Below, piece after piece: positions 1-64,000 of a stretch of DNA of 64,000 nucleotides. The translations under genes were made by a program, and so were the position numbers. Within the stretch, counting starts at the first letter, position 1; each line of letters opens with the position of its first letter. The stretch comes from Cordia subcordata. Lineage: Eukaryota > Streptophyta > Magnoliopsida > Boraginales > Cordiaceae. The stretch spans positions 19,463,001-19,527,000 of the forward strand of contig JAPTOF010000007.1 of the NCBI GenBank assembly GCA_028554755.1. The letters are read 5' to 3'. The notes under the pieces were generated by a model. The model was given only the letters and a program-made list of their open reading frames with translations. It did not search any database and was not told the DNA's origin.

Positions 1-700
1 TGATGACAAGTGGAAAGAAATGAATGATGTTGCTATGACCAATTTGGATCTAGCAATGGCAGATTCGGTGCTGTCGAGCATCGAGGAGAAAAAGCCAGTA
101 AAAGAAATTTGGGATACACTAACTAAATTATACGAGGTCAAGTCACTTCACAACAAGATCTTCTTGAAGAGGAGACTTTATACTCTTCGAATAGAACATA
201 TCAATACCTTAATACGTTATTTTCTCAACTCATGTCGTTAGGTCATAAAATAGCGGAGTTTGAACGCATAAAGATTCTATTTCAAATTCTACCTGACTCG
301 TATGATTAACTCGTCATCAACTACACCAACAATGTTCTCACAGGTAGTCTAGTCTAGGAAGCTCAAAACAAGCAAAGGCACCAACGATTATGAGAGACAG
401 ACCAATGGGGCGTGGCTCAAGTGGAAGCCATAATCATGGTAGATCGAAATTAAGAAGTAGGAAAAATATCAAGTGCTACAATTGTGGCAAGAAAGGGCAC
501 GTCAAGAGGGATTATTGGCGCAACAAGACAACCCCCGAGGTCTCCAACTCTCAGGGATGTGTTGCGAATACTTCTGGTGATGGAGACATCTTATACATCG
601 AAGTAACAACTTTTAAAGGCAAAATAGAGCTCACTGATGTATGGATAATGAATTCGGAAGCGACGTGGTACATGACCTCTCGTTGAGAATGGTTCCGTAC
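1..700 (+). pseudogene. Ty1/copia gag remnant with zinc knuckle
   Basis: This is the 3' part of a copia gag gene, entering from the left edge. Positions 20-241 read as a gag (UBN2-type) segment containing IWDTLTKLYE and the KIFLKRRLYTLRI stretch, then the frame breaks. Positions 390-686 reopen with a zinc knuckle, CYNCGKKGH, at about 475. The CX2CX4HX4C motif has lost its last cysteine: the codon is TAT (Tyr) where TGT is expected. Gag would form the virus-like particle and bind RNA; this copy cannot. The 5' LTR and primer-binding site lie outside the window. Family assignment is secure from the order gag, protease, integrase, RT, RNase H in the following features. Confidence 0.9.
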
Positions 701-1222
701 ATATGAACCATGCTCTAGAGGATTTGTGTACATGGGTAACAATCATACCTTAGAGATTACTAGAACCGACACTATTAAGATAAAAATGTATGATGGTACA
801 ATTCGCACCATTGAAGAAGTACGACACATGAGGGGCTTGAGGAAGAATCTGTTGTCTCTTGGACAGCTAGATGACCTTGGCTGCAAGACCCATATCGAGG
901 ATGAGATCATGAAGGTCATCAAAGGCGCGCTTGTAGTAATCAAGGCAAAAAAGATCATGGTAAATCTATACATGCTTCTGGGAGATATATTGCAGGAGAC
1001 AGATGTATTTGTTGCATCAACTAGCCAAGAAGAGCCAATAGTAATGTGGCATCGCAGACTTGGCCACATGTCAAAACGAGGTTTGAAAATTCTCACAAAG
1101 CGTAATATCTTACTTAGGCTTAAGATGGTAAACTTAACATTGTGTGAGCACTGTATAACTAGTAAGTAGCATAGATTATCATTCGGGAGATCTACTACCA
1201 GAAGTAAACATATTCTGGACTT
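600..1222 (+). pseudogene. copia protease and GAG-pre-integrase remnant (5' of CACTA insertion)
   Basis: The protease active-site region reads WIMNSEATWYM at about 640, where copia proteases have W..DSGAS/T..M. The catalytic Asp is Asn and the following Gly is Glu. A TGA at about 684 replaces the Arg expected in SRREWF. Positions 726-1169 then read as the pre-integrase domain: LSLGQLDDLGC, MWHRRLGHMS and CEHC supply the HHCC-type zinc residues. A TAG follows at about 1167, where a Gln is usual. The frame runs ...KHILD to 1222 and is interrupted there by the CACTA element; it continues at 7893. Confidence 0.9.
1220..1222. repeat. CACTA target-site duplication, left (CTT)
   Basis: CTT immediately precedes the left terminus and is matched by CTT at 7890-7892. 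It lies in the copia codons for LDLIH. Confidence 0.92.
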
Positions 1223-1236
1223 CACTGCAAGAAAAA

Positions 1237-1625
1237 TTACCGCGACTGATGGCATAAGTCTGTTGCCAATCGGTCACCAAACCCTTGTTGGCGACGGAAA
1301 CGTAGTGTCATTATCAGTGTCGTAGCCATTTTGGTTTCGTAGCCAGTACGTCGCCAGGTGCGAGTAAAATTTTCATTTCCAGTTACTTTTTTTTAATTAA
1401 TTTGATCTTCGTTGCCATTGCTGTAACCTAGGTCTGTCACAATTCCGTCACCAGTTTACATTATTATTAAAATTATTGTATGTTGCCAAAGTGTCGCCAA
1501 CTTTCTGTCGCTATTTCGTAGCTATCAAGTTCCGCAGCCATCTGTCTCCATATTTGCCGTCGCCCATCCGTCGCTGATCTCCTATAATATTACCTTCGTC
1601 GCCATTCCATCACCAATATTTTTGT
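1237..1625. repeat. CACTA left subterminal repeat region
   Basis: This region holds many short degenerate repeats in both orientations, such as GTTGCCAAT, TTGGCGACGG, CCGTCGC, TCCGTCGC and GTCGCCATTCC. They match those inside the right end (7050-7875). In En/Spm elements such subterminal repeats bind the element's DNA-binding protein; that role is inferred here. No coding sequence was seen. Confidence 0.8.
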
Positions 1626-1924
1626 TTAAGCCATTGATCATTGATTTTATCTTGTACATTTAAAATTTGTCCTAAAAACAACAAGTTTAACCATAAAATT
1701 GCACAATGCACATTATAATTGAGAAAATTAAATAGCTGCATAATATTACATAAACTAAAGTTTAATATGTAAAAAACATATTAAATCTCTAAGAGTCATT
1801 ACTCAAGAACTACATAAATAAAAGTCTAGTTTAAATCTGTAAGAGTTATTACTCAAGAACTATATAAACAAAAGTCTAGCTTGTCTAAAATATAGCAAAT
1901 ATCTACAATTTAAGAGTCATCACC
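1626..1924. other. AT-rich stretch without recognisable gene (inside CACTA)
   Basis: The sequence between the left subterminal repeats and the transposase remnant is AT-rich. It contains a short internal duplication around 1795-1880 (TCTAAGAGTCATTACTCAAG and variants, followed by ACTAYATAAAYAAAAGTCTAG). Nothing else is recognisable. Confidence 0.6.
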
Positions 1925-2508
1925 CTAAGGAGCTGATGGATTATGCTGACGTGCAGGGATTAAGTCACGTAATGCAGCAATCTGCTCCATCATCTTCTGC
2001 ATTTGTTCCATGTTTTGCTGCTGCATTTGTTGTTGCTTCTGCTTAAACTCTTGCCATAGTTCTTTAGTCGCCCGAGTGACAGCATTTTCTACATCTTGTT
2101 GGGTGAACAAACGGTGTGATTGACTATATTGGTGTTTTGATCTAGCTTCTACAACCCCACGTGCACCATAACCAAACAAGCGCCCTTTCTTTGGCCCACC
2201 AACAGCCTGAAAAAATAGTGCATCATGATCAATAGGTGGTGGTGCACTAGGATCTCCTTGTGTCTCAAATACTTTCTCCTAGTGAAGTGTAATGTACTAA
2301 TCCTGTAAACAAAAATATAAACTTATTATTTATTATGATATTAAATCTTTATAATATATATCATACTAATATAATATATGAGAAATTCACTTACCATGAC
2401 CTCTGCTGCCTTAAGGACAGAGTAAGTGCCAGCGGCCGTTTTACGATGAGTCTTATCGAAGATCTCAGCCCGTGTCACTTCCCTACCAAGCCGAATAGTT
2501 TGTAATTT
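1925..2508 (-). pseudogene. Ptta/En/Spm-type (Transposase_24-like) gene remnant
   Basis: Read on the minus strand, an exon at 2508-2395 gives TIRLGREVTRAEIFDKTH followed by a GTAAG donor. A second exon starts after ACAG at 2303-2306 and runs down to 1925. It carries FQAVGGPKKGRLFGYGARG, the 'vGGPKKGRvyGlG' signature of plant Ptta/En/Spm proteins. The C-terminal 84 codons (2179-1925) form a Gln/Met-rich coiled coil (WQEFKQKQQQMQQQNMEQ). In-frame TAG codons between the second acceptor and 2280 break the gene. Only the C-terminal part of the family's usual length is present. The position and minus orientation near one terminus fit a CACTA accessory gene. Confidence 0.8.
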
Positions 2509-2527
2509 CACATTTCAATACAAGTAA

Positions 2528-2689
2528 AATCATATGTGGAGTCTTTAAGGCACGACTCCCCCTTTCACAATACATATTTGCATAAGAAAGTTAAAATTTA
2601 GATCACATAATCATATATGGAGTCTTTGAAGGCACTACTCCCGATTTCATAAAACACATTACCACAAGAAAGTTACAATTTAGAACACA
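2528..2689. repeat. 81-bp tandem duplication in CACTA
   Basis: Two adjacent copies begin at 2528 and 2609. Both read AATCATAT(G/A)TGGAGTCTTT, then a GGCAC(G/T)ACTCCC core and AAGAAAGTTA. They differ at several sites, so the duplication is old. Confidence 0.8.
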
Positions 2690-3409
2690 TGTAGAAATGA
2701 TATTTAGAGTTGTGTGTGCATGATTAGGAAGTGAAATACATGATCAAGAGTGTGTTCGGTAGTGTGAAAATGGTAAACAAAGATAGAAAGAAAAAAAATA
2801 ATTAATAAGAGTGAAGATCAAAGATAGATGCCCATCCCCTTTCCTTATAATTCAGCATTGAAACAGGAAAACTTCTTTGGCAGAAAAGCAAAGAGAACAT
2901 TGAAAGTAGTACTGCTAGGGTTTCATATAAGATTCTTCATCTGAAGAACAAAGAGAACATTGAAAGGTCTAGATTGAAAGCAGTGGATTATTCTAAAGAT
3001 AGTTCTAATAAAGTGAATTCTTAGCTTACAATTATCATCTAGATTAGGTTTAGGCTTATACTTAGTATTTTCATGCATTAGATTATGTAAATTAGGCATT
3101 TCTCTTTTATAGACTCTCATATAACTAAGTAATCTTGGAAATATGTCATATTAGTACAATTAATGTAGACCTTGTATGTAGGTTTAGGTTTAAACTTAAT
3201 ATTTTCCAACACAATACAACAGCAACACATCAGTTTGTTAAGTGAAATCAAGGTCACCAAGCCTGTAAACCCTGCATCAATCCTGACCTGGACCCTTAAT
3301 GCATAAATTTCCCAAAACACAAGCCAACCTCTCACATCATAGCATATACAAACTAAAGTAGTAGCACCAAAAAACATGCTACAATCAGATTTCTGCCAAA
3401 TCACAATAG
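2690..3409. other. Non-coding interior of CACTA
   Basis: AT-rich sequence with no conserved reading frame. A short repeat, GAACAAAGAGAACATTGAAAG, occurs around 2945, with a near copy at about 2886. The small open frames here show no family features. Confidence 0.6.
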
Positions 3410-3447
3410 CTCTCTCTCTTTCTCTCTCTCTCTCTCTCACACACACA
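3410..3447. repeat. (CT)n-(CA)n microsatellite
   Basis: An almost pure CT run interrupted by one TT, ending in CACACACACA. A second, shorter CT run lies at 4441-4462. Confidence 0.9.
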
Positions 3448-3516
3448 TTTTCAAGCTAAACTAGCTGCCATTCCTCTCTCAAACGCTGACAAGTGTTCAA
3501 GAATCGATTAAAAAGA

Positions 3517-3820
3517 CTTCAAGCTTGATAGTGTTGGTAAATTAAGTAATAAAATGAAATCATGTATAGGAACTAATAGTCATTTCACAAGCACAAAAAG
3601 TTGTTTTATAATATAACATGTAAGAAAGGAAAATGCACTAGTGCATATACAATTATTAGCTACTCAAACAAGACAAAAAGCTTAATTATATTAGTGACTG
3701 CAGAAAATTAATAGAAACTTTGCAAAATCTTGTTTCATTGTAATGGAAAGCAGTAATTGCAAAATGAGGGAAATGTTCACACATATGTTAGAAAATAGAT
3801 GCAATACCAACATGACTCAT
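3517..3820 (+). repeat. 304-bp direct duplication, copy 1
   Basis: Starts CTTCAAGCTTGATAGTGTTGG and ends in ACCAACATGACTCAT. The matching copy at 3906-4209 has the same length and differs by scattered substitutions only, with no net indel. The 85 bp between them is unique. Probably a segmental duplication within the transposon. Confidence 0.85.
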
Positions 3821-3905
3821 TCGCTCAAGGTGCAAGTCCTAAAGGTTATATATAAATAATTTGTACATCAACTACCTCTGGTGATTAACGCCTCATCCTT
3901 CTCTT

Positions 3906-4209
3906 CTTCAAGCTTGATAGTGTTGGTAAATTAAGTAATAAAATGAAAGCATGCATAGGAACTAATAGTCATTTCACAAGCACAAAAAGTTGTTTTATAA
4001 TATAACATGTAAGAAAGGAAAATGCACAAGTGTATTTACAACTATTAGCTACTCAAACAAGACAAAAAACTTAATTATATTAGTGACTACAGAAAAGTAA
4101 CAGAAACTTAGCAAAATCTTGCTTCATTGTAATAGAAAGTAGTAATTGCAAAATGAGAGAAATGTTCACACAAATGTTAGAAAATAGATGCAATACCAAC
4201 ATGGCTCAT
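3906..4209 (+). repeat. 304-bp direct duplication, copy 2
   Basis: Second copy of the 304-bp segment, starting CTTCAAGCTTGATAGTGTTGG and ending ACCAACATGGCTCAT. It differs from copy 1 mostly by transitions. Confidence 0.85.
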
Positions 4210-5805
4210 AAGAATATAAACCCATTTAATTCCCTGAGCAATTCAGACTCTAAATGAAGTCCCATAACAGTGTACTGTGAAACATTTGTTTTGAAAGCAT
4301 TAAGCAATTTGAGACTGGACTACAAGCTTGCTAACACTTTGGTCCATTTGACATTAAAGAGTGAAAATTCAGAAACAATTCCAGAAAAACAGACACGAAA
4401 AATGATAAAAGCAAGAATAGAGAGAAGAAGAGGCCACACCCTCTGTCTCTCTCTCTCTCTCCGCCCTATATTTTTCTCTTTTTCATTCAAATACACATAC
4501 AAATACACCCATATTACCCTAACTACATATGAAAACAGCACTGCCAAAACTCCTTTACAAAGCATCAAACAAAAATCACTGTAGAATGTAAAGGCTCATT
4601 AATTAAGACTTACCTCTAGCTTCTTTTGCTCGTGGTATAGGATAGGGCCAGAATTATGCATGGCGGTGGTTTTAGGCCCTATTTAACTTGTTTTGTGCAG
4701 ATTGCTTTAGCCAATTTGGATCTTGCCATCTGTAGTGGTAAAATCTCTAGTCTCACAATATCCAAGTTCAGGATATGACATATCTACTTAAAAAGTACAC
4801 AGAACCTGTACCAAACATTACTTGAGACATTAGAGTTTGAAGACCTCAACACTATACCATCAAAAAATATAACAATCCACGAATATAACAAAGGCAGTAT
4901 CTCCAAATTCGCAATCAACACAAATTATCTCAATCAACACAAATTGACTACGTGGCAATGAATTGCTAAGATCTTTTCCTTTCCTTCTTTTCCTCCTCTT
5001 TTGGTATGGTTTCTTGATTAAGACCGTGAATGGAGATGACAAAAACAAACAAAAAACTTATACACACAGACACAGACATAATAAAGCATGAACGTGTGAT
5101 TAGAATAATTTAAGTCAACATACAGTTAATATATATATAGCTGGAAAAATTAACCAGGTAGTTGACTTGACTCGAGAGGCAAACTTGAGATTACTTTGTC
5201 CAAACACCTTAATTTTGCCAATGTTAAAAACTATTTATGGCTCCTAATGAAGTACCCTGGTTACGTTTACCAGGAAAAAAATTTCAATTACATGTTAAAA
5301 ACTAGTTATGGCTCCTAACATCGTTTATTTTGCTTAATCTAATGAAGTTACGCTAAATCATTGACTATCTTCTTAAAACTTTTGGTATTTGAATAGCAAA
5401 AAATGAATCTGGACTAAAAAGTCTAATTCAGTGGCCAGAGAAAGTTTATCCTTTGACACGTAAACTAGGAAAATCTAAAAAAACTCCATGACCAAAACAG
5501 ATGTTCCAAGTCTCCATATCCAAATGGTTGGTTTTACTTTTACACGAGGTTAGGAACTCCCTTTATCCTAACCAACCTTATACCCGCACCTCACATCCTT
5601 GCCGATAATTTGCTCATTCAAAACAATCATTCTCATCCAATTCGTGTTTCTCACACACATATATAAATTGAAGAAAATGTGAAGACACAAATGGATCAAA
5701 GAAAATGTGAAGACATAGATTTCTTTGCAAACCCACATCTATAAATACCCAGACACAAATTGAAACTTAGAATTCTGATTTGGAAAAAATCATGTGAAAC
5801 ATGCA
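4210..5805. other. Non-coding interior of CACTA with CT microsatellite
   Basis: No conserved protein was recognised in this 1.6 kb. It includes the CT run at 4441-4462 and a short repeated phrase, TTAAAAACTA(T/G)TTATGGCTCCTAA, at about 5224 and 5293. The open frames here are low-complexity. Confidence 0.55.
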
Positions 5806-5905
5806 TACATATATATATATATATATACATGTATATACCTAGATCTACACACATGTGTGTGTGTATGTATGTATATATATGTATACATATATATATATAT
5901 ATAAT
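5806..5905. repeat. AT/GT microsatellite cluster
   Basis: Two ATATAT runs flank a TGTGTGTGTATGTATG run. The apparent reading frame across it on the minus strand (Tyr/Ile/His-rich) is an artefact of this repeat. Confidence 0.9.
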
Positions 5906-7049
5906 GAAAGAAAAACATACAAATAGAAGATAGCTTTGTCGGTGGGGCGCACGCGGTGGGCTCGGATTGGGGGGCGCACGTGATAGATTTGTCGATAGCT
6001 TTGACTTCACGGGGTGAAAATGCTTTTGCAGGGGTGAAATAATCTATTAAAGGTGCCGCTATTGTGGAGAAAAAGGATATGAAATCAACAATAAAGGTGA
6101 AAATGCCAAGAGAAAATTGCTTTTGCTTTGCTTTTCCAAGTTAAAGTAACTCCAGTTACTTCTTTTGCTTTGCCTGGTAAAGCAACGTTGCAAGTGGGGA
6201 GGGGACAAGTGGGGTAAGGAGGGGGGTAGACGTGGTGAAAATTTTTACCGTTAGTTTTTTTTCACAACCATTGATATATCCATCTTATCTCACTTTCAAC
6301 GGCCTAGATATCATTTTTGTTCCATTGCATGCAAGAGATCACGTGTCAGGCTTTGGAAACATCACCTGAACAGAACGTCTCTGACTATTGCTGTACGTTG
6401 CTGTGAGTAATAGTGTGTTTATAATGATTTTTTTTTAAGATGGATGTTTTATTCAAATTTAAAGATAATTTATAAAATTTAAAATATCTTATTAAATGAA
6501 CCATCTATTTTATAATGGTCAAAATAAGATAGGATAAATTATTTAATGAAACTATGATGTGTTTTAAAACTTTAAAGAATCCGCGATAAGATGTCTCAAA
6601 TTTATAAATTTTTTTTCTATTTCAATATGATAACCTTCTTAAAATAAGATTATAAAAAATAAAGCATAAATCGTATTAGATACATTTCACATTTTAATAG
6701 AAAGCAAAGATTCTCATGATATACACACTAAGGGGAATAAATAGAAAAATTGCTAAAAGGTATAGATAAAAGCTTTTTACTATTGATATAATTTTAAATT
6801 TGTTATTTATGAAATTAAAAAAACTAATATTTAAATATTTATAATATATATATATATTATATAAATTATTATTTTACTTATTAATTAATTAAATAATTGT
6901 TAATCATATGCGAAAAATGTTCAAATTAAAATATTAAAAATTTAAAAAGTAAGGAATTAAAAATTCAAATATTTAAAATATAAAACTTTAACTTGCTAAA
7001 TTAAAAATTAAATTTAAAAATCAAAATAATAAGAGGAAAAAACTTACAA
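5906..7049. other. Non-coding interior of CACTA
   Basis: A GC-richer patch at 5940-6250, with TTTGCTTTGCTTTTCC and GGGGCGCACG phrases, is followed by very AT-rich DNA (6420-7040). No gene was recognised. Confidence 0.55.
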
Positions 7050-7875
7050 CTAAACTCTGTCATCAATCCGTCGCAAACTATTTACGCCCGTTGCTATTCC
7101 ATAGCCAATTGGTGACGGCTTGCAATGGCATAAGAAGATAAAATTAAATTTTGTACCTAAATCAATATCAATCTATTAGTTTTTGTTGTATACTTAATTT
7201 CAAGCCTTGATCTTGTAGAAGATAATATATTTCACATTACACTTGCTTGAAATTATAGTCGCAAAAATATATTGATTGAATACATGACTATTCTAGCAAC
7301 TAATATAGAAAAAAAGGTTTTCTATCAATGAATAGGTTAATATTATTTGGTTTTCACATGATATAATTTTTCTTCACACAACATAAGCATCTATATCCTT
7401 GAAGTTGATTTCATTAAAAAAATATATAAGATTTATAGTTATTAGCATGTTTAATGAATATTTTCGTCACCAATCCGTAGCCAACTGATGACAGATTCGT
7501 GACGGAAATTTTCCTTTTTTGGTTTATTGTTGCTATGCCGCGGCTATTCCGTCTCCAATTGGTGACGAATTTCTTCCGTCGCCATGCTTTCTGCGACGGA
7601 TTGGCTACGGAAATGTAAATTGGTGATGGATTGGCTACGAAAATTTCCCCTTTTTGGTTTATTGTTGTTATGCTGTTGCTATTCCGTCGGCAATTGGCGA
7701 CGAATTTTGTCCGTCGCCATGTTTTATGCGACGGATTGGCTATGGACACGTGGGTTGGCGACGGATTGGCAGCAGAACTTCCCCATTTTTGATTTATTGT
7801 TCCTATGCCATCGCTATTCCGTTGCCAAATGGCAACAGATTTTTTCAGTCACCATTTCTCCGTCGCCTACGGCTG
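7050..7875. repeat. CACTA right subterminal repeat region with three 135-bp units
   Basis: Repeats CCGTCGCCA, GCGACGGATTGGC and CAATTGGYGACGAAT mirror the left end. At 7490-7875 they are organised as three tandem units: the phrase GGTTTATTGTTG (GATTTATTGTTC in the third) starts at 7521, 7656 and 7791, exactly 135 bp apart. A first isolated patch is at 7065-7125. The stretch between (about 7130-7460) is AT-rich with nothing recognisable. Confidence 0.85.
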
Positions 7876-7889
7876 TTTTTCTTGTAGTG

Positions 7890-7892
7890 CTT
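7890..7892. repeat. CACTA target-site duplication, right (CTT)
   Basis: CTT immediately follows the right terminus. With the left copy it identifies the insertion point to the base. Confidence 0.92.
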
Positions 7893-8600
7893 GATTCACT
7901 CAAACATATGGGAATCATCGGTTTTATCCCTAGGAAGAGCAAAGTATCTTGTATCATTCATTGATGACTACTCTAGGAGATTGTGGGTGTACCCGATCAA
8001 GAACAAGTCGGATGTGTTTTCAATATTCAAGGAGTACAGAGCACATGTGAAACTTGAATCCTACAAAAGGTTCAAGTGTTTGAGGGTAGACAATGGAGGA
8101 GAATACACTGACGGGAGTTTTCTGGCATTTTGCAAGCAAGAGGGTATTTAGAGCCAGTTCACGATTCCACATACACCTCAGCAAAATAAAGTTGCAGAGT
8201 GGATGAACAGAACTGTAGGTCTAGCCAAGTCATTTTGGGCAGAAGCAGTCAAAATTGCCTATCACCTAATAAATTGGTCACCATCAACGACAATTGGATT
8301 AACGACACTAATGGAAATGTGGACGGGTAAACCCGTAAATTATTCTACCTTACACGTTTTCGGATGTCCTACATATGTGATTTATGGTTCTCAAGGAAGA
8401 ACAAAGCTGGATCCGAAATCCAAGAAATGCATATTCTTGAGGTATGCTGATGGTGTTAAGAGGTATCGCTTGTGGGATCCCACTGACCACAAGGTTATCG
8501 TCAGCAGAGATGAGATCTTTGTAAAAAGTAAACTATAAAGTGAAGATGATGATAGCACTGGAAAGGAGACTCTTGTAATAGAAGTTGAAGATAAATTAGA
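7893..8600 (+). pseudogene. copia integrase remnant (3' of CACTA insertion)
   Basis: Continues the frame broken at 1222. HSNIWES at about 7895 corresponds to the HSD.WGP integrase start, with the first catalytic Asp changed to Asn. SFIDDYSRRLWVYPIK and VDNGGEY (second Asp kept) follow. A TAG at about 8149 ends the open frame. Past it, QQNKVAEWMNRT matches the conserved QQNGVAERMNRT; the catalytic Glu remains, while Gly-to-Lys and Arg-to-Trp are both transitions. Positions 8203-8538 give the downstream region with LHVFGCPTYV and KLDPKSKKCIFL. The enzyme would insert cDNA; this copy is dead. Confidence 0.92.
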
Positions 8601-9780
8601 ATAAGGAGATGCTTCTTCTGAAATTGTGCTAGAGCACAAGGAACACGAACCAACCGAGGCCAAGGTTACAGAAATTCAACGTTTGTCACGGCAGATAGCA
8701 AGACCATTATGGCACTTTGATTATGTTATGGCAAGTAATGCTGCATACTATCTTCTAACGGAGGATGGAGAACCATCAACTTATCACGAGACTATGAGTA
8801 GCCTTGATATTGCACTGTGGATGACAGTAATGCAAGAAAAAATTGAAGCATTGCACAGAAACAAGACATGGGAGCTTGTTCCACTACCACCTGAAAGGAA
8901 AGCCATCGCCAACAACTAGGTCTACAAGATCAAATGAGATGACAATGATTAGGTGGAACGATATCATGCAAGACTGGTGGTGAAAAGATTTGCTCAAAAA
9001 GAAGGCGTGACTTCAATGAGATATTTTCTCTATTGGTTAGACTTACAACTATCAAATCAGTCTTGACCATGTGTGCTGTGTTCCATTTATATCTAGAACA
9101 GTTAGATGTAAAAAGGGTTTTATTCATGGAAAACTTGAAGAAGAGATTTATATGCTTCAACTAGAAGGTTTTATTGAGAAAGGAAAAGAAAACTTAGTTT
9201 GCAGGTTAACCAAATCTCTGTACGGTCTAAAGTAGGCACCAAGGTGTTGGTACAAGAGATTTGATTCCTTCATAATTGGCCTCGAGTACAACAGACTCAA
9301 CACAAACCATTGTACATATTACAAGAGGTTTGGAGATAATGATTTTATAATTCTGCTGTTTTACATGGACCATATGCTAGTAGCAAGCCTCAGCAAAGAT
9401 CGTGTCCAAGAATTGAAGACACAATTGGCTAATAAGTTTGACATGAAGGATTTGGGACCAGCAAAGAAGATTTTAGGGATGCAAATTCACTGAGACAGAA
9501 AAGGCAAGAAAGTATGGATTTCTCCAAAAAAACTACTTTAGGAAAATTATGTAGCGGTTCAACATGCAAGATTGTAAAGAAATCTCGACCCCACTTCCTA
9601 TCAAGTATAAGTTACCTCAAGTATGTTCCCTAGTAATGAAGTGGAAAGGATGGATATGTCTCGAGTACCGTATGCATCAGTAGTGGGAAGTCTCATGTTC
9701 GCTATGATATGTACAAGACGAGATATTACTCAAGTTGTTGGAACAGTCAGTCGGTTCATGGCGAATCCTGGTAAAGAGCA
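8601..9780 (+). pseudogene. copia reverse transcriptase remnant
   Basis: Pieces in shifting frames: an N-terminal RT segment KTWELVPLP at 8860, RFAQKEGV at about 8985, EIYMLQLEGFIEKGK at about 9150, SLYGLK followed by TAG then APRCWYKRF at about 9220, and KFDMKDLGPAKKILGMQIH followed by TGA at about 9490. The polymerase YVDDM motif reads YMDHM at about 9364, losing the second catalytic Asp. At least two frameshifts and several stops make it non-functional. Confidence 0.92.
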
Positions 9781-10323
9781 TTGGATGTCAAGAAGACCTT
9801 GAGATATATCAAAGAAAGCTTGGATGTTGCATTATGTTACAGAGGATCAAAATTTACTGTCTGGGGCTTTGTTGATTCATATTTTTCCAGTGATTCCGAT
9901 AAACGGAAGTCCATTATTGGCTATGTGTTTACACTTGTGGAAGGAGCGATGAGCTGGGTATCCAAGTTACAAACTGTTGTGACACTCTCTACAACAGCGG
10001 TCGAGTACATGACAACTACACATGTTTGTAAGGAAGCAATTTGGAGTCAAAGGTTAATAGAGGAGCTCGGGCACAAACAAGAAAAGATTCTCTTGTATTG
10101 TGATAGTCAGAGTGCCTTGTACATTGCAAGGAATCTAGCCTTTCATTCCAGGACGTACCATATAGGTGTTCAATATCACTTTGTTCGTGAAGTAGTGGAG
10201 GAAGGAAGTGTGGACATGCAGAAGATTCACACTAACGAAAACCTAGCAGATTTTATGACGAAGATGATCAACGTTGACAAATTTGTTTGGAGTAGATCCT
10301 CTTATGGCCTAGCAGAGACGTAA
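9781..10323 (+). pseudogene. copia RNase H domain (longest surviving open frame)
   Basis: An open stretch of about 180 codons matches the C-terminal RNase H of Tnt1/Tork copia polyproteins. Recognisable parts are KRKSIIGYVFTL, MSWVSKLQ, VTLSTTAVEYM, LLYCDSQSALYIARN, YHFVREVVEEG and TNENLADFMTK. It ends at TAA (10321-10323). The start codon is not a true start; this is the tail of a polyprotein. Confidence 0.93.
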
Positions 10324-10378
10324 GCAACATGGTACAAGCAAGTTTGGAGAGATTTGAAGGATAGCTCAAAGTGAACTT

Positions 10379-10390
10379 TAAGTGGGAGAA
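10379..10390 (+). promoter_or_regulatory. copia polypurine tract
   Basis: AAGTGGGAGAA lies directly before a TG dinucleotide, the usual plus-strand primer site of copia elements, and about 57 bp after the polyprotein stop. Confidence 0.75.
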
Positions 10391-10732
10391 TGTGAAAAAA
10401 AAAAGTTCACTATGGCTATGTGAGTGGAAGAAAAAGAAAGATTGCAATGGAAGTTGAAGCCACCATGTCTTCCAATGACAAAGTCAAGACTTGCATGCAA
10501 ACTCAAGATTTGCATTTGACAAGTCATGCATGCAAGATTGAATGAGTGTGACTTGCATACGGGTGAACACTCACACGTGGTTGAATATAATAGGACCAAG
10601 GGCCAAACTCCAACACCATGTTAAGAATTCTGATGTTCCATCATAAAACCAATTGGTGCTAGGTGGAATATCACAGGATCATATTAAGTGGTTTTATTGA
10701 TTTTTCTATACAGGAAAAAATTCCAATGTATA
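10391..10732 (+). mobile_element. Probable copia 3' LTR and flank
   Basis: The sequence after the polypurine tract starts TGTGAAAAAAAAAA and shows no coding potential. The 5' LTR is outside the window, so the right end cannot be fixed; the LTR could end near 10,620 or run to the array boundary. Sequence similarity to the tandem units begins only at 10,733. Confidence 0.5.
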
Positions 10733-11424
10733 TTCATCAGCCCTGGAGTGCAAAAAAATAAAAGAATTTACATATTGGGCAGTATACATTGGGGACAGTA
10801 CATCTAGTATTCCTAATGATGGTGAATTTGAAATTGAAGTACCTGATGATTTGCTTATTACGGATTTCTAAAATCCATTAGTAGCAATTTTTGAAAGTTC
10901 ATACCCAGAACCACTTACTAATATGAATCAGAGTGTTTGTCTCCAAAAGTGAGCAATTTTTGTACCAACACCTGAAATTGTTGAAGCAATGGATGATTAC
11001 ATGCTTTGGTTTCTTCCAGGAGAAGAGCATATATACCTACGCTCAGATAGTATTTGTAAAGCAAATTTGGTTGTTGATTCAGAAGCAAATTCATTCACAC
11101 TAGAGTTTTTCTAACAATATGAAGTGTTCACGTATTCCAGACAATGTTTTGAAGATTAAACTTGGATTTCTTGTTATGTTGCTAAAGAGATGTTGACCAA
11201 GATTCCGGTCTTTATATTGGACCCAAACATAAAGTGACTCAATTGGGGAACCGTGCTGCTGAAGTGAGCTTTTGTTTGGACGAAATGCTGGAGTTAAAGT
11301 TTCTACACCAAGAATAGTGATGACTTCTAATAATACAAATTTTCTATTTAAGCTACAACTTAGCTAATTCCCCTTGGTTGTTTCCCTTGCCATGACCATG
11401 AACAAAAGTTTGGGGCAACCTTTC
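10733..11424 (+). pseudogene. Helitron PIF1-like helicase C-terminal remnant, U0
   Basis: This is the most divergent of the eight copies and the most readable. It encodes phrases of Helitron PIF1 helicases: IPNDGEFEIEVPDDLLI, PTPEIVEAMDDYM, PGEEHIYLRSDSICK and, near the end, MTMNKSLGQP (family: MTINKSQGQSL). Internal stops and shifts break it, for example TAA after FLEFF-like sequence at about 11,113. The PGEE motif is intact here but damaged in most other units. Helitron helicases unwind DNA during rolling-circle transposition; this is a non-functional fragment lacking the Rep domain and the helicase N-terminal half. Confidence 0.85.
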
Positions 11425-11430
11425 AGCTAA

Positions 11431-13768
11431 TTCCTCAGGGTACATTTGCAATAGGAGAAGTACTCTTCGAAGGTCCTTGCACCGCTTCCAAACCCATTAC
11501 CATTGAAATTCAAGGGACTCTTCTGGGAAACACAGATCTCAGTCTTTACAAAAGCGGCAGATGGATAACAATCAGCCACGTCGATGGTATCGTACTTACC
11601 GGTGGAGGAACCCTAAATGGCCAAGGTGAGTCGTCATGGAAGGAAAGGGAAAATGGTTGCGGGCTGCTTCCAGATGTATGTGTAACTGCTCAATTCCTAA
11701 GTCTATATTTCTTTTCTCGAACTACGCTATACTGGTCAAAGTTTTGCGCTTTTTTTATAAAGTAATCTTTCAATTTATAATTTTTTCTCTATGTGAATAA
11801 TATATCTTAGCTCATTTGCTTAACATTATTCATCAATTTGATAGAGTTATTCTTTAAAATAGCATCCTAATTTGTGACCAAATTAAACAAATAACTCTTT
11901 GGATACTCAACTTTTAGTAGAGAAATGGCTCGTAAGTGAGACCAATCACGCATAGAGATTGACGAAGCTAACCTAATGGTCCGCCTATGATATATTTTGC
12001 AGAAACTTTTGCTGTTAAATCAATTGAAAAAACAATACAGATGTAGGTGTTTCTAGTTCATACGACTTTTTTTTTTTTTAATCTCCTCAAACTACTTTAC
12101 CACCGTATCTAGCCCGTTGTAACATGTCAAATTAAATCTAAACTAGTACCAGATGTGTAATTTGGAGATTATATCGACTCCTAATATGCATTGACATACG
12201 TTAAGCTTTTCTTGTATGGATGCAGGGTCTTGTATGGCGAGTGTAACTAATTCATTATGCAAAATGTCAACCTCCTCAATAGCAAAGGGTTCCACATGAA
12301 GGTTACTGACTGCACCAACATAACGATGTCGGATCTCAACATAACTGCGCCAGGAGACAGCCCTAACACTGATGGTGTCCACATTAGTGGTTCTCAAGCT
12401 ATCACCATTACTAACTGTGTCATTGGAACGGGTGACGATTGCATCTCTATTGGCGATGGCAACGATGGTGTTAACGTCTCCAAAGTCTTTTGTGGACCTG
12501 GACATGGCATCAGGTTTGTTCTTGCATCATCATCGTCGTGTTCCAATCTCAAAATCTCGTAAGAATGATGAGTAGATGCTTTAGGTCAGGCAAATCACAA
12601 TTCTAATATTACAATTTATCAATTAAAACTACAACATCCTAGGTAGAGCTATGCATGAACTAGTATGGAGAGCAGGCCCCACTAACCACAAAGACGAAGC
12701 CATTAAAGAGCGTGTTGGCATCGCTTTTTGATCTTGAATACATGTGAAGTTTTAAAGCATTTAGATTGAAAAATCAATTTGACCCCATTGTAAATAAAAA
12801 TATCGTAGATGAACCACACGGCATGAACTTCTTTGCTACATCATATCATCTCTTGCACAGCCACATATCGCCGTTATTATAAAAGAAGTTGGAATGTGGA
12901 TTATTTCATAAACATGTAGCTTTTAAATTTGGTCTATTATAAGTTATGAACGCGTCATTCTTTATTTCTTATGTTCTATTGTTTTTCTAAATCTTCACAT
13001 TTTCTTGTATATGTGACAGCGTTGGTAGCCTTGGCAAGCGTCAAGGAGAGCAGACGTCAAAGGAATTACTGATAACTAATTGTACGCTAACCGGGACAAC
13101 AAATGGAGCCAGATTAAAACACGGAGAGCTTCGCTCCGCTCAAGCGTAAAATATTATCTTTGACGATATAGTCATGAATGACGTTAACCCCATTATCATT
13201 GATCAAAGCTATATGTCAAAGGATAAAGCGGTGAGATATTGTACTTTGTTGTGCTGGCGTGAATTTAAAATATTTTATCTATGAAAATGAAGTGATAACT
13301 AAGTAATTTTAATGATCGGATTTAATGAAACTTATATATAAGTGATTGTTTTCTCAAAACGAAAATAAAGCATTTCATAAGGTTTTATGGAAACAGGTTG
13401 GTCGCTGTACGTAAGATCTAAGAGTAGATCCACTAGCACTTTTAAATTATTACGAAACAAAAATTTAGTGTTTGATTTTTTTATTATAAATAAACTAGAT
13501 ACATATTGATTTCAAGCCTAATGTCTCTTTTGAACTAACTACACAGCCATCCAAGGTGAAGATTAGTGATGTCCACTTCAAGAACATAAGAGGGACCACA
13601 GTGTCAAAAATTGCAGTTGCTCTCAATTGCAGTGAAGCAGTTCCTTGTGAAGGCATTGAATTGGTGGCGTTGATCTAACGACCTCTGCCGATGTTGGCGA
13701 TCTTTCTTCCGTATGCACCAATGCCAAAGTTATCGTTAATGGGAAATTAAGCCTGCTGGTTGTAGCTA
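11431..13768 (+). pseudogene. Exopolygalacturonase-like gene copy PG0, 5'-truncated
   Basis: GH28 family remnant with exons at 11431-11675 (3' part of exon 2, open), 12226-12513 (exon 3), 13020-13230 (exon 4) and 13547-13768 (exon 5). The promoter, signal peptide and exon 1 are absent because of the U0 deletion. Exon 3 keeps NTDG, GTGDDC and GPGHG. Small indels at former CAG/CTG sites break exon 3 (GGCGAGTG for GGCAGAGTG), exon 4 and exon 5. It cannot make enzyme even if the small indels are sequencing errors. Confidence 0.9.
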
Positions 13769-14779
13769 AATCAAAAATACGTTGGTCCGAACGACCTAGA
13801 AATCATTTTTGTGATGTATATTTAGTGTTCCATCCTTTAGATTATTTTGATGTGTCCAAAGGCTGATAATCGCCTTAGGCACCAAGTGTAAGACGGCATG
13901 TTTCCTTATAGCATTTTACTTAAATGAATATGCCAAATCTAATTCTTTCTTTTTCTCTCTTTAGTCTTGAGGCTATTTATCGCATTGTTGATCAAGACAA
14001 CGACAAGTATTTTAGCCATGCCCTGGCTCATGTAGAAAGTCCAGGCTATAAGATAAAATATAGGATCAAGGAAGCGAACTAGGCTGCTGCCCGATTAGGG
14101 TTTCCTAAACCTAATCAAATTCTTAATAACGTTTTTCGCTTATATGTATGTTGAGTTGTTTTTATCAATTTTGTTTTGGAATCGAAAAACTAGAGCCCCT
14201 TCTTTCTTGGCTCTCTTTTTGTTTTGTTCAAAGAAGCTTCAATGAAGAAATAAAGAAGTTATGCATTACAAGATTAACCAATATCCGATTGTCCAAGACC
14301 GGATAGGAGCATATTGGCAAGACTGAAAGGTATATTAGAATTTTAATGCGAAGTTGGTTAGTAAATGTAAAAACTTTTCTATCTAATTAGCAGCCTCAGA
14401 GGTTGCATTTATCTCATTACAACCACCTTCTATGTCAGTGATTTCTTGAAACCAATGGAAATAATGTGCTCACATGCCAACCCTCTTAATATATATTTAA
14501 GTTGCCAGAAATAAACATTTGACCATTAAACTCATGCTACGTATTTCATGCTTAATTTATTTCTCAGTATTTCTTAAAACCTACCACTAAGTCGTATATT
14601 GAGTGTCTTAATAACTATTCCTAAAACCACTATCACGCTCGTATGTATGCCACATTAGGCAAATACTACTGGTTGTTCTTAAGAGTCAAGCTGAAATTGT
14701 GCATGCATCATTAAATTCATAACGCCTTTGGGTGCATTTTTATGTTTATGTCTTAGCAAAACATGCATTTGACTAGAGG
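13769..14779 (+). other. 3' flank of PG0
   Basis: Non-coding sequence shared by all units; equivalents are 21455-22472, 29149-30158, 36829-37837, 44508-45523, 52207-53217 and 59889-60903. It holds an exon-like segment after a TCTCTCTTTAG acceptor-like sequence (about 13,965), the telobox hairpin at 14093-14116, and a GAGCCCC...TTGGCTC short inverted repeat. No gene was recognised. It should include the 3' UTR and polyadenylation region. Confidence 0.7.
14093..14116. other. Telobox-containing palindrome (U0; one per unit)
   Basis: GATTAGGGTTTCCTAAACCTAATC is a near-perfect inverted repeat (GATTAGG / CCTAATC arms) and includes TTAGGGTTT, a plant telobox. The same 24 bp sits at 21781, 29474, 37155, 44834, 52532 and 60212, unchanged, even though the bases just before it vary between units. 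Confidence 0.75.
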
Positions 14780-15470
14780 TTCATCAGCCTTGGAGTGCAA
14801 GAAAATAAAAGAATTTACATATTGGGCAATATACATTGGGGACAATACATCTAGCATTCCTAATGATGGTGAATTTGAAATTGAAGTACCTGATGATTTG
14901 CTTATTACAGATTTCTAACATCTATTAGTAGCAATTTTTGAAAGTTCATACCTAACTACTTACTAAAATGAATCAGAGTGTTTGTCTCCAAAAGTGAGCA
15001 ATTTTTGCACCAACACTTGAAATTGCTGAAGCAATAGATGATTACATGCTTTGGTTTCTTCGGAGAAGAACATGTATACCTACGCTCAGATAGTATTTGT
15101 AAGCAAATTTGGTTATTGATTCAGAAGCAAATTCATTCACTCTAGAGTTTTTTTAACAATATGAAGTGTTCACGTATTCCAGACAATGTTTTGAAGATTA
15201 AAGTTGGATTTCTTGTTATGTTGCTAAAGAGATGTTGACCAGGCTTCAGGTCTTTGTATTGGAACCAAACATAAAGTGACTCAATTGGGGAACCGTCTTT
15301 CTTGAAATGAGCTTTTGTTTGGACGAAATGTTGGAGTTAAAGTTTATATACCAAGAACAGAGATGACTTCTAATAATACAAATTTTCTATTTATGCTACA
15401 ACTTAGCTAATTCCCTTTGGTTGTTTCCCTTGCCATGACTATGAACAAAAGTTTGGGACAATCTTTGTGT
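14780..15470 (+). pseudogene. Helitron PIF1-like helicase C-terminal remnant, U1
   Basis: Reads as broken PIF1-type helicase: PNDGEFEIEVPDDLLI, an in-frame TAA after ITDF, LEIAEAIDDYMLWF, SDSICK, IPDNVLKIKVGFLVMLL, and MTMNKSLGQSL at about 15,430. The order matches the C-terminal third of plant Helitron helicases. Several stops and indels exclude function. The Rep/HUH nuclease is absent, so this is a fragment and not a mobile Helitron. Confidence 0.85.
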
Positions 15471-16472
15471 AATTTTGGCTAGAAATGAGCATAGGACGGG
15501 CTGGTTCAGAATTTAGTCAACGCATGTCGCTTCCCAAAGTTTCGAGATGTTCATTTTCAACTGCGCCGTTCTCGGCTAAACATATTTGCATCCTATCCAA
15601 TCCCATCCCAAATGTTATAGAGATTTTGGGATGGTGCGGTTCAGGTTTCGGGATAAAATTATATTTTCAAAATAAAGAATAATAAAATAGCAGATTCAGT
15701 TTTCAAAATCATCATTCATACAAATTAGAAAATCTCTGTTTCACGTCACAAAAGTTAGAAAAAGTGAATAAAAATTAAAAATATTAATGTCATCTTTTAC
15801 TCCAATATTTGCTTACGAAGCATTTTAAGAGCTATGAGGATTTATTTTAGAAACCAAGTTAAATTTCTTTAGATTTTTAATTTTAATTCAAACTTAAAAG
15901 AAGTATTTTTTTATTAGAAATGTGATTGGAGTAAACTTGAAATACAAAATTATATCTTGAATCTCAAGTCCGAGACATTATTGAGCAAAATAAATAAAAA
16001 CTATGAAATCCTCTTCAAATAAAAGAAGAGAGAATATTTTAACTCTTTATATGTTATTTTATAAATATAGATATAGATTCTTTTCTCTTTTCTGCTTGGG
16101 CAATGGTTTAATTGATGTTTTAATTTTTTTAATGCTAAATCTATGACTTTTTCAGTGACACATCACTATTTACAGCAACATACAATTAACTTGTGCTCCA
16201 TCTAGCATTTGTTTATATGGCATCCTTAGAGTTTGAGGCTTAAGTCACAATTTTAGAATTCTTTATTATTTTTTAACTTTTAATTTTTATTTAGAACTCA
16301 AAAATTATTTTTATAATTGTAATATAAATAAGTTTAAATTAAAATTCTTTTATGGATCTCAGTTTGCGATAGTATTGGAATAAATGAAAACTCAATACTA
16401 ATTCCCTTTCAGATTAAAGAGAGGAAACAATAACTTTAACATTATATATGTTACACAGGTAGATCTATATAC

Positions 16473-16504
<32 letters not shown>

Positions 16505-18268
16505 GTTTATGTTTCTCTTTTTTTCGTTCATCATTCAATTGATATTTTTATTTTTCTTAAGCTTGGAAGCTAATGATATTTTTCACTTGGTGCATCACCT
16601 TTTTTTGAGTGTCTAAAATTGATTCGTAGTTGTGTACCTTCTATTAATTTACTTGTGTCACATCAAAGTTTGAAGGTTTAACTTAATGTAAATTATACTG
16701 ATTAATTAAAGTGAAGGATAAAGGATTTCTTTGACATGTGAAAAATTAGATAGGTAAGATTAGAACTATAAAAGATTTTAAAAAAATAACATAAATTTTA
16801 TAAATATATATGTACATATATATATAATTTATAAATATACATATGTTATTATATAGTATTTCTTTCGGGGACGGGATTTACCGCAAAAGACAAGGCAGTT
16901 CAGGTTTGAGATGGGATGCGCTGGGATAAAGGCTGAGATATACATATGACCTAAGATTTATTGTCTTCAAATGGCACAAGAAGCATAGTGCTTCTAAGGA
17001 GTACAAAGTTGTGGGGAAAAATAATTATTTGCAAAAATTAGCTATTCCCAAATGTAAGAAAAAAGAATTAAAACCCTTAAATGCTAGGGGGAGGGGCGCT
17101 AGGAAAGTTGTTGAAGTTAACCTTAGTTTATTTGGATGTCGAGGCCTCTAAACTATTATGCGCATTTAGAGATCCATAACATTACGTTTTTTAATTCAAT
17201 AAAAATTGAGTAACAATGATAATTACAACGTGAAGTGTTGAGTTTTTTTTCTTATTTTTTTTATTGCTATTGCCTAATCAATATTTGGTTGAAAAATAAA
17301 CATTTTAAATTTCTTTTCTAACCTCGGCGGATAATTTAATTTTCTTGAACCCACTCGTTGTAGCGGGAGAATAATTTTTTTTCTTGAAAAAACATCCAAT
17401 TGTTTTCTTTTGCTTCAATTTAGTTGTCTTTATATGAACTTATTAGCATTTATATTTTGAATATCAGAAGGCAAAGAGAATTGATGTTCGAACCAATGAT
17501 TTCGATCATGGGCGTAGGTTCGCATTATCCTATCCATTGTCATCACCATACTCTAGCTTATTACTAAACTCCAATCCAAAGCTTGCTTATAACTAAAACT
17601 CCAATCCAAAGTGTGATGCACAAGAAATAACGAAGCGATTTACACGAATTCTTTGCCTTTCCTAAAATAACAGAACCACGGGCGCCAATAAACGTCAAAT
17701 ATATTGATTACGCCTTTTCCATTTGATTAAAAGAGAAAGCGGACCAAAAGAAAATAGAAAAGGAAACATGAATAAGGAATACTAGTCACCACTTTAAGAT
17801 TAACCGTTCAATGCATGGTCATCTTCTTTCTCTCTTTGATTCTGACAAACTCAAGAGAAGTGAATTTCCACGCGTTTGGTGTTGCAAGAAAGAAATTGTT
17901 TAAGTTGAAATTGTTAAAGTTAGCTAACCATAAACAACCATTTTATTTTATGTTTTTGGATAATTTTCTAATGACAAGGGAATAACATTGTCTATAAGAA
18001 TATTTTGAAGATGTTGAGAAGGCCGTTTCGCAATTGAAGTTTTGAAGAACCTTCATTGCGAAATAAATGGATCGAAAAAAGTTAGAAATTATTAGTGCGA
18101 AAGATTAATTTTGGTTCATTCTCCTTCAACTCTGAAATGATGAAAAACTAGATTAATTAGATACCACGAATAGCTCAACTAAAAACGACCTTTACAATAT
18201 TTGTGGAGAAGTTCCCCGAAATGACATACAAACCAAATAAACATATAACTAATTTATGAGAAATACAG
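15471..18268 (+). other. AT-rich spacer between helicase fragment and PG promoter, U1
   Basis: About 2.8 kb without a recognisable gene. Equivalents are 23164-25953, 30845-33638, 38527-41314, 46210-49017, 53898-56701 and 61595-64000. GC-richer patches at 15,485-15,660 and 16,865-16,945 share GGTTCAGGTTTCG-like and GGGATGGGAT-like phrases and bracket a very AT-rich core. This is reminiscent of subterminal repeats of a non-autonomous hAT-like element, but I found no matching terminal inverted repeats. The remainder (16,950-18,268) is unassigned upstream DNA with a GAAGCATAGTGCTTC hairpin and a repeated ACTCCAATCCAAAG phrase. Confidence 0.6.
16465..16504. repeat. (AT)n microsatellite, U1; length varies between units
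   Basis: TATACATATATATATATATG followed by a TATATA run. Equivalents are 24158-24200, 31841-31881, 39521-39561, 47201-47248, 54895-54937 and 62590-62630. Run lengths differ from unit to unit, so it can serve as a unit fingerprint. Confidence 0.9.
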
Positions 18269-18277
18269 TATAAAAAG
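18269..18277 (+). promoter_or_regulatory. TATA box of PG1
   Basis: TATAAAAAG within ACAGTATAAAAAGCTATCGG, about 110 bp upstream of the position of the first exon-1 ATG. It is identical in the six complete units. Confidence 0.7.
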
Positions 18278-18402
18278 CTATCGGACTTCCGTTTTCATTC
18301 ATAACCCAAATAAATTTTAAATAAAACTACCCTATATTTCTGAACTACCCCGAAGCTGACAATAGGTTCAACGCCACCAGGTTTCTACCAAGCGGGCAAG
18401 GC

Positions 18403-21400
18403 ATGAAGGTTCTTTACCTTCTTGGTCTAACCTTGTTCTCAATTAGGACTGAGTGTGCTCCTTGGTTCACGTCGTGGCCTTGCCGCAGTGGTGAGACAGT
18501 TTTGATGTCACTAAAGATGGGGCCGTAGCGAATGGCAAAAGCAGAAAGTGCTTGATGCGTAAGCTAAGAGAACTCCTGATTTCTCAATCAAATAACTATT
18601 TTCTTTGCGAAAAATAATGCATCTTCTAGAGCGAGTCTTATGTTGTTAGTAGTTGTTCTAATACAATGGCGTGAACTCAAGATTAAGAGATAGCTCAAGT
18701 GATTGAGACAATCTTCACAATTTAAATTAATTTTTTCAATCCCATGGCGACCGAGGTTTTAAGAAAAACGAGGCGTGGCGTGAACTCATTAATAGTATTC
18801 TAATTTGAAAAGTGAATATGCCTTACTTTGCAACTTTGTTTTCATATTGTGCAAAATAAATTACTTCGAAACTTTGAAAAAAGATTGTGGAACACCTACG
18901 TCTCAACTCTTTTATAATTATAGTTTTAGTTGCGAAGGAAGGCCGGAAATTGGAAAGAGACATTTTAATACACGAATATCTCGTTACACTTTCTCGATGG
19001 GTAAATTTGATGTGCCCATTTGATCTACATGCGTGCATGCAGGCGTTCACTAAAACGTGGAATGCAGCATGCCATGCGACAGGACCAGCTAGGATTCTCG
19101 TTCCTCAGGGTACATTTGCAATAGGAGAAGTACTCTTCGAAGGTCCTTGCACCGCTCCCAAACCCATTACCATTGAAATTCAAGGGACTCTTATGGGAAA
19201 CACAGATCTCAGTCTTTACAAAAGCGGCGGATGGATAACAATCAGCCACGTCGATGGTGTCGTACTTACGGTGGAGGAACCCTAAATGGCCAAGGTGAGG
19301 CGTCATGGAAGGAAAGGGAAAATGGTTGCGGGCTGCTTCCAGATGTATGTGTAACTGCTCAATTCCTAAGTCTATATTTCTTTTCTCGAACTACGCTATA
19401 CTGGTCAAAGTTTTGCGCTTTTTATAAAGTAATCTTTCAATTTATAATTTTTCTCTATGTGAATAATATATCTTAGCTCATTTGCTTAACATTATTCATC
19501 AATTTGATAGAGTTATTCTTTAAAATAGCATCCTAATTTGTGACCAAATTAAACAAATAACTCTTTGGATACTCGACTTTTAGTAGAGAAATGGCTCGTA
19601 AGTGAGACCAATCACGCATAGAGATTGACGAAGCTAACCTAATGGTCCGCCTATGATATATTTTGCAGTAACTTTTGCTGTTAAATCAATTGAAAAAACA
19701 ATACAGATGTAGGTGTTTCTAGTTCATACGACTTTTTTTTTTTTTAATCTCCTCAAACTACTTTACCACCGTATCTAGCCCGTTGTAACATGTCAAATTA
19801 AATCTAAACTAGTACCAGATGTGTAATTTCGGAGATTATATCGACTCCCTAATATGCATTGACATACGTTAAGCTTTTCTTGTATGGATGCAGGGTCTTG
19901 TATGGCAGAGTGTAACTAATTCTGTTATGCAAAATGTCAACCTCCTCAATAGCAAAGGGTTCCACATGAAGGTTACTGACTGCACCAACATAACGATGTC
20001 GGATCTCAACATAACTGCGCCAGGAGACAGCCCTAACACTGATGGTGTCCACATTAGTGGTTCTCAAGCTATCACCATTACTAACTGTGTCATTGGAACG
20101 GGTGACGATTGCATCTCTATTGGCGATGGCAACGATGGTGTTAACGTCTCCAAAGTCTTTTGTGGACCTGGACATGGCATCAGGTTTGTTCTTGCATCAT
20201 CATCGTCGTGTTCCAATCTCAAAATCTCGTAAGAATGATGAGTAGATGCTTTAGGTCAGGCAAATCACAATTCTAATATTACAATTTATCAATTAAAACT
20301 ACAACATCCTAGGTAGAGCTATGCATGAACTAGTATGGAGAGCGAGCCCCACTAACCACAAAGACGAAGCCATTAAAGAGCGTGTTGGCATCGCTTTTGA
20401 TCTTGAATACATGTGAAGTTTTAAAGCATTTAGATTGAAAAATCAATTTGACCCCATTGTAAATAAAAATATCGTAGATGAACCTCGCACGGCATGAACT
20501 TCTTTGCTTCATCATATCATCTCTTGCACAGCCACATATCGCCGTTATTCTAAATGAAGTTGGAATGTGGATTATTTCATAGACTTGTAGCTTTTAAATT
20601 TGGTCTATTATAAGTTATGAACGTCATTCTTTATTTCTTATGTTCTATTGTTTTTCTAAATCTTCACATTTTCTTGTATATGTGACAGCGTTGGTAGCCT
20701 TGGCAAGCGTCAAGGAGAGACAGACGTCAAAGGAATTCTGATAACTAATTGTACGCTAACCGGGACAACAAATGGAGCCAGATTAAAACACGAGAGCTTC
20801 TGCTCCGCTCCAAGCGTAAAATATTATCTTTGACGATATAGTCATGAATGACGTTCAGAACCCCATTATCATTGATCAAAGCTATATGTCAAAGGATAAA
20901 GCAGAGGTGAGATATTGTACTTTGTTGTGCTGAGCGTGAATTTAAAATATTTTATCTATGAAAATGAAGTGATAACTAAGTAATTTTAATGATCGGATTT
21001 AATGAAACTTATATATAAGTGATTGTTTTCTCAAAAACGAAAATAAAGCATTTCATAAGGTTTTATGGAAACAGGTTGGTCGCTTGCACGTAAGATCTAA
21101 GAGTAGATCCACTAGCACTTTTAAATTATTACACGAAACAAAAATTTAGTGTTTGATTTTTTATTATAAATAAACTAGATACATATTGATTTCAAGCCTA
21201 ATGTCTCTTTTGAACTAACTACACAGCCATCCAAGGTGAAGATTAGTGATGTCCACTTCAAGAACATAAGAGGGACCACAGTGTCAAAAATTGCAGTTGC
21301 TCTCAATTGCAGTGAAGCAGTTCCTTGTGAAGGCATTGAATTGGCTGACGTTGATCTAACAGCAGCCTCTGCCGATGTTGGCGATCTTTCTTATGTATGC

Positions 21401-21454
21401 ACCAATGCCAAAGTTATCGTTAATGGGAAATTAAGCCCTGCTGGTTGTAGCTAA
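18403..21454 (+). CDS. Exopolygalacturonase-like (GH28) gene PG1, frame broken as read
   Basis: Five exons: 18403-~18556, 19043-19344, 19894-20183, 20689-20906, 21227-21454. In the composite protein (about 406 codons) residues 1-60 hold a signal peptide ([19 protein letters not shown]) and the GH28 start. The four family motifs are NTDG (about 209), GDDC (231), GHG (254) and RIK (289). The Asp residues of NTDG and GDDC are catalytic in GH28, which hydrolyses de-esterified pectin in the wall; exo-acting, pollen-type activity is inferred from overall resemblance. In PG1 the first ATG reads AGG, leaving the second ATG (18403). Exon 1 lacks bases at a C run and a CAG, exon 2 lacks one base (CTTACGGTGG), and exon 4 lacks two near RIK. 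Exons 3 and 5 are intact. Splice sites are phase 0 (after exon 1), 0, 2 and 0. Confidence 0.88.
18668..18788 (+). mobile_element. tRNA-derived SINE in intron 1, U1 (variant body)
   Basis: A body of about 97 bp lies between 12-bp direct repeats GGCGTGAACTCA (18668-18679 and 18777-18788). A box-A-like TAGCTCAAGTGATTGAG is present. The box-B region seen in other units (CTGGGTTCAATCCC) is replaced by an AT-rich stretch ending TTTTTTCAATCCC, so the promoter is probably dead. The tail is AAGAAAAA. Confidence 0.8.
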
Positions 21455-22472
21455 ATCAAAAATACGTTGGTCCGAACGACCTAGAAATCATTTTTGTGAT
21501 GTATATTTAGTGTTCCATCCTTTAGATTATTTTGATGTGTCCAAAGGCTGATAATCGCCTTAGGCACCAAGTGTAAGACGGCATGTTTCCTTATAGCATT
21601 TTACTTAAATGAATATGCCAAATCTAATTCTTTCTTTTTCTCTCTTTAGTCTTCGAGGCTATTTATCGCATTGTTGATCAAGACAACGACAAGTATTTTA
21701 GCCATGCCCCTGGCTCATGTAGAAAGTCCAGGCTATAAGATAAAATATAGGATCAAGGAAGCGAACTAGGCCGTCTGCCCGATTAGGGTTTCCTAAACCT
21801 AATCAAATTCTTAATAACGTTGTTCGCTTATATGTATGTTGAGTTGTTTTTATCAATTTTGTTTTGGAATCGAAAAACTAGAGCCCCTTCTTTCTTGGCT
21901 CTCTTTTTGTTTTGTTCAAAGAAGCTTCAATGAAGAAATAAAGAAGTTATGCATTACAAGATTAACCAATATCCGATTGTCCAAGACCGGATAGGAGCAT
22001 ATTGGCAAGACTGAAAGGTATATTAGAATTTTAATGCGAAGTTGGTTAGTAAATGTAAAAACTTTTCTATCTAATTAGCAGCCTCAGAGGTTGCATTTAT
22101 CTCATTACAACCACCTTCTATGTCAGTGATTTCTTGAAACCAATGGAAATAATGTGCTCACATGCCAACCCTCTTAATATATATTTAAGTTGCCAGAAAT
22201 AAACATTTGACCATTAAACTCATGCTACGTATTTCATGCTTAATTTATTTCTCAGTATTTCTTAAAACCTACCACTAAGTCGTATATTGAGTGTCTTAAT
22301 AACTATTCCTAAAACCACTATCACGCTACTGTATGTATGCCACATTAGGCAAATACTACTGGTTGTTCTTAAGGGGAGTCAAGCTGAAATTGTGCATGCA
22401 TCATTAAATTCATAACGCCTTTGGGTGCATTTTTATGTTTATGTCTTAGCAAAACATGCATTTGACTAGAGG

Positions 22473-23163
22473 TTCATCAGCCTTGGAGTGCAAGAAAATA
22501 AAAGAATTTACATATTGGGCAATATACATTGGGGACAATACATCTAGCATTCCTAATGATGGTGAATTTGAAATTGAAGTACCTGATGATTTGCTTATTA
22601 CAGATTTCTAACATCTATTAGTAGCAATTTTTGAAAGTTCATACCCAGAACTACTTACTAAAATGAATCAGAGTGTTTGTCTCCAAAAGTGAGCAATTTT
22701 TGCACCAACACTTGAAATTGCTGAAGCAATAGATGATTACATGCTTTGGTTTCTTCGGAGAAGAACATGTATACCTACGCTCAGATAGTATTTGTAAGCA
22801 AATTTGGTTATTGATTCAGAAGCAAATTCATTCACTCTAGAGTTTTTTTAACAATATGAAGTGTTCACGTATTCCAGACAATGTTTTGAAGATTAAAGTT
22901 GGATTTCTTGTTATGTTGCTAAAGAGATGTTGACCAGGCTTCCGGTCTTTGTATTGGAACCAAACATAAAGTGACTCAATTGGGGAACCGTCTTTCTTGG
23001 TGAGCTTTTGTTTGGACGAAATGTTGGAGTTAAAGTTTATATACCAAGAACAGAGATGACTTCTAATAATACAAATTTTCTATTTATGCTACAACTTAGC
23101 TAATTCCCTTTGGTTGTTTCCCTTGCCATGACTATGAACAAAAGTTTGGGACAATCTTTGTGT
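22473..23163 (+). pseudogene. Helitron PIF1-like helicase remnant, U2
   Basis: Same fragment as in U1, with CATACCCAGAAC kept (lost in U1) and a damaged stretch CTTTCTTGGTGAGC where other units read GCTGCTGAGCTGAGC. Broken by the same TAA after ITDF. Confidence 0.83.
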
Positions 23164-24165
23164 AATTTTGGCTAGAAATGAGCATAGGACGGGCTGGTTC
23201 AGGAATTTAGTCAACGCATGTCGCTTCCCAAAGTTTCGAGATGTTCATTTTCACTGCGCCGTTCTCGGCTAAACATATTTGCATCCTATCCAATCCCATC
23301 CCAAATGTTATAGAGATTTTGGGATGGTGCGGTTCAGGTTTCGGGATAAAATTATATTTTCAAAATAAAGAATAATAAAATAGCAGATTCAGTTTTCAAA
23401 ATCATCATTCATACAAATTAGAAAATCTCTGTTTCACGTCACAAAAGTTAGAAAAAGTGAATAAAAATTAAAAATATTAATGTCATCTTTTACTCCAATA
23501 TTTGCTTACGAATCATTTTAAGAGCTATGAGGATTTATTTTAGAAACCAAGTTAAATTTCTTTAGATTTTTAATTTTAATTCTAACTTAAAAGAAGTATT
23601 TTTTTATTAGAAATGTGATTGGAGTAAACTTGAAATACAAAATTATATCTTGAATCTCAAGTCCGAGACATTATTGAGCAAAATAAATAAAAACTATGAA
23701 ATCCTCTTCAAATAAAAGAAGAGAGAATATTTTAACTCTTTATATGTTATTTTATAAATATAGATATAGATTCTTTTCTCTTTTCTGCTTGGGCAATGGT
23801 TTAATTGATGTTTTAATTTTTTTAATGCTAAATCTATGACTTTTCAGTGACACATCACTATTTACAGCAACATACAATTAACTTGTGCTCCATCTAGCAT
23901 TTGTTTATATGGCATCCTTAGAGTTTGAGGCTTAAGTCACAATTTTAGAATTCTTTATTATTTTTTAACTTTTAATTTTTATTTAGAACTCAAATATTAT
24001 TTTTATAATTGTAATATAAATAAGTTTAAATTAAAATTCTTTTATGGATCTCAGGTTTGCGATAGTATTGGAATAAATGAAAACTCAATACTAATTCCCT
24101 TTCAGATTAAAGAGAGGAAACAATAACTTTAACATTATATATGTTACACAGGTAGATCTATATAC

Positions 24166-24198
<33 letters not shown>

Positions 24199-25953
24199 TG
24201 TTTATGTTTCTCTTTTTTTCGTTCATCATTCAATTGATATTTTTATTTTTCTTAAGCTTGGAAGCTAATGATATTTTTCACTTGGTGCATCACCTTTTTT
24301 TGAGTGTCTAAAATTGATTCGTAGTTGTGTACCTTCTATTAATTTACTTGTGTCACATCAAAGTTTGAAGGTTTAACTTAATGTAAATTATACAGATTAA
24401 TTAAAGTGAAGGATAAAGGATTTCTTTGACATGTGAAAAATTAGATAGGTAAGATTAGAACTATAAAAGATTTTAAAAAAATAACATAAATTTTATAAAT
24501 ATATATGTACATATATATATAATTTATAAATATACATATGTTATTATATAGTATTTCTTTCGGGACGGATTTACCAAAAGACAAGACGGTTCAGGTTTCG
24601 AGATGGGATGCGCTGGGATAAAGGCTGAGATATACATATGACCTAAGATTTATTGTCTTCAAATGGCACAAGAAGCATAGTGCTTCTAAGGAGTACAAAG
24701 TTGTGGGGAAAAATAATTATTTGCAAAAATTAGCTATTCCCAAATGTAAGAAAAAAGAATTAAAACCCTTAAATGCTAGGGGGAGGGGCGCTAGGAAAGT
24801 TGTTGAAGTTAACCTTAGTTTATTTGGATGTCGAGGCCTCTAAACTATTATGCGCATTTAGAGATCCATAACATTACGTTTTTTAATTCAATAAAAATTG
24901 AGTAACAATGATAATTACAACGTGAAGTGTTGAGTTTTTTTTCTTATTTTTTTTATTGCTATTGCCTAATCAATATTTGGTTGAAAAATAAACATTTTAA
25001 ATTTCTTTTCTAACCTCGACGGATAATTTAATTTTCTTGAACCCACTCGTTGTAGCGGAGAATAATTTTTTCTTGAAAAACATCCAATTGTTTTCTTTTG
25101 CTTCAATTTAGTTGTCTTTATATGAACTTATTAGCATTTATATTTTGAATATCGAAGGCAAAGAGAATTGATGTTCGAACCAATGATTTCGATCATGGGC
25201 GTAGGTTCGCATTATCCTATCCATTGTCATCACCATACTCTAGCTTATTACTAAACTCCAATCCAAAGCTTGCTTATAACTAAAACTCCAATCCAAAGTG
25301 TGATGCACAAGAAATAACGGCGATTTACAGAATTCTTTGCCTTTCCTAAAATAACAGAACCACAGACGCCAATAAACGTCAAATATATTGATTACGCCTT
25401 TTCCATTTGATTAAAAGAGAAAGCGGACTAAAAGAAAATAGAAAAGGAAACATGAATAAGGAATACTAGTCACCACTTTAATATTAACCGTTCAATGCAT
25501 GGTCATCTTCTTTCTCTCTTTGATTCTGACAAACTCAAGAGAAGTGAATTTCCACTGACGTTTGGTGTTGCAAGAAAGAAATTGTTTAAGTTGAAATTGT
25601 TAAAGTTAGCTAACCATAAACAACCATTTTATTTTATGTTTTTGGATAATTTTCTAATGACAAGGGAATAACATTGTCTATAAGAATATTTTGAAGATGT
25701 TGAGAAGGCCGTTCGCAATTGAAGTTTTGAAGAACCTTCATTGCGAAATAAATGGATCGAAAAAAGTTAGAAATTATTAGTGCGAAAGATTAATTTTGGT
25801 TCATTCTCCTTCAACTCTGAAATGATGAAAAACTAGATTAATTAGATACCACGAATAGCTCAACTAAAAACGACCTTTACAATATTTGTGGAGAAGTTCC
25901 CCGAAATGACATACAAACCAAATAAACATATAACTAATTTATGAGAAATACAG

Positions 25954-25962
25954 TATAAAAAG
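25954..25962 (+). promoter_or_regulatory. TATA box of PG2
   Basis: TATAAAAAG, 108 bp upstream of the ATG at 26062. Confidence 0.7.
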
Positions 25963-26061
25963 CTATCGGACTTCCGTTTTCATTCATAACCCAAATAAAT
26001 TTTAAATAAAACTTCCCTATCTTTGTGAACTACCGAAGCTGTCATTAGGTTCAAGGCCACC

Positions 26062-29000
26062 ATGTTTCTTCCAAGGGGCAAGGCATGAAGGTTCTTTACC
26101 TTCTTGGTCTAACCTTGTTCTCAATTAGGACTGAGTGTGCTCCCTTGGTTCACGTCGTGGCCTTGCCGCAGTGGTGAGACAGTTTTGATGTCACTAAAGA
26201 TGGGGCCGTAGCGATGGCAAAACAGAAAGTGCTTCGGTACGTAAGCTAAGAGAACTCCTGATTTCTCAATCAAATAACTATTTTCTTTGCGAAAAAATAA
26301 TGCATCTTCTAGAGCCTGAGTCTTATGTTGTAAGTAGTTGTTCTAAAACAATGGCGTGAACTCAAGACTAAGAGATAGCTTAAGTGATTGAGACAATCTT
26401 CCCCATGTCAAGTCCTGGGTTCAATCCCATGGCGACCGAGGTTTTAAGAAAAAAAACGAGACTGTGGCGTGAACTCATTAATAGTATTCTAATTTGAAAA
26501 GTGAATATGCCTTACTTTGCAACTTTGTTTTCATATTGTGCAAAATACATTACTTCGAAACTTTGAAAAAAGATTGTGGAACACCTACGTCTCAACTCTT
26601 TTATAATTATAGTTTTAGTTGCGAAGGAAGGCCGGAAATTGTAAAGAGACATTTTAATACACGAATATCTCGTTACACTTTCTCGATGGGTAAATTTGAT
26701 GTGCCCATTTGATCTACATGCGTGCATGCAGGCGTTCACTAAAACGTGGAATGCAGCATGCCATGCGACAGGACCAGCTAGGATTCTCGTTCCTCAGGGT
26801 ACATTTGCAATAGGAGAAGTACTCTTCGAAGGTCCTTGCACCGCTCCCAAACCCATTACCATTGAAATTCAAGGGACTCTTCTGGGAAACACAGATCTCA
26901 GTCTTTACAAAAGCGGCAGATGGATAACAATCAGCCACGTCGATGGTGTCGTACTTACCGGTGGAGGAACCCTAAATGGCCAAGGTGAGGCGTCATGGAA
27001 GGAAAGGGAAAATGGTTGCGGGCTGCTTCCAGATGTATGTGTAACTGCTCAATTCCTAAGTCTATATTTCTTTTCTCGAACTACGCTATACTGGTCAAAG
27101 TTTTGCGCTTTTTTTATAAAGTAATCTTTCAATTTATAATTTTTTCTCTATGTGAATAATATATCTTAGCTCATTTGCTTAACATTATTCATCAATTTGA
27201 TAGAGTTATTCTTTAAAATAGCATCCTAATTTGTGACCAAATTAAACAAATAACTCTTTGGATACTCGACTTTTAGTAGAGAAATGGCTCGTAAGTGAGA
27301 CCAATCACGCATAGAGATTGACGAAGCTAACCTAATGGTCCGCCTATGATATATTTTGCAGAAACTTTTGCTGTTAAATCAATTGAAAAACAATACAGAT
27401 GTAGGTGTTTCTAGTTCATACGACTTTTTTTTTTTTTAATCTCCTCAAACTACTTTACCACCGTATCTAGCCCGTTGTAACATGTCAAATTAAATCTAAA
27501 CTAGTACCAGATGTGTAATTTCGGAGATTATATCGACTCCCTAATATGCATTGACATACGTTAAGCTTTTCTTGTATGGATGCAGGGTCTTGTATGGCAG
27601 AGTGTAACTAATTGTTATGCAAAATGTCAACCTCCTCAATAGCAAAGGGTTCCACATGAAGGTTCTTATCGATCGCACCAACATAACGATGTCGGATCTC
27701 AACATAACTGCGCCAGGAGACAGCCCTAACACTGATGGTGTCCACATTAGTGGTTCTCAAGCTATCACCATTACTAACTGTGTCATTGGAACGGGTGACG
27801 ATTGCATCTCTATTGGCGATGGCAACGATGGTGTTAACGTCTCCAAAGTCTTTTGTGGACCTGGACATGGCATCAGGTTTGTTCTTGCATCATCATCGTC
27901 GTGTTCCAATCTCAAAATCTCGTAAGAATGATGAGTAGATGCTTTAGGTCAGGCAAATCACAATTCTAATATTACAATTTATCAATTAAAACTACAACAT
28001 CCTAGGTAGAGCTATGCATGAACTAGTATGGAGAGCGAGCCCCACTAACCACAAAGACGAAGCCATTAAAGAGCGTGTTGGCATCGCTTTTGATCTTGAA
28101 TACATGTGAAGTTTTAAAGCATTTAGATTGAAAAATCAATTTGACCCCATTGTAAATAAAAATATCGTAGATGAACCCCTGCACGGCATGAACTTCTTTG
28201 CTTCTGTCATATCATCTCTTGCACAGCCACATATCGCCGTTATTCTAAATGAAGTTGGAATGTGGATTATTTCATAGACTTGTAGCTTTTAAATTTGGTC
28301 TATTATAAGTTATGAACGCGTCATTCTTTATTTCTTATGTTCTATTGTTTTTCTAAATCTTCACATTTTCTTGTATATGTGACAGCGTTGGTAGCCTTGG
28401 CAAGCGTCAAGGAGAGACAGACGTCAAAGGAATTACTGATAACTAATTGTACGCTAACCGGGACAACAAATGGAGCCGTGATTAAAACGGAGAGCTTCGC
28501 TCCGCTCCAAGCGTCAAATATTATCTTTGACGATATAGTCATGAATGACGCTCGTAACCACATTATCATTGATCAAAGCTATATGTCAAAGGATAAAGCA
28601 GAGGTGAGATATTGTACTTTGTTGTGCTGAGCGTGAATTTAAAATATTTTATCTATGAAAATGAAGTGATAACTAAGTAATTTTAATGATCAGGATTTAA
28701 TGAAACTTATATATAAGTGATTGTTTTCTCAAAAACGAAAATAAAGCATTTCATAAGGTTTTATGGAAACAGTTGGTCGCTTGCACAGAAGATCTAAGAG
28801 TAGATCCACTAGCACTTTTAAATTATTACACGAAACAAAAATTTAGTGTTTGATTTTTTTATTATAAATAAACTAGATACATATTGATTTCAAGCCTAAT
28901 GTCTCTTTTGAACTAACTACACAGCCATCCAAGGTGAAGATTAGTGATGTCCACTTCAAGAACATAAGAGGGACCACGTGTCAAAAATTGCGCTTGCTCT

Positions 29001-29148
29001 CAATTGCGTGAAGCGATTCCTTGTGAAGGCATTGAATTGGTGACGTTGATCTAACAAAGACCTCTGCCGATGTTGGCGATCTTTCTTCCGTATGCACCAA
29101 TGCCAAAGTTATCGTTAATGGGAAATTAAGCCTGCTGGTTGTAGCTAA
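26062..29148 (+). CDS. Exopolygalacturonase-like (GH28) gene PG2, frame broken as read
   Basis: Exons 26062-26236, 26732-27034, 27586-27876, 28386-28603, 28925-29148. This is the only unit with a fully intact exon 2 (303 nt, ending GLLPD before a GTATGT donor). Exon 1 lacks single bases in G, C and T runs and two at CAG. Exon 3 has one extra base (AATTGTTATG and CTTATCGATCGCACC for AATTCTGTTATG and ACTGACTGCACC). Exon 4 reads GCCGTGATTAAAACGG across the RIK site. Exon 5 has about seven changes, all at CAG or CTG. NTDG, GDDC and GHG are intact. Confidence 0.87.
26353..26477 (+). mobile_element. tRNA-derived SINE in intron 1, U2
   Basis: Flanked by GGCGTGAACTCA at 26353-26364 and 26466-26477. 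The body holds box-A-like TAGCTTAAGTGATTGAG and box-B-like GGGTTCAATCCC, then GCGACCGAGG and an A-rich tail. Such promoters derive from tRNA genes and are read by RNA polymerase III. Confidence 0.85.
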
Positions 29149-30158
29149 ATCAAAAATACGTTGGTCCGAACGACCTAGAAATCATTTTTGTGATGTATAT
29201 TTAGTGTTCCATCCTTTAGATTATTTTGATGTGTCCAAAGGCTGATAATCGCCTTAGGCACCAAGTGTAAGACGGCATGTTTCCTTATAGCATTTTACTT
29301 AAATGAATATGCCAAATCTAATTCTTTCTTTTTCTCTCTTTAGTCTTGAGGCTATTTATCGCATTGTTGATCAAGACAACGACAAGTATTTTAGCCATGC
29401 CCCGGCTCATGTAGAAAGTCCAGGCTATAAGATAAAATATAGGATCAAGGAAGCGAACTAGGTTGCCTCGCCCGATTAGGGTTTCCTAAACCTAATCAAA
29501 TTCTTAATAACGTTCGCTTATATGTATGTTGAGTTGTTTTTATCAATTTTGTTTTGGAATCGAAAAACTAGAGCCCCTTCTTTCTTGGCTCTCTTTTTGT
29601 TTTGTTCAAAGAAGCTTCAATGAAGAAATAAAAAAATTATGCATTACAAAATTAACCAATATACGATTGTACAAGACCGGATAGGAGCATATTTGCAAGA
29701 CTGAAAGGTATATTAGAATTTTAATGCGGTTGGTTAGTAAATGTAAAAACTTTTCTATCTAATTAGCAGCCTCGGAGGTTGCATTTATCTCATTACAACC
29801 ACCTTCTATGTCGGTGATTTCTTGAAACCAATGGAAATAATGTGCTCACATGCCAACCCTCTTAATATATATTTAAGTTGCGAAATAAACATTTGACCAT
29901 TAAACTCATGCTACGTATTTCATGCTTAATTTATTTCTCAAGATTTCTTAAAACCTACCACTAAGTCGTATATTGAGTGTCTTAATAACTATTCCTAAAA
30001 CCACTATCACGCTACTGTATGTATGCCACATTAGGCAAATACTACTGGTTGTTCTTAAGGGGAGTCAAGCTGAAATTGTGCATGCATCATTAAATTCATA
30101 ACGCCTTTGGGTGCATTTTTATGTTTATGTCTTAGCAAAACATGCATTTGACTAGAGG

Positions 30159-30844
30159 TTCATCAGCCTTGGAGTGCAAGAAAATAAAAGAATTTACATA
30201 TTGGGCAATATACATTGGGGACAATACATCTAGCATTCCTAATGATGGTGAATTTGAAATTGAAGTACCTGATGATTTGCTTATTACAGATTTCTAACAT
30301 CTATTAGTAGCAATTTTTGAAAGTTCATACCAAGTACTACTTACTAAAATGAATCAGAGTGTTTGTTTCCAAAAGTGAGCAATTTTTGCACCAACTCTTG
30401 AAATTGCTGAAGCAATAGATGATTACATGCTTTGGTTTCTTCGGAGAAGAACATGTATACCTACGCTCGATAGTATTTGTAAGCAAATTTGGTTATTGAT
30501 TCAAGCAAATTCATTCACTCTAGAGTTTTTAACAATATGAAGTGTTCACGTATTCGGACAATGTTTTGAAGATTAAAGTTGGATTTCTTGTTATGTTGCT
30601 AAAGAGATGTTGACCAGGCGTCCGGTCTTTGTATTGGAACCAAACATAAAGTGACTCAATTGGGGAACCGTGCTGCTGAGCTGAGCTTTTGTTTGGACGA
30701 AATGTTGGAGTTAAAGTTTATATACCAAGAATAGTGATGACTTCTAATAATACAAATTTTCTATTTATGCTACAACTTAGCTAATTCCCTTTGGTTGTTT
30801 CCCTTGCCATGACTATGAACAAAAGTTTGGGACAATCTTTGTGT
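30159..30844 (+). pseudogene. Helitron PIF1-like helicase remnant, U3
   Basis: As in U1. Here ATTCAAGCAAATTC replaces ATTCAGAAGCAAATTC, and CTAGAGTTTTTAACAATATG joins LEFLTI to an in-frame stop. GTGCTGCTGAGCTGAGC is kept. Confidence 0.83.
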
Positions 30845-31849
30845 AATTTTGGCTAGAATGAGCATAGGACGGGCTGGTTCAGGAATTTAGTCAACGCATG
30901 TCGCTTCCCAAAGTTTCGAGATGTTCATTTTCACTGCGCCGTTCTCGGCTAAACATATTTGCATCCTATCCAATCCCATCCCAAATGTTATAGAGATTTT
31001 GGGATGGTGCGGTTCAGGTTTCGGGATAAAATTATATTTTCAAAATAAAGAATAATAAAATAGCAGATTCAGTTTTCAAAATCATCATTCATACAAATTA
31101 GAAAATCTCTGTTTCACGTCACAAAAGTTAGAAAAAGTGAATAAAAATTAAAAATATTAATGTCATCTTTTACTCCAATATTTGCTTACGAATCATTTTA
31201 AGAGCTATGAGGATTTATTTTAGAAACCAAGTTAAATTTCTTTAGATTTTTAATTTTAATTCTAACTTAAAAGAAGTATTTTTTTATTAGAAATGTGATT
31301 GGAGTAAACTTGAAATACAAAATTATATCTTGAATCTCAAGTCCGAGACATTATTGAGCAAAATAAATAAAAACTATGAAATCCTCTTCAAATAAAAGAA
31401 GAGAGAATATTTTAACTCTTTATATGTTATTTTATAAATATAGATATAGATTCTTTTCTCTTTTTCTGCTTGGGCAATGGTTTAATTGATGTTTTAATTT
31501 TTTTTAATGCTAAATCTATGACTTTTTCAGCTGACACATCACTATTTACAGCAACATACAATTAACTTGTGCTCCATCTAGCATTTGTTTATATGGCATC
31601 CTTAGAGTTTGAGGCTTAAGTCACAATTTTAGAATTCTTTATTATTTTTTAACTTTTAATTTTTATTTAGAACTCAAAAATTATTTTTATAATTGTAATA
31701 TAAATAAGTTTAAATTAAAATTCTTTTATGGATCTCAGGTTTGCGATAGTATTGGAATAAATGAAAACTCAATACTAATTCCCTTTCAGATTAAAGAGAG
31801 GAAACAATAACTTTAACATTATATATGTTTCACAGGTAGATCTATATAC

Positions 31850-31881
<32 letters not shown>

Positions 31882-33638
31882 GTTTATGTTTCTCTTTTTT
31901 TCGTTCATCATTCAATTGATATTTTTATTTTTCTTAAGCTTGGAAGCTAATGATATTTTTCACTTGGTGCATCACCTTTTTTTGAGTGTCTAAAATTGAT
32001 TCGTAGTTGTGTACCTTCTATTAATTTACTTGTGTCACATCAAAGTTTGAAGGTTTAACTTAATGTAAATTATACAGATTAATTAAAGTGAAGGATAAAG
32101 GATTTCTTTGACATGTGAAAAATTAGATAGGTAAGATTAGAACTATAAAAGATTTTAAAAAAATAACATAAATTTTATAAATATATATGTACATATATAT
32201 ATAATTTATAAATATACATATGTTATTATATAGTATTTCTTTCGGGACGGATTTACCGCAAAAGACAAGACGGTTCAGGTTTAGAGATTGGATGCGCTGG
32301 GATAAAGGCTGAGATATACATATGACCTAAGATTTATTGTCTTCAAATGGCACAAGAAGCATAGTGCTTCTAAGGAGTACAAAGTTGTGGGGAAAAATAA
32401 TTATTTGCAAAAATTAGCTATTCCCAAATGTAAGAAAAAAGAATTAAAACCCTTAAATGCTAGGGGGAGGGGCGCTAGGAAAGTTGTTGAAGTTAACCTT
32501 AGTTTATTTGGATGTCGAGGCCTCTAAACTATTATGCGCATTTAGAGATCCATAACATTACGTTTTTTAATTCAATAAAAATTGAGTAACAATGATAATT
32601 ACAACGTGAAGTGTTGAGTTTTTTTTCTTATTTTTTTTATTGCTATTGCCTAATCAATATTTGGTTGAAAAATAAACATTTTAAATTTCTTTTCTAACCT
32701 CGGATAATTTAATTTTCTTGAACCCACTCGTTGTAGCGGAGAATAATTTTTTCTTGAAAAACATCCAATTGTTTTCTTTTGCTTCAATTTAGTTGTCTTT
32801 ATATGAACTTATTAGCATTTATATTTTGAATATCGAAGGCAAAGAGAATTGATGTTCGAACCAATGATTTCGATCATGGGCGTAGGTTCGCATTATCCTA
32901 TCCATTGTCATCACCATACTCTAGCTTATTACTAAACTCCAATCCAAAGCTTGCTTATAACTAAAACTCCAATCCAAAGTGTGATGCACAAGAAATAACG
33001 GCGATTTACACAGAATTCTTTGCCTTTCCTAAAATAACAGAACCACGGGACGCCAATAAACGTCAAATATATTGATTACGCCTTTTCCATTTGATTAAAA
33101 GAGAAAGCGGACCAAAAGAAAATAGAAAAGGAAACATGAATAAGGAATACTAGTCACCACTTTAAGATTAACCGTTCAATGCATGGTCATCTTCTTTCTC
33201 TCTTTGATTCTGACAAACTCAAGAGAAGTGAATTTCCACCGACGCTTGGTGTTGCAAGAAAGAAATTGTTTAAGTTGAAATTGTTAAAGTTAGCTAACCA
33301 TAAACAACCATTTTATTTTATGTTTTTGGATAATTTTCTAATGACAAGGGAATAACATTGTCTATAAGAATATTTTGAAGATGTTGAGAAGGCCGTTTCG
33401 CAATTGAAGTTTTGAAGAACCTTCATTGCGAAATAAATGGATCGAAAAAAGTTAGAAATTATTAGTGCGAAAGATTAATTTTGGTTCATTCTCCTTCAAC
33501 TCTGAAATGATGAAAAACTAGATTAATTAGATACCACGAATAGCTCAACTAAAAACGACCTTTACAATATTTGTGGAGAAGTTCCCCGAAATGACATACA
33601 AACCAAATAAACATATAACTAATTTATGAGAAATACAG

Positions 33639-33647
33639 TATAAAAAG
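33639..33647 (+). promoter_or_regulatory. TATA box of PG3
   Basis: TATAAAAAG, 110 bp upstream of the ATG at 33749. Confidence 0.7.
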
Positions 33648-33748
33648 CTATCGGACTTCCGTTTTCATTCATAACCCAAATAAATTTTAAATAAAACTTC
33701 CCTATCTTTGTGAACTACCCCGAAGCTGTCATTAGGTTCAAGGCCACC

Positions 33749-36700
33749 ATGTTTCTTCCAAGGGGCAAGGCATGAAGGTTCTTTACCTTCTTGGTCTAAC
33801 CTTGTTCTCAATTAGGACTGAGTGTGCTCCCTTGGTTCACGTCGTGGCCTTGCCGCAGTGGTGAGACAGTTTTGATGTCACTAAAGATGGGGCCGTAGTG
33901 ATGGCAAAACAGAAAGTGCTTGATGCGTAAGCTAAGAGAACTCCTGATTTCTCAATCAAATAACTATTTTCTTTGCGAAAAAATAATGCATCTTCTAGAG
34001 CCTGAGTCTTATGTTGTAAGTAGTTGTTCTAAAACAATGGCGTGAACTCAAGACTAAGAGATAGCTCAAGTGATTGAGACAATCTTCCCCATGTCAAGTC
34101 CTGGGTTCAATCCCATGGCGACCGAGGTTTTAAGAAAAAAAACGAGACTGTGGCGTGAACTCATTAATAGTATTCTAATTTGAAAAGTGAATATGCCTTA
34201 CTTTGCAACTTTGTTTTCATATTGTGCAAAATACATTACTTCGAAACTTTGAAAAAAGATTGTGGAACACCTACGTCTCAACTCTTTTATAATTATAGTT
34301 TTAGTTGCGAAGGAAGGCCGGAAATTGTAAAGAGACATTTTAATACACGAATATCTCGTTACACTTTCTCGATGGGTAAATTTGATGTGCCCATTTGATC
34401 TACATGCGTGCATGCAGGCGTTCACTAAAACGTGGAATGCAGCATGCCATGCGACAGGACCAGCTAGGATTCTCGTTCCTCAGGGTACATTTGCAATAGG
34501 AGAAGTACTCTTCGAAGGTCCTTGCACCGCTCCCAAACCCATTACCATTGAAATTCAAGGGACTCTTACGGGAAACACAGATCTCGGTCTTTACAAAAGC
34601 GGCGGATGGATAACAATCAGCCACGTCGATGGTGTCGTACTTACGGTGGAGGAACCCTAAATGGCCAAGGTGAGGCGTCATGGAAGGAAAGGGAAAATGG
34701 TTGCGGGCTGCTTCGGATGTATGTGTAATCGCTCAATTCCTAAGTCTATATTTCTTTTCTCGAACTACGCTATCTTGGTCAAAGTTTTGCGCTTTTTTAT
34801 AAAGTAATCTTTCAATTTATAATTTTTCTCTATGTGAATAATATATCTTAGCTCATTTGCTTAACATTATTCATCAATTTGATAGAGTTATTCTTTAAAA
34901 TAGCATCCTAATTTGTGACCAAATTAAACAAATAACTCTTTGGATACTCGACTTTTAGTAGAGAAATGGCTCGTAAGTGAGACCAATCACGCATAGAGAT
35001 TGTGAAGCTAACCTAATGGTCCGCCTATGATATATTTTGCAGAAACTTTTGCTGTTAAATCAATTGAAAAACAATACAGATGTAGGTGTTTCTAGTTCAT
35101 ACGACTTTTTTTTTTTTTAATCTCCTCAAACTACTTTACCACCGTATCTAGCCCGTTGTAACTTGTCAAATTAAATCTAAACTAGTACCAGATGTGTAAT
35201 TTCGGAGATTATATCGACTCCCTAATATGCATTGACATACGTTAAGCTTTTCTTGTATGGATGCAGGGTCTTGTATGGCAGAGTGTAACTAATTCTGTTA
35301 TGCAAAATGTCAACCTCCTCAATAGCAAAGGGTTCCACATGAAGGTTCTCGATCGCACCAACATAACGATGTCGGATCTCAACATAACTGCGCCAGGAGA
35401 CAGCCCTAACACTGATGGTGTCCACATTAGTGGTTCTCAAGCTATCACCATTACTAACTGTGTCATTGGAACGGGTGACGATTGCATCTCTATTGGCGAT
35501 GGCAACGATGGTGTTAACGTCTCCAAAGTCTTTTGTGGACCTGGACATGGCATCAGGTTTGTTCTTGCATCATTATCGTCGTGTTCCAATCTCAAAATCT
35601 CGTAAGAATGATGAGTAGATGCTTTAGGTCAGGCAAATCACAATTCTAATATTACAATTTATCAATTAAAACTACAACATCCTAGGTAGAGCTATGCATG
35701 AACTAGTATGGAGAGCAGGCCCCACTAACCACAAAGACGAAGCCATTAAAGAGCGTGTTGGCATCGCTTTTGATCTTGAATACATGTGAAGTTTTAAAGC
35801 ATTTAGATTGAAAAATCAATTTGACCCCATTGTAAATAAAAATATCGTAGATGAACCTCGCACGGCATGAACTTCTTTGCTTCACATATCATCTCTTGCA
35901 CAGCCACATATCGCCGTTATTCTAAATGAAGTTGGAATGTGGATTATTTCATAGACTTGTAGCTTTTAAATTTGGTCTATTATAAGTTATGAACGTCATT
36001 CTTTATTTCTTATGTTCTATTGTTTTTCTAAATCTTCACATTTTCTTGTATATGTGACAGCGTTGGTAGCCTTGGCAAGCGTCAAGGAGAGACAGACGTC
36101 AAAGGAATTACGATAACTAATTGTACGCTAACCGGGACAACAAATGGAGCCGATTAAAACACGAGAGCTTCTGCTCCGCTCCAAGCGTCAAATATTATCT
36201 TTGACGATATAGTCATGAATGACGTTCAGAACCCCATTATCATTGATCAAAGCTATATGTCAAAGGATAAAGCAGAGGTGAGATATTGTACTTTGTTGTG
36301 CTGAGCGTGAATTTAAAATATTTTATCTATGAAAATGAAGTGATAACTAAGTAATTTTAATGATCAGGATTTAATGAAACTTATATATAAGTGATTGTTT
36401 TCTCAAAAACTAAAATAAAGCATTTCATAAGGTTTTATGGAAACAGTTGGTCGCTTGCTGTACGTAAGATCTAAGAGTAGATCCACTAGCACTTTTAAAT
36501 TATTACACGAAACAAAAATTTAGTGTTTGATTTTTTATTATAAATAAACTAGATACATATTGATTTCAAGCCTAATGTCTCTTTTGAACTAACTACACAG
36601 CCATCCAAGGTGAAGATTAGTGATGTCCACTTCAAGAACATAAGAGGGACCACAGTGTCAAAAATTGCAGTTGCTCTCAATTGCAGTGAAGCAGTTCCTT

Positions 36701-36828
36701 GTGAAGGCATTGAATTGGCTGACGTTGATCTAACAGCAGCCTCTGCCGATGTTGGCGATCTTTCTTCTGTATGCACCAATGCCAAAGTTATCGTTAATGG
36801 GAAATTAAGCCCTGCTGGTTGTAGCTAA
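33749..36828 (+). CDS. Exopolygalacturonase-like (GH28) gene PG3, frame broken as read
   Basis: Exons 33749-~33926, 34418-34718, 35267-35556, 36061-36277, 36601-36828. Exon 3 is open but reads VLDRTNITM where PG1 and PG5 read VTDCTNITM: two compensating shifts at ACTGACTGC. Exon 5 is intact. Exon 1 is broken at homopolymers and CAG, and its donor region reads CTTGATGCGTAAG where PG2, PG5 and PG6 have CTTCGGTACGTAAG. Exon 2 lacks two bases (CTTACGGTGG; CTTCGGATG). Exon 4 is three bases short: about two at the GCCGATTAAAACACG site and one earlier. Confidence 0.87.
34039..34163 (+). mobile_element. tRNA-derived SINE in intron 1, U3
   Basis: Flanked by GGCGTGAACTCA at 34039-34050 and 34152-34163. 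Box A TAGCTCAAGTGATTGAG and box B CTGGGTTCAATCCC are both present; the tail is A-rich. Confidence 0.85.
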
Positions 36829-37837
36829 ATCAAAAATACGTTGGTCCGAACGACCTAGAAATCATTTTTGTGATGTATATTTAGTGTTCCATCCTTTAGA
36901 TTATTTTGATGTGTCCAAAGGCTGATAATCGCCTTAGGCACCAAGTGTAAGACGGCATGTTTCCTTATAGCATTTTACTTAAATGAATATGCCAAATCTA
37001 ATTCTTTCTTTTTCTCTCTTTAGTCTTCGAGGCTATTTATCGCATTGTTGATCAAGACAACGACAAGTATTTTAGCCATGCCCCTGGCTCATGTAGAAAG
37101 TCCAGGCTATAAGATAAAATATAGGATCAAGGAAGCGAACTAGGCCGTCTGCCCGATTAGGGTTTCCTAAACCTAATCAAATTCTTAATAACGTTTTTCG
37201 CTTATATGTATGTTGAGTTGTTTTTATCAATTTTGTTTTGGAATCGAAAAACTAGAGCCCCTTCTTTCTTGGCTCTCTTTTTGTTTTGTTCAAAGAAGCT
37301 TCAATGAAGAAATAAAGAAGTTATGCATTACAAGATTAACCAATATCCGATTGTCCAAGACCGGATAGGAGCATATTGGCAAGACTGAAAGGTATATTAG
37401 AATTTTAATGCGGTTGGTTAGTAAATGTAAAAACTTTTCTATCTAATTAGCAGCCTCAGAGGTTGCATTTATCTCATTACAACCACCTTCTATGTCAGTG
37501 ATTTCTTGAAACCAATGGAAATAATGTGCTCACATGCCAACCCTCTTAATATATATTTAAGTTGCCAGAAATAAACATTTGACCATTAAACTCATGCTAC
37601 GTATTTCATGCTTAATTTATTTCTCGATTTCTTAAAACCTACCACTAAGTCGTATATTGAGTGTCTTAATAACTATTCCTAAAACCACTATCACGCTCGT
37701 ATGTATGCCACATTAGGCAAATACTACTGGTTGTTCTTAAGAGTCAAGCTGAAATTGTGCATGCATCATTAAATTCATAACGCCTTTGGGTGCATTTTTA
37801 TGTTTATGTCTTAGCAAAACATGCATTTGACTAGAGG

Positions 37838-38526
37838 TTCATCAGCCTTGGAGTGCAAGAAAATAAAAGAATTTACATATTGGGCAATATACATTGGGGA
37901 CAATACATCTAGCATTCCTAATGATGGTGAATTTGAAATTGAAGTACCTGATGATTTGCTTATTACAGATTTCTAACATCTATTAGTAGCAATTTTTGAA
38001 AGTTCATACCCAGAACTACTTACTAAAATGAATCAGTGTTTGTCTCCAAAAGTGAGCAATTTTTGCACCAACACTTGAAATTGCTGAAGCAATAGATGAT
38101 TACATGCTTTGGTTTCTTCGGAGAAGAACATGTATACCTACGCTCAGATAGTATTTGTAAGCAAATTTGGTTATTGATTCAGAAGCAAATTCATTCACTC
38201 TAGAGTTTTTTTAACAATATGAAGTGTTCACGTATTCCAGACAATGTTTTGAAGATTAAAGTTGGATTTCTTGTTATGTTGCTAAAGAGATGTTGACCAG
38301 GCTTCGGTCTTTGTATTGGAACCAAACATAAAGTGACTCAATTGGGGAACCGTCTTCTTGAAATGAGCTTTTGTTTGGACGAAATGTTGGAGTTAAAGTT
38401 TATATACCAAGAATAGTGATGACTTCTAATAATACAAATTTTCTATTTATGCTACAACTTAGCTAATTCCCTTTGGTTGTTTCCCTTGCCATGACTATGA
38501 ACAAAAGTTTGGGACAATCTTTGTGT
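37838..38526 (+). pseudogene. Helitron PIF1-like helicase remnant, U4
   Basis: As in U1, with ATGAATCAGTGTTTG for ATGAATCAGAGTGTTTG and GTCTTCTTGAAATGAGC in the variable segment. Confidence 0.83.
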
Positions 38527-39528
38527 AATTTTGGCTAGAATGAGCATAGGACGGGCTGGTTCAGGAATTTAGTCAACGCATGTCGCTTCCCAAAGTTTCG
38601 AGATGTTCATTTTCACTGCGCCGTTCTCGGCTAAACATATTTGCATCCTATCCAATCCCATCCCAAATGTTATAGAGATTTTGGGATGGTGCGGTTCAGG
38701 TTTCGGGATAAAATTATATTTTCAAAATAAAGAATAATAAAATAGCAGATTCAGTTTTCAAAATCATCATTCATACAAATTAGAAAATCTCTGTTTCACG
38801 TCACAAAAGTTAGAAAAAGTGAATAAAAATTAAAAATATTAATGTCATCTTTTACTCCAATATTTGCTTACGAATCATTTTAAGAGCTATGAGGATTTAT
38901 TTTAGAAACCAAGTTAAATTTCTTTAGATTTTTAATTTTAATTCTAACTTAAAAGAAGTATTTTTTTATTAGAAATGTGATTGGAGTAAACTTGAAATAC
39001 AAAATTATATCTTGAATCTCAAGTCCGAGACATTATTGAGCAAAATAAATAAAAACTATGAAATCCTCTTCAAATAAAAGAAGAGAGAATATTTTAACTC
39101 TTTATATGTTATTTTATAAATATAGATATAGATTCTTTTCTCTTTTCTGCTTGGGCAATGGTTTAATTGATGTTTTAATTTTTTTAATGCTAAATCTATG
39201 ACTTTTTCAGTGACACATCACTATTTACAGCAACATACAATTAACTTGTGCTCCATCTAGCATTTGTTTATATGGCATCCTTAGAGTTTGAGGCTTAAGT
39301 CACAATTTTAGAATTCTTTATTATTTTTTAACTTTTAATTTTTATTTAGAACTCAAAAATTATTTTTATAATTGTAATATAAATAAGTTTAAATTAAAAT
39401 TCTTTTATGGATCTCAGGTTTGCGATAGTATTGGAATAAATGAAAACTCAATACTAATTCCCTTTCAGATTAAAGAGAGGAAACAATAACTTTAACATTA
39501 TATATGTTTCACAGTTAGATCTATATAC

Positions 39529-39560
<32 letters not shown>

Positions 39561-41314
39561 GTTTATGTTTCTCTTTTTTTCGTTCATCATTCAATTGATA
39601 TTTTTATTTTTCTTAAGCTTGGAAGCTAATGATATTTTTCACTTGGTGCATCACCTTTTTTTGAGTGTCTAAAATTGATTCGTAGTTGTGTACCTTCTAT
39701 TAATTTACTTGTGTCACATCAAAGTTTGAAGGTTTAACTTAATGTAAATTATACAGATTAATTAAAGTGAAGGATAAAGGATTTCTTTGACATGTGAAAA
39801 ATTAGATAGGTAAGATTAGAACTATAAAAGATTTTAAAAATAACATAAATTTTATAAATATATATGTACATATATATATAATTTATAAATATACATATGT
39901 TATTATATAGTATTTCTTTCGGGACGGATTTACCAAAAGACAAGACGGTTCAGGTTTCGAGATGGGATGCGCTGGGATAAAGGCTGAGATATACATATGA
40001 CCTAAGATTTATTGTCTTCAAATGGCACAAGAAGCATAGTGCTTCTAAGGAGTACAAAGTTGTGGGGAAAAATAATTATTTGCAAAAATTAGCTATTCCC
40101 AAATGTAAGAAAAAAGAATTAAAACCCTTAAATGCTAGGGGGAGGGGCGCTAGGAAAGTTGTTGAAGTTAACCTTAGTTTATTTGGATGTCGAGGCCTCT
40201 AAACTATTATGCGCATTTAGAGATCCATAACATTACGTTTTTTAATTCAATAAAAATTGAGTAACAATGATAATTACAACGTGAAGTGTTGAGTTTTTTT
40301 TCTTATTTTTTTTATTGCTATTGCCTAATCAATATTTGGTTGAAAAATAAACATTTTAAATTTCTTTTCTAACCTCGGATAATTTAATTTTCTTGAACCC
40401 ACTCGTTGTAGCGGAGAATAATTTTTTCTTGAAAAAACATCCAATTGTTTTCTTTTGCTTCAATTTAGTTGTCTTTATATGAACTTATTAGCATTTATAT
40501 TTTGAATATCGAAGGCAAAGAGAATTGATGTTCGAACCAATGATTTCGATCATGGGCGTAGGTTCGCATTATCCTATCCATTGTCATCACCATACTCTAG
40601 CTTATTACTAAACTCCAATCCAAAGCTTGCTTATAACTAAAACTCCAATCCAAAGTGTGATGCACAAGAAATAACGAAGCGATTTACAGAATTCTTTGCC
40701 TTTCCTAAAATAACAGAACCACAGGACGCCAATAAACGTCAAATATATTGATTACGCCTTTTCCATTTGATTAAAAGAGAAAGCAGACCAAAAGAAAATA
40801 GAAAAGGAAACATGAATAAGGAATACTAGTCACCACTTTAATATTAACCGTTCAATGCATGGTCATCTTCTTTCTCTCTTTGATTCTGACAAACTCAAGA
40901 GAAGTGAATTTCCACTGACGTTTGGTGTTGCAAGAAAGAAATTGTTTAAGTTGAAATTGTTAAAGTTAGCTAACCATAAACAACCATTTTATTTTATGTT
41001 TTTGGATAATTTTCTAATGACAAGGGAATAACATTGTCTATAAGAATATTTTGAAGATGTTGAGAAGGCCGTTTCGCAATTGAAGTTTTGAAGAACCTTC
41101 ATTGCGAAATAAATGGATCGAAAAAAGTTAGAAATTATTAGTGCGAAAGATTAATTTTGGTTCATTCTCCTTCAACTCTGAAATGATGAAAAACTAGATT
41201 AATTAGATACCACGAATAGCTCAACTAAAAACGACCTTTACAATATTTGTGGAGAAGTTCCCCGAAATGACATACAAACCAAATAAACATATAACTAATT
41301 TATGAGAAATACAG

Positions 41315-41323
41315 TATAAAAAG
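41315..41323 (+). promoter_or_regulatory. TATA box of PG4
   Basis: TATAAAAAG, 110 bp upstream of the ATG at 41425. Confidence 0.7.
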
Positions 41324-41424
41324 CTATCGGACTTCCGTTTTCATTCATAACCCAAATAAATTTTAAATAAAACTTCCCTATCTTTGTGAACTACCCCGAA
41401 GCTGTCATTAGGTTCAAGGCCACC

Positions 41425-44400
41425 ATGTTTCTTCCAAGGGGGCAAGGCATGAAGGTTCTTTACCTTCTTGGTCTAACCTTGTTCTCAATTAGGACTGAGT
41501 GTGCTCCCTTGGTTCACGTCGTGGCCTTGCCGCAGTGGTGAGACAGTTTTGATGTCACTAAAGATGGGGCCGTAGCGATGGCAAAACAGAAAGTGCTTGA
41601 TGCACGTAAGCTAAGAGAACTCCTGATTTCTCAATCAAATAACTATTTTCTTTGCGAAAAATAATGCATCTTCTAGAGCCTGAGTCTTATGTTGTAAGTA
41701 GTTGTTCTAAAACAATGGCGTGAACTCAAGACTAAGAGATAGCTCAAGTGATTGAGACAATCTTCCCCATGTCAAGTCCTGGGTTCAATCCCATGGCGAC
41801 CGAGGTTTTAAGAAAAAAAACGAGACGTGGCGTGAACTCATTAATAGTATTCTAATTTGAAAAGTGAATATGCCTTACTTTGCAACTTTGTTTTCATATT
41901 GTGCAAAATACATTACTTCGAAACTTTGAAAAAAGATTGTGGAACACCTACGTCTCAACTCTTTTATAATTATAGTTTTAGTTGCGAAGGAAGGCCGGAA
42001 ATTGTAAAGAGACATTTTAATACACGAATATCTCGTTACACTTTCTCGATGGGTAAATTTGATGTGCCCATTTGATCTACATGCGTGCATGCAGGCGTTC
42101 ACTAAAACGTGGAATGCAGCATGCCATGCGACAGGACCAGCTAGGATTCTCGTTCCTCAGGGTACATTTGCAATAGGAGAAGTACTCTTCGAAGGTCCTT
42201 GCACCGCTCCCAAACCCATTACCATTGAAATTCAAGGGACTCTTCTGGGAAACACAGATCTCAGTCTTTACAAAAGCGGCAGATGGATAACAATCAGCCA
42301 CGTCGATGGTGTCGTACTTACCAGGTGGAGGAACCCTAAATGGCCAAGGTGAGGCGTCATGGAAGGAAAGGGAAAATGGTTGCGGGCTGCTTCGGATGTA
42401 TGTGTAATCGCTCAATTCCTAAGTCTATATTTCTTTTCTCGAACTACGCTATCTTGGTCAAAGTTTTGCGCTTTTTTATAAAGTAATCTTTCAATTTATA
42501 ATTTTTCTCTATGTGAATAATATATCTTAGCTCATTTGCTTAACATTATTCATCAATTTGATAGAGTTATTCTTTAAAATAGCATCCTAATTTGTGACCA
42601 AATTAAACAAATAACTCTTTGGATACTCGACTTTTAGTAGAGAAATGGCTCGTAAGTGAGACCAATCACGCATAGAGATTGACGAAGCTAACCTAATGGT
42701 CCGCCTATGATATATTTTGCAGAAACTTTTGCTGTTAAATCAATTGAAAAAACAATACAGATGTAGGTGTTTCTAGTTCATACGACTTTTTTTTTTTTTA
42801 ATCTCCTCAAACTACTTTACCACCGTATCTAGCCCGTTGTAACATGTCAAATTAAATCTAAACTAGTACCAGATGTGTAATTTCGGAGATTATATCGACT
42901 CCCTAATATGCATTGACATACGTTAAGCTTTTCTTGTATGGATGCAGGGTCTTGTATGGCAGAGTGTAACTAATTCTGTTATGCAAAATGTCAACCTCCT
43001 CAATAGCAAAGGGTTCCACATGAAGGTTCTCGATCGCACCAACATAACGATGTCGGATCTCAACATAACTGCGCCAGGAGACAGCCCTAACACTGATGGT
43101 GTCCACATTAGTGGTTCTCAAGCTATCACCATTACTAACTGTGTCATTGGAACGGGTGACGATTGCATCTCTATTGGCGATGGCAACGATGGTGTTAACG
43201 TCTCCAAAGTCTTTTGTGGACCTGGACATGGCATCAGGTTTGTTCTTGCATCATTATCGTCGTGTTCCAATCTCAAAATCTCGTAAGAATGATGAGTAGA
43301 TGCTTTAGGTCAGGCAAATCACAATTCTAATATTACAATTTATCAATTAAAACTACAACATCCTAGGTAGAGCTATGCATGAACTAGTATGGAGAGCAGG
43401 CCCCACTAACCACAAAGACGAAGCCATTAAAGAGCGTGTTGGCATCGCTTTTGATCTTGAATACATGTGAAGTTTTAAAGCATTTAGATTGAAAAATCAA
43501 TTTGACCCCATTGTAAATAAAAATATCGTAGATGAACCTGCACGGCATGAACTTCTTTGCTTCACGTCATATCATCTCTTGCATGACCACATATCGCCGT
43601 TATTCTAAATGAAGTTGGAATGTGGATTATTTCATAGACTTGTAGCTTTTAAATTTGGTCTATTATAAGTTATGAACGTCATTCTTTATTTCTTATGTTC
43701 TATTGTTTTTCTAAATCTTCACATTTTCTTGTATATGTGACAGCGTTGGTAGCCTTGGCAAGCGTCAAGGAGAGACAGACGTCAAAGGAATTACAGTAAC
43801 TAATTGTACGCTAACCGGGACAACAAATGGAGCCAGGATTAAAACACGAGAGCTTCGCTCCGCTCCAAGCGTCAAATATTATCTTTGACGATATAGTCAT
43901 GAATGACGCTCGTAACCCCATTATCATTGATCAAAGCTATATGTCAAAGGATAAAGCAGAGGTGAGATATTGTACTTTGTTGTCTGGCGTGAATTTAAAA
44001 TATTTTATCTATGAAAATGAAGTGATAACTAAGTAATTTTAATGATCGGATTTAATGAAACTTATATATAAGTGATTGTTTTCTCAAAAACGAAAATAAA
44101 GCATTTCATAAGGTTTTATGGAAACAGTTGGTCGCTTGCACAGAAGATCTAAGAGTAGATCCACTAGCACTTTTAAATTATTACACGAAACAAAAATTTA
44201 GTGTTTGATTTTTTTATTATAAATAAACTAGATACATATTGATTTCAAGCCTAATGTCTCTTTTGAACTAACTACACAGCCATCCAAGGTGAAGATTAGT
44301 GATGTCCACTTCAAGAACATAAGAGGGACCACAGTGTCAAAAATTGCAGTTGCTCTCAATTGCAGTGAAGCAGTTCCTTGTGAAGGCATTGAATTGGCTG

Positions 44401-44507
44401 ACGTTGATCTAACAGCAGCCTCTGCCGATGTTGGCGATCTTTCTTCTGTATGCACCAATGCCAAAGTTATCGTTAATGGGAAATTAAGCCCTGCTGGTTG
44501 TAGCTAA
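41425..44507 (+). CDS. Exopolygalacturonase-like (GH28) gene PG4, frame broken as read
   Basis: Exons 41425-~41603, 42095-42397, 42948-43237, 43744-43961, 44280-44507. Exon 1 starts in frame (five-G run intact) but loses a C at GCTCCCTTGG. Exon 2 has the right length by two offsetting changes (CCAGGTGG and CTTCGGATG). Exon 3 is open with LDRT for TDCT. Exon 4 keeps ITVTNC and ARIKT and then shifts at ACACGAGAGC. Exon 5 is intact. NTDG, GDDC, GHG and RIK can all be read. Confidence 0.87.
41717..41840 (+). mobile_element. tRNA-derived SINE in intron 1, U4
   Basis: Flanked by GGCGTGAACTCA at 41717-41728 and 41829-41840. Box A and box B match U3. Confidence 0.85.
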
Positions 44508-45523
44508 ATCAAAAATACGTTGGTCCGAACGACCTAGAAATCATTTTTGTGATGTATATTTAGTGTTCCATCCTTTAGATTATTTTGATGTGTCCAAAGG
44601 CTGATAATCGCCTTAGGCACCAAGTGTAAGACGGCATGTTTCCTTATAGCATTTTACTTAAATGAATATGCCAAATCTAATTCTTTCTTTTTCTCTCTTT
44701 AGTCTTCGAGGCTATTTATCGCATTGTTGATCAAGACAACGACAAGTATTTTAGCCATGCCCCTGGCTCATGTAGAAAGTCCAGGCTATAAGATAAAATA
44801 TAGGATCAAGGAAGCGAACTAGGCCGTCTGCCCGATTAGGGTTTCCTAAACCTAATCAAATTCTTAATAACGTTTTTCGCTTATATGTATGTTGAGTTGT
44901 TTTTATCAATTTTGTTTTGGAATCGAAAAACTAGAGCCCCTTCTTTCTTGGCTCTCTTTTTGTTTTGTTCAAAGAAGCTTCAATGAAGAAATAAAGAAGT
45001 TATGCATTACAAGATTAACCAATATCCGATTGTCCAAGACCAGATAGGAGCATATTGGCAAGACTGAAAGGTATATTAGAATTTTATTGGGTTGTTGGTT
45101 AGTAAATGTAAAAACTTTTCTATCTAATTAGCAGCCTCAGAGGTTGCATTTATCTCATTACAACCACCTTCTATGTCAGTGATTTCTTGAAACCAATGGA
45201 AATAATGTGCTCACATGCCAACCCTCTTAATATATATTTAAGTTGCAGAAATAAACATTTGACCATTAAACTCATGCTACGTATTTCATGCTTAATTTAT
45301 TTCTCAGATTTCTTAAAACCTACCACTAAGTCGTATATTGAGTGTCTTAATAACTATTCCTAAAACCACTATCACGCTACTGTATGTATGCCACATTAGG
45401 CAAATACTACTGGTTGTTCTTAAGGGGAGTCAAGCTGAAATTGTGCATGCATCATTAAATTCATAACGCCTTTGGGTGCATTTTTATGTTTATGTCTTAG
45501 CAAAACATGCATTTGACTAGAGG

Positions 45524-46209
45524 TTCATCAGCCTTGGAGTGCAAGAAAATAAAAGAATTTACATATTGGGCAATATACATTGGGGACAATACATCTAGCA
45601 TTCCTAATGATGGTGAATTTGAAATTGAAGTACCTGATGATTTGCTTATTACAGATTTCTAACATCTATTAGTAGCAATTTTTGAAAGTTCATACCTAAC
45701 TACTTACTAAAATGAATCAGTGTTTGTCTCCAAAAGTGAGCAATTTTGCACCAACACTTGAAATTGCTGAAGCAATAGATGATTACATGCTTTGGTTTCT
45801 TCGAGAAGAACATGTATACCTACGCTCGGATAGTATTTGTAAGCAAATTTGGTTATTGATTCAGAAGCAAATTCATTCACTCTAGAGTTTTTTTAACAAT
45901 ATGAAGTGTTCACGTATTCCAGACAATGTTTTGAAGATTAAAGTTGGATTTCTTGTTATGTTGCTAAAGAGATGTTGACCAGGCTTCCGGTCTTTGTATT
46001 GGAACCAAACATAAAGTGACTCAATTGGGGAACCGTGCTGCTGAGCTGAGCTTTTGTTTGGACGAAATGTTGGAGTTAAAGTTTATATACCAAGAATAGT
46101 GATGACTTCTAATAATACAAATTTTCTATTTATGCTACAACTTAGCTAATTCCCTTTGGTTGTTTCCCTTGCCATGACTATGAACAAAAGTTTGGGACAA
46201 TCTTTGTGT
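45524..46209 (+). pseudogene. Helitron PIF1-like helicase remnant, U5
   Basis: As in U1, with CATACCTAACTAC and TTCGAGAAGAACATG (REEHVYL-like frame) at the former PGEE site. Confidence 0.83.
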
Positions 46210-47209
46210 AATTTTGGCTAGAATGAGCATAGGACGGGCTGGTTCAGAATTTAGTCAACGCATGTCGCTTCCCAAAGTTTCGAGATGTTCATTTTCACTG
46301 CGTTCTCGGCTAAACATATTTGCATCCTATCCAATCCCATCCCAAATGTTATAGAGATTTTGGGATGGTGCGGTTCAGGTTTCGGGATAAAATTATATTT
46401 TCAAAATAAAGAATAATAAAATAGCAGATTCAGTTTTCAAAATCATCATTCATACAAATTAGAAAATCTCTGTTTCACGTCACAAAAGTTAGAAAAAGTG
46501 AATAAAAATTAAAAATATTAATGTCATCTTTTACTCCAATATTTGCTTACGAATCATTTTAAGAGCTATGAGGATTTATTTTAGAAACCAAGTTAAATTT
46601 CTTTAGATTTTTAATTTTAATTCTAACTTAAAAGAAGTATTTTTTTATTAGAAATGTGATTGGAGTAAACTTGAAATACAAAATTATATCTTGAATCTCA
46701 AGTCCGAGACATTATTGAGCAAAATAAATAAAAACTATGAAATCCTCTTCAAATAAAAGAAGAGAGAATATTTTAACTCTTTATATGTTATTTTATAAAT
46801 ATAGATATAGATTCTTTTCTCTTTTCTGCTTGGGCAATGGTTTAATTGATGTTTTAATTTTTTTTAATGCTAAATCTATGACTTTTTCAGCTGACACATC
46901 ACTATTTACAGCAACATACAATTAACTTGTGCTCCATCTAGCATTTGTTTATATGGCATCCTTAGAGTTTGAGGCTTAAGTCACAATTTTAGAATTCTTT
47001 ATTATTTTTTAACTTTTAATTTTTATTTAGAACTCAAATATTATTTTTATAATTGTAATATAAATAAGTTTAAATTAAAATTCTTTTATGGATCTCAGGT
47101 TTGCGATAGTATTGGAATAAATGAAAACTCAATACTAATTCCCTTTCAGATTAAAGAGAGGAAACAATAACTTTAACATTATATATGTTACACAGGTAGA
47201 TCTATATAC

Positions 47210-47244
<35 letters not shown>

Positions 47245-49017
47245 TATGTTTATGTTTCTCTTTTTTTCGTTCATCATTCAATTGATATTTTTATTTTTCT
47301 TAAGCTTGGAAGCTAATGATATTTTTCACTTGGTGCATCACCTTTTTTTGAGTGTCTAAAATTGATTCGTAGTTGTGTACCTTCTATTAATTTACTTGTG
47401 TCACATCAAAGTTTGAAGGTTTAACTTAATGTAAATTATACAGATTAATTAAAGTGAAGGATAAAGGATTTCTTTGACATGTGAAAAATTAGATAGGTAA
47501 GATTAGAACTATAAAAGATTTTAAAAAAATAACATAAATTTTATAAATATATATGTACATATATATATAATTTATAAATATACATATGTTATTATATAGT
47601 ATTTCTTTCGGGGACGGGATTTACCGCAAAAGACAAGACGGTTCAGGTTTCGAGATGGGATGCGCTGGGATAAAGGCTGAGATATACATATGACCTAAGA
47701 TTTATTGTCTTCAAATGGCACAAGAAGCATAGTGCTTCTAAGGAGTACAAAGTTGTGGGGAAAAATAATTATTTGCAAAAATTAGCTATTCCCAAATGTA
47801 AGAAAAAAGAATTAAAACCCTTAAATGCTAGGGGGAGGGGCGCTAGGAAAGTTGTTGAAGTTAACCTTAGTTTATTTGGATGTCGAGGCCTCTAAACTAT
47901 TATGCGCATTTAGAGATCCATAACATTACGTTTTTTAATTCAATAAAAATTGAGTAACAATGATAATTACAACGTGAAGTGTTGAGTTTTTTTTCTTATT
48001 TTTTTTATTGCTATTGCCTAATCAATATTTGGTTGAAAAATAAACATTTTAAATTTCTTTTCTAACCTCGGCGGATAATTTAATTTTCTTGAACCCACTC
48101 GTTGTAGATGTAGAATAATTTTTTTTCTTGAAAAAACATCCAATTGTTTTCTTTTGCTTCAATTTAGTTGTCTTTATATGAACTTATTAGCATTTATATT
48201 TTGAATATCGAAGGCAAAGAGAATTGATGTTCGAACCAATGATTTCGATCATGGGCCGTAGGTTCGCATTATCCTATCCATTGTCATCACCATACTCTAG
48301 CTTATTACTAAACTCCAATCCAAAGCTTGCTTATAACTAAAACTCCAATCCAAAGTGTGATGCACAAGAAATAACGAAGCAGATTTACACAGAATTCTTT
48401 GCCTTTCCTAAAATAACAGAACCACAGGACGCCAATAAACGTCAAATATATTGATTACGCCTTTTCCATTTGATTAAAAGAGAAAGCAGACCAAAAGAAA
48501 ATAGAAAAGGAAACATGAATAAGGAATACTAGTCACCACTTTAATATTAACCGTTCAATGCATGGTCATCTTCTTTCTCTCTTTGATTCTGACAAACTCA
48601 AGAGAAGTGAATTTCCACTGACGTTTGGTGTTGCAAGAAAGAAATTGTTTAAGTTGAAATTGTTAAAGTTAGCTAACCATAAACAACCATTTTATTTTAT
48701 GTTTTTGGATAATTTTCTAATGACAAGGGAATAACATTGTCTATAAGAATATTTTGAAGATGTTGAGAAGGCCGTTTCGCAATTGAAGTTTTGAAGAACC
48801 TTCATTGCGAAATAAATGGATCGAAAAAAGTTAGAAATTATTAGTGCGAAAGATTAATTTTGGTTCATTCTCCTTCAACTCTGAAATGATGAAAAACTAG
48901 ATTAATTAGATACCACGAATAGCTCAACTAAAAACGACCTTTACAATATTTGTGGAGAAGTTCCCCGAAATGACATACAAACCAAATAAACATATAACTA
49001 ATTTATGAGAAATACAG

Positions 49018-49026
49018 TATAAAAAG
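49018..49026 (+). promoter_or_regulatory. TATA box of PG5
   Basis: TATAAAAAG, 110 bp upstream of the ATG at 49128, which lies in a strong context (GGCCACCATG). Confidence 0.75.
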
Positions 49027-49127
49027 CTATCGGACTTCCGTTTTCATTCATAACCCAAATAAATTTTAAATAAAACTTCCCTATCTTTGTGAACTACCCC
49101 GAAGCTGTCATTAGGTTCAAGGCCACC

Positions 49128-52100
49128 ATGTTTCTTCCAAGGGGGCAAGGCATGAAGGTTCTTTACCTTCTTGGTCTAACCTTGTTCTCAATTAGGACTG
49201 AGTGTGCTCCCCTTGGTTCACGTCGTGGCCTTGCCGCAGGTGGTGAGACAGTTTTTGATGTCACTAAAGATGGGGCCGTAGCAGATGGCAAAACAGAAAG
49301 TGCTTCGGTACGTAAGCTAAGAGAACTCCTGATTTCTCAATCAAATAACTATTTTCTTTGCGAAAAAATAATGCATCTTCTAGAGCCTGAGTCTTATGTT
49401 GTAAGTAGTTGTTCTAAAACAATGGCGTGAACTCAAGACTAAGAGATAGCTCAAGTGATTGAGACAATCTTCCCCATGTCAAGTCCTCGGTTCAATCCCA
49501 TGGCGACCGAGGTTTTAAGAAAAAACGAGGCGTGGCGTGAACTCATTAATAGTATTCTAATTTGAAAAGTGAATATGCCTTACTTTGCAACTTTGTTTTC
49601 ATATTGTGCAAAATACATTACTTCGAAACTTTGAAAAAAGATTGTGGAACACCTACGTCTCAACTCTTTTATAATTATAGTTTTAGTTGCGAAGGAAGGC
49701 CGGAAATTGTAAAGAGACATTTTAATACACGAATATCTCGTTACACTTTCTCGATGGGTAAATTTGATGTGCCCATTTGATCTACATGCGTGCATGCAGG
49801 CGTTCACTAAAACGTGGAATGCAGCATGCCATGCGACAGGACCAGCTAGGATTCTCGTTCCTCAGGGTACATTTGCAATAGGAGAAGTACTCTTCGAAGG
49901 TCCTTGCACCGCTCCCAAACCCATTACCATTGAAATTCAAGGGACTCTTTCCGGGAAACACAGATCTCGGTCTTTACAAAAGCGGCGGATGGATAACAAT
50001 CAGCCACGTCGATGGTGTCGTACTTACGGTGGAGGAACCCTAAATGGCCAAGGTGAGGCGTCATGGAAGGAAAGGGAAAATGGTTGCGGGCTGCTTCGGA
50101 TGTATGTGTAATCGCTCAATTCCTAAGTCTATATTTCTTTTCTCGAACTACGCTATCTTGGTCAAAGTTTTGCGCTTTTTTATAAAGTAATCTTTCAATT
50201 TATAATTTTTCTCTATGTGAATAATATATCTTAGCTCATTTGCTTAACATTATTCATCAATTTGATAGAGTTATTCTTTAAAATAGCATCCTAATTTGTG
50301 ACCAAATTAAACAAATAACTCTTTGGATACTCGACTTTTAGTAGAGAAATGGCTCGTAAGTGAGACCAATCACGCATAGAGATTGACGAAGCTAACCTAA
50401 TGGTCCGCCTATGATATATTTTGCAGAAACTTTTGCTGTTAAATCAATTGAAAAAACAATACAGATGTAGGTGTTTCTAGTTCATACGACTTTTTTTTTT
50501 TTTAATCTCCTCAAACTACTTTACCACCGTATCTAGCCCGTTGTAACATGTCAAATTAAATCTAAACTAGTACCAGATGTGTAATTTCGAGATTATATCG
50601 ACTCTAATATGCATTGACATACGTTAAGCTTTTCTTGTATGGATGCAGGGTCTTGTATGGCAGAGTGTAACTAATTCTGTTATGCAAAATGTCAACCTCC
50701 TCAATAGCAAAGGGTTCCACATGAAGGTTACTGACTGCACCAACATAACGATGTCGGATCTCAACATAACTGCGCCAGGAGACAGCCCTAACACTGATGG
50801 TGTCCACATTAGTGGTTCTCAAGCTATCACCATTACTAACTGTGTCATTGGAACGGGTGACGATTGCATCTCTATTGGCGATGGCAACGATGGTGTTAAC
50901 GTCTCCAAAGTCTTTTGTGGACCTGGACATGGCATCAGGTTTGTTCTTGCATCATTATCGTCGTGTTCCAATCTCAAAATCTCGTAAGAATGATGAGTAG
51001 ATGCTTTAGGTCAGGCAAATCACAATTCTAATATTACAATTTATCAATTAAAACTACAACATCCTAGGTAGAGCTATGCATGAACTAGTATGGAGAGCAG
51101 GCCCCACTAACCACAAAGACGAAGCCATTAAAGAGCGTGTTGGCATCGCTTTTTGATCTTGAATACATGTGAAGTTTTAAAGCATTTAGATTGAAAAATC
51201 AATTTGACCCCATTGTAAATAAAAATATCGTAGATGAACCCCTGCACGGCATGAACTTCTTTGCTTCTGTCATATCATCTCTTGCATGACCACATATCGC
51301 CGTTATTCTAAATGAAGTTGGAATGTGGATTATTTCATAGACTTGTAGCTTTTAAATTTGGTCTATTATAAGTTATGAACGTCATTCTTTATTTCTTATG
51401 TTCTATTGTTTTTCTAAATCTTCACATTTTCTTGTATATGTGACAGCGTTGGTAGCCTTGGCAAGCGTCAAGGAGAGACAGACGTCAAAGGAATTACAGT
51501 AACTAATTGTACGCTAACCGGGACAACAAATGGAGCCAGGATTAAAACACGAGAGCTTCGCTCCGCTCCAAGCGTCAAATATTATCTTTGACGATATAGT
51601 CATGAATGACGTTAACCCCATTATCATTGATCAAAGCTATATGTCAAAGGATAAAGCAGAGGTGAGATATTGTACTTTGTTGTCTGGCGTGAATTTAAAA
51701 TATTTTATCTATGAAAATGAAGTGATAACTAAGTAATTTTAATGATCGATTTAATGAAACTTATATATAAGTGATTGTTTTCTCAAAAACGAAAATAAAG
51801 CATTTCATAAGGTTTTATGGAAACAGTTGGTCGCTTGCACAGAAGATCTAAGAGTAGATCCACTAGCACTTTTAAATTATTACACGAAACAAAAATTTAG
51901 TGTTTGATTTTTTTATTATAAATAAACTAGATACATATTGATTTCAAGCCTAATGTCTCTTTTGAACTAACTACACAGCCATCCAAGGTGAAGATTAGTG
52001 ATGTCCACTTCAAGAACATAAGAGGGACCACAGTGTCAAAAATTGCAGTTGCTCTCAATTGCAGTGAAGCAGTTCCTTGTGAAGGCATTGAATTGGCTGA

Positions 52101-52206
52101 CGTTGATCTAACAGCAGCCTCTGCCGATGTTGGCGATCTTTCTTCTGTATGCACCAATGCCAAAGTTATCGTTAATGGGAAATTAAGCCCTGCTGGTTGT
52201 AGCTAA
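49128..52206 (+). CDS. Exopolygalacturonase-like (GH28) gene PG5, best-preserved copy, frame still broken
   Basis: Exons 49128-49307, 49800-50101, 50649-50938, 51447-51661, 51979-52206. Exon 1 is intact (60 codons, signal peptide [19 protein letters not shown], donor TCG|GTACGT). Translation could start at 49128 or at the second in-frame ATG, 49152; I prefer 49128 for its context. Exon 3 is intact, with NTDG at 50790-50801 and then GTGDDC and GPGHG. Exon 5 is intact and ends SPAGCS. Exon 2 is one base short overall (extra base at CTTTCCGGG, losses at CTTACGG and CTTCGGATG). Exon 4 lacks five bases: two after ARIKT and three at GACGTTAACCCC. Upstream ATGs in frame (49089) look like 5' UTR. A secreted or cell-wall pectinase is inferred. 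Confidence 0.9.
49424..49545 (+). mobile_element. tRNA-derived SINE in intron 1, U5
   Basis: Flanked by GGCGTGAACTCA at 49424-49435 and 49534-49545. Box B reads CTCGGTTCAATCCC, one base changed from U2-U4 at a CTG site. Confidence 0.85.
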
Positions 52207-53217
52207 ATCAAAAATACGTTGGTCCGAACGACCTAGAAATCATTTTTGTGATGTATATTTAGTGTTCCATCCTTTAGATTATTTTGATGTGTCCAAAGGC
52301 TGATAATCGCCTTAGGCACCAAGTGTAAGACGGCATGTTTCCTTATAGCATTTTACTTAAATGAATATGCCAAATCTAATTCTTTCTTTTTCTCTCTTTA
52401 GTCTTGAGGCTATTTATCGCATTGTTGATCAAGACAACGACAAGTATTTTAGCCATGCCCCTGGCTCATGTAGAAAGTCCAGGCTATAAGATAAAATATA
52501 GGATCAAGGAAGCGAACTAGGCCGTCTGCCCGATTAGGGTTTCCTAAACCTAATCAAATTCTTAATAACGTTTTTCGCTTATATGTATGTTGAGTTGTTT
52601 TTATCAATTTTGTTTTGGAATCGAAAAACTAGAGCCCCTTCTTTCTTGGCTCTCTTTTTGTTTTGTTCAAAGAAGCTTCAATGAAGAAATAAAGAAGTTA
52701 TGCATTACAAGATTAACCAATATCCGATTGTCCAAGACCAGATAGGAGCATATTGGCAAGACTGAAAGGTATATTAGAATTTTAATGCGAAGTTGGTTAG
52801 TAAATGTAAAAACTTTTCTATCTAATTAGCAGCCTCAGAGGTTGCATTTATCTCATTACAACCACCTTCTATGTCAGTGATTTCTTGAAACCAATGGAAA
52901 TAATGTGCTCACATGCCAACCCTCTTAATATATATTTAAGTTGCCAGAAATAAACATTTGACCATTAAACTCATGCTACGTATTTCATGCTTAATTTATT
53001 TCTCAGATTTCTTAAAACCTACCACTAAGTCGTATATTGAGTGTCTTAATAACTATTCCTAAAACCACTATCACGCTCGTATGTATGCCACATTAGGCAA
53101 ATACTACTGGTTGTTCTTAAGAGTCAAGCTGAAATTGTGCATGCATCATTAAATTCATAACGCCTTTGGGTGCATTTTTATGTTTATGTCTTAGCAAAAC
53201 ATGCATTTGACTAGAGG

Positions 53218-53897
53218 TTCATCAGCCTTGGAGTGCAAGAAAATAAAAGAATTTACATATTGGGCAATATACATTGGGGACAATACATCTAGCATTCCTA
53301 ATGATGGTGAATTTGAAATTGAAGTACCTGATGATTTGCTTATTACAGATTTCTAACATCTATTAGTAGCAATTTTTGAAAGTTCATACCTAACTACTTA
53401 CTAAAATGAATCAGTGTTTGTCTCCAAAAGTGAGCAATTTTGCACCAACACTTGAAATTGCTGAAGCAATAGATGATTACATGCTTTGGTTTCTTCGGAG
53501 AAGAACATGTATACCTACGCTCGATAGTATTTGTAAGCAAATTTGGTTATTGATTCAAGCAAATTCATTCACTCTAGAGTTTTTAACAATATGAAGTGTT
53601 CACGTATTCGGACAATGTTTTGAAGATTAAAGTTGGATTTCTTGTTATGTTGCTAAAGAGATGTTGACCAGGCTTCGGTCTTTGTATTGGAACCAAACAT
53701 AAAGTGACTCAATTGGGGAACCGTCTCACTGAGCTGAGCTTTTGTTTGGACGAAATGTTGGAGTTAAAGTTTATATACCAAGAATAGTGATGACTTCTAA
53801 TAATACAAATTTTCTATTTATGCTACAACTTAGCTAATTCCCTTTGGTTGTTTCCCTTGCCATGACTATGAACAAAAGTTTGGGACAATCTTTGTGT
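53218..53897 (+). pseudogene. Helitron PIF1-like helicase remnant, U6
   Basis: As in U1. Positions 53406-53594 give a chance 62-codon frame joining LSPKVSNFAPTLEIAEAIDDY to LEFLTI, the longest continuous helicase reading among the six complete units. Confidence 0.83.
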
Positions 53898-54902
53898 AAT
53901 TTTGGCTAGGGCTGAGCATAGGACGGGCTGGTTCAGGAATTTAGTCAACGCATGTCGCTTCCCAAAGTTTCGAGATGTTCATTTTCACTGCGCCGTTCTC
54001 GGCTAAACATATTTGCATCCTATCCAATCCCATCCCAAATGTTATAGAGATTTTGGGATGGTGCGGTTCAGGTTTCGGGATAAAATTATATTTTCAAAAT
54101 AAAGAATAATAAAATAGCAGATTCAGTTTTCAAAATCATCATTCATACAAATTAGAAAATCTCTGTTTCACGTCACAAAAGTTAGAAAAAGTGAATAAAA
54201 ATTAAAAATATTAATGTCATCTTTTACTCCAATATTTGCTTACGAATCATTTTAAGAGCTATGAGGATTTATTTTAGAAACCAAGTTAAATTTCTTTAGA
54301 TTTTTAATTTTAATTCTAACTTAAAAGAAGTATTTTTTTATTAGAAATGTGATTGGAGTAAACTTGAAATACAAAATTATATCTTGAATCTCAAGTCCGA
54401 GACATTATTGAGCAAAATAAATAAAAACTATGAAATCCTCTTCAAATAAAAGAAGAGAGAATATTTTAACTCTTTATATGTTATTTTATAAATATAGATA
54501 TAGATTCTTTTCTCTTTTCTGCTTGGGCAATGGTTTAATTGATGTTTTAATTTTTTTTAATGCTAAATCTATGACTTTTTCAGCTGACACATCACTATTT
54601 ACAGCAACATACAATTAACTTGTGCTCCATCTAGCATTTGTTTATATGGCATCCTTAGAGTTTGAGGCTTAAGTCACAATTTTAGAATTCTTTATTATTT
54701 TTTAACTTTTAATTTTTATTTAGAACTCAAATATTATTTTTATAATTGTAATATAAATAAGTTTAAATTAAAATTCTTTTATGGATCTCAGGTTTGCGAT
54801 AGTATTGGAATAAATGAAAACTCAATACTAATTCCCTTTCAGATTAAAGAGAGGAAACAATAACTTTAACATTATATATGTTACACAGGTAGATCTATAT
54901 AC

Positions 54903-54935
<33 letters not shown>

Positions 54936-56701
54936 TGTTTATGTTTCTCTTTTTTTCGTTCATCATTCAATTGATATTTTTATTTTTCTTAAGCTTGGAA
55001 GCTAATGATATTTTTCACTTGGTGCATCACCTTTTTTTGAGTGTCTAAAATTGATTCGTAGTTGTGTACCTTCTATTAATTTACTTGTGTCACATCAAAG
55101 TTTGAAGGTTTAACTTAATGTAAATTATACAGATTAATTAAAGTGAAGGATAAAGGATTTCTTTGACATGTGAAAAATTAGATAGGTAAGATTAGAACTA
55201 TAAAAGATTTTAAAAAAATAACATAAATTTTATAAATATATATGTACATATATATATAATTTATAAATATACATATGTTATTATATAGTATTTCTTTCGG
55301 GACGGATTTACCATAAAAGACAAGACGGTTCAGGTTTGAGATGGGATGCGCTGGGATAAAGGCTGAGATATACATATGACCTAAGATTTATTGTCTTCAA
55401 ATGGCACAAGAAGCATAGTGCTTCTAAGGAGTACAAAGTTGTGGGGAAAAATAATTATTTGCAAAAATTAGCTATTCCCAAATGTAAGAAAAAAGAATTA
55501 AAACCCTTAAATGCTAGGGGGAGGGGCGCTAGGAAAGTTGTTGAAGTTAACCTTAGTTTATTTGGATGTCGAGGCCTCTAAACTATTATGCGCATTTAGA
55601 GATCCATAACATTACGTTTTTTAATTCAATAAAAATTGAGTAACAATGATAATTACAACGTGAAGTGTTGAGTTTTTTTTCTTATTTTTTTTATTGCTAT
55701 TGCCTAATCAATATTTGGTTGAAAAATAAACATTTAAAATTTCTATTCTAACCTCGTCGGAAAATTTAATTTTCATGAACCCACTCATTGTAACGGGAGA
55801 ATAATTTTTTCTTGAAAAACATCCAATTGTTTTCTTTTGCTTCAATTTAGTTGTCTTTATATGAACTTATTAGCATTTATATTTTGAATATCAGAAGGCA
55901 AAGAGAATTGATGTTCGAACCAATGATTTCGATCATGGGCCGTAGGTTCGCATTATCCTATCCATTGTCATCACCATACTCTAGCTTATTACTAAACTCC
56001 AATCCAAAGCTTGCTTATAACTAAAACTCCAATCCAAAGTGTGATGCACAAGAAATAACGAAGCAGATTTACACAGAATTCTTTGCCTTTCCTAAAATAA
56101 CAGAACCACAGGACGCCAATAAACGTCAAATATATTGATTACGCCTTTTCCATTTGATTAAAAGAGAAAGCAGACCAAAAGAAAATAGAAAAGGAAACAT
56201 GAATAAGGAATACTAGTCACCACTTTAATATTAACCGTTCAATGCATGGTCATCTTCTTTCTCTCTTTGATTCTGACAAACTCAAGAGAAGTGAATTTCC
56301 ACTGACGTTTGGTGTTGCAAGAAAGAAATTGTTTAAGTTGAAATTGTTAAAGTTAGCTAACCATAAACAACCATTTTATTTTATGTTTTTGGATAATTTT
56401 CTAATGACAAGGGAATAACATTGTCTATAAGAATATTTTGAAGATGTTGAGAAGGCCGTTTCGCAATTGAAGTTTTGAAGAACCTTCATTGCGAAATAAA
56501 TGGATCGAAAAAAGTTAGAAATTATTAGTGCGAAAGATTAATTTTGGTTCATTCTCCTTCAACTCTGAAATGATGAAAAACTAGATTAATTAGATACCAC
56601 GAATAGCTCAACTAAAAACGACCTTTACAATATTTGTGGAGAAGTTCCCCGAAATGACATACAAACCAAATAAACATATAACTAATTTATGAGAAATACA
56701 G

Positions 56702-56710
56702 TATAAAAAG
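56702..56710 (+). promoter_or_regulatory. TATA box of PG6
   Basis: TATAAAAAG, 110 bp upstream of the ATG at 56812. Confidence 0.75.
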
Positions 56711-56811
56711 CTATCGGACTTCCGTTTTCATTCATAACCCAAATAAATTTTAAATAAAACTTCCCTATCTTTGTGAACTACCCCGAAGCTGTCATTAGGT
56801 TCAAGGCCACC

Positions 56812-59800
56812 ATGTTTCTTCCAAGGGGGCAAGGCATGAAGGTTCTTTACCTTCTTGGTCTAACCTTGTTCTCAATTAGGACTGAGTGTGCTCCCCTTGG
56901 TTCACGTCGTGGCCTTGCCGCAGGTGGTGAGACCGTTTTTGATGTCACTAAAGATGGGGCCGTAGCAGATGGCAAAACAGAAAGTGCTTCGGTACGTAAG
57001 CTAAGAGAACTCCTGATTTCTCAATCAAATAACTATTTTCTTTGCGAAAAAATAATGCATCTTCTAGAGCCTGAGTCTTATGTTGTAAGTAGTTGTTCTA
57101 AAACAATGGCGTGAACTCAAGACTAAGAGATAGCTCAAGTGATTGAGACAATCTTCCCCATGTCAAGTCCTCGGTTCAATCCCATGGCGACCGAGGTTTT
57201 AAGAAAAAAACGAGGCGTGGCGTGAACTCATTAATAGTATTCTAATTTGAAAAGTGAATATGCCTTACTTTGCAACTTTGTTTTCATATTGTGCAAAATA
57301 CATTACTTCGAAACTTTGAAAAAAGATTGTGGAACACCTACGTCTCAACTCTTTTATAATTATAGTTTTAGTTGCGAAGGAAGGCCGGAAATTGTAAAGA
57401 GACATTTTAATACACGAATATCTCGTTACACTTTCTCGATGGGTAAATTTGATGTGCCCATTTGATCTACATGCGTGAATGAAGGCGTTCACTAAAACGT
57501 GGAATGCAGCATGCCATGCGACAGGACCAGCTAGGATTCTCGTTCCTCAGGGTACATTTGCAATAGGAGAAGTACTCTTCGAAGGTCCTTGCACCGCTCC
57601 CAAACCCATTACCATTGAAATTCAAGGGACACTTACGGGAAACACAGATCTCGGTCTTTACAAAAGCGGCGGATGGATAACAATCAGCCACGTCGATGGT
57701 GTCGTACTTACGGTGGAGGAACCCTAAATGGCCAAGGTGATGCGTCATGGAAGGAAAGGGAAAATGGTAGCGGGCTGCTTCCAGATGTATGTGTAACTGC
57801 TCAATTCCTAAGTCTATAATTCTTTTCTCGAACTACGCTATAATAGTCAAAGTATTGCGCTTTTTTATAAAGTAATCTTTCAATTTATAATTTTTTCTCT
57901 ATGTGAATAATATATCTTAGCTCATTTGCTTAACATTATTCATCAATTTGATAGAGTTATTCTTTAAAATAGCATCCTAATTTGTGACCAAATTAAACAA
58001 ATAACTTTTTGGATACTCGACTTTTAGTAGAGAAATGGCTCGTAAGTGAGACCAATCACGCATAGAGATTGTGAAGCTAACCTAATGGTCCGCCTATGAT
58101 ATATTTTGCAGAAACTTTTGCTGTTAAATCAATTGAAAAAACAATACAGATGTAGGTGTTTCTAGTTCATACGACTTTTTTTTTTTTTAATCTCCTCAAA
58201 CTACTTTACCACCGTATCTAGCCCGTTGTAACTTGTCAAATTAAATCTAAACTAGTACCAGATGTGTAATTTCGGAGATTATATCGACTCCCTAATATGC
58301 ATTGACATACGTTAAGCTTTTCTTGTATGGATGCAGGGTCTTGTATGGCAGAGTGTAACTAATTCTTATGCAAAATGTCAACCTCCTCAATAGCAAAGGG
58401 TTCCACATGAAGGTTCTTGTCGCACCAACATAACGATGTCGGATCTCAACATAACTGCGCCAGGAGACAGCCCTAACACTGATGGTGTCCACATTAGTGG
58501 TTCTCAAGCTATCACCATTACTAACTGTGTCATTGGAACGGGTGACGATTGCATCTCTATTGGCGATGGCAACGATGGTGTTAACGTCTCCAAAGTCTTT
58601 TGTGGACCTGGACATGGCATCAGGTTTGTTCTTGCATCATCATCGTCGTGTTCCAATCTCAAAATCTCGTAAGAATGATGAGTAGATGCTTTAGGTCAGG
58701 CAAATCACAATTCTAATATTACAATTTATCAATTAAAACTACAACATCCTAGGTAGAGCTATGCATGAACTAGTATGGAGAGCAGGCCCCACTAACCACA
58801 AAGACGAAGCCATTAAAGAGCGTGTTGGCATCGCTTTTTGATCTTGAATACATGTGAAGTTTTAAAGCATTTAGATTGAAAAATCAATTTGACCCCATTG
58901 TAAATAAAAATATCGTAGATGAACCCCTGCACGGCATGAACTTCTTTGCTTCTGTCATATCATCTCTTGCACAGCCACATATCGCCGTTATTCTAAATGA
59001 AGTTGGAATGTGGATTATTTCATAGACTTGTAGCTTTTAAATTTGGTCTATTATAAGTTATGAACGTCATTCTTTATTTCTTATGTTCTATTGTTTTTCT
59101 AAATCTTCACATTTTCTTGTATATGTGACAGCGTTGGTAGCCTTGGCAAGCGTCAAGGAGAGACAGACGTCAAAGGAATTACTGATAACTAATTGTACGC
59201 TAACCGGGACAACAAATGGAGCCGATTAAAACACGAGAGCTTCGCTCCGCTCCAAGCGTCAAATATTATCTTTGACGATATAGTCATGAATGACGTTCGT
59301 AACCCCATTATCATTGATCAAAGCTATATGTCAAAGGATAAAGCAGAGGTGAGATATTGTACTTTGTTGTGCTGAGCGTGAATTTAAAATATTTTATCTA
59401 TGAAAATGAAGTGATAACTAAGTAATTTTAATGATCAGGATTTAATGAAACTTATATATAAGTGATTGTTTTCTCAAAAACGAAAATAAAGCATTTCATA
59501 AGGTTTTATGGAAACAGTTGGTCGCTTACGTAAGATCTAAGAGTAGATCCACTAGCACTTTTAAATTATTACGAAACAAAAATTTAGTGTTTGATTTTTT
59601 ATTATAAATAAACTAGATACATATTGATTTCAAGCCTAATGTCTCTTTTGAACTAACTACACCATCCAAGGTGAAGATTAGTGATGTCCACTTCAAGAAC
59701 ATAAGAGGGACCACGGTGTCAAAAATTGCGCTTGCTCTCAATTGCGTGAAGCGATTCCTTGTGAAGGCATTGAATTGGCTGACGTTGATCTAACAAAGAC

Positions 59801-59888
59801 CTCTGCCGATGTTGGCGATCTTTCTTCTGTATGCACCAATGCCAAAGTTATCGTTAATGGGAAATTAAGCCCTGCTGGTTGTAGCTAA
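56812..59888 (+). CDS. Exopolygalacturonase-like (GH28) gene PG6, frame broken as read
   Basis: Exons 56812-56991, 57485-57786, 58337-58623, 59132-59349, ~59662-59888. Exon 1 is intact, as in PG5. The exon 2 acceptor context changed from GCATGCAG to GAATGAAG but keeps AG. Exon 2 lacks one base (CTTACGG) and has private substitutions. Exon 3 lacks three bases in two places (AATTCTTATG; GGTTCTTGTCGCACC), with a stop between. Exon 4 is shifted at GCCGATTAAAACACG. The exon 5 acceptor ACACAG|CC reads ACACC, so the AG is missing, and exon 5 shares the CAG/CTG-site changes of PG2. NTDG, GDDC and GHG remain. Confidence 0.87.
57108..57230 (+). mobile_element. tRNA-derived SINE in intron 1, U6
   Basis: Flanked by GGCGTGAACTCA at 57108-57119 and 57219-57230. 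Box B reads CTCGGTTCAATCCC, as in U5. Confidence 0.85.
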
Positions 59889-60903
59889 ATCAAAAATACG
59901 TTGGTCCGAACGACCTAGAAATCATTTTTGTGATGTATATTTAGTGTTCCATCCTTTAGATTATTTTGATGTGTCCAAAGGCTGATAATCGCCTTAGGCA
60001 CCAAGTGTAAGACGGCATGTTTCCTTATAGCATTTTACTTAAATGAATATGCCAAATCTAATTCTTTCTTTTTCTCTCTTTAGTCTTGAGGCTATTTATC
60101 GCATTGTTGATCAAGACAACGACAAGTATTTTAGCCATGCCCTGGCTCATGTAGAAAGTCCAGGCTATAAGATAAAATATAGGATCAAGGAAGCGAACTA
60201 GGTTGCTGCCCGATTAGGGTTTCCTAAACCTAATCAAATTCTTAATAACGTTTTTCGCTTATATGTATGTTGAGTTGTTTTTATCAATTTTGTTTTGGAA
60301 TCGAAAAACTAGAGCCCCTTCTTTCTTGGCTCTCTTTTTGTTTTGTTCAAAGAAGCTTCAATGAAGAAATAAAGAAGTTATGCATTACAAGATTAACCAA
60401 TATCCGATTGTCCAAGACCGGATAGGAGCATATTGGCAAGACTGAAAGGTATATTAGAATTTTAATGCGAAGTTGGTTAGTAAATGTAAAAACTTTTCTA
60501 TCTAATTAGCAGCCTCAGAGGTTGCATTTATCTCATTACAACCACCTTCTATGTCAGTGATTTCTTGAAACCAATGGAAATAATGTGCTCACATGCCAAC
60601 CCTCTTAATATATATTTAAGTTGCCAGAAATAAACATTTGACCATTAAACTCATGCTACGTATTTCATGCTTAATTTATTTCTCAGTATTTCTTAAAACC
60701 TACCACTAAGTCGTATATTGAGTGTCTTAATAACTATTCCTAAAACCACTATCACGCTACTGTATGTATGCCACATTAGGCAAATACTACTGGTTGTTCT
60801 TAAGGGGAGTCAAGCTGAAATTGTGCATGCATCATTAAATTCATAACGCCTTTGGGTGCATTTTTATGTTTATGTCTTAGCAAAACATGCATTTGACTAG
60901 AGG

Positions 60904-61594
60904 TTCATCAGCCTTGGAGTGCAAGAAAATAAAAGAATTTACATATTGGGCAATATACATTGTGGACAATACATCTAGCATTCCTAATGATGGTGAATTT
61001 GAAATTGAAGTACCTGATGATTTGCTTATTACAGATTTCTAACATCTATTAGTAGCAATTTTTGAAAGTTCATACCCAGAACTACTTACTAAAATGAATC
61101 AGAGTGTTTGTCTCCAAAAGTGAGCAATTTTTGCACCAACACTTGAAATTGCTGAAGCAATAGATGATTACATGCTTTGGTTTCTTGGAGAAGAACATGT
61201 ATACCTACGCTCAGATAGTATTTGTAAGCAAATTTGGTTATTGATTCAGAAGCAAATTCATTCACTCTAGAGTTTTTTTAACAATATGAAGTGTTCACGC
61301 ATTCCAGACAATGTTTTGAAGATTAAAGTTGGATTTCTTGTTATGTTGCTAAAGAGATGTTGACCAGGCTTCCGGTCTTTGTATTGGAACCAAACATAAA
61401 GTGACTCAATTGGGGAACCGTGCTGCTGAGCTGAGCTTTTGTTTGGACGAAATGTTGGAGTTAAAGTTTATATACCAAGAACAGAGATGACTTCTAATAA
61501 TACAAATTTTCTATTTATGCTACAACTTAGCTAATTCCCTTTGGTTGTTTCCCTTGCCATGACTATGAACAAAAGTTTGGGACAATCTTTGTGT
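60904..61594 (+). pseudogene. Helitron PIF1-like helicase remnant, U7
   Basis: As in U1. TTTCTTGGAGAAGAACATG reads FLGEEHVYLRSDS, closest of the U1-U7 copies to the PGEE motif seen in U0. Confidence 0.83.
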
Positions 61595-62597
61595 AATTTT
61601 GGCTAGGGCTGAGCATAGGACGGGCTGGTTCAGGAATTTAGTCAACGCATGTCGCTTCCCAAAGTTTCGAGATGTTCATTTTCACTGCGCGTTCTCGGCT
61701 AAACATATTTGCATCCTATCCAATCCCATCCCAAATGTTATAGAGATTTTGGGATGGTGCGGTTCAGTTTCGGGATAAAATTATATTTTCAAAATAAAGA
61801 ATAATAAAATAGCAGATTCAGTTTTCAAAATCATCATTCATACAAATTAGAAAATCTCTGTTTCACGTCACAAAAGTTAGAAAAAGTGAATAAAAATTAA
61901 AAATATTAATGTCATCTTTTACTCCAATATTTGCTTACGAAGCATTTTAAGAGCTATGAGGATTTATTTTAGAAACCAAGTTAAATTTCTTTAGATTTTT
62001 AATTTTAATTCAAACTTAAAAGAAGTATTTTTTTATTAGAAATGTGATTGGAGTAAACTTGAAATACAAAATTATATCTTGAATCTCAAGTCCGAGACAT
62101 TATTGAGCAAAATAAATAAAAACTATGAAATCCTCTTCAAATAAAAGAAGAGAGAATATTTTAACTCTTTATATGTTATTTTATAAATATAGATATAGAT
62201 TCTTTTCTCTTTTTCTGCTTGGGCAATGGTTTAATTGATGTTTTAATTTTTTTTAATGCTAAATCTATGACTTTTTCAGTGACACATCACTATTTACAGC
62301 AACATACAATTAACTTGTGCTCCATCTAGCATTTGTTTATATGGCATCCTTAGAGTTTGAGGCTTAAGTCACAATTTTAGAATTCTTTATTATTTTTTAA
62401 CTTTTAATTTTTATTTAGAACTCAAAAATTATTTTTATAATTGTAATATAAATAAGTTTAAATTAAAATTCTTTTATGGATCTCAGGTTTGCGATAGTAT
62501 TGGAATAAATGAAAACTCAATACTAATTCCTTTTTATATTAAAGAGATGAAAAAATAACTTTAACATTATATATGTTATTAAGGTAGATCTATATAC

Positions 62598-62629
<32 letters not shown>

Positions 62630-64000
62630 GTTTATGTTTCTCTTTTTTTCGTTCATCATTCAATTGATATTTTTATTTTTCTTAAGCTTGGAAGCTAATG
62701 ATATTTTTCACTTGGTGCATCACCTTTTTTTGAGTGTCTAAAATTGATTCGTAGTTGTGTACCTTCTATTAATTTACTTGTGTCACATCAAAGTTTGAAG
62801 GTTTAACTTAATGTAAATTATACTGATTAATTAAAGTGAAGGATATAGGATTTCTTTGACATGTGAAAAATTAGATAGGTAAGATTAGATCTTTTATATT
62901 TTTTAAATTAATAACATATATTTTATAAATATTTATGTACATATATATATAATTTATATATATACATTTGTTATTATTTAGTATTTCTTTCGGGACGGGA
63001 TTTACCGCAAAAGACAAGACGGTTCAGGTTTCGAGATGGGATGCGCTGGGATAAAGGCTGAGATATACATATGACCTAAGATTTATTGTCTTCAAATGGC
63101 ACAAGAAGCATAGTGCTTCTAAGGAGTACAAAGTTGTGGGGAAAAATAATTATTTGCAAAAATTAGCTATTCCCAAATGTAAGAAAAAAGAATTAAAACC
63201 CTTAAATGCTAGGGGGAGGGGCGCTAGGAAAGTTGTTGAAGTTAACCTTAGTTTATTTGGATGTCGAGGCCTCTAAACTATTATGCGCATTTAGAGATCC
63301 ATAACATTACGTTTTTTAATTCAATAAAAATTGAGTAACAATGATAATTACAACGTGAAGTGTTGAGTTTTTTTTCTTATTTTTTTTATTGCTATTGCCT
63401 AATCAATATTTGGTTGAAAAATAAACATTTTAAATTTCTTTTCTAACCTCGGCGGATAATTTAATTTTCTTGAACCCACTCGTTGTAGCGGGAGAATAAT
63501 TTTTTTTCTTGAAAAAACATCCAATTGTTTTCTTTTGCTTCAATTTAGTTGTCTTTATATGAACTTATTAGCATTTATATTTTGAATATCAGAAGGCAAA
63601 GAGAATTGATGTTCGAACCAATGATTTCGATCATGGGCCGTAGGTTCGCATTATCCTATCCATTGTCATCACCATACTCTAGCTTATTACTAAACTCCAA
63701 TCCAAAGCTTGCTTATAACTAAAACTCCAATCCAAAGTGTGATGCACAAGAAATAACGGCGATTTACAGAATTCTTTGCCTTTCCTAAAATAACGAGAAC
63801 CACGGGGACGCCAATAAACGTCAAATATATTGATTACGCCTTTTCCATTTGATTAAAAGAGAAAGCAGACCAAAAGAAAATAGAAAAGGAAACATGAATA
63901 AGGAATACTAGTCACCACTTTAATATTAACCGTTCAATGCATGGTCATCTTCTTTCTCTCTTTGATTCTGACAAACTCAAGAGAAGTGAATTTCCACTGA
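60904..64000 (+). repeat. Array unit U7 (partial; cut by window edge)
   Basis: Matches other units from the helicase fragment into the spacer. It ends about 400 bp before the expected TATA box, so its polygalacturonase gene should lie just outside the window. Private A/T-rich changes cluster at 62,525-62,585 and 62,885-62,985. Confidence 0.95.

Follow-up and report, generated by a model that had tools for sequence, protein, structure and literature searches.

Results

A head-to-tail array of gene-bearing units

The window analyzed here, 64,000 nucleotides of the Cordia subcordata genome (GCA_028554755.1, contig JAPTOF010000007.1, positions 19,463,001 to 19,527,000), contains a head-to-tail array, in a single orientation, that extends from position 10733 to the window end and continues past it. 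As assembled, the array opens with a deleted unit, runs through seven full units and ends in decayed copies at its right edge. The full units measure 7,679-7,694 bp; six of them lie within the window, spanning 14780-60903, and share 98.55-99.49% identity (gaps left out). The features are as follows, with gene features given for the first full unit:

10733-14779, + strand: u0, left-edge unit, 4,047 bp; about 3.6 kb is deleted, leaving it without promoter and exon 1, and the deletion junction was located
10734-11156, + strand: Helitron-type helicase remnant of u0, translation interrupted by stops (match to Helraiser, E 0.003); a homologous stretch starts each unit
14780-22472, + strand: u1, full unit, 7,693 bp
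18266-18278, + strand: TATA-like box of u1, CAGTATAAAAAGC, identical in u2-u6
18403-18558, + strand: exon 1 of u1; reading frame interrupted in the assembly
18680-18775, + strand: SINE-like insert in intron 1 of u1, between 13-bp direct repeats (18667-18679 and 18776-18788)
19043-19344, + strand: exon 2 of u1
19894-20183, + strand: exon 3 of u1
20689-20906, + strand: exon 4 of u1
21227-21454, + strand: exon 5 of u1
22473-30158, + strand: u2, full unit, 7,686 bp
30159-37837, + strand: u3, full unit, 7,679 bp
37838-45523, + strand: u4, full unit, 7,686 bp
45524-53217, + strand: u5, full unit, 7,694 bp
53218-60903, + strand: u6, full unit, 7,686 bp
60904-64000, + strand: u7, part within the window; complete at window-equivalent position 68588, with the sole open five-exon gene of the seven full units

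Within the window, these boundaries and lengths agree with a first-pass annotation that had described a single-orientation array from 10733 to the window end, comprising six full units with a period of 7679-7694 bp, a deleted unit and a partial one. A comparison with the flanking contig, also proposed there, completed u7 and revealed beyond it edge pieces of 94.1%, 93.5% and 86.9% identity, reaching 74942; the array is longer than first described. Its near-identical kilobase units take in whole intergenic regions, as in a megasatellite or tandem gene array, and the earlier reading of the locus as a gene-bearing, large-unit tandem repeat was right.

Further GH28 arrays are present in the same genome. 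Two arrays of related GH28 genes, with periods of 7.56 and 7.28 kb, lie on other contigs (C20 and C45), and in two clusters that belong to a different GH28 branch the sampled parts are likewise tandem. Although the copy number given here is that of the assembly, such recurrence means that the arrangement is unlikely to stem from a single accident of assembly. A subtelomeric position was not supported, as neither TTTAGGG nor CCCTAAA occurs in the final 4 kb of the contig bearing the array (C60) or the final 2 kb of C20.

The array gene is a predicted exopolygalacturonase

By homology, the array gene is a GH28 exopolygalacturonase. The protein encoded by u7 matches PF00295 with 312.2 bits over profile positions 1-319 of 324, a full-length domain, and the best relatives carry the name exopolygalacturonase ("exopolygalacturonase clone GBGE184-like"). 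Its best relative with a solved structure is ADPG2, and the NTDG, GTGDDC, GPGHGIS and RIK segments of u7 align with that structure (7b8b); these match the conserved catalytic motifs of GH28 enzymes, NTDG, DD, GHG and RIK. Homology to proteins named exopolygalacturonase predicts an exo-acting polygalacturonase activity, and the enzyme may be of the pollen type, as judged solely by homology.

Each unit had been credited with its own TATA box and a complete five-exon gene. The TATA-like element is present in six of six full units, but the complete genes were not borne out: as assembled, none of the six full units in the window has an open coding sequence, each carrying 2-7 frameshifts. Only u7, whose sequence runs on past the window, has all five exons in an open frame. 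Comparison of u7 with four dispersed paralogs yielded dN/dS values of 0.16-0.33, showing purifying selection on the u7 lineage.

A helicase remnant and a SINE-like insert accompany the gene

The Helitron PIF1 remnant reported earlier for each unit is upheld by one search: among PDB sequences the helicase remnant matches, at E ≤ 10, Helraiser alone, a Helitron transposase (E = 0.003), whereas Pfam and proteins of similar length gave no match. Of the RepHel helicase of a Helitron, the units thus retain a remnant only. The presence of the remnant in every unit would fit an array produced by rolling-circle amplification of a gene-capturing Helitron. However, Helitron ends (5' TC, 3' hairpin followed by CTRR) were absent from u1 and the left flank under strict search criteria, which would miss looser ends, and blastn with the settings chosen matched the helicase-bearing part of the unit to none of the C20 or C45 units. 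We therefore rejected a rolling-circle origin, which we regard as having almost no chance of being correct. Lacking a match in either sister array, the helicase fragment is probably a passenger, and its pairing with the gene, noted in the first-pass annotation, looks incidental.

The intronic SINE of the earlier description appears as a SINE-like insert between 13-bp direct repeats; visual inspection was the sole basis for its tRNA-like boxes, and neither ARAGORN nor Rfam (gathering threshold) detected anything in the window.

Differences among units concentrate at CAG/CTG and CG

CAG/CTG is the main context of CHG methylation. Among u1-u6 it is the most variable of the 32 triplet classes (42 of 102 sites; odds ratio 8.9, p 5e-21). 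Non-homopolymer indel clusters follow the same bias: 56 of 57 touch CAG/CTG or CG and one touches neither, while by the letters of u1 alone 51 of the 57 contain one of these motifs, against 11.1 expected. CG is present in 66 of 90 alleles without CAG/CTG, compared with 9 of 71 alleles that keep it. Of 29 exon clusters of variants, 9 show the CAG/CTG form in a dispersed paralog, and u7 has the most CAG and CTG and the fewest CG of the units. The sister arrays bear the same signature, as does the present array with u7 included, CAG/CTG again being the top triplet class (84 of 124 sites variable in C20, 70 of 122 in C45, and 57 of 109 in C60 with u7); 6 of 93, 1 of 57 and 3 of 62 of their non-homopolymer indel clusters, respectively, lie clear of both CAG/CTG and CG.

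The frame breaks thus resemble sequencing errors, and broken frames are no proof of pseudogenes; nor can the "strong dosage" or "silenced reservoir" suggested by the first-pass annotation be read from them. The closeness of frameshifts to these motifs is itself weak evidence, because more motif windows are expected to hold a CG than a CAG/CTG. Several observations count against an origin in error. The CCC/GGG class, which belongs to neither context, ranks fifth in variability; the isolated SNVs of u1-u6 outside CAG/CTG and CG (n = 43) comprise 9 transitions and 34 transversions, a richness in transversions that such an origin does not explain; and at exon clusters 18541 and 19269 the dispersed paralog itself has CG. 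The private isolated SNVs of u7 comprise 19 transitions and 23 transversions, so that u7 is no clean reference either.

Our first reading took the copies for true pseudogenes, units of a satellite derived from the gene that carry real frameshifts and were amplified after or during its decay. It agrees with the lack of any gene open as assembled in the six full units of the window, in 10 C20 units and in seven C45 units. We gave it up on the CAG/CTG bias, the replacement by CG, the paralog forms and the open u7, whose lineage has the low dN/dS given above. In addition, the lesions are mostly small indels that differ from unit to unit and follow no common tree-like pattern over long distances, and exons 2-5 are free of frameshifts in all four dispersed paralogs examined. 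The pseudogene reading is, in our judgment, improbable.

Methylated cytosines are mutable, and the differences might instead be real, arising through rapid mutation at methylated CHG and CG sites and being spread in short tracts by gene conversion. Neighboring variant sites do share unit patterns over ~100-400 bp, which short conversion tracts would fit too. Deamination, however, yields C-to-T changes, whereas the changes at CAG/CTG are mostly indels and multi-base replacements that often create CG; furthermore, an old 690-bp segment of u0 shows ordinary transition-rich divergence (23 transitions, 7 transversions). This account is very unlikely.

A stronger competitor is that copy number is partly a product of assembly, some interior units being the same reads repeated and separated by errors only. 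Natural-looking mutations among u1-u6 are few, amounting to the 9 transitions noted above; outside CHG/CG, u5 has no private isolated SNV and u4 has two, and a second classification assigns neither of them a private two-allele substitution cluster. On the other hand, u0, u7 and the decayed right-edge pieces differ clearly, so a few units, at the least, are genuine, and four further GH28 clusters have the same layout. Inflated copy number is possible, though we consider it doubtful.

Discussion

We have described arrays of GH28 genes whose unit differences are biased towards CHG/CG sites, one of them with an open gene in an edge unit. As the probable explanation, we propose that a functional gene was amplified and that nanopore miscalls at methylated cytosines are the source of most unit differences. 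Unequal crossing-over is the most likely route by which a functional exopolygalacturonase gene would have multiplied head to tail, together with its promoter and several kilobases of DNA on its flanks, the Helitron remnant and the SINE-like insert being carried along; it would keep middle units alike while edge units decay. The units themselves probably differ very little and are intact at least in part. Most of the differences in the assembly, frame breaks included, would be residual basecalling errors at CHG/CG-methylated cytosines, from what we infer to be nanopore reads, left where short reads have no unique placement. The CAG/CTG and CG bias leads us to suspect that the array was densely methylated in the sequenced tissue; sequence-context-dependent error without methylation may also be the source. 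We dropped an attempt to date the array from its 1-1.5% divergence because many of the differences look like errors.

The Cordia gene resembles plant exopolygalacturonases (GH28, PF00295) in its near-full-length domain and in its best relatives, which bear that name, but differs in being repeated in uniform head-to-tail arrays. Clustered pectinase genes are also found in maize and rice, where one study reports pollen polygalacturonase clusters with transposon-like methylation and measured both methylation and pollen activity (PMC11436724); here, methylation is suspected from the error pattern. As described there, the maize clusters are not simple head-to-tail arrays and their genes mostly have one or two exons (PMC11436724), whereas the Cordia units are uniform and their gene has five. 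By analogy with the maize pollen pectinases, demethylation and expression in pollen could follow. With gene-bearing megasatellites and concertedly evolving tandem gene arrays, the Cordia array shares kilobase gene units, a uniform period, an alike middle and decayed edges; it differs in that one enzyme family forms several arrays with different periods in a single plant genome. In the literature searched (titles and abstract openings), we found nothing about head-to-tail arrays of GH28 genes or about miscalls that turn CAG/CTG into CG.

More speculatively, and with the balance of probability against it, exopolygalacturonase genes of this plant may repeatedly and independently have formed satellite-like arrays that are heavily CHG-methylated in the plant body and jointly switched on in pollen by demethylation. 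The residual basecalling errors would then preserve, like a fossil, a map of methylation in arrays beyond the reach of short reads. Frame breaks and a divergence of 1-2% within plant tandem arrays may be artefacts of basecalling at methylated CHG sites, and pseudogene counts and ages taken from such assemblies can therefore be wrong. A simple diagnostic would be variable sites massed at CAG/CTG with CG in their place. If confirmed, the Cordia loci would show that one enzyme family can give rise to several large-unit arrays in one genome, and would offer a good system in which to ask whether the copy number of reproductive pectinases is under selection.

Array structure and edges

The window (G000:C60:19463001-19527000, from an assembly of 472 Mb in 62 contigs) aligns with itself without interruption from 11431 to its end, at each multiple of the period and in a single orientation. 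As assembled, units begin at 10733, 14780, 22473, 30159, 37838, 45524, 53218 and 60904, and the six full units (u1-u6) are 7,679-7,694 bp long and mutually 98.55-99.49% identical. The window self-comparison and these unit lengths thus bear out the one-orientation array with a 7679-7694 bp period described in the first-pass annotation. Its count of six full units, a deleted one (u0) and a partial one (u7) holds within the window, and the array continues to the right: u7 ends at window-equivalent 68588, followed by pieces at 94.1%, 93.5% and 86.9% identity reaching 74942, and by scattered pieces of 79-85% identity as far as 89360. At the left edge, u0 diverges by ~6% over its first 690 bp (window 10733-11423) and by ~2% over the remainder, and is a chimera of an old and a homogenised part. 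Decayed edges around a uniform middle are as expected under unequal exchange. The copy number itself rests on the assembly: private isolated single-nucleotide variants (SNVs) outside CHG and CG contexts number none in u5 and two in u4.

Left of the array, window 726-1169 has Pfam matches to retrotransposon GAG-pre-integrase and Pol beta-barrel domains, and 7502-7855 is a tandem repeat made up of 2.6 copies of a 135-bp unit, with 80% matches. A 180-codon open frame close to the array (9781-10323) resembles by eye a retrotransposon RNase H end; Pfam returned nothing significant for it.

The array gene

Exon pieces of the array gene match PF00295, and of 7,984 candidates scored against a composite exon query, 4,458 are relatives at E <= 0.001. 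Eighteen of the best 20 are at 51-60% identity and two longer proteins at 39-43%; those that are named are mostly asterid exopolygalacturonases. Each unit had been credited with a complete five-exon gene. In splice-aware alignment to a reference protein, P0003, with frameshifts tolerated, this failed for u1-u6 as assembled, which carry 2-7 frameshifts and 0-3 stops each, but u7 has neither. Aligning u1-u6 with u7 left out gave 3-7 frameshifts per unit. The u7 protein spans positions 1-319 of 324 in PF00295 (312 bits) and matches the solved polygalacturonase ADPG2 (7b8b) at E 4.7e-77. Over exons 2-5 (345-346 aligned codons), comparing u7 with four dispersed paralogs gave a dN/dS of 0.16 for the closest one (C60:14632501-14636500, 90% amino-acid identity) and of 0.22-0.33 for the remaining three; misread upstream sequence in three of the four paralog stretches was excluded by local alignment to u7. 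The u7 lineage was under purifying selection. Exons 2-5 lack frameshifts in all four paralogs examined; the one on contig C7 is open across all five exons, and the others aligned poorly upstream of exon 2.

Differences between units concentrate at CHG and CG sites

The alignment of u1-u6 has 307 variable columns in 144 clusters (151 under tighter merging). We scored, for 32 triplet classes, the share of consensus sites overlapping a variable column. CAG/CTG, the main CHG context, was the most variable (42/102 sites, odds ratio 8.9, p 5e-21), followed by CCG/CGG (18/54), CGA/TCG (25/110), CGC/GCG (15/70), CCC/GGG (16/83) and ACG/CGT (22/116), against a class mean of 7.7%. CHG and CG are plant methylation contexts, and the leading classes, CCC/GGG excepted, are of these kinds. 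The non-homopolymer indel clusters number 57: in 43 of them some allele touches CAG/CTG, 13 touch CG only and one touches neither. In the letters of u1 alone, CAG/CTG or CG occurs in 51 of the 57, with 11.1 expected. Where another unit has CAG/CTG, CG is present in 66/90 alleles lacking that triplet and in 9/71 alleles having it. With u7 as reference, CG was gained in 88 of 170 altered CAG/CTG instances.

Deamination produces C-to-T changes, not indels or new CGs. Our reading is that methylated CAG/CTG was rendered as CG-containing strings by a caller whose training covered mainly CG methylation. Two reports (PMC9749173, PMC9049114) state that nanopore accuracy in plants is probably lowered by differing DNA methylation or modification; no description of a CAG/CTG-to-CG signature was found in the literature searched. 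Of 29 exon variant clusters, a dispersed paralog shows the CAG/CTG form at 9, at which a CG or a shortened form occurs in some units; three of the other 20 lack paralog sequence, the paralog has CG at 18541 and 19269, and the rest are indecisive. The unit adjoining diverged DNA, u7, has the most CAG+CTG (112 vs 94-107) and the fewest CG (160 vs 168-180), CCG+CGG showing no trend. Frameshifts lie within 12 nt of CAG/CTG/CG in 24/27 cases in u1-u6, 59/63 in the sister array on contig C20 and 34/36 in that on C45; as raw counts, these are weak alone.

The first 690 bp of u0 carry 30 isolated substitutions (23 transitions, 7 transversions), the usual divergence pattern; isolated SNVs of u1-u6 outside CAG/CTG/CG do not follow it (9 transitions, 34 transversions; Fisher p 3e-6). 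The remainder of u0 has 8 transitions and 7 transversions, and private isolated SNVs of u7 19 and 23; transitions make up 12/52 in C20, 22/62 in C45 and 16/69 in C60 including u7. This transversion excess stands unexplained. Short one-unit tracts in which several letters change jointly, predominantly by C-to-A, G-to-T or T-to-A substitution (e.g., u1, window 18714-18734), were also seen; natural mutation does not account for them, nor does the CHG signature.

Allele sharing among units is local: its correlation is 0.31-0.42 up to 50 bp and drops to 0.03-0.18 at 100-200 bp, with C60 retaining 0.20 at 200-400 bp. This short range would fit partial polishing with short reads that map to several units; short gene-conversion tracts may also lie behind it.

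Sister arrays and inserted elements

The same genome has at least 141 GH28 matches, which led to two further arrays, both of related genes. The C20 array has ten complete periods of 7,538-7,566 bp (units 97.79-98.86% identical), and that on C45 at least seven of 7,273-7,295 bp within the stretch examined (97.89-99.17%). Because identity is high within arrays and u1 matches C20 and C45 units only partially, at about 69-81%, the three were amplified or homogenised separately. The CHG signature recurs in C20 (CAG/CTG 84/124, odds ratio 14) and C45 (70/122, odds ratio 12), and all 17 of their aligned units are frame-broken. Contig C8 carries two further regular GH28 clusters on opposite strands:

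G000:C8:9146698-9211201, one strand, 13 GH28 matches spaced 5.2-5.5 kb (period ~5.3 kb)
G000:C8:10726968-10785422, opposite strand, 11 matches mostly 4.6-5.0 kb apart (period ~4.8 kb)

Sampling 10 kb from each showed tandem repetition in both, with 98.7% identity at 5.32 kb in the first and 96.6% at 4.77 kb in the second. Since neither sample matched u1 in blastn at E <= 1e-5, they represent another GH28 branch.

The proposed Helitron helicase fragment is supported by its sole match among PDB sequences, Helraiser (E 0.003), and had no Pfam match. The unit start that contains it matched nothing in the units of C20 or C45 at E <= 1e-20 and is absent among the longest matches listed at E <= 1e-5 in 20-kb samples of these arrays. 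Given this, and as no Helitron end turned up in a strict scan of u1 and the left flank, the remnant looks like a passenger, incidental to the array. What had been called an intronic SINE is an intron-1 insert with 13-bp repeats on both sides; it aligns across all six full units and is therefore older than their amplification.

Proposed origin and function

The array would have started with the tandem duplication of an intact gene together with several kilobases of its flanks; subsequent unequal crossing-over would have altered copy number and homogenised the middle. In maize, a pollen polygalacturonase gene cluster is among the targets activated by DNA glycosylases, according to PMC11436724, which describes such clusters, unlike the present one, as not simple head-to-tail arrays. 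A review (PMC6102391) reports flower expression for polygalacturonase genes of Clade C and describes exo-type enzymes as confined to angiosperms. The CHG/CG footprint suggests that the array was densely methylated in the sequenced tissue, and the role of the array may lie in dosage of a secreted pectinase.
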